Shown here: one piece after another, positions 1-26,485 of the stretch
How the letters are laid out: each line of letters begins with the position of its first letter
Position numbering within the stretch: position 1 is the first letter of the stretch
IMG/VR virus record: IMGVR_UViG_3300020020_000145
Coordinates: 1-26,485 of that record
Direction: 5' to 3' (one strand)
Length of the DNA stretch: 26,485 bases
Source of the DNA: a virus
Position numbers and translations under genes: made by a program
The notes under the pieces: generated by a model
Seen by the model: only the letters and a program-made list of their open reading frames with translations
Databases searched by the model: none
Told to the model about the DNA's origin: nothing

Positions 1-38
1 TCTTTTTCAGAAATTGGACTGAAATTACCTACAGGGCA
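1..38. other. Intergenic end of the window with a CCTACAGG motif copy
   Basis: This short stretch lies downstream of the stop codon of the 1243-residue gene. It contains AATTACCTACAGG at 23-35. The 13-mer is also present at 22812-22824 and 22840-22852, around the start of the large terminase gene. A weak inverted repeat (TTTCAG at 5-10, CTGAAA at 19-24) lies beside it; no T-run follows on either strand, so it is not called as a terminator. The next leftward gene must start outside the window. Confidence 0.5.
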
Positions 39-3000
39 CTATCCAGCGATTCTTCCCATTACGTCAGAAAAACTGGGTGGCCGCAAGGGCGAAACGTAAG
101 GTTCCTGGTAATCTGATTGGGGTTGTTGTTGAGCAATGGCAATTATCTCAGAAGGTGTTGCCGCCGTCGCAATTTTAACACCGCTCTGTCTATTCGTCAA
201 CACATAGTCAAGCGTTCCTTGAGCGTTAACTTCAGTGTCGATCCAGTACATATCCTGACCGTTATTGAATGCTCTCAAAGGAGCTTCAATGGAGCGGTCT
301 ACGTTGGTGTTATGTTGCTGTTCTTGTTGTCTCTCAGAAATCTTCCGGATAGGCAAACCAAGACCGGAGATTCTAGCTGTAGCTGGATTGGTGAATGCTT
401 CTCTGCCGACGTTTCCTGGAACACCTGGAATGTCTAGCCCGAATTCACTCTGGATATCTCCAGCCATCGGGATGTTGCTACCAACGTAATCCTGCCAGCT
501 CATATTTAGCGGCCGGTTGAAGTACAGATCCCTTCCTGTACCTAGTTCAATCGGAGCGGCCATTAGTGGGTTAAGTTGTGACAGAACTCCACGGAAGAAC
601 GACTCTGGATTCCTCTTTGTAAGTAGGTTTAGAGCGCCGAGGTTCATCATGTCCGACGACATATACCACGGTTCTTCTTCATCTGTGAGAAGTCCGAAGC
701 CCATGTCTTTGATGTATTGCGGAATGTTCAGTGCGTTGAAAGCATCTGCACCGGAGCCATCGTTGTACTCCATGAATCTTCCAGCCATGCTCAAGAACTG
801 GGGATTTGAGAACATCTGCTCTAGAAGCAACGGAGCGGCTTTCCGAACATAAGTCATGAACGGGAAAAACGTGGTCTTTAGCTGCTTCTCGAAAGGAGTG
901 AGTGCGCCGTAGTCGAACTTGTATTGGTTAACTCTCCAAAGAGCGGCGTCTTCTGCAAGCCGAGCAATCTCGTCAGCGGATTTGCCGCCCTTCTTAAAGA
1001 GAGCTTCCGCTTCATCAGTGTATGCAGTGACGAAGTGAACGAAACGGCCCATTTCTTCACGAATGTCAGAAGCCTTGCGCAAGTTGTTAGCGAAGTTTCT
1101 GCCAAGGTCTTTCGGAATTGAACCAGCAGTAAGGCTATTGTAGGTTCCTGTATCTACCTGGAAGAAGCCGCTGTCTGCGTTCTTGTGAAACAAATCCACC
1201 ATCTCGTCCCAGCTGTAGGATCTTCCGGCGATGTTAAAGACAGGGTTTCTACCTGCCTTATGTGCCAGGTACTTCTTGATGATGCGCGTATAATCGGCAG
1301 GGTTGACGTCATCCATCAAACCCATTGCGATATCGCCCATCATGTTACGCATATGGAAGCCAAGATTAGGTACGGTCTGTAGGTACTTAATCTGGTTGAT
1401 GACTTTGGAGAAGTTACGAGTGAAACGGCCCCCATCATTGGGTGACCACGAAAGCATGTCAGCAAAGTCCTCGAAGAATCCATTAACGCCCGTAGTTGAG
1501 CCTGCTCTGCCCGCACCTGTATACATGCTCTTTGGCAAGTAAACGGCTTCTCCGGCTTGTTGCGCCGCAGTTCTCATTGCTAGTGGAAGATCACTCTCAG
1601 GAACTCTGGTGACCTTAAGTCTAGTAGCTACGTCTGGGTCCAGAACTCTAGACATGAACGAGTAGTTGTCTAGAAGATCCTTTAGGAAAGCCTGCTTCGT
1701 GATATCACGCTGCATCTTCTCGAAGCGTCTAAAGAGGTTCTCCAGAGAGTGTTCCACGGGCTTGAGACCCATTTCTTTGGCCTTCGTAATGTCCCATTCT
1801 CCAGCGCCTCTGATATTGCCGTCTTTGAAAGAGGCTTTGCGACCGGCTTTGAATGCTTCACGATCTGCTCTAGAACCGCCCTTGTTGAAAAGGAAGTTAT
1901 AGTCGTCAGCATGATCGGTAACGTCACGAACGCCCCATGCTACTTCGTGACGGAAGATTTCATCTTGCTTGGTACGAATAAAGTCAATGATATCCTGAAT
2001 CTCAGGGTCAGTGACTACGTTGATGCCTCTATCCAGGAAGTCTTGAGCAGAATGGAACTTGCCTTCGCCGTACTTTCTACCGAAATCACGGAGTGTCTTG
2101 TTGAATTCCTCTAGTGTTGGAATTCCCGTGATTTTGCCAGAGCGTGCTCTAGTAGAGAACAGCGAAATGCGGTCAGGAAGTCTCTGTCCAATAGAAAGTC
2201 TATCGAACATATGAGAAGCGAAAGGACCACGCCCTTCAAACTTACGACCTACTCTCCTGTAGGCTCTACCCAACGTCTTCATTGGGATTTGCTTACCACC
2301 AACCCTTACACCGATGGTGGGGTAAGAGATGTTGTCAAAATTGGCCGCTAGTTCATCTCTGAATAGACCAACCTCGCCATCATAACGAGCGGTCATTTCT
2401 CCTAGGACTTCGTCCCAGAGTTTAGACTTCTGTAGATTCGGGTTCTTAAGGATAATGAGGTCATAGAACTCATCTAGAGAAGAACCAGGAGGAATGATCT
2501 GAGCAGCTTCCATTCTAGAAGCAAGTTCCCGCACGAATTCATCGAAATCAGGGTTACCTTGCATAGCCATATGGAAACGACGACGAGTGAAAGGACCGGC
2601 TTTTTGTACTGGGTTACGGAACCACTCTACGGCTCTAACCAATGGGCCAGAAAGTTCGCTCTTAAGAGTTTGCGCAGCATTCGATGCCGCAGTTTCACGG
2701 AAGACTCTTGGATGGAGACGAGTTCTTCTACTGCCTCCGCCACCGATATTTAGAACTGAATTGTCGTAGGCATCTGCAACAGACTGGTTGATGTTGTCCA
2801 TTACTCTCTGGCCATTCACAGTCCAGGGAGCGTTAATTTGTCTTCCAGCTACAGTCTGTGGAAGTCCGTGTAGAGCAGGTGCGCCCAGATTTGACTGTGT
2901 GTCCCTTGCGATGTTATCTGCGGCGTTGATTACTGTCTGCCGCATGTTGTCGATATTTGCTACTGCACCGGATTCGTCTAGAACCCTAAACCGAGCAGGA

Positions 3001-3770
3001 ATGAAGTGGTTCAAAGGATCTAGGAACAGTTCTCCAGCAAATCCAAGACCCTGTGCCATACGTTGTTCTAGAAGTGGATGTGCTTCCTCAAAGTCTTGTA
3101 GAACACCGCTACCAAAGTTTCCTTCGTTGTTTTTATAGGTTTCATAGACTTGGCCGAAGCCAGTCTTGTCTTCTCCAGTTACGCCGCTAAAGACACCGGA
3201 GAGGAAACTGCCAGCAGTGCTTTCTAGGTGATTCTGTCCTGCGACTCTGTTTAGACCCTCCGCAAGACCGTAGGCAGGTCTAGAAATCAGATCCAAAGCT
3301 CTACCTAGAATTGACTGCTGAAAACCACCGTCCTGGGAAAACGGGTTACTGAAACCGATGGCACGAGTAATGTCCTGCCACCAGGGACGATCTTCTTCTG
3401 CTTCTTGCTCTTGTTCCTGGTTGATTCTATTGAGCGACTCTTGTTCAGCGGCAGCTTGTGTGTAGTCCGAAATCAGCCTATTGACGTTGTTCGTCCAAGA
3501 GTTGTCAATACTGCCTCGGCCTCTACTAGCAGTTCCTCTGCCAATAGTAGCCGATCTAATTTCGTTGAAAGTGCTGTCAGGATTTCCCCGTGCAACAGCT
3601 TCTCTACCGCTTCTTCCACCAGTCCAAGAAGACGCCTCAGTAATACTATCCGAAGCACTACTAATCGGTCTTCCTGTACGGTTACCGAGTAGTCTGTTGT
3701 AGCGATCTACGTTAGATTCAGGCTGTCTTTGCTGCGGCTGCGGGGGAAGTTTGACTGGTCGCTTAGCCAA
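39..3770 (-). CDS. Large internal virion / DNA-ejection-type protein (1243 aa)
   Basis: The size, the position at the end of the structural operon and the Pro/Gln-rich basic N-terminus fit a large virion-internal protein released with the DNA in podoviruses. Residues about 241-255 hold a GELFLDPLN stretch and residues about 963-975 an FPFMTYVRK stretch. Both resemble motifs I recall from large proteins of phages of Gram-positive bacteria, but this is recall, not a search. No lysozyme, protease or polymerase motif is evident. The start is TTG: it follows a strong Shine-Dalgarno (GGAAGGTG, 5 nt away) and overlaps the upstream stop by 8 bases; the first ATG lies far inside. It could instead be a minor head protein of another kind. 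That it is a structural phage protein is fairly secure; its exact job is not. Confidence 0.6.
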   Translation of the reverse strand: MAKRPVKLPPQPQQRQPESNVDRYNRLLGNRTGRPISSASDSITEASSWTGGRSGREAVARGNPDSTFNEIRSATIGRGTASRGRGSIDNSWTNNVNRLISDYTQAAAEQESLNRINQEQEQEAEEDRPWWQDITRAIGFSNPFSQDGGFQQSILGRALDLISRPAYGLAEGLNRVAGQNHLESTAGSFLSGVFSGVTGEDKTGFGQVYETYKNNEGNFGSGVLQDFEEAHPLLEQRMAQGLGFAGELFLDPLNHFIPARFRVLDESGAVANIDNMRQTVINAADNIARDTQSNLGAPALHGLPQTVAGRQINAPWTVNGQRVMDNINQSVADAYDNSVLNIGGGGSRRTRLHPRVFRETAASNAAQTLKSELSGPLVRAVEWFRNPVQKAGPFTRRRFHMAMQGNPDFDEFVRELASRMEAAQIIPPGSSLDEFYDLIILKNPNLQKSKLWDEVLGEMTARYDGEVGLFRDELAANFDNISYPTIGVRVGGKQIPMKTLGRAYRRVGRKFEGRGPFASHMFDRLSIGQRLPDRISLFSTRARSGKITGIPTLEEFNKTLRDFGRKYGEGKFHSAQDFLDRGINVVTDPEIQDIIDFIRTKQDEIFRHEVAWGVRDVTDHADDYNFLFNKGGSRADREAFKAGRKASFKDGNIRGAGEWDITKAKEMGLKPVEHSLENLFRRFEKMQRDITKQAFLKDLLDNYSFMSRVLDPDVATRLKVTRVPESDLPLAMRTAAQQAGEAVYLPKSMYTGAGRAGSTTGVNGFFEDFADMLSWSPNDGGRFTRNFSKVINQIKYLQTVPNLGFHMRNMMGDIAMGLMDDVNPADYTRIIKKYLAHKAGRNPVFNIAGRSYSWDEMVDLFHKNADSGFFQVDTGTYNSLTAGSIPKDLGRNFANNLRKASDIREEMGRFVHFVTAYTDEAEALFKKGGKSADEIARLAEDAALWRVNQYKFDYGALTPFEKQLKTTFFPFMTYVRKAAPLLLEQMFSNPQFLSMAGRFMEYNDGSGADAFNALNIPQYIKDMGFGLLTDEEEPWYMSSDMMNLGALNLLTKRNPESFFRGVLSQLNPLMAAPIELGTGRDLYFNRPLNMSWQDYVGSNIPMAGDIQSEFGLDIPGVPGNVGREAFTNPATARISGLGLPIRKISERQQEQQHNTNVDRSIEAPLRAFNNGQDMYWIDTEVNAQGTLDYVLTNRQSGVKIATAATPSEIIAIAQQQPQSDYQEPYVSPLRPPSFSDVMGRIAG

Positions 3771-6366
3771 GTTTCACCTTCCTTTTAGCGTTACTACCGA
3801 GAGTACTGACAACTGACTTAACTGCTTTCGGACTCTTTACATCAGCAACATTGATTCGAGGCTGTTGAGTCTTGGCACTAGAAGTAAGTCTGTTAGTGGC
3901 TGCTTGCTTGTAGTTAGGTGTAGGCACCAAAGATTGAGTTCTTTGAAGAAGACTTGGAACAATACTTCTAGCCGTTCCAGGCGCACCGACTTGTCCTGCT
4001 CCAGTAGCAGCAAACGGATCAATGCTGTTAGGTACGAACTCCATTACTTCTTCTGCAGGAATTAGAGCAGCATCGAACATATTTTGGTTATTGTCAACGG
4101 CATCAATGTTAACGGCGGTGGTATTAGATGCTGCGTTATCTGCTGTAGCTTGCGTGATTGCCATATCCAAGTTGGAATTGAAACCACCAGTATTGAAAAT
4201 GTCAACCATAGCATTACCAGCATTAACAGTATTTTCTAGAGCGTCAAGTTCTTCTTGTGTAGGAATATCCTGTTCGTAATATTCCCCGAGTTCTGGATCA
4301 AAGCCGCTATCTTCGCCACCCATCAGATCAGCCTTCTCATCAGAGAAACCCTGCAAAGCAGTCATGAACGGCTCTGTATAGCCGCCGCCTCGGTTTTCTC
4401 TAACTCTACGAAGAAGATCGTCTTGGGTTACCTGATTGGTTGGGTTAGTGATGGTAGTACCAAAGATGTCCTGAACTCTACCAGCGCCTTGAATAGCCCT
4501 GACCATCATTGCTTGAGCAGCTTGTCTTTGCCTAGCAACTAGATCCAGAGCATCCTGTCGCTCTCTAGTTTCATTAGGAACAGTGGCGCTATTGTTAATG
4601 GCATAAGCGGCCGCTGCTTCGTTGGGAACATCAATACCAGACTGTTCAAGTGCCCTGTCTACGACCACTCTAGCTGATGGCAAGAGATTGGGGTAAACAT
4701 CTTCCCAGTAGGCTCTTTGAGCATTTGGATCTTGTGTTCCATTGAACATGTACTGACGAAGTTGTTCCATTGCAGGCATGTTGTAGTACGCCAAGCTGAA
4801 TTCTTCATCAGTCAGATCTTCAGGGGGAATGAACATATAGTCCATGTTGGCTGGGTTAGCCATTGTGTTGTGGTCTGGACTTAGATTGTCCCCGTTGTCA
4901 TAGAACCACTCTGCTTCGGGGGTGGGAAGTTGAGAGTCATCTAAAATGTAGGAATCTGTGGCATTCCCAGTCTGTGCCGGCGGCATGAAATCTTCGATAG
5001 AGTAGTCCGTTTGTGGGCGCCGTCTATTTCCGAAGAAATCAGAAATAGCTCCTTGTACTCCACCTGTAGGATTAAGGGTGTCTCCGTAACCCTGACGAAT
5101 ACGACCACCAAAGGTGTTTACGTCAGCAAAATCCGCGGCGAGTTGTTGTTGACCTTGACCGGGTACACCACCATAGTTTGCCGGATCATAGAAGTCAGAG
5201 TACACAGGATCGAACGCTTCATTGTGTGCCAAATCCTCAACACCCTGATAGTTCTGTATGTTTGCCTCAGGGTTTTCAATGAACGCCTCGTATTCATCTG
5301 TTTCTGGATCGTCGCCGGGCATCAATCCAACAGTGTTTAGGTAATTCTGAATCCATGTAGGCTCTGCCAAGCCACTATTGACAAGATCTGTCCAGGCACT
5401 GTTGTTGAGATTTACCTCTTGTTTGCCAAGAAGTTGTTCCTCGGCTTCTCTTACCTGTTCTTGCAAGTTACCAATGAACTCGTCAGAATCAGCTCCACCT
5501 GCGTCATTAGACATTGCAACGGCAGCCTCAAATAAAGCAGGATCAGCAGCCATTGCGGCTTCTATTGCTTCCATGAATCCGGGACGATTCAATTGAGCGT
5601 TGTCTCCAACAGTGCCTCTAGCCCACTTGTCAATGTTTAGTTGTGCGTCCTGATCGTCAAAGAAAGCATTTCCTCCTTCAGCAGTTCCATCCATACTTTC
5701 ATCATCGGAACCACCACCGCCACCTCTGCCGCCCCTTCTTCCGCCACCTCCACCACCGCCGCCTCCACCGCCACCAGCTTCAGCAGCCATCATTAATGGA
5801 ATGGAATCGAGGTAGCCGTTATAGAGTTCCTGTTGCTTAAGGAACCAAGAAAGATCGGTAGCTAGGTTTTGATCCCCAGTTTCACCCATTTGTTCCATTG
5901 CGCCCATGTAGGAAGCAATGGCAGGATCAGCCATCATTGCGGCGTAATTAGGATCATTGACGTCGAAGTTAGCACCTAGTAGATTCTGGATCCATTCAGT
6001 TCCCTGAGTATCAATATCTCCAACATACGTAGAGTAATTGGTCTTAATCTGGTCCATGAGTGCCGCAATTTCAGCAGCAGTCATTTCCTTCATTCCACTG
6101 ATAGCAGTAAGAGTAGGGTCTACCGCAGCTTCGGCAGTTCCTCCACCTACAGCTGGTGCCGCAGAAACTGATCCACCTGAATTAGAGCTAGGGGTAGCCA
6201 GACTTTGCATAGCAGTATTTAGGTTACCGCCGGTCTTTTCACTACCCGAATTACGCAGTTGCAGCACATTTCGTGCAAGATCTGCGATCTGTTGCTTCTG
6301 CGCCATTTCCTGGGCAGATTGCGAAACCGCCTTAACTGCGGCTCTAATGTCAAATGGATCAGGCAT
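3763..6366 (-). CDS. Large acidic virion-associated protein with a polyglycine tract (867 aa)
   Basis: I do not recognise a family. The protein is rich in Asp, Asn, Ala, Gln and Met. It has an uninterrupted Gly run followed by Gly/Arg at residues about 197-219, and ends in a Lys/Arg-rich tail. A loosely repeated module can be seen: WIQNLL followed by NDP and ADPA at about 127-155, a second ADPALFEAA version at about 272-284, and WIQNYL followed by DDPETDEYEAFIENPE at about 338-370. The ATG overlaps the stop of the 245-residue gene (TAATG) and the gene runs 8 bases into the 1243-residue gene, so the three are probably translated together. An internal virion (ejection) protein or head-tail accessory protein is the best inference from position. 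No catalytic motif is visible. Confidence 0.5.
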   Translation of the reverse strand: MPDPFDIRAAVKAVSQSAQEMAQKQQIADLARNVLQLRNSGSEKTGGNLNTAMQSLATPSSNSGGSVSAAPAVGGGTAEAAVDPTLTAISGMKEMTAAEIAALMDQIKTNYSTYVGDIDTQGTEWIQNLLGANFDVNDPNYAAMMADPAIASYMGAMEQMGETGDQNLATDLSWFLKQQELYNGYLDSIPLMMAAEAGGGGGGGGGGGGRRGGRGGGGGSDDESMDGTAEGGNAFFDDQDAQLNIDKWARGTVGDNAQLNRPGFMEAIEAAMAADPALFEAAVAMSNDAGGADSDEFIGNLQEQVREAEEQLLGKQEVNLNNSAWTDLVNSGLAEPTWIQNYLNTVGLMPGDDPETDEYEAFIENPEANIQNYQGVEDLAHNEAFDPVYSDFYDPANYGGVPGQGQQQLAADFADVNTFGGRIRQGYGDTLNPTGGVQGAISDFFGNRRRPQTDYSIEDFMPPAQTGNATDSYILDDSQLPTPEAEWFYDNGDNLSPDHNTMANPANMDYMFIPPEDLTDEEFSLAYYNMPAMEQLRQYMFNGTQDPNAQRAYWEDVYPNLLPSARVVVDRALEQSGIDVPNEAAAAYAINNSATVPNETRERQDALDLVARQRQAAQAMMVRAIQGAGRVQDIFGTTITNPTNQVTQDDLLRRVRENRGGGYTEPFMTALQGFSDEKADLMGGEDSGFDPELGEYYEQDIPTQEELDALENTVNAGNAMVDIFNTGGFNSNLDMAITQATADNAASNTTAVNIDAVDNNQNMFDAALIPAEEVMEFVPNSIDPFAATGAGQVGAPGTARSIVPSLLQRTQSLVPTPNYKQAATNRLTSSAKTQQPRINVADVKSPKAVKSVVSTLGSNAKRKVKLG

Positions 6367-7103
6367 TATTGAGTCCTAGAGAATCTCTGCTGTGCGGCTC
6401 GTCTGAGAAGTTCGGGTGTAATTGAAAGTCCACCTACAGGACCCCTTGCTCTTTTTGCTCTCTGCAACATTCCGATGGGGCCAACTACGTTGTAATTTCT
6501 ACCGGCCGTTGTGAATGAACCGCCGCCAGAACCTGCACCTGAATTACCGGCCGTTTGCTGTGGTGTAGCTGTTGCAGGAGTATCAGTAGTAGGAGCGGTT
6601 ACTTGTGCAGCAGTTCCTGGGGCAACAATTGCACCGGAAGGGCCACCGGTATTAGTAGCCGTTCTACCAGTAGAGGTAGGAGATGCAAGGTTGCCAGAAC
6701 GCAAAGCGTTTCTAGCCGCATTCATCAATCCTACGTTCTTGTTGTTGACAAGACTAGGATTGATCTTACCGATCTGGTTAACACTGCCAGAAACAGCAGG
6801 CATGTTCGCAGCAGCCTTGGTTGAATAAGGCGCTGCGTATCTAGCGTCTGCAACTCCCTTAGGAGAAGTAGGAATTCCCTTTGGGCCAGAGAATCCCTGA
6901 TTCGTCTTTGGAGCAGCGACCTTTCTAGGGGCTTCTGCATAGGGAGTAGGACCAATTCTGCTAGGACTTCCACCAGCAGATGGCGTACTCTTATTCAGAG
7001 TTCTAGGAGCACTCTTCTTTGTGCTCTGCGTTCTTGACGCAGGCTTACCAGTGTTCTTCTTGGAAATGGATCTAAGAGAACCCTTTGAGACTTTACTAGC
7101 CAT
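6366..7103 (-). CDS. Basic low-complexity virion-associated protein (245 aa)
   Basis: The protein is Ser/Thr/Pro/Ala/Gly-rich and strongly basic at both ends, with Lys/Arg-dense residues 1-65 and an RAKRARGP stretch near the C-terminus. It has no predicted membrane segment and no recognisable domain. The composition suggests a disordered, DNA-binding or internal-head protein; this is inference. Its ATG overlaps the previous stop (TGATG) and its own stop overlaps the start of the 867-residue gene (TAATG), so it belongs to the same translation-coupled set. It reads intact, without frameshift. Confidence 0.5.
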   Translation of the reverse strand: MASKVSKGSLRSISKKNTGKPASRTQSTKKSAPRTLNKSTPSAGGSPSRIGPTPYAEAPRKVAAPKTNQGFSGPKGIPTSPKGVADARYAAPYSTKAAANMPAVSGSVNQIGKINPSLVNNKNVGLMNAARNALRSGNLASPTSTGRTATNTGGPSGAIVAPGTAAQVTAPTTDTPATATPQQTAGNSGAGSGGGSFTTAGRNYNVVGPIGMLQRAKRARGPVGGLSITPELLRRAAQQRFSRTQ

Positions 7104-7318
7104 CAGCTTCCACCCATACGACGCTTGGCAGCATTTTGAACACTGCCCTTAAATCCCTTAGTGTTCAAGCCACCGTGTCCGTATTTACGGTTATGGGCAT
7201 TTCTTGCCAACATAGAGTTTCCAACAGTCCTTTGAAACGGAGTCTTCAAGTTTCTCCGTCGTTGACCCTCTGGTTCATCGCTGGGGTCAGGGCTTCTATT
7301 GGGGTTTTTATTAGGCAT
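7103..7318 (-). CDS. Small basic protein (71 aa), unknown
   Basis: A 71-residue, Arg/Lys/Asn-rich protein with no hydrophobic core, probably disordered or nucleic-acid-binding. The ATG is preceded by AAGGAAG about 4 nt upstream, one of the clearer ribosome sites of the operon. The stop overlaps the start of the 245-residue basic gene (TGATG). It is one of three small to medium basic proteins on both sides of the lysis genes (with 9024-9182 and 6366-7103). A packaged or ejected accessory protein is possible but not shown. Confidence 0.5.
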   Translation of the reverse strand: MPNKNPNRSPDPSDEPEGQRRRNLKTPFQRTVGNSMLARNAHNRKYGHGGLNTKGFKGSVQNAAKRRMGGS

Positions 7319-7327
7319 GCTACTTCC

Positions 7328-7696
7328 TTACGATGCTGGTGTTAGACCAAGGGTGGCTAACAACTGTTGGTTCTTTAGATCCTGGGTGTTCTCAAGTCGT
7401 CGTCTAGCAATGGTAGCTAGATCGGTTGCAAGAGAAGTTCCAGCTTCTGACTTGTTTCTGGTAAGATCCTCTTGGAGTTCCATTTGGTTCTTAACAGAAG
7501 CTCCGGCATGGAGCATTCCTCTATCAGAAAAGCCTGTGCGGTTGGTTTCCTCTACGTCTTGGTAGTTCCGCTGCATCTTACCGATTGCAGTATCATGACT
7601 GATTCTGCGGCGGTTTTCTTGATCGTCTAGATCCGCAGCGGTCTTTCCATGTTGAAAGACAAGAGCATTCAGGACGGCCGGATTTACGACAGCCAT
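7328..7696 (-). CDS. Hypothetical helical virion-operon protein (122 aa)
   Basis: Predicted mostly helical and rich in Gln, Asn, Asp, Arg and Leu; the second half (about residues 60-115) could form a coiled coil. There is no membrane segment or known motif. The ATG at 7696 overlaps the stop of the upstream single-TM protein (TAATG), which is preferred over an in-frame TTG six bases earlier. Placement between the lysis genes and the basic/internal proteins suggests a small internal virion protein, as in podovirus late operons, but no homology can be claimed. Confidence 0.5.
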   Translation of the reverse strand: MAVVNPAVLNALVFQHGKTAADLDDQENRRRISHDTAIGKMQRNYQDVEETNRTGFSDRGMLHAGASVKNQMELQEDLTRNKSEAGTSLATDLATIARRRLENTQDLKNQQLLATLGLTPAS

Positions 7697-8082
7697 TAGC
7701 AATCCTCCGGCTTAAGTGAAGGAGTTCTGTCATTCATCCGATCTACCAACCCAGCAACTAAAGGGCGAGTATCCTCCCCAATGGCCTCCTGTACTGTTAC
7801 ATACAAGTCGAGGAAATTGGCTCGGTTTGCTTCCCGGCTTTCCACTCTGCTTTCGCAGACGGCTTTGTTTGATTCTTGAACGTAGGCTTTGAGGCCATAA
7901 GCGGTGCCGAAGCACACTACTGTCAGTGTCGTCGTCACTAACAGAACCCAGCCGTTCGGTGTGTTGTTCGGAGCTTTCGCCCATTTCCTGAACCTTTGGG
8001 TCGGACTCTGTTCGTCTACTTCCAAAGAATTTCTGTCCGATGAGAATAGATGAGACAAGTCCGATAACGAGTGCATTGGCAT
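7696..8082 (-). CDS. Single-TM lysis-associated protein (128 aa), overlaps the holin candidate
   Basis: Residues about 45-63 (WVLLVTTTLTVVCFGTAYG) form one membrane span after a 44-residue charged N-terminus; the remaining 65 residues are soluble and helical. The ATG has a strong ribosome site (AGGAGAG, about 6 nt upstream). It begins inside the 151-residue two-TM gene, in the +1 frame, and shares 353 bases with it. It ends in a TAATG junction with the next gene. By position it may be a second holin, an antiholin or a spanin-like protein; nothing in the sequence decides between these. An alternative is that one long three-TM protein was split by a frameshift (natural or a sequencing indel), but the good ribosome site argues for a separate gene. 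Confidence 0.55.
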   Translation of the reverse strand: MPMHSLSDLSHLFSSDRNSLEVDEQSPTQRFRKWAKAPNNTPNGWVLLVTTTLTVVCFGTAYGLKAYVQESNKAVCESRVESREANRANFLDLYVTVQEAIGEDTRPLVAGLVDRMNDRTPSLKPEDC

Positions 8083-8185
8083 TGAAGTCTCTCCTGACTC
8101 CCCAATAAACTAGAAGTATGACTGCTATCCAGAAAAGCACTGATTGTTGCGTTTCTGTTTCCTTCCAGCGAAATCTGTTCGGCAT
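7730..8185 (-). CDS. Two-TM holin candidate (151 aa)
   Basis: Two hydrophobic segments, residues about 15-30 (SVLFWIAVILLVYWGV) and 38-54 (ALVIGLVSSILIGQKFF), are separated by a short charged turn and followed by a hydrophilic tail. That is the layout of class II holins. It is the first gene after a strong promoter (-35 TTGACA at 8276-8281, -10 TATAGT at 8253-8258) and follows the endolysin gene. From about residue 36 on it shares its DNA with the 128-residue gene in another frame. The last 60 residues (Ser/Arg/Trp-rich) look less constrained, so the overlap may mainly preserve the other frame. Holin function is inferred from topology and neighbours. Confidence 0.55.
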   Translation of the reverse strand: MPNRFRWKETETQQSVLFWIAVILLVYWGVRRDFNANALVIGLVSSILIGQKFFGSRRTESDPKVQEMGESSEQHTERLGSVSDDDTDSSVLRHRLWPQSLRSRIKQSRLRKQSGKPGSKPSQFPRLVCNSTGGHWGGYSPFSCWVGRSDE

Positions 8186-8252
8186 GACTACCCACCCGTA
8201 ATTATAGTAAACTGCTTCCGTTACGGTGGATATTGTCCGCCTCCACAGTTTA

Positions 8253-8281
8253 ACTATACCAATGGTAAGTTTTTATGTCAA
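8253..8281 (-). promoter_or_regulatory. Strong sigma70-type promoter ahead of the lysis genes
   Basis: On the minus strand there is TTGACA (8281-8276), a 17-base spacer and TATAGT (8258-8253), a near-perfect vegetative promoter. It lies in the 104-base gap between the endolysin stop and the holin start, the largest gap in this part of the operon. A second TATAAT (8204-8199) lies closer to the holin start but has no good -35. The promoter would give separate, host-RNA-polymerase transcription of the holin-like and downstream virion genes. Confidence 0.7.
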
Positions 8282-8289
8282 GTTTGAAA

Positions 8290-9027
8290 CTAGACAGCGA
8301 TACGCCCAGGGATATTGATAAGATCCCCAGGTGATAGCGGCTTGTTATTGTTCGCTGCTTGAAGCTCAGCTACTCTTGAATTGGTAGCCTTGCCATCTTC
8401 ATAGACCTTTTCACAGATCTTCCAATAAGAATCTCCTGCGACAACTTTGTACAACAAAACGTGGCCTCCTGTAGGCGGCGGAATAACGGGCGGGGGAGTA
8501 GTGGATTGATATGGCTGAAGGAATTCAGACCATCTAGCAATAATCAAAGCGCCAGGACAAGATGTGGCTGCATCAGGCATTTGTCTATGCGGCCGCTGAT
8601 CTGGATTCGCTCGGAGAATGCCGTTCTGAATTAGGTACTTATCTCTGAGCCATCTCCACTTATCAATCTGCATTGACGTAGGAGCTTCTCTAGTACCGTT
8701 AAGAAACAGGATTCCTACTGCTTCACTGTTTTCCCCAGCAGAGTGAGCAGCTTGGTACCAACCAGCATACTCATAAATTACGTTAGTGTCCTTCTGGTCA
8801 ATAACGTAGTTGTACTCAAACGGAGCAGAAGCAGGACGGTTTCTAGCCGCAGCATCAATATTGCGAATAGCTTGCGGCGTATCTCTTGTAGCGAAGATTA
8901 CATCAACACCAGTGTAGTGGCAGGTGTAATACTGCTCGTTAACTAACCGTGGACGTGGAGTTCCACCAGAACTTGTAACCGTAGCTGGCAAGCCAATGGC
9001 AGTTCTGGGGATAATTTCGTAGCTCAT
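8290..9027 (-). CDS. Endolysin: N-acetylmuramoyl-L-alanine amidase with LysM domain
   Basis: It cleaves the lactyl-peptide amide bond of peptidoglycan at lysis. Residues about 30-170 form a PGRP/T7-lysozyme-type amidase domain: CHYTG gives zinc ligand His37, Tyr74 is a likely catalytic residue, HRQMP gives His147 and SCPG gives Cys157. The position two before the Cys is Thr rather than the Lys of T7 lysozyme, as in many family members. A Pro-rich linker (about 176-187) leads to a C-terminal LysM domain from about residue 193 (YKVVAGDSYWKI to INIPG), which binds cell-wall glycan. No signal peptide is seen, so export needs the holin. The ATG overlaps the stop of a 52-residue gene (ATGA). The catalytic plus wall-binding layout is typical of phages of Gram-positive hosts. 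Confidence 0.9.
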   Translation of the reverse strand: MSYEIIPRTAIGLPATVTSSGGTPRPRLVNEQYYTCHYTGVDVIFATRDTPQAIRNIDAAARNRPASAPFEYNYVIDQKDTNVIYEYAGWYQAAHSAGENSEAVGILFLNGTREAPTSMQIDKWRWLRDKYLIQNGILRANPDQRPHRQMPDAATSCPGALIIARWSEFLQPYQSTTPPPVIPPPTGGHVLLYKVVAGDSYWKICEKVYEDGKATNSRVAELQAANNNKPLSPGDLINIPGRIAV

Positions 9028-9182
9028 CTTTGACCTAGCCTTCTAGCGGCTGCTTTCTTGATGTCGAATACTTTCTTAGGAGTAGAACTGTTTCTAGTTC
9101 CTACTTGCCTTGCTTTCCCTCTGGCAAAGATGCCGCGGTTAGAACGCGCATCCTGTAGTCCGAGGAGTTTCTTGTTAATCAT
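9024..9182 (-). CDS. Small basic protein (52 aa), unknown
   Basis: A short gene exactly fills the gap between the 214-residue protein and the endolysin. It overlaps the former by ATGA at its start and the latter by ATGA at its end. The 52-residue product begins MINKKLLGLQDARSN and contains about 14 Lys/Arg with few acidic residues. It is probably disordered or helical and could bind nucleic acid. Double 4-base overlaps on both sides make it very likely real despite its size. Function unknown. Confidence 0.65.
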   Translation of the reverse strand: MINKKLLGLQDARSNRGIFARGKARQVGTRNSSTPKKVFDIKKAAARRLGQR

Positions 9183-9823
9183 ACGATCTCAACTCCCTGC
9201 GCTGAACAACGTCTAAGAACTGTAACTGATCCGAACTGGAAAGTCCAGTTGACAGCATCTGGATTGTTACACCAAAACTGCACATTTGATGCCGAAGTGA
9301 TCGTCGAGTACCAAACAATGTCAGTAGCTGTAGTAGCGAACTGTGTTCTGCCTTCGTTCATTTGATGGACATTAAGAGCCCTAGCTACGCCACCGTTAGA
9401 GTAGTAAACTCGAAATTCATGGAAAATGTTGGCAGGAAAGGTAGAAGATGCTCGGTTAATGACATACCGAACGTGAATATCCCAGACGCCTTCTTGAGGG
9501 AAATCAAGTAGTTGCGTAGAACCTGAGTGCAGCAGGTCATCTCCTCCAACAAGAGTTAGTCCATCAATGAATGTGTTTCCTCCAGCAGTAATAGTCTTGG
9601 CTCCGCCAGACATATTATATACTGCTTTGATGGTTCTAGTATCGTGCGAATGATCTGCTCTTGCAGGGAACGGGGAAGTTCCTGTAGCTGTTGCAGCACC
9701 AGCATATGTAACTTCGGCCAAAGACGGAGAAGGTAGGGATTCTCCGATCCAGTGTTTATCTGGATCAATGTGATCGAACTCTGAGAGAGGTTCTTCTTTA
9801 AAAGCCGGATTATCGTTGCTCAT
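9179..9823 (-). CDS. Tail-fibre / collar-like protein (214 aa)
   Basis: Residues about 40-60 hold a PARADHSHDT stretch. It resembles the SDHTHD-type motif common where phage fibre proteins pass from an N-terminal attachment region to a C-terminal beta domain. The C-terminal 140 residues are beta-rich (WDIHVRYVINRASSTFPANI and following) and look like a jelly-roll of the C1q/TNF-like kind, as seen in receptor-binding or head-decorating proteins. The ATG overlaps the stop of the nozzle-like gene (ATGA). It is probably a small virion surface protein; whether fibre or decoration protein is open. Confidence 0.55.
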   Translation of the reverse strand: MSNDNPAFKEEPLSEFDHIDPDKHWIGESLPSPSLAEVTYAGAATATGTSPFPARADHSHDTRTIKAVYNMSGGAKTITAGGNTFIDGLTLVGGDDLLHSGSTQLLDFPQEGVWDIHVRYVINRASSTFPANIFHEFRVYYSNGGVARALNVHQMNEGRTQFATTATDIVWYSTITSASNVQFWCNNPDAVNWTFQFGSVTVLRRCSAQGVEIV

Positions 9824-11505
9824 CTTACTCTCTCATACTCAGCACGTTCTAGTTGCTGTGCTACAGCAAGATCCTTGATCTTGATTTGCGACTGATCTGT
9901 TTGTAGCTGACAACGAAGATGGAACGAAGCTCGTCGATAGTGGAAATCAGCACGAATTTGGATGAGGTTAGATCCAAGACCTACAGTAAAGTCTTGAGTA
10001 ATCGTAGGTCTGACTTCCGTTGCCACAGACGTAGTAGCGTCAAGACTCCAGCTAGTTGTAATGTCGTGTTCAGAATCGGAAGTAAATAGCTCAAGAATGC
10101 CACGCTTAGCCATTTTGAAAGCATACTGGTTACCTCCGTCAAAGTGCTTGGTTTGCAAGTACAATTCGATGAAACTACTTACCGTAGAGAGAGCAATCCT
10201 GTACTCATCATGCGCTCCGTCAAATACTAGCAACTGAATAGCCGCTAGTTTGGGTGCCGCAAGAGTAGAGTTGGATGTGATTCCCATAGCGTAAATAACC
10301 GGGTCCGGGTTTAGATACGTTGGGATCTTATTCGTAGTTGAAACGATTCCTACTAGCGAAAAGTCAGTATCAGGCTTGTCTACGTTACCCACGTCCCAGT
10401 TTGTCCAGCAAATGGGATCGAGCTTGGAATAAAACACGTTACTAAACGCATTGTCTACGTTAGCAACGTCTCCGGAAGCGGTTAGCTTGATTACGGAGAC
10501 AATCATACCATCCTCGTAGTGAGTGATGGTGTGCATTCTAGTTCCAGTAGACAAGAAGAACGAATCCGAAATCATCTTACTCAAATCAGAGCATTTCAGA
10601 CCGTTCGTTCCCCAAACGCCTTCAGTAGTGACGTAGTAGATGATTCCCTTGGATTCAAAGGCACATTGATGCGATGTGCAGATAGCCTTCGAGTCCAAAA
10701 TACGGAAAATCCACGATGCAGGCTCTCCTTCGACCAAAAGCGTGAAAAGTCCGTTAGTTGTGAAAATGCAGAGTTTATTACCTACAGGAACAACTTTAAG
10801 GATCTTACTAGCGCCGCCGGGTCCAACCACTGGAACAAAGTTGGTGGCTGCTGCCCACGTTTCAGGAAGGCCGCCGACTGTTGGGATGTTTGTATAGTAC
10901 AGCTTGTTTCCGAGGAAAGCCCAAAGACGATCTTTGAAGGAAATCAGACCTTCCATGCTGCTAATTGTGCCCGATGCAACAGCACTGTAGGTAACTGAGT
11001 CAGTTGCCCAGTTAATTGCCGTTACTTTTTGGACACCGGTAGCAAGCAGGAAGTAAATCGTACCGTCGTACTGGCAAATCCCACGAGAAGCAGTAGGAAT
11101 TGAAACGGAAGCAAAACCATTGTTGGCATCATGAGTTCCCTCGGCTCTAATTAGGTTTAATGTGGCTCCGATTGCAGTACCGGAGGTTTGTGCGTCGTAT
11201 CCAGATGAAGACCAAATAAATGCAGGCTTAGAGCTATCTCCGCCCCAAGGAGCAATTTCGTAAAAGGCGTCAATTGAGCTAGCAGGGCTAGGTGCTGCCG
11301 CTACGTAACTCCAACTAACCCAATCTACTGAAGGCTTCTTCAATCCTGGCCGATTCTCCAAGGAATCGCCAGTAGCGATCATATTATAGCAGGATACAGA
11401 GTATCCATCGGGAATGTTGGTTGATAGTTCTGACGTATAGAGTCCCTGACCCAAGGCGATCTTGTAGTATTCCTCTGCGTAGACGTCGGATCGGGAATCA
11501 GCCAT
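9820..11505 (-). CDS. Tail nozzle / tubular protein B-like (561 aa)
   Basis: The protein is beta-rich and repetitive. An N-terminal region includes an NRPGLKKPS stretch, like the segment that opens many podovirus nozzle (T7 gp12-like) and stabilisation proteins. It is followed by blade-like repeats with the pattern of a beta-propeller (for example CQYDGTIYFLLATG, FKDRLWAFLGNKLYY, VVPVGNKLCIFTTNGLF). It follows the head-tail adaptor candidate, as in podoviruses where adaptor and nozzle genes are adjacent. The ATG at 11505 overlaps the preceding stop (TGATG) and is preferred to a TTG three bases earlier. Family membership is from pattern and position only. Confidence 0.6.
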   Translation of the reverse strand: MADSRSDVYAEEYYKIALGQGLYTSELSTNIPDGYSVSCYNMIATGDSLENRPGLKKPSVDWVSWSYVAAAPSPASSIDAFYEIAPWGGDSSKPAFIWSSSGYDAQTSGTAIGATLNLIRAEGTHDANNGFASVSIPTASRGICQYDGTIYFLLATGVQKVTAINWATDSVTYSAVASGTISSMEGLISFKDRLWAFLGNKLYYTNIPTVGGLPETWAAATNFVPVVGPGGASKILKVVPVGNKLCIFTTNGLFTLLVEGEPASWIFRILDSKAICTSHQCAFESKGIIYYVTTEGVWGTNGLKCSDLSKMISDSFFLSTGTRMHTITHYEDGMIVSVIKLTASGDVANVDNAFSNVFYSKLDPICWTNWDVGNVDKPDTDFSLVGIVSTTNKIPTYLNPDPVIYAMGITSNSTLAAPKLAAIQLLVFDGAHDEYRIALSTVSSFIELYLQTKHFDGGNQYAFKMAKRGILELFTSDSEHDITTSWSLDATTSVATEVRPTITQDFTVGLGSNLIQIRADFHYRRASFHLRCQLQTDQSQIKIKDLAVAQQLERAEYERVR

Positions 11506-12131
11506 CAATCGTACCAGAACTCATTATCAAAATCCATAGGATCTACACCCTTATAGACTGCTCCGTCAATTGCGTAGGCTTCTTCCCTACGAAGACCTAG
11601 CGAGCGGTCATAGTTCTCCATATGAACTCGCTCAGCTTGGAAGTTTCTGTTCTTGTTATGCGCTCTTGCTAGACAGAACTGAATAACGTCGGTTCTGTAC
11701 TTCTCAGGTACAGTAAAGACGTTGGTTTCTGCTGGTCCCTGCATGATTGTAGGGATTTTAGTGTAGTCAATGTTAACGTTGACTACAAGCGTATCCGTCG
11801 GGTACAGGTAAAGCGTTGTGTTTACCTTGTACCACGACGAATACGCTCCCTGTGCATCCTCATTGAATCCCTGGTCCTGAATTACGTTCGGGGGGAGATA
11901 CGTAAGGGCAGTTCCATCAATGGAAACACGGATGATGTTGACGTTTGTGGGAACAGCGAGCGGAAACAGCGTAGATGATTGAGTCATCGTCTGTTCATTG
12001 GTACCAGTGTTCCTGATAATGTCCATTTCGGCTTCGTAAATCCAACCATAGACGTCATCATCAAGAACAACTACGTCATATTCGTCACCGAACTGACGCT
12101 TGATTCTGCGAATTACTGTTGCAACATCCAT
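11505..12131 (-). CDS. Head-tail adaptor (tubular protein A-like) protein (208 aa)
   Basis: An N-terminal helical part (MDVATVIRRIKRQFGDE, then LDDDVYGWIYEAEMDIIRNT) is followed by a beta segment giving an LYPTD turn and a C-terminal helical segment with FCLARAHNKNRNFQAER. This is the layout of podovirus adaptor proteins (the T7 gp11 / gp6-like group) that sit between portal and nozzle. The length of about 200 residues matches. The ATG overlaps the previous stop (TAATG) and the TGA overlaps the next start (TGATG). The nozzle-like gene directly downstream strengthens the call. Confidence 0.6.
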   Translation of the reverse strand: MDVATVIRRIKRQFGDEYDVVVLDDDVYGWIYEAEMDIIRNTGTNEQTMTQSSTLFPLAVPTNVNIIRVSIDGTALTYLPPNVIQDQGFNEDAQGAYSSWYKVNTTLYLYPTDTLVVNVNIDYTKIPTIMQGPAETNVFTVPEKYRTDVIQFCLARAHNKNRNFQAERVHMENYDRSLGLRREEAYAIDGAVYKGVDPMDFDNEFWYD

Positions 12132-12595
12132 TAAACCCTCGTTGCTGGCCGATCATCGTAGAACGTGACAAGCTCGCCAGTATTGGAGTCTCGTACACTG
12201 TACTTCGACTTCATTCCTGCGATGTGCTTGACAATATCCTTCGATTCTTCCCGCTTTTCCTGGTAACGCCTATCTCTCTCATTGTAGATGATCTTACGGG
12301 CATCCTCAATTCGAGTATTCAGGTCGATTTTGTTACCATCAGCCAACTTGATTCTCTCAAGAACTGAATTATCTAGCGCCCAACACTGAAAGACGGGTCG
12401 CAAAATCCCATCCTTACAGTATTCAGCGATCACAAAGGGAGCTTCAGAAACTCCCTCTGCTCTACTAGGGTCAACGCAAAGAACCTCTAGATTAGGGTCG
12501 TAGGCTTTGATAGCTTCAGCGACACGTAAAGCGTCTGCTTCAACTTTCATTCCGTTGACGTCAACGAATTCACCGGGTTTTGTTTGAAGATTCAT
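12131..12595 (-). CDS. Hypothetical protein (154 aa) in the tail module
   Basis: I do not recognise this protein. Its N-terminal half is mixed alpha/beta (VAEAIKAYDPNLEVLCVDPS, then APFVIAEYCKDG). Its C-terminal half is a long charged helix (about residues 85-128, rich in Arg/Glu/Lys). The ribosome site AGGAAA lies just upstream of the ATG, and the stop overlaps the adaptor start (TAATG). The link to the adaptor suggests a virion or assembly role; no motif defines it. Confidence 0.5.
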   Translation of the reverse strand: MNLQTKPGEFVDVNGMKVEADALRVAEAIKAYDPNLEVLCVDPSRAEGVSEAPFVIAEYCKDGILRPVFQCWALDNSVLERIKLADGNKIDLNTRIEDARKIIYNERDRRYQEKREESKDIVKHIAGMKSKYSVRDSNTGELVTFYDDRPATRV

Positions 12596-12601
12596 AATTT
12601 C

Positions 12602-13558
12602 CTAAGCCGCTAGGTAGGCACAGCCCCAAGCGATAATGTCGGTAGCTACCCATGTAAAGGGAACTGTAGCAGATGTAGTTGTGGACAGGGTTGAGTGTGT
12701 TGCGCTTGCATTGGGAGGACGAATAGTAATAGCAGTTGTGCTAGCAGCAACAACTTCAGCAGCATAGGTCAAAGTACCTGTGTCTGTGAATTGCGCCCAA
12801 GTACTGATGAATGAAGTTCCTGCCATAGTTACGGGCAAAGAGAACTGAACGCTTCCTGAAACCGCCATGCCAGTACCAAATACCAAGTTATAGGAAACAA
12901 AGACTAGCGGCCCCATTCTGTAATACTGTGCCGTTTCTACCATTCCCGTAGTGCCACGAGTAAGGTTTGTTACAGTAGGAGTCCAAGTTGAAATTGTACT
13001 TGATACCTTGGTATAGGTTACCGCACCTTCAGCAAGTTCTGCGGTACCTACAGCAAGTGCCGCAATTTCTGAAGTACCTACTGCATCTGCGGCGATTTCA
13101 GTTGCAGTAACTGCATCGGCGTTGATGTTCCATAGAAGACCGCTGCCTGAAACAGTAATGTCTCCCCGGTTTCCATCTACAACATCAGCCGGAACTCCAG
13201 GAGAGCCTTCAACCGGGATTACTCCTGTTAGGTCAACAGTAGTTCCACCAGGTGCAAGGATGTAGAAATCTTCTGGCTTGTAGTAATCCGTGTTGATAAT
13301 GACCTTATAGGTCCAATCGACCGGATTAAGATCAAGATCGTCTGTTGCAGGTACGATGAAACCTACAGGAATAGCGCCGTTTACGTCCAAGTCAATTGCA
13401 ATGGGCGTACCCATAATCGACGTTGGAGGAGAAGCGCCAACATCTAACAGAACCAACGGAGTTGGTACAAGCACAATAGTACCCTCAGTAGGGGTACCAT
13501 CGGCATTGGTGAACTTACCCGTAATTGTGCATGTGCTTACGTTCGCTGGTAATGGCAT
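12602..13558 (-). CDS. Fibre-like protein with N-terminal beta domain (318 aa)
   Basis: Residues about 1-125 form a beta-rich domain (CTITGKFTNADGTPTEG start, PEDFYILAPGG end). It resembles the carboxypeptidase-regulatory/Ig-like virion-anchoring domains seen at the N-terminus of fibre genes in phages of Gram-positive bacteria. Residues about 145-180 are a run of short repeats (DAVTATEIAADAVGTSEIAA, then AVGTAELAEGAV) typical of a trimeric fibre shaft. The rest is a beta-rich tip. Six bases separate it from the next gene. The shaft repeats make a fibre assignment reasonable. Confidence 0.65.
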   Translation of the reverse strand: MPLPANVSTCTITGKFTNADGTPTEGTIVLVPTPLVLLDVGASPPTSIMGTPIAIDLDVNGAIPVGFIVPATDDLDLNPVDWTYKVIINTDYYKPEDFYILAPGGTTVDLTGVIPVEGSPGVPADVVDGNRGDITVSGSGLLWNINADAVTATEIAADAVGTSEIAALAVGTAELAEGAVTYTKVSSTISTWTPTVTNLTRGTTGMVETAQYYRMGPLVFVSYNLVFGTGMAVSGSVQFSLPVTMAGTSFISTWAQFTDTGTLTYAAEVVAASTTAITIRPPNASATHSTLSTTTSATVPFTWVATDIIAWGCAYLAA

Positions 13559-13564
13559 GGCTTC

Positions 13565-14545
13565 CTATGGAACGGGAGTACCGTCAATGTCGACATTTCC
13601 AGTAAGAGTAGTTGTGTACGAAAGAACGCCGTCAGAAAGGTTACCTCTGTAGAATTTGTTGTTCCGGACAATGCGAGTTTCACCAGGCTGTGGAACTTCG
13701 TACTCCTTACCAAGAAGCATTTCTGCGCCAGTATCTGTTTCAGCTAGACGAAGGATGTTCTCCTCAATAAGAATTCCCGTATACGGGGAGTTCTCTGCGT
13801 ACATCGAAATAGCAGCCGAGTTACCATCAACAATGCAGCATCTACGAATCCAGTTGTTTCTAGCTCTGAGAGATGCACCAGTGTTGTGCGATTCTGGGGC
13901 GTAGATCAGATCGTGTACATAGCAGTAGTGCGCTGAAATGCCGCCGAAGCAATAGATACCTGCTCTGTGCCCAGAGAAGTCACATTGCCTGAAAACAATC
14001 TGATTCGGGCTTGTGGCTAGAGGAAAGTTAATAGACGCGCCGCTTGTTTCTAGCTGATTACCAGCCAGCGTCGTGTTATTGATTTCAATTCCTGTAGGGT
14101 TCTGTCCAGACGATGCCTGAATAGCGTAGAAGATGGGGTTTCTGTCTACGTTAATGTACATGTTATCGAACGTTACGTTGTTAGAAGTGATCCGGAGAGC
14201 ACCGCCAACTTGATAACGTTCTACATAGTACCGGCCGCCGGATGAAGTTACTCGACCATTGCCCAGATTAGTAGAAAGCCAAGAATCAGTAACTGTAAGG
14301 TGCCCGTCAACGTATTGGTATGAGAGTCCTGGGTTGTGTCCAGTGTTTTCCACAAACCAATCGATAGTTTCCCCTTGGATAACACCACCTACGGAATAGA
14401 AATCACTGGCATCAAATGCCTCTGCCCATCCACCGGGATCATCATCTTCCGGCGGTGGTTCTGGATCGGTTTCCGGAGCAAACGCATAGTCTCTCCATCC
14501 ATCTACCGTGTATTGTTTTACCCTTGCGAATCTAATCGTAGTCAC
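13565..14545 (-). CDS. Tail-spike-like right-handed beta-helix protein (326 aa)
   Basis: From about residue 90 on there are repeated short beta strands ending in Asn/Asp-rich turns (NNVTFDNMYINVDRN, then IEINNTTLAGN, VFRQCDFSGH, AHYCYVHDL, NWIRRCCIVDGNSAAISMY, ILIEENIL, RIVRNNKFYRGN). This is the ladder of a pectate-lyase-like beta-helix, used by phage spikes to bind or cut surface polysaccharide. The N-terminal 50 residues carry a Pro/Glu/Asp-rich linker. The GTG at 14545 overlaps the upstream stop (TAGTG, one base) and is preferred to an in-frame TTG 27 bases earlier that would overlap deeply. No catalytic residues can be assigned. It is likely a receptor-binding or depolymerase protein. 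Confidence 0.7.
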   Translation of the reverse strand: MTTIRFARVKQYTVDGWRDYAFAPETDPEPPPEDDDPGGWAEAFDASDFYSVGGVIQGETIDWFVENTGHNPGLSYQYVDGHLTVTDSWLSTNLGNGRVTSSGGRYYVERYQVGGALRITSNNVTFDNMYINVDRNPIFYAIQASSGQNPTGIEINNTTLAGNQLETSGASINFPLATSPNQIVFRQCDFSGHRAGIYCFGGISAHYCYVHDLIYAPESHNTGASLRARNNWIRRCCIVDGNSAAISMYAENSPYTGILIEENILRLAETDTGAEMLLGKEYEVPQPGETRIVRNNKFYRGNLSDGVLSYTTTLTGNVDIDGTPVP

Positions 14546-15273
14546 TAGATTGCCGCCAATGCAATTGCCCAAGAGGCGTATTCGTCTGCTGCCAGTGGAG
14601 TCAGGTTAACAGATGGAACATCAACACCTGCCGTTGTGGGAGAGTTGTAGGTTCCAGACCATCTGTCATTGTTAGTGGCGGTACTCAACTGCTGTGTAAA
14701 TCCTGTAGGGTTCTGTGTACCGTAGCCTGAACCTGAAGCGCCATCTCTAGCTGTTCCAACAATAACCAATGAGTTATTAGAAAGAGAAGCTCCAGGTAGT
14801 ACCGGAGTAGCGTGCGGAGTAACTGCCGTAGCTTCTGAAAAGTTGGCAATGTGGTCAATAGGGTTAGATGTACTAACTCCCCGCACGGCAAAGGCGTGCG
14901 TATATCCAGTCTCCGTTGATGGAGAATAGATAGCAGCACAAGTGTATATCTGAGTAACGGCAGAAACTTCTCCTGCATCAACCCAGTGATACAAATATGA
15001 AGTACCTAACGCAGAACCTACGTTATATTCTCCACCAGTACCTAGAATGTTTACCCATCCCGAAACATCAGCAGTGATTGCCATAGTAGTTTGTGTCGAG
15101 CTAACCAGAAGAATGAAATCATTCAGTGCTGGAGTGTAGCTTGAGAAACCACCTACTGCATCAGAAGCTGAAGTAATGGTGCCAGTTCCGACTGCAATTA
15201 GAGACGGCTGAGATCCTCCGCCCGGCGGGGCAGTAGGAAATCTGTAGGGGTTAATCAGATTGATGACAGCCAT
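14545..15273 (-). CDS. Minor tail / adhesin-like protein (242 aa)
   Basis: The N-terminus holds INPYRF followed by a Pro/Gly linker, a short segment I recall at the start of many minor tail proteins in phages of Gram-positive hosts. The rest (about residues 25-242) is a beta-rich, Thr/Ser/Gly-rich domain ending in ASWAIALAAI, like a jelly-roll. The ATG overlaps the stop of the previous fibre gene (TAATG), and its stop overlaps the spike start. A second surface-binding protein of the fibre cassette is likely. Confidence 0.55.
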   Translation of the reverse strand: MAVINLINPYRFPTAPPGGGSQPSLIAVGTGTITSASDAVGGFSSYTPALNDFILLVSSTQTTMAITADVSGWVNILGTGGEYNVGSALGTSYLYHWVDAGEVSAVTQIYTCAAIYSPSTETGYTHAFAVRGVSTSNPIDHIANFSEATAVTPHATPVLPGASLSNNSLVIVGTARDGASGSGYGTQNPTGFTQQLSTATNNDRWSGTYNSPTTAGVDVPSVNLTPLAADEYASWAIALAAI

Positions 15274-15995
15274 TACGACGTCCTGATTACATACAGAGTA
15301 ACTTTAAGGCCAGCGGCTCCTACTCCTGCTCCGTCGATATCGAATCTAATCGAGGCATCGTCTGCAATTGCGTTATCAGAAATAACGGCAGCAGCTGCGG
15401 CAGTAGTTGAAGTCAACTCTCCCTGGTCGATCGTCAATGGAGTGGAGAAGATTGTGGTCGTTCCATCATTGACGTCAATTGTCACAGCACCTGTAGAAGA
15501 CGCTGTTGTAAGAGAAGCACGAACTGCTGTGATAGTGAACGCAAAAGGCGCACGAACTGTGAGCTTTCCGTTCCCTGTAGTAAGTGCCGTAGTTTCATCA
15601 GAGAGCGCAAACGCCATCGGCTCTACTGATCTGTCGTACAGAACTACGTCATTGACACCCTTGTTAGTTGGCACGCCAAGTGTAGGCGTGTTTGGAATCC
15701 AGAACACTGTATCTGCGCCAGCAGTACGTGCGTCTGAAATGTTGGAATACGGTTGAACGACAACCGTAGGAGGAAGAACAATTGTGGCCAGAGCGTATTC
15801 CTCTGATACGTTTACTCCCAACCAAGTACCGGTCTGTCCTGTAGGATCTGGTAAACCTACAGGTTCTCCCCCACCGCCAGAACCAATAGGGTCGCCGTTA
15901 ATAGTAATCGAAGTACCATTCGGCGTTTTGATGTCCAGGTCCTTAAGGAGTGTTACTTCCTCAAGTTCATAACAAATGATCTCTTCTTCATCCAC
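15273..15995 (-). CDS. Fibre-like protein with a common phage C-terminal beta domain (240 aa)
   Basis: The C-terminal 120 residues (from FALSDETTALTTGNGKLTV, through FTITAVRASLTTAS, to AGLKVTLYVIR) match a beta-sandwich that I recall as widespread at the ends of phage fibre or virion surface proteins. The N-terminal 40 residues are acidic, followed by a Gly-rich linker. The start is GTG with AAGGAAAG upstream; an ATG four bases further is out of frame. It is the first gene after the capsid terminator and opens a cassette of four fibre-type genes. An inverted repeat (CCTGTAGG at 15838-15845, CCTACAGG at 15856-15863) lies inside it. Confidence 0.65.
   Translation of the reverse strand: MDEEEIICYELEEVTLLKDLDIKTPNGTSITINGDPIGSGGGGEPVGLPDPTGQTGTWLGVNVSEEYALATIVLPPTVVVQPYSNISDARTAGADTVFWIPNTPTLGVPTNKGVNDVVLYDRSVEPMAFALSDETTALTTGNGKLTVRAPFAFTITAVRASLTTASSTGAVTIDVNDGTTTIFSTPLTIDQGELTSTTAAAAAVISDNAIADDASIRFDIDGAGVGAAGLKVTLYVIRTS
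15838..15863. repeat. Inverted pair of the CCTACAGG octamer inside a fibre gene
   Basis: CCTGTAGG (15838-15845) and CCTACAGG (15856-15863) are exact reverse complements separated by 10 bases, so they could form an 8-bp stem-loop. They are two of the 16 octamer copies in the window. Confidence 0.6.
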
Positions 15996-16017
15996 GATCT
16001 TTCCTTAAGATAGACGA

Positions 16018-16045
16018 AAAGGGGAACCCCGAAGGGTTCCCCTTT
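16018..16045 (-). terminator. Hairpin terminator after the capsid gene
   Basis: A perfect 12-bp stem (AAAGGGGAACCC at 16018-16029, GGGTTCCCCTTT at 16034-16045) closes a 4-base loop, which reads as a stable TTCG tetraloop on the minus strand. It is followed there by TTTTCGTC. It lies 25 bases past the major capsid stop and before the fibre cassette, a usual place for a terminator or attenuator that keeps capsid mRNA high. The A/T ends make it potentially bidirectional. It is built like the hairpin at 24735-24764. Confidence 0.85.
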
Positions 16046-16069
16046 CCGAACCTCCCCGTCCAGGAGAAT

Positions 16070-17269
16070 TTAGACGGTCTCAGTAACGTTGGTCATCTTG
16101 CCATGCGAGTTACGCTGATGAGTACCCATCTGCCAGTACTGCTTCATCAAAGCTTCCCAGGCATCGTAATCACGCACCCACTTAAGGACTGATCCATCCT
16201 TGTCCTGCCAGTGCCATTCCTTATCCCGCCAGATCTTGATATCCGGCTCTGAAATGAAGAAGGCGTGCTTTGCAGGACAATCCACGTCATCAACAAGAGG
16301 AAGATCCTTGCCGCCGTACATGAACGAGAGTCCAATTAGGCCACCAGCAAAGGACTTCGGATCGTTGTAACGACGCAGAGACATCATCAGGTTCTGATAC
16401 GTCCGGCGGAAACCGAGAGACGTAAAGACAACGGTCGGAAGGTTTCCACCTGCACGACGAATGTCGTCCATTACCTTGCCCATTGCCATTTCGGTCAGGG
16501 TTGTCGTAACCGAGTCTTCAACTGACTTCCACTTTGAAGTGGTGGTTGGGTCCAACTGGTGAAGTGCACCGGTTGAATCAACGATCTTGTTAAGACCGTA
16601 AGGCTCGTTGTTGAAGTTTCCGGTACGAGAAATGTAGGAACCGATGATGGTTCCTGCAACTGCCGCAGAAACCGTAAAGACGGTATCCGAGGTAATTCCC
16701 GTAATCGTAACCCCAGTACCACCCGAAACTGCGGTTCCTGAACCGTTGGTGATATCAATTACCATTCCTTCTTCAAGGAGCTGGGTTGTATCCACCGTGA
16801 TCGTGGTACCAGTAGAAGCGGCCGTGGCTTCTGCTCTGGTTCCAGGAATTCCGTCAATGTGACCGTATGCGATCTGGTTCTCATCACGACGAATGTCATC
16901 CTTGAGGCCATCCATTTCGATGTCCATTGCGGATGAGAAAGCTTGGCGATCGGAATCTGCGAGGTCAATTAGTTGACCCGTTAGATGGACTCGACCGTAT
17001 CCGTAGCGCAGAGTTTCCTGCGCTGCCTTGAGTCCCTGCCTACCGGCGGGCGCAAGTTGGGTGCTTTCTGCGCGGTATGAAATACCAGCGTTACGAGTAA
17101 CGCGAACCGGGAAAGTTACGTACTTACCGCCGACTGCGTTAGTACCCGTTCCTTCCGCCGTTCTTTCGAGTCGCTTGATCGTGACTCGTTCGTCGTTCAA
17201 CTGATCGTTGATGTTACCCTCATAGATTTCCTTGAGGATAGCATTGACCGTGGTCAGGGTTGCAGACAT
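16070..17269 (-). CDS. Major capsid protein, HK97-like fold (399 aa)
   Basis: Size, position after portal and scaffold, and the pattern of segments fit an HK97-fold capsid protein. The N-terminal arm and beta hairpin are about residues 1-60. A helix-rich spine follows (QETLRYGYGRVHLTGQLIDL, then FSSAMDIEMDGLKDDIRRDE). The C-terminal domain carries VVFTSLGFRRTYQNLMMSLR and GGLIGLSFMYGGKDLPLVDD. Residues about 150-216 are a Thr/Ser/Gly/Val-rich beta insertion that could be a surface or insertion domain. The ATG directly follows the scaffold stop (TAAATG) with AGAAGGAAA upstream, and a strong hairpin terminator follows the gene. No protease domain is fused and no cleavage site is evident. Confidence 0.85.
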   Translation of the reverse strand: MSATLTTVNAILKEIYEGNINDQLNDERVTIKRLERTAEGTGTNAVGGKYVTFPVRVTRNAGISYRAESTQLAPAGRQGLKAAQETLRYGYGRVHLTGQLIDLADSDRQAFSSAMDIEMDGLKDDIRRDENQIAYGHIDGIPGTRAEATAASTGTTITVDTTQLLEEGMVIDITNGSGTAVSGGTGVTITGITSDTVFTVSAAVAGTIIGSYISRTGNFNNEPYGLNKIVDSTGALHQLDPTTTSKWKSVEDSVTTTLTEMAMGKVMDDIRRAGGNLPTVVFTSLGFRRTYQNLMMSLRRYNDPKSFAGGLIGLSFMYGGKDLPLVDDVDCPAKHAFFISEPDIKIWRDKEWHWQDKDGSVLKWVRDYDAWEALMKQYWQMGTHQRNSHGKMTNVTETV

Positions 17270-18058
17270 TTAACCATTTCCTTCTAGGAGTTGAGCAACG
17301 AGAGCTTTTCTGTCGTTGCCACGTAGTTTCTTGGCGTCGATTTGCTGGGAAGGAACTCCACCCTGACCCCCCAATGTCATTGGGGCTTGTCTTGGAGCTG
17401 CCTTTTGTCCACCAATTTTCGTCGTCAATTTGTTCCACTCTTGCAGAGCTTTTTGTGGGTCACCGTGAACTGCGAGTCGTGCGATGACGTAATCATCCTC
17501 GAAGTCACCGACCTTATTATGCATCGCTGCGAGCAGATTGTCAAGTTGCCTATTTTCGGCCTCTTGTTGAGCAGCCGTTTCTTGCTGATCGCGCCATTCT
17601 CTGAGTTGTTCTACCTCAGATTCGACGTTCTGTCGCCAAACCTCAGTCTGATCTGGCGGCTCGTTCCCACCTTCGAAATCATTCGACATTTGCTTTTCTT
17701 CTTCCTCAATCTGTAGTTCCAGCATTCGTACCAATTCTTCTTCAAAGCTATCTCCGTACTGCTCTGCGAAAGCATCGTACATTGCCTTGAAAACTTGCTC
17801 GGGGTTGTCATTGAAGACGCTTCCGAACTGATGTAGTTGTTGAAGTTGTTCCAGAGGACCAAGAGCTTCGTAGCCCTTTAGTTTCTCCGCATAGGATTGG
17901 AACTTCTTTGTAGCCCCTGCATCCCACTTATCAACATACTTCTCAAGAATTGGACGATCGTTAGGATCTACGTCTGCGAGAAAGACGTTCTTGAGACTTG
18001 TATCCTGTTGTGGTTCTGGGGCTGGGCTTTCGCCTCCACCAAACTCAACGGGTTCCAT
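17270..18058 (-). CDS. Scaffolding protein (262 aa)
   Basis: A highly acidic, Gln/Glu-rich, mostly helical protein between portal and capsid genes, the standard place for a podovirus assembly scaffold. A coiled-coil segment covers about residues 105-180 (ELVRMLELQIEEEEKQ, then VESEVEQLREWRDQQETAAQ). The C-terminus is basic (KKLRGNDRKALVAQLLEGNG), as in scaffolds that bind the inside of the shell through a positively charged end. The ATG overlaps the portal stop (TAATG). No serine-protease motif is seen, so it is a scaffold rather than a maturation protease. Confidence 0.75.
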   Translation of the reverse strand: MEPVEFGGGESPAPEPQQDTSLKNVFLADVDPNDRPILEKYVDKWDAGATKKFQSYAEKLKGYEALGPLEQLQQLHQFGSVFNDNPEQVFKAMYDAFAEQYGDSFEEELVRMLELQIEEEEKQMSNDFEGGNEPPDQTEVWRQNVESEVEQLREWRDQQETAAQQEAENRQLDNLLAAMHNKVGDFEDDYVIARLAVHGDPQKALQEWNKLTTKIGGQKAAPRQAPMTLGGQGGVPSQQIDAKKLRGNDRKALVAQLLEGNG

Positions 18059-20319
18059 TAAACCATAGCCTCTTCTGTTTCGGGGGGAGGCATAGCCATT
18101 TCCTGCTCTGCTCCCTGTTGCTGAATTTCATTCACTCTGAGTGCATTGCTTTCCTTGACTAGTTCGCCCTTATGTTCATCAACGTGATCTTGAATGATCT
18201 GTTGAATCTCTGGAGGCAACATTTCAAATTCCTGGGTCTTTTGGAAGTTCTGGTGTTCTTCGATGTGGATTTGGTGGTTATCGAATGGGTTAATTGTGAC
18301 TTCGTAAGTCTCTGGTTGACCAGTAGCTTCATCAATGATGGGAGAACCGAGTTCGTCTCTACGAATATCAGTCTTGTTTTGTGGTTGCAACATCGCCATT
18401 GGATCCATCATCGGATTTGGCGCACCCATAGAAGGATCAATACCAGGCATTCCACCAGGAGTACCAGGAGGCATACCCATAGAAGGCATTTGTGGAGGCG
18501 GTGCATTAACGTCAATTTTTGTCAGCCTCTGTCCTTGCGCCATCATTACGTTCTCTCTCATGGCATGATTGTTATCAAGCATAAGATCGTCGTAGAGCTT
18601 GTTCGTCTCGTTCATTCGCAGATACTTGAGAGCCTTTTCAAGAGGCAAGCCTCTATCCATAAGCTCAACAATGAATGCCTGCTTTGCGGCCTCTGATCTA
18701 GGAGCCATTGATCCAGCAACGACTCTGAAGTCAGTGGATGGGTTTAGATCCTCGGCAGTAAATGCACGAATCTCCAGCATCTGGTTTTCAGAAGTCATCT
18801 TTACGATGCGCTCTGGCTCCCAGAACTGATGAACATTGCTCAGTGCTTGTACGCCGATCTCTTGAACGGCGTTCTCGATTGATGTGATGGAATAGTGGAG
18901 GATGGAGTCATTTTCTTCGGACAAGTAGGCAATAGCCGATGCGGCTTCAACTCCTGGTGGAGTTCTACCCTTCGATACCTCGAACTGAGAGGAGATATCG
19001 TCCATGTCTCGAATAATGACTTCAAGCTCGTTTCCAATCGAGGTTGAGATTTCTGGCTGTTCGATAGGCTTCGGCGGTTCAAAACCCATGTTAATGGGAA
19101 GAAGCAAACGAGGCTTGCCGTTGAAACGACGAGGATCAAATGCACCAGCAACGTATGAATACTGCGGCTGTGACGTAATGTTCCTGTGTTCCAACATGAT
19201 GGAACGAGTACGGTTGTACTCTTTCTGAGAACTAATCAGGTGCTTGACGATTGAGTCCCCATACCACATTCCTGTAGGGATATGGTCGATCTTAACGTAG
19301 GGGAACCTACGGTGCTTATAGGGGTACTCATGATCGTAGCCGGTAACACCCTTAGAAACTATTTCTTCCCCTTCACCAGTCTCGGGGGTAGTTTCTGGTT
19401 CGGAACCCAAATCACCTACAGGAGGTTCCATTCCGAGCATTTCTGCAATCTCCGGAGGAATTCCACCCGGAGCGCCTTCAATGGGCGATTGTTCCGGTAA
19501 CGCCTCATCAACGTAGAGCATTTGTCCGTCGCCGTAAATGAAGTGTGCTCCATTTGGGAACTGCTTGTTCGGCATGACGTGAACTTCTTTGATGTAACAA
19601 AGTTTGGTTGCGTCATTCGTCCTGGCTTCACCAAGAACGCCGAGAGAAGTTAGGAAACGTGTGTCATTGAAAGCATCGTTACTTTCTGTCTTTGGCTCAA
19701 GCTCTACTCCGAACATATTCTGCGCTACTTCAGGAGACATTGTCTCAGACTGAATAGTGTAGGGCTGGTCTTCCATCTCTGTGGCAAGCAGGTTAGGAAC
19801 GAACAAGTGGAACGGAGTAATCGGCGAGAAGTCCATGCGGCCAGGAAGGCCGTCCCTCTCAATAGCGCCGCTGTTGTAAGAGGTCTTTAGATAGCCGGTG
19901 CCGCAAAGAATCGCCCAGAACGTTGCTAGTGATCTTTTCTTGTTGAAGTACTTTGTATCAAGCAAGAATTCGGCAATCGTCTCACCCGCCATTGCGGCAA
20001 GACGGTCGCTTTCCTCACTACTCTTGGGAACACAGAAGAATTGCGGCTCTTCCTTTGTGAGCTTGGTTAGTTCGGTACGAACGATGCGAATGATTCTGTT
20101 CGCAGTGTGTCGAACTCTCCAGGAATCTTTTGGCTTTTCCTCAGTGAGACTGAATACGCCGTTAGTCTTAACGACACGTACCCATTGGCGTCCGAAGAAG
20201 AACGCCATATTATACGACCAATCGCGCTCGAAGCGTTGGCGTGCTTGTTGACAGGCTCTTAACTTCCCATCCCATTCATCCATCAACTTTGAATCAGCAG
20301 AGCCTGTCACAAGCATCAT
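18058..20319 (-). CDS. Portal protein (753 aa)
   Basis: The dodecameric head vertex through which DNA enters and leaves. Its length is typical of large podovirus portals. Visible features are the N-terminal helical region with WSYNMAFFFGRQWV, the segment ANRIIRIVRTELTKLTKEEP, a clip/wing region with WAILCGTGYLKTSYN, an acidic Pro-rich insertion at about 265-310, and a stem region with ISSQFEVSKGRTPPGVEAAS followed by ALKYLRMNE. The C-terminal part is Met/Pro/Gly/Gln-rich, like a barrel or disordered tail. It follows the terminase genes and precedes the scaffold with a one-base overlap. Two adjacent ATGs are possible starts and no strong ribosome site distinguishes them. Confidence 0.85.
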   Translation of the reverse strand: MMLVTGSADSKLMDEWDGKLRACQQARQRFERDWSYNMAFFFGRQWVRVVKTNGVFSLTEEKPKDSWRVRHTANRIIRIVRTELTKLTKEEPQFFCVPKSSEESDRLAAMAGETIAEFLLDTKYFNKKRSLATFWAILCGTGYLKTSYNSGAIERDGLPGRMDFSPITPFHLFVPNLLATEMEDQPYTIQSETMSPEVAQNMFGVELEPKTESNDAFNDTRFLTSLGVLGEARTNDATKLCYIKEVHVMPNKQFPNGAHFIYGDGQMLYVDEALPEQSPIEGAPGGIPPEIAEMLGMEPPVGDLGSEPETTPETGEGEEIVSKGVTGYDHEYPYKHRRFPYVKIDHIPTGMWYGDSIVKHLISSQKEYNRTRSIMLEHRNITSQPQYSYVAGAFDPRRFNGKPRLLLPINMGFEPPKPIEQPEISTSIGNELEVIIRDMDDISSQFEVSKGRTPPGVEAASAIAYLSEENDSILHYSITSIENAVQEIGVQALSNVHQFWEPERIVKMTSENQMLEIRAFTAEDLNPSTDFRVVAGSMAPRSEAAKQAFIVELMDRGLPLEKALKYLRMNETNKLYDDLMLDNNHAMRENVMMAQGQRLTKIDVNAPPPQMPSMGMPPGTPGGMPGIDPSMGAPNPMMDPMAMLQPQNKTDIRRDELGSPIIDEATGQPETYEVTINPFDNHQIHIEEHQNFQKTQEFEMLPPEIQQIIQDHVDEHKGELVKESNALRVNEIQQQGAEQEMAMPPPETEEAMV

Positions 20320-20325
20320 GGTTGG

Positions 20326-20808
20326 TTACTTTTCCTGGGTCTTCTTGGTTGGGTGGAATCTTTCTAGGTCAGCTTCAAGAGCCTTCTTTTCCAGGGGATC
20401 GTCTGAGTTCTTGAGGGCATCTTCCATTGCCTTCTTCTTCTCATCTTTCTTGTCCTGGAGGTTCTTGAGGAATTCCTCCTGTGACTGAATCTCCGACGGA
20501 GAATCAAAGACGAGATCCTCGGGGATCTTCTTGTCGAACGCCTTGATCTGCTCTCGGGTCATCCAGTGATAGGAGATTCGGCCGTGACGACCGATTACCT
20601 GACGAAGAACGTCCTCATCAATCTGGTCCCGAAGAAATGCAAGGACTGCATCTTCGGAAGTATTGAGAGGAACAGCCTTTGAAGCCACCTGTAGATCGGC
20701 GGCCTTCTTGATATCCTCGGGGGATACAGGCTTGGTTTCGGGAACCTTATCAGTTTCCTTGGTAGATACGCCGGAATTATCCGGATGAGTTGCAGTTGTC
20801 GTAGCCAT
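20326..20808 (-). CDS. Hypothetical protein (160 aa) upstream of the portal gene
   Basis: I do not recognise this protein. Its N-terminal 40 residues are Thr/Pro/Lys-rich and disordered. A folded part follows with VLAFLRDQIDEDVLRQVIGR and ISYHWMTREQIKAFDKKIPE. The C-terminal third is a long Lys/Glu coiled coil (EFLKNLQDKKDEKKKAMEDA and following). The ATG lies 3 bases after the stop of the 81-residue overlapping ORF, with GGATAAGAA upstream. Its place between terminase and portal suggests an assembly or packaging accessory role, which is unproven. Confidence 0.55.
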   Translation of the reverse strand: MATTTATHPDNSGVSTKETDKVPETKPVSPEDIKKAADLQVASKAVPLNTSEDAVLAFLRDQIDEDVLRQVIGRHGRISYHWMTREQIKAFDKKIPEDLVFDSPSEIQSQEEFLKNLQDKKDEKKKAMEDALKNSDDPLEKKALEADLERFHPTKKTQEK

Positions 20809-20811
20809 TTC

Positions 20812-21057
20812 TTATCCAATCGCTAAAGGAACTTGAATTGCCCCCACGTCGTCATCTTCATCTAAGTATCTGTCGAATTCCTCCTCCTCATTAGTGCTTG
20901 GAAAAGAAGCCAGCGAAGTTTGCGACTGTCTCATCAGATCCATTTGAATCAGATTCTGAATCACTACTTGTTGGTTCTGGATCGTCGAGTTCAGGTGCTC
21001 GATCGTCGTCTGCTGCTGCTGGATTAGCTTCTGGTGAGCTTCCAATAGTGGATCCAT
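20812..21057 (-). CDS. Small coiled-coil protein (81 aa) overlapping the zinc-ribbon gene
   Basis: It begins inside the preceding gene in another frame and overlaps it by 167 bases. It then continues through the 82-base gap and stops 3 bases before the next ATG, as expected of a real operon gene. Residues about 5-45 are a Gln/Ile/Leu coiled coil (LIQQQQTTIEHLNSTIQNQQ), followed by an acidic tail (EEEEFDRYLDEDDD). The ribosome site is weak (GAGA, about 7 nt upstream). The protein is unrecognised. The alternative is that the gap is noncoding, but the coiled-coil pattern and exact fit favour a gene. Confidence 0.5.
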   Translation of the reverse strand: MDPLLEAHQKLIQQQQTTIEHLNSTIQNQQVVIQNLIQMDLMRQSQTSLASFPSTNEEEEFDRYLDEDDDVGAIQVPLAIG

Positions 21058-21307
21058 TGATGTTCTCGTTTACGTACTTGGCTTCGATGAACTGTGCGAC
21101 TCTTTGAGAACCTACACGCCGTAGGTTTTCCCAACAATCACGACAGAGAATTAAGGCGCCCTCATAGCCAGGGCCGCCGTAGATGACGGGGTTGAAATGA
21201 AGCTCGAGGTTAATTCCGAAATCAATGAAGAAAACGGATCTAACCGTGCCACAGTAGATGCACTTGTTGGGCGGGAAGTTTGGAGTTTCTGATACGTAGA
21301 TGTTCAT
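20891..21307 (-). CDS. Small zinc-ribbon-like protein (138 aa)
   Basis: Two CxxC pairs (Cys16/Cys19 in KCIYCG, Cys55/Cys58 in LCRDCW) could bind one zinc ion, a layout common in small nucleic-acid-binding or structural phage proteins. The C-terminal 55 residues are acidic and Ser/Asp/Ala-rich and share their DNA with the 81-residue coiled-coil ORF. The ATG at 21307 overlaps the terminase stop (TAATG) and is preferred to an ATG six bases earlier inside the terminase end. It may assist packaging, since it follows the large terminase gene, but no family can be named. Confidence 0.6.
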   Translation of the reverse strand: MNIYVSETPNFPPNKCIYCGTVRSVFFIDFGINLELHFNPVIYGGPGYEGALILCRDCWENLRRVGSQRVAQFIEAKYVNENINGSTIGSSPEANPAAADDDRAPELDDPEPTSSDSESDSNGSDETVANFAGFFSKH

Positions 21308-22809
21308 TACCATTCAATTCCGAGCATGGCGTCCACCTTCTCGGGGTTGTGGAACATCCGCTCATAGTCTATGTCGATGGGACCGACCTCTGGCAAATCG
21401 AAAGGATTGCCGAGCTTAAATTCCTCCTCTGTTTCTAGAGCAGGTCTGGACATGACTCCGTATCGGAGCGCATCCATGCAGTGATCGTTCTTTTTTAGCG
21501 GCGTGTCCTTCGGGTTTCTCCTTTGATTCATCTTAGTGCTAGCGAACTTGTCATAGCGATATTCATCCAGTTCCTTTAGAGTCTTTTCACAACGCTCTGA
21601 GATGAACAGTAGCTTTGAAGCGAACAGATTCTGAACACGAATAATTCCTGCTCCGACGTTGTTGTTCCCTAGTCCAATACCTACACCATGTTCCTGATAC
21701 TCAGACTGTACGGAAGTTCCGGTTACGGCGTTCTTGTTCTGGATAGATGGATCGCCTACACAATAGACTGTCTTGATTCCTAGCTGTTCTCTATGTGCAA
21801 GATACTGAGCCGCAAGATCCTTTACTAGTTTCTTGCTCTCGTACATCTCATCGAAGACGATTATCTTTCCGGCGTCTGTGTAGGCACAGAAAAGAAAAAC
21901 GGTCGGATTTGCCCACCCGTGGTCCATACAGGTAAAGTAACCCATCCCCTTGGTATAGGCGGCCAAGTTAGGGACGATGTCTGGAATGACGTTACCACCA
22001 TTTTGATAGAGGCCCCTGTCGAATGCTCCTGCATAGATCAATCCTGTTCTTGTGATGAATTGGCCGCTTCTTCTCGCCGCTTTTTCTGAATCAGATAGGC
22101 CACGAGTAATTCTGTCGAGCGCCTCGACTTTAATGTGCGGGTTTTCCTCAGTATTGACTGTGAGGACAAAGATCGAGTCGTCTCCGTTGAGCCACGGTTC
22201 ATAGATCCTGTCCTTTGTCCACGACATCTCAATCAGCGGCGTCATAGCGATCCAGTAGTCACCATCTGTATCTACTAGACGCATCAGACATTCGTTGTAG
22301 ATTTCCTCTGGTGGTTCCTCGTCGAAGTAAACCCAATGGCGACTAGTTCCTGCGAACTTCTCTACTTCCTGTTCATAAGACATGAACTCTACGAACGACT
22401 TGTTAGTTAGTGTAAGTGTTCTGGCTTGCTTGTCATATGAGTCTTCGAAGGAGCCGTTCTTTAACAGGCTGGGTGGAACCCATCGCATGAATTCCGGTAG
22501 GACGATCTTCTTGATTCCGTCTTCGATATCCACCGCAACAACTCGTCCTCTAGATGGGACGGGGAGATCGTTTCTGTAGGGGTGTTTTCCAGTGGCTCTG
22601 AAGACAGCTTCACAAACCGCGCCAACGGTCTTTCCTGAACGGTTTCCCCCGATGTAGAGTTTTTCCTTGGCTGTTGATTCATGGAATTTCTCCTGAGAAG
22701 GATGAGGAACATAACTGTCTATACCAGGGTGCATTGCGGCCTTGGTTAAAGCCTGGGCAAAGATATCCTGAATAGTGACTGGATTGAGGTCAAAGTTCTT
22801 CCGGGGCAT
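21307..22809 (-). CDS. terL: Terminase large subunit
   Basis: The packaging motor: an ATPase that translocates DNA into the prohead, fused to a nuclease that cuts concatemers. The N-terminal ATPase has Walker A GGNRSGKT (Lys60, Thr61) and Walker B WVYFDEE (Asp163, Glu164). The C-terminal RNase H-like nuclease has candidate metal-binding acidic residues at Asp296 (CMDHGWANP), Asp353 (VGDPSIQN) and Asp446 (HCMDALRYG). The length of 500 residues is normal. The ATG follows the probable small subunit closely and has the octamer-containing CCTGTAGGTAATTAA directly upstream, where AGGT may act as ribosome site. The first gene downstream overlaps its stop. Confidence 0.95.
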   Translation of the reverse strand: MPRKNFDLNPVTIQDIFAQALTKAAMHPGIDSYVPHPSQEKFHESTAKEKLYIGGNRSGKTVGAVCEAVFRATGKHPYRNDLPVPSRGRVVAVDIEDGIKKIVLPEFMRWVPPSLLKNGSFEDSYDKQARTLTLTNKSFVEFMSYEQEVEKFAGTSRHWVYFDEEPPEEIYNECLMRLVDTDGDYWIAMTPLIEMSWTKDRIYEPWLNGDDSIFVLTVNTEENPHIKVEALDRITRGLSDSEKAARRSGQFITRTGLIYAGAFDRGLYQNGGNVIPDIVPNLAAYTKGMGYFTCMDHGWANPTVFLFCAYTDAGKIIVFDEMYESKKLVKDLAAQYLAHREQLGIKTVYCVGDPSIQNKNAVTGTSVQSEYQEHGVGIGLGNNNVGAGIIRVQNLFASKLLFISERCEKTLKELDEYRYDKFASTKMNQRRNPKDTPLKKNDHCMDALRYGVMSRPALETEEEFKLGNPFDLPEVGPIDIDYERMFHNPEKVDAMLGIEW

Positions 22810-22810
22810 T

Positions 22811-22852
22811 TAATTACCTACAGGTCCATATCTAGTTCTAATTACCTACAGG
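22811..22852 (-). repeat. Two 14-bp direct repeats at the terminase gene junction
   Basis: TAATTACCTACAGG occurs at 22811-22824 and again at 22839-22852, 28 bases apart. The first copy lies in the gap just upstream of the large terminase ATG and the second forms the last codons of the preceding gene (Pro-Val-Gly-Asn-stop). The last 13 bases recur at 23-35, and ATTACCTACAGG recurs at 10777-10788. Confidence 0.7.
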
Positions 22853-23764
22853 AGAAGAGTTAGCAGTGATTGCCTTCACGTCGATGATTTCCCGCTCTTG
22901 GAATTCCAGTGCAACCTTCTGTAGAATATCAGGCTGCACGTACTTTGCAAGGATCTCCATCGTCGTTGTCAGCATTACTAGCATCAAGTCCTGGTAGTTC
23001 TGTTCTCTTTGAGGACGGTAGATGTTCTGTCTTTCCTCGTAATACTTAATGGCTTGAAGGTCCCCGTTTTCAATTAGCTTGGCTAAGTTCTGCTTGGCAC
23101 TAACCCGAGCGTTCTTGTCGAAGATCTGATTGACTGCTGCTTCGTAGTAATCGTGGTACTTGTTCTGTCGGAGGAAGTTCTTCCACTGCTTTGTCGTTAG
23201 CCCTGCTTCTTTGAGCTTCGCATTGGGAGCACGACGATCTAAGGGGTCACACATAAGGTTGACCGCTAGAACGAATTGGGGTTCTAGAAGATGGAGAGGT
23301 GTTTCATATGGTCTGATTCCTCTGGCCGCTAGGGGAGCTTGTAGGTCTAGGAGGAACTCTTGCCAATCTTCTGCACAGTCAGGTAGTTCGTTGGCAGAGA
23401 AGGTTCGCTCGAAATCTGGCAGGCTAGGAAGTGAACCGTAGGTTTCATAGAACTGCTCGATGTAGCCGATTACCTTAACTCTATCTGGTTCTACTTTCTG
23501 TGGCCAGAAGGTTGACTTGGTTGGCTTCTCGAAAGGGTTGGACTTGGGTTCTGCTGGTAGGTCTTTGGAAGCGAAAGAAAGAGTAGGCAACTTTGGTGGG
23601 GGGTCTGGTTCTGGTTCAGAGAGCGTGGGAATTTCGGAAGCGTTGTCTTCAATCTTTGTAGGAGGTTGTGGTTTGTCAGTTTTCTTTTCGAGCTTCTTAA
23701 AGGTATCGAAAAGAGCAGACACTTCTCTCGACTTCTTGATTAGCTTCGCTGCATCGGGGTCCAT
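22838..23764 (-). CDS. terS: Probable terminase small subunit (308 aa)
   Basis: Directly upstream of the large terminase gene, the expected place of the small subunit, which recognises DNA and regulates the motor. Residues about 1-90 are Lys/Pro/Glu-rich and likely disordered. Residues about 185-265 hold a helical segment (KLKEAGLTTKQWKNFLRQNK, then ARVSAKQNLAKLIENGDLQA and YYEERQNIY) like the helix-turn-helix plus oligomerisation region of small terminases. The ATG at 23764 has GGAG 5 nt upstream and is preferred to a GTG at 23803, because the likely promoter -10 overlaps the sequence between them. It is larger than typical small subunits (about 150-200 residues), so the long N-terminus is unusual. 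Confidence 0.65.
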   Translation of the reverse strand: MDPDAAKLIKKSREVSALFDTFKKLEKKTDKPQPPTKIEDNASEIPTLSEPEPDPPPKLPTLSFASKDLPAEPKSNPFEKPTKSTFWPQKVEPDRVKVIGYIEQFYETYGSLPSLPDFERTFSANELPDCAEDWQEFLLDLQAPLAARGIRPYETPLHLLEPQFVLAVNLMCDPLDRRAPNAKLKEAGLTTKQWKNFLRQNKYHDYYEAAVNQIFDKNARVSAKQNLAKLIENGDLQAIKYYEERQNIYRPQREQNYQDLMLVMLTTTMEILAKYVQPDILQKVALEFQEREIIDVKAITANSSPVGN

Positions 23765-23793
23765 ATCGGCTCCATTAGTGCGGTTCACGCACA

Positions 23794-23822
23794 TAAATAC
23801 CACGAGCGCTCAGTTACGTCAA
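23794..23822 (-). promoter_or_regulatory. Candidate leftward promoter for the packaging/structural operon
   Basis: On the minus strand there is TTGACG (23822-23817), a 17-base spacer and TATTTA (23799-23794), with TG one base ahead of the -10 (extended -10). Transcription would start about 25 bases upstream of the ATG at 23764. The -35 is good and the -10 is only half consensus, so activation or a phage factor may be needed. Confidence 0.45.
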
Positions 23823-23861
23823 GTCCGAAAATTTCCCGAAAAAGAATCATGTGCTCACTTT

Positions 23862-23876
23862 GATTTTGGGAAAATC
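23862..23876. promoter_or_regulatory. Operator-like inverted repeat GATTTT-GGG-AAAATC
   Basis: A perfect 6-3-6 inverted repeat lies about 40 bases upstream of the leftward -35. It has the same half-site length and spacer as the one at 24138-24152, and both half-sites begin with GAT, so the pair could bind one dimeric regulator. Confidence 0.4.
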
Positions 23877-23928
23877 TAGTGGATGCTAAAGAAAACAAGT
23901 TCCCTTTGTCGCTAAATACCGGGATCGG

Positions 23929-24007
23929 CTCGAGCATAGGCTTTCGATTACCTAGGTATCGGTGGGGCCTATGCTGTCTGGAGGCATATGAAATTCTCGA
24001 GCATAGG
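23929..24007. repeat. Two copies of CTCGAGCATAGG
   Basis: The 12-mer is exact at 23929-23940 and 23996-24007, 67 bases apart. Each copy is followed by an inverted CCTATGC (23968-23974 and 24019-24025), so each half of the region has the plan GCATAGG, spacer, CCTATGC. The intervening sequence contains the 10-bp palindrome TACCTAGGTA at 23949-23958. Confidence 0.7.
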
Positions 24008-24020
24008 TGCGAGGTTTACC

Positions 24021-24034
24021 TATGCGATCGCATA
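24021..24034. repeat. Perfect 14-bp palindrome TATGCGATCGCATA
   Basis: It is self-complementary over its full 14 bases and overlaps the right arm of the GCATAGGT (24001-24008) / ACCTATGC (24018-24025) inverted repeat. A protein operator is more likely than a terminator, because no T-run follows. Confidence 0.65.
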
Positions 24035-24137
24035 CTAGGGGGGCATACCTAATCCATGGCATAGTACCCCGCTTAACTTAGTACCGTAGGTAATGTGTGA
24101 CATTCGTCATACTAGGCGATAGTTTGCCAAACTCTTG

Positions 24138-24152
24138 GATAACGGTGTTATC
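24138..24152. promoter_or_regulatory. Operator-like inverted repeat GATAAC-GGT-GTTATC
   Basis: A perfect 6-3-6 inverted repeat begins within a possible -35 (TTGGAT at 24135-24140) and lies in the spacer of a candidate rightward promoter whose -10 would be TAGGCT at 24159-24164. A repressor bound here would block rightward transcription. The promoter itself is weak by consensus. Confidence 0.45.
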
Positions 24153-24350
24153 ACGGACTAGGCTTAGCTGCGTAAGCGAAGCGCAACGCACAAAGCGCAC
24201 CGGTCCCGGGGCCACGGCCCCACGGGCAGCACCTTTCCAACTGAAGATTCTTGACGCTAAGTGAGTGTCGGTCGTCCCTAACCCGGACGTTTCGTCGGCG
24301 GCTCAATAGCGCAAGCAAGCAACCCACAACACCCTTGAAAGGGGTACACA

Positions 24351-24722
24351 ATGGCAACCACAAAGAGCGCACCCGTTCAGGCCGTCAAGGCTGATCCGGT
24401 GGACTACAAAGCGGTAAAGGTCAATATCTTGACCGCTTTCCTGCTGCTCTCGCAGGCAATCGAGGTGATGGACGCTGACAACGTTCTGAAGCTCTCGCAG
24501 GCTATGCGGTCGATCAATAAGCAGTGGTCAGACCGTAAGACAAAGTTTGATGCCAAGCTGGGCGCTATGCGCAAGGCTGGCACAATCGTCATCGCCACAG
24601 ATGGCACCGGTGTTCAGCCCGTGCGAGCCTTTCGAGCGGATGGCTCCGCTACCCCAGGTCGAAAGGCGGCGGCGCCAAAGACTGAGGCCGAGAAGCTGGC
24701 TGAAGCTTTCGAGGCCTTCTAG
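24351..24722 (+). CDS. Unknown early-region protein (123 aa)
   Basis: I do not recognise this protein. Residues about 18-70 are helical (ILTAFLLLSQAIEVMDADNV, then LSQAMRSINKQWSDRKTKFD). The C-terminal 45 residues are Ala/Lys/Thr/Pro-rich and end in helical EKLAEAFEAF. The ribosome site GAAAGGGG lies about 7 nt before the ATG and is the strongest on this strand. A perfect hairpin terminator follows 12 bases after the stop, so the gene is a one-gene unit or the leader of the downstream small ORFs. The strong ribosome site and terminator suggest high expression. Confidence 0.65.
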   Translation: MATTKSAPVQAVKADPVDYKAVKVNILTAFLLLSQAIEVMDADNVLKLSQAMRSINKQWSDRKTKFDAKLGAMRKAGTIVIATDGTGVQPVRAFRADGSATPGRKAAAPKTEAEKLAEAFEAF

Positions 24723-24734
24723 CCTCTAGGTAGG

Positions 24735-24764
24735 AAAGGGGAGCACCGAAAGGTGCTCCCCTTT
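24735..24764 (+). terminator. Hairpin terminator with GAAA loop
   Basis: A perfect 13-bp stem (AAAGGGGAGCACC at 24735-24747, GGTGCTCCCCTTT at 24752-24764) closes a GAAA tetraloop just past the stop of the 123-residue gene. The T-run is short (TTT, then CTT). The outer seven pairs (AAAGGGG with CCCCTTT) are the same as in the hairpin at 16018-16045. Confidence 0.8.
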
Positions 24765-24808
24765 CTTGATCGCAGAAACAACCCACACAAGAAAGCAGAA
24801 CGAAAGCC

Positions 24809-24982
24809 ATGTATACACAAACCGACTACTACGCACGCCAGCGTGAACTTGATCGAGAGAATCGGGAGATTCTAAACGAGATTCGGGTGGCCGAACTTCC
24901 GGCTGATCGCCTAGCGATTCACGTCAAGTTCAATCATGACGCCGATCGTTGCCGGTGTTTCACATTGGCAGGTGTCAAGTGA
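24809..24982 (+). CDS. Small unknown protein (57 aa)
   Basis: The first of three chained rightward small genes. The product begins MYTQTDYYARQRELDREN and ends FTLAGVK. Residues about 8-30 are a charged helix, and Cys48 and Cys50 lie near the C-terminus. GAAAG upstream of the ATG is the likely ribosome site. The TGA stop overlaps the next start (GTGA), which strongly supports both. No family is recognised. Confidence 0.6.
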   Translation: MYTQTDYYARQRELDRENREILNEIRVAELPADRLAIHVKFNHDADRCRCFTLAGVK

Positions 24983-25203
24983 ACCGCTCCCGATACGTCG
25001 CTTGGCTGAATCGGGTCAACGAAAGATTCTCTCGTCATTGGGGAGTCGCTTTCTTTGACATGCCGGATTGCCCCGTGGATATGTACGAACTCTATACGAT
25101 GCGAACCAGCGCCAGCTTTGCAGCCGTTCTGGCCGCCGATGAATGGAAACGGACCGGCGACTTGGTTGAAGCCGATTACGAAAGGGAAAGTTACGTCCGA
25201 TGA
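24979..25203 (+). CDS. Small unknown protein (74 aa)
   Basis: The GTG start at 24979 overlaps the previous stop by 4 bases (GTGA); an in-frame TTG 30 bases earlier is less likely. The protein begins VNRSRYVAWLNRVNERFSRH and is mixed in character, rich in Arg and aromatic residues, with a CPVDMYELY segment in the middle. The stop overlaps the next start (ATGA). It could be a small host-takeover or DNA-metabolism accessory protein by position; nothing identifies it. Confidence 0.55.
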   Translation: MNRSRYVAWLNRVNERFSRHWGVAFFDMPDCPVDMYELYTMRTSASFAAVLAADEWKRTGDLVEADYERESYVR

Positions 25204-25412
25204 ACGATCAGCAGATCTGCTCAGTCAACAATCTTGTCTATCGAGAGACAGGCAAGCACTGGCGTGCAATCGAAAGGTTGCAACGCAAGATCGAAACGCA
25301 CCAGTACAGCGTGCCTTTCGAGTGGGTAGCGAAGTGGGAAAGCCAAATCGGCTACCACGAGCGGATGGTCGAGCACTACAACTCGATCCCACTCGATCAG
25401 CAGCGGTTCTAA
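25200..25412 (+). CDS. Small unknown helical protein (70 aa)
   Basis: The third gene of the chain; its ATG overlaps the previous stop (ATGA). Predicted helical, with WRAIERLQRKIE and WVAKWESQIGYHERMVEHYN. The charged amphipathic helices could form a coiled coil or a dimer. A 10-bp hairpin with a GAAA loop follows 14 bases after the stop. No known motif. Confidence 0.55.
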   Translation: MNDQQICSVNNLVYRETGKHWRAIERLQRKIETHQYSVPFEWVAKWESQIGYHERMVEHYNSIPLDQQRF

Positions 25413-25421
25413 CCGGCGAAA

Positions 25422-25454
25422 GACTAGCCCCTACCCGAAAGGGTAGGGGCAGTC
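25422..25454 (+). terminator. GAAA-loop hairpin after the small-gene chain
   Basis: The stem GCCCCTACCC (25427-25436) / GGGTAGGGGC (25441-25450) with loop GAAA is extended by GACT (25422-25425) / AGTC (25451-25454) around one bulged base. No T-run follows, so it may be a weak intrinsic terminator or an RNA-stabilising 3' end. A second small hairpin (GACCC-GTA-GGGTC, 25466-25478) lies right after it. Confidence 0.6.
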
Positions 25455-25907
25455 GCAATCGAGCGGACCCGTAGGGTCGCAATTTGCCCCCTAAAAATTT
25501 CCCAAGAGAAGAGGCAGGGCTTCGCCACGAAGAATTGAAAGAGCCGGCTCCTCACTACGTTCGGATGCCGAAGATCGCTTCGCTTAAGAATAGGGCCTCG
25601 CTACGCTCGGACGTAATGAGGCAGGGCGAATGTGTCGCCCGCACTGAGGAAGCATACGAAGAACTGATTGCCTCGCTACGCTCGGCTGGAGATAGGACTT
25701 CGCTTCGCTCAGACGAAGAGTTGAAAGAAGAAGAAGTGGGTCGCAATTTATTAACTCACGAATCATTTCCCAATTAGTACCTCTCCTTATTAATTTCCAA
25801 TTAGTTTTTTCGGCGGCCACTCTTACTTACCTACAGGGCCGTTCATTCCTATTACACCAATTAACTCGTATCATAACTAAGGTTTGCACAAGGTGCAGCG
25901 TCGCAAT
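25452..25907 (+). repeat. Four GTCGCAAT octamers, two inside an exact 12-mer
   Basis: GTCGCAAT occurs at 25452-25459, 25476-25483, 25740-25747 and 25900-25907, all in one orientation. The second and third are part of the exact 12-mer GGGTCGCAATTT (25474-25485 and 25738-25749), which brackets the CTCGCTACGCTCGG repeats. No gene explains them. Confidence 0.6.
25551..25713 (+). repeat. Degenerate CTCGCTACGCTCGG-type repeats
   Basis: Clear copies start at 25551 (CTCACTACGTTCGGA), 25597 (CTCGCTACGCTCGGA), 25672 (CTCGCTACGCTCGGC) and 25699 (TTCGCTTCGCTCAGA), with a weaker one at 25574. The first three positions are 23 bases apart. A hairpin GGGCGA-ATGTG-TCGCCC (25624-25640) lies among them. They make spurious repeat-bearing ORFs on both strands. 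Confidence 0.65.
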
Positions 25908-26041
25908 CTGGATGAACTCAGCCAGAAAGTCAATTATTTTATTTGTAATTAAAATTGCCAGCATTCTTGCCTTTACATCCCTAGATCACCTAACTATCTC
26001 ACCTCTTCTGAAAATAGCACTACTATTTTGCCCTAATGCAC

Positions 26042-26331
26042 TTATCCACAGGCATCGCCCCTGGTCACAGCGTTATCCACAGGTTTACCCCCAGATTTCG
26101 TTCGGGATTGATCGGCAGCCTCTCTGGTTAATTCGTCGAAGACAATTACCAGAGGCTTGGCACCATTAGCGCATAAGTTAGCCGCTCATTTGCCCTCTCT
26201 GACCAGGGGTTTCTCTAGTACCGGCTAAGTTAGCTAGCTAATTTGGGCAGTAGCAGGTACGTTAGCTGGTAACTTAGCTGCTAACTTAGGCCCCTGACCA
26301 GGGCTTTTAGATATCCACAGGGTTATCCACA
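26042..26331 (+). promoter_or_regulatory. Cluster of DnaA boxes
   Basis: Perfect TTATCCACA boxes lie at 26042-26050, 26073-26081 and 26323-26331, all in the same orientation. ATATCCACA (8 of 9) lies at 26311-26319, and ATATCCATA (7 of 9) at 26364-26372. Three perfect 9-mers in 290 bases are far beyond chance (about 0.002 expected on both strands). The consensus is that of the bacterial initiator DnaA, so this DNA probably recruits the host protein. Confidence 0.75.
26174..26288. repeat. TAAGTTAGC direct and inverted repeats
   Basis: TAAGTTAGC occurs at 26174-26182 and 26226-26234; the second lies within the 11-bp palindrome GCTAAGTTAGC at 26224-26234. The inverse GCTAACTTA occurs at 26280-26288, and TAACTTAGC at 26270-26278. 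CTGACCAGGG flanks the group at 26199-26208 and 26294-26303, and its inverse CCCTGGTCA is at 26058-26066. They sit between the two groups of DnaA boxes and could be binding sites of a phage initiator. Confidence 0.6.
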
Positions 26332-26413
26332 GCGAACTACACAATAGTTATGGTCAAAACTAAATATCCATAAACACCTGGCAGCTAGCCCTCCATTCCT
26401 AGCCAACCACCTA

Positions 26414-26442
26414 TTGCACCCTAGCCGCTGGCACGGTATAAT
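26414..26442 (+). promoter_or_regulatory. Rightward promoter with perfect -10
   Basis: TTGCAC (26414-26419), a 17-base spacer and TATAAT (26437-26442). The -10 is perfect and the -35 is half consensus. The predicted transcription start falls on or next to the ATG at 26449, giving a leaderless transcript. Confidence 0.65.
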
Positions 26443-26448
26443 GTACCT

Positions 26449-26485
26449 ATGTCATGTAAGATAGATATCCTGCAAACACTTCGTT
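26449..26485 (+). CDS. Start of a rightward gene, cut by the window end
   Basis: An open frame begins MSCKIDILQTLR at 26449 and is still open at the last base. The start has no ribosome site but lies 6 nt past a perfect TATAAT, as in leaderless genes, which are common in actinobacteria. Twelve residues are too few to identify a product. Position next to a candidate origin suggests a replication or regulatory protein. Confidence 0.4.
   Translation, partial: MSCKIDILQTLR

Follow-up and report, generated by a model that had tools for sequence, protein, structure and literature searches.

The motif CTGTAGG, which is strongly over-represented in the window (the whole 26,485-base IMG/VR virus fragment analysed here, comprising the structural block of a podovirus with terminase, P22-like portal, capsid, and endolysin genes), is probably the site that an AEP primase encoded by the phage recognises on its template, with initiation sites spread over the entire genome. 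We directly observed the enrichment of the motif, its sharpness, its specificity to phages, and the way it varies with the primase, as well as the AEP fold of that protein.

No octamer in the window was more enriched than CCTACAGG/CCTGTAGG, with 16 copies versus about one expected (0.68 after dinucleotide shuffling, 0.8–1.0 under Markov models of order 2 and 3; Table 1). These were the same 16 copies, at the same positions, that had been counted by eye in a preliminary description of the fragment, and the Markov check proposed there bore out the excess. Thirteen copies were coding and three noncoding (28, 22817, and 25830). Most of the coding copies shared one frame: PVG was encoded by CCTGTAGGT in six of six cases and PTG by CCTACAGG in six of six, giving 12 of 12 with motif codons, with the copy at 2256 outside the P-V/T-G frame. 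Our recount of codon use, noncoding copies, and the single out-of-frame copy matched the earlier one exactly. Shuffling synonymous codons within genes yielded 2.0 ± 1.4 coding copies (maximum eight in 2000 trials), shuffling them across the block yielded 1.5 (maximum seven), and shuffling with codon junctions preserved yielded 1.8 (maximum six), versus 13 observed. Codon usage was thus ruled out as the cause, and the earlier judgement that codon preference is too weak an explanation withstood the shuffling proposed for its refutation.

The core unit of the motif was the 7-mer CTGTAGG, with 24 copies in the window (3.8 expected) and 279 over 15 related contigs (34 expected). Each of its single-base variants occurred in these 15 contigs at background level, 0.1–1.6 times expectation. 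The octamer is this core preceded by a favoured 5' C, present in 167 of the 279 pooled copies. The copies lay mostly within genes and in both orientations inside one unidirectional gene block. Their spacing in the window was no more even than random, and both strands were occupied with no clear orientation switch. Three DnaA-box-like TTATCCACA copies were located in the noncoding right end of the window (26042, 26073, and 26323), possibly an origin or DnaA-binding region.

Table 1. Motif copies and marker genes in the window. The strand of a motif copy is the one that reads CTGTAGG 5' to 3'.
Feature	Positions	Strand	Basis
Octamer, CCTGTAGG copy, intergenic	28..35	-	motif count
7-mer core CTGTAGG without 5' C	1213..1219	+	motif count
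7-mer core CTGTAGG	1377..1383	+	motif count
Octamer CCTGTAGG, coding, other frame	2256..2263	+	motif count
Octamer, coding	5063..5070	+	motif count
7-mer core CTGTAGG	6146..6152	-	motif count
Octamer, coding	6433..6440	-	motif count
Octamer, coding	8468..8475	+	motif count
7-mer core CTGTAGG	9980..9986	-	motif count
Octamer, coding	10781..10788	-	motif count
7-mer core CTGTAGG	10985..10991	+	motif count
7-mer core CTGTAGG	13047..13053	-	motif count
Octamer, coding	13362..13369	-	motif count
Octamer, coding	14091..14098	+	motif count
Octamer, coding	14702..14709	+	motif count
7-mer core CTGTAGG	15242..15248	+	motif count
Octamer, coding	15838..15845	+	motif count
Octamer, coding	15856..15863	-	motif count
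Major capsid protein (query for relatives)	16070..17269	-	phrog_14242 3e-83
P22-like portal protein	18058..20319	-	PF16510, phrog_156
Octamer, coding (portal)	19271..19278	+	motif count
Octamer, coding (portal)	19415..19422	-	motif count
Large terminase subunit (query for relatives)	21307..22809	-	PF03237, phrog_2
7-mer core CTGTAGG (TerL)	22574..22580	+	motif count
Octamer, intergenic	22817..22824	-	motif count
Octamer, 3' end of 22838-23803 gene	22845..22852	-	motif count
Octamer, noncoding	25830..25837	-	motif count

The closest relatives of the window were viral contigs with a terminase or capsid protein 60–73% identical; named relatives were Manatee Spring podovirus MW202795, Microbacterium phage Shocker, Arthrobacter phage Jasmine, and Cellulosimicrobium phage DS1. 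The octamer was enriched in the close soil relatives. There were 28 octamers in MW202795 and 30 in the near-complete 46.8-kb contig G001, which carried 58 copies of CTGTAGG on both strands. Related phages had earlier been named as a place where the proposal could fail; those with 60–73% identical TerL or MCP were enriched, whereas distant terminase or capsid relatives showed no octamer enrichment, very short contigs and L041 being too small or copy-poor to judge. Within aligned genes, position was kept in 24 of 68 site-by-relative comparisons, which suggests that motif density, rather than the place of individual sites, is what has been retained.

Other lineages carried other words. The word was CTGTGGG in Jasmine and Casserole (47 copies in Jasmine, 3.3 expected), CTGTAAAG in Shocker (45 versus 0.13 expected, 350-fold), and CTGTCGC in DS1 (47 versus 7.4 expected), and each of these phages was enriched solely in its own word. 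The word thus differs among lineages yet retains its shape. Sister spellings seemed depleted: GTGTGG in Jasmine (1 versus 10), CTGTAG in Muddy (3 versus 13), and CTGTGG in McGalleon (10 versus 32). A second enriched word, TACCCTAA, was found genome-wide in Shocker (L061; 15 copies versus 0.09 expected).

The motif belongs to the phage and not to the host. The Arthrobacter strain from which Jasmine was isolated also yielded Korravirus and Marthavirus phages, and these showed no CTGTGGG enrichment. In the 3.3-Mb Solirubrobacterales MAG G013, a putative host whose assignment is uncertain, one related phage contig held 12 of the 20 octamers, and the motif was not enriched beyond that contig. A host-wide motif was ruled out by the same-host phages and the MAG count. 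A phage contig of the Solirubrobacterales MAG JACDAP01 (L059) encodes a capsid protein 73% identical, a weak hint at the host.

We then selected phages solely by homology to the primase-helicase of Jasmine. These were Muddy, Cozz, CherryonLim, Serbin, McGalleon, and PMBT14, which have unrelated virions and represent five host genera, including Serratia and Pseudomonas. GTGTGG (or GTGTGGCC) was the top or a near-top word in all six. Single-protein scans with the G001 or Muddy primase matched only their own contigs, so alignment queries were needed; these retrieved about 125 viral loci with the primase-helicase. In a blind k-mer ranking, a [CG]TGTNN hexamer was first in 41 of 91 dereplicated primase loci (chance 1/65, 1.5%; binomial 3e-49) and within the top three in 58, compared to first in none of 17 controls. 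The spelling classes GTGTG, CTGTG, CTGTA, and CTGTC grouped by branch of the primase tree, with 23 changes versus 58.7 when shuffled. Two environmental loci (L209 and L211) were enriched for CTGTGCT/CTGTGC. There was no clear word in about 21 of 101 primase loci, low-GC clade included; in this clade (L175, L176, L179–L182), the primase is present with no clear CTGT/GTGTGG word, and the site may be shorter or different. Further strong repeated words were seen in the primase-bearing loci L125, L153/L154, and L169: TGACCGTGGC, TGTCAAGG/CCTTGAC, and AAGCGTA.

The motif was also missing from three phages that lack the primase domain. A Streptomyces contig keeps homologues of TerL, portal, MCP, SNF2 helicase, exonuclease, resolvase, and AAA protein as well as the helicase half of the primase-helicase; neither the primase half, nor a PolI homologue, nor the motif was found in it. 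This is contig 11 of Streptomyces griseosporeus JCM 4766 (46.4 kb; L060/L076+L078+L079), apparently a whole podovirus relative. Korravirus has homologues of PolI and the helicase and weak homologues of the AAA protein and exonuclease, and ctLwi270 has a PolI homologue; both lacked a primase homologue and the motif. By gene content, these three are natural knock-outs of the primase domain, although few and distant. Terminase, portal, and capsid proteins were ruled out as the motif reader, as the motif occurs in phages with unrelated virions but not in the Streptomyces relative. Each complete phage examined that bears the motif had a PolI gene along with the primase, and these phages carry genes for a PD-(D/E)XK exonuclease, an AAA ATPase, and an SNF2 helicase beside the primase. 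The window encodes no primase-helicase; judging from its relatives, the primase gene of its own virus would sit on the missing part of the genome. The preliminary description had suggested that selection may act directly on the DNA, via a DNA-binding protein of the phage, and this part was supported. Its candidates (repressor, recombination, packaging, and segregation proteins) were not, as the motif tracks a replication protein.

The primase-helicase family corresponds to PHROG 3123 (phrog_3123), the function of which is listed as unknown in PHROGs. Pfam domain RepB_primase was matched above cutoff in Muddy (5e-11), Cozz, and McGalleon, and AAA_25 was matched as well. Foldseek matches of the full-length model were dominated by the helicase, and the N-terminal 299 residues were therefore folded alone (AF2 model, pLDDT 91). 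The four best PDB fold matches of this model were all Prim-Pol/AEP proteins: RSF1010 RepB' (3h20, 7e-9, and 3h25), PrimPol of cyanophage S-2L (9e-9), and CAPP. RepB' was also the best PDB match of the primase half by sequence (E 0.004), while the helicase half matched RepA (1g8y, E = 2e-16) and AAA_25 (RecA-type, RepA/DnaB). An acidic [D/E]xD motif was conserved, as was a D farther along the sequence, and S109 was invariant, with the His (sxH) absent from some members. In the AF2 model, helices 208–295 form a bundle downstream of the catalytic domain, at the place of PriCT/HBD; the RepB' match spans this region, for which Pfam returned no PriCT hit. The modelled fold thus marks the N-terminus as an AEP (RepB'-type) primase.

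We propose that this AEP (RepB'-like) primase, which has a helical-bundle domain and is joined to a RepA/DnaB-like helicase, would read 5'-CT·GTAGG-3' on a single-stranded template. The helical bundle would grip GTAGG, and the primer would begin opposite CT (pppA-G). About one site per kb kept over both strands would allow a strand to start anywhere, e.g., for lagging-strand fragments, and the variable 3' half (GTAGG, GTGGG, GTCGC, GTAAAG, or GTGG) would shift together with the primase lineage. Complete genomes carried 36–80 motif copies on both strands, spaced about 0.6–1.2 kb apart, which fits the usual scale of lagging-strand fragments. Sites were distributed more evenly than at random in Muddy, McGalleon, CherryonLim, and Cozz, and marginally so in Jasmine. 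Binding, priming, the start position, lagging-strand use, and the presence of the primase gene in the window's own virus are what we infer from these observations.

The words share one layout: CT·GTGGG, CT·GTAGG, CT·GTCGC, CT·GTAAAG, GT·GTGG, and CT·GTGCT (L211/L209). In the pRN1 primase ORF904, GTG in the template 5'-CTGTGCTCA is bound by the helical bundle, and pppA-dG is synthesised as primer opposite the CT immediately 5' of GTG (PMC11009956; PMC8076596); NrS-1 Prim-Pol recognises GTGA and GTGG (PMC8718748). Since the layout is that of the pRN1 and NrS-1 words, primase start sites are the simplest account of the motif. The bundle of ORF904 reads its motif (CT·GTGCTCA) with the primer opposite the two 5' bases, and the pRN1 word is echoed in the CTGTGCT/CTGTGC of the environmental phages above. 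Unlike pRN1, an archaeal plasmid with an SF3 helicase, the phages have a longer, lineage-specific, genome-wide word and a RepA-like helicase. RSF1010, with its RepB' primase (ssiA/ssiB) and RepA, gave the best fold match to the primase half and the best sequence matches to both halves, but these are separate proteins with only two initiation sites, whereas the phages have a single fusion and dozens of sites. GTGG of NrS-1 is contained in GTGTGG and CTGTGGG; NrS-1 Prim-Pol differs in being the main replicative polymerase, and we saw no genome-wide enrichment described for it. Seven to eight bases are fixed here, versus the three to five needed by characterised AEP primases (except for one 8-base NrS-1 site), and we found no biochemical precedent for a site with GTA or GTC instead of GTG. 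The GTA/GTC variants and the long word are predictions rather than precedents.

The main rival explanation, which we regard as unlikely, is that the motif marks localized single-strand nicks made in virion DNA by a phage nickase, as in phages tf and Rembedalsseter. The nick motifs of Pseudomonas phage tf (TACT/RTGMC, one strand; PMC3517423) and Rembedalsseter (WACTRTGAC; PMC11780129) hold CT·GTG and are short dispersed words in podoviruses of similar size (PMC3517423; PMC11780129). Like our motif, those of tf, T5, and phiKMV are phage-specific and dispersed over the genome, but they occupy one strand in few copies (13–14 for the tf type) and have a different consensus; here, every complete genome has dozens of copies on both strands. 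A nickase would also offer no reason for the motif to track the primase across unrelated virions. The tf/Rembedalsseter motif TACT/RTGMC contains CT·GTGA, the word of NrS-1 Prim-Pol, and a link between nicking and priming is possible. A Chi-like recombination signal read by a phage Cas4/RecB-like exonuclease or helicase could be imagined from the exonuclease, AAA ATPase, and SNF2 helicase genes beside the primase. We give this little credence: homologues of all three are present in the motif-free Streptomyces contig and, the AAA protein and exonuclease weakly, in motif-free Korravirus. Chi sites and HIP1 are similarly short and highly iterated but host-determined, whereas the word here is set by phage lineage, and a host Chi is unsupported because Korravirus and Marthavirus phages of the same host lack the motif.

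It is just as improbable that the reader is another member of the replication module, such as DNA polymerase I or an SSB, with the primase merely co-travelling. PolI accompanies the primase in every motif-bearing complete phage examined, but its homologues in Korravirus and ctLwi270 (only about 23–27% identical) occur with neither primase nor motif, and it is AEP primases that are known to read this kind of word; we know of no sequence specificity of PolI. Repressor (stoperator), packaging, or partition sites are highly improbable. Dispersed repressor sites are known in mycobacteriophage L5, yet the copies here are mostly intragenic and lie in both orientations within a unidirectional gene block (13 of 16 coding in the window), unlike the transcription-aligned, mostly intergenic placement of stoperators, and the motif tracks the primase and not virion or terminase genes. 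Finally, a bias in codon use or mutation, or a motif iterated throughout the host genome as HIP1 is, might be suspected from the single frame of most coding copies in the window, but has next to no chance of being correct, being contradicted by the codon shuffles, the single-substitution profile, the same-host control, and the MAG.

We consider it likely that primase start sites form a genome-wide priming code in a family of tailed phages: dozens of 6–8-base starts, about one per kb, would be selected despite turnover, even within genes, and their spelling would differ by lineage, co-evolving with the DNA-reading domain of the AEP primase-helicase. We found no prior description of genome-wide primase sites in phages in the open-access literature, and novelty is claimed provisionally. 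If true, these words would form a class of highly iterated functional motifs apart from Chi, uptake, partition, and HIP1 words, and a map of discontinuous replication would be inscribed in the genome. The requirement of the primase for a long word would be strong enough to mould the sequence of the entire genome, down to the choice of codons. A function would be assigned to PHROG 3123, and the specificity of about a hundred uncharacterised phage primases, including that of Muddy, a phage used in phage therapy, would be readable from genome sequence. The natural series GTGG, GTAGG, GTCGC, GTAAAG, and GTGCT would offer a route to the rules by which the helical bundle recognises single-stranded DNA.
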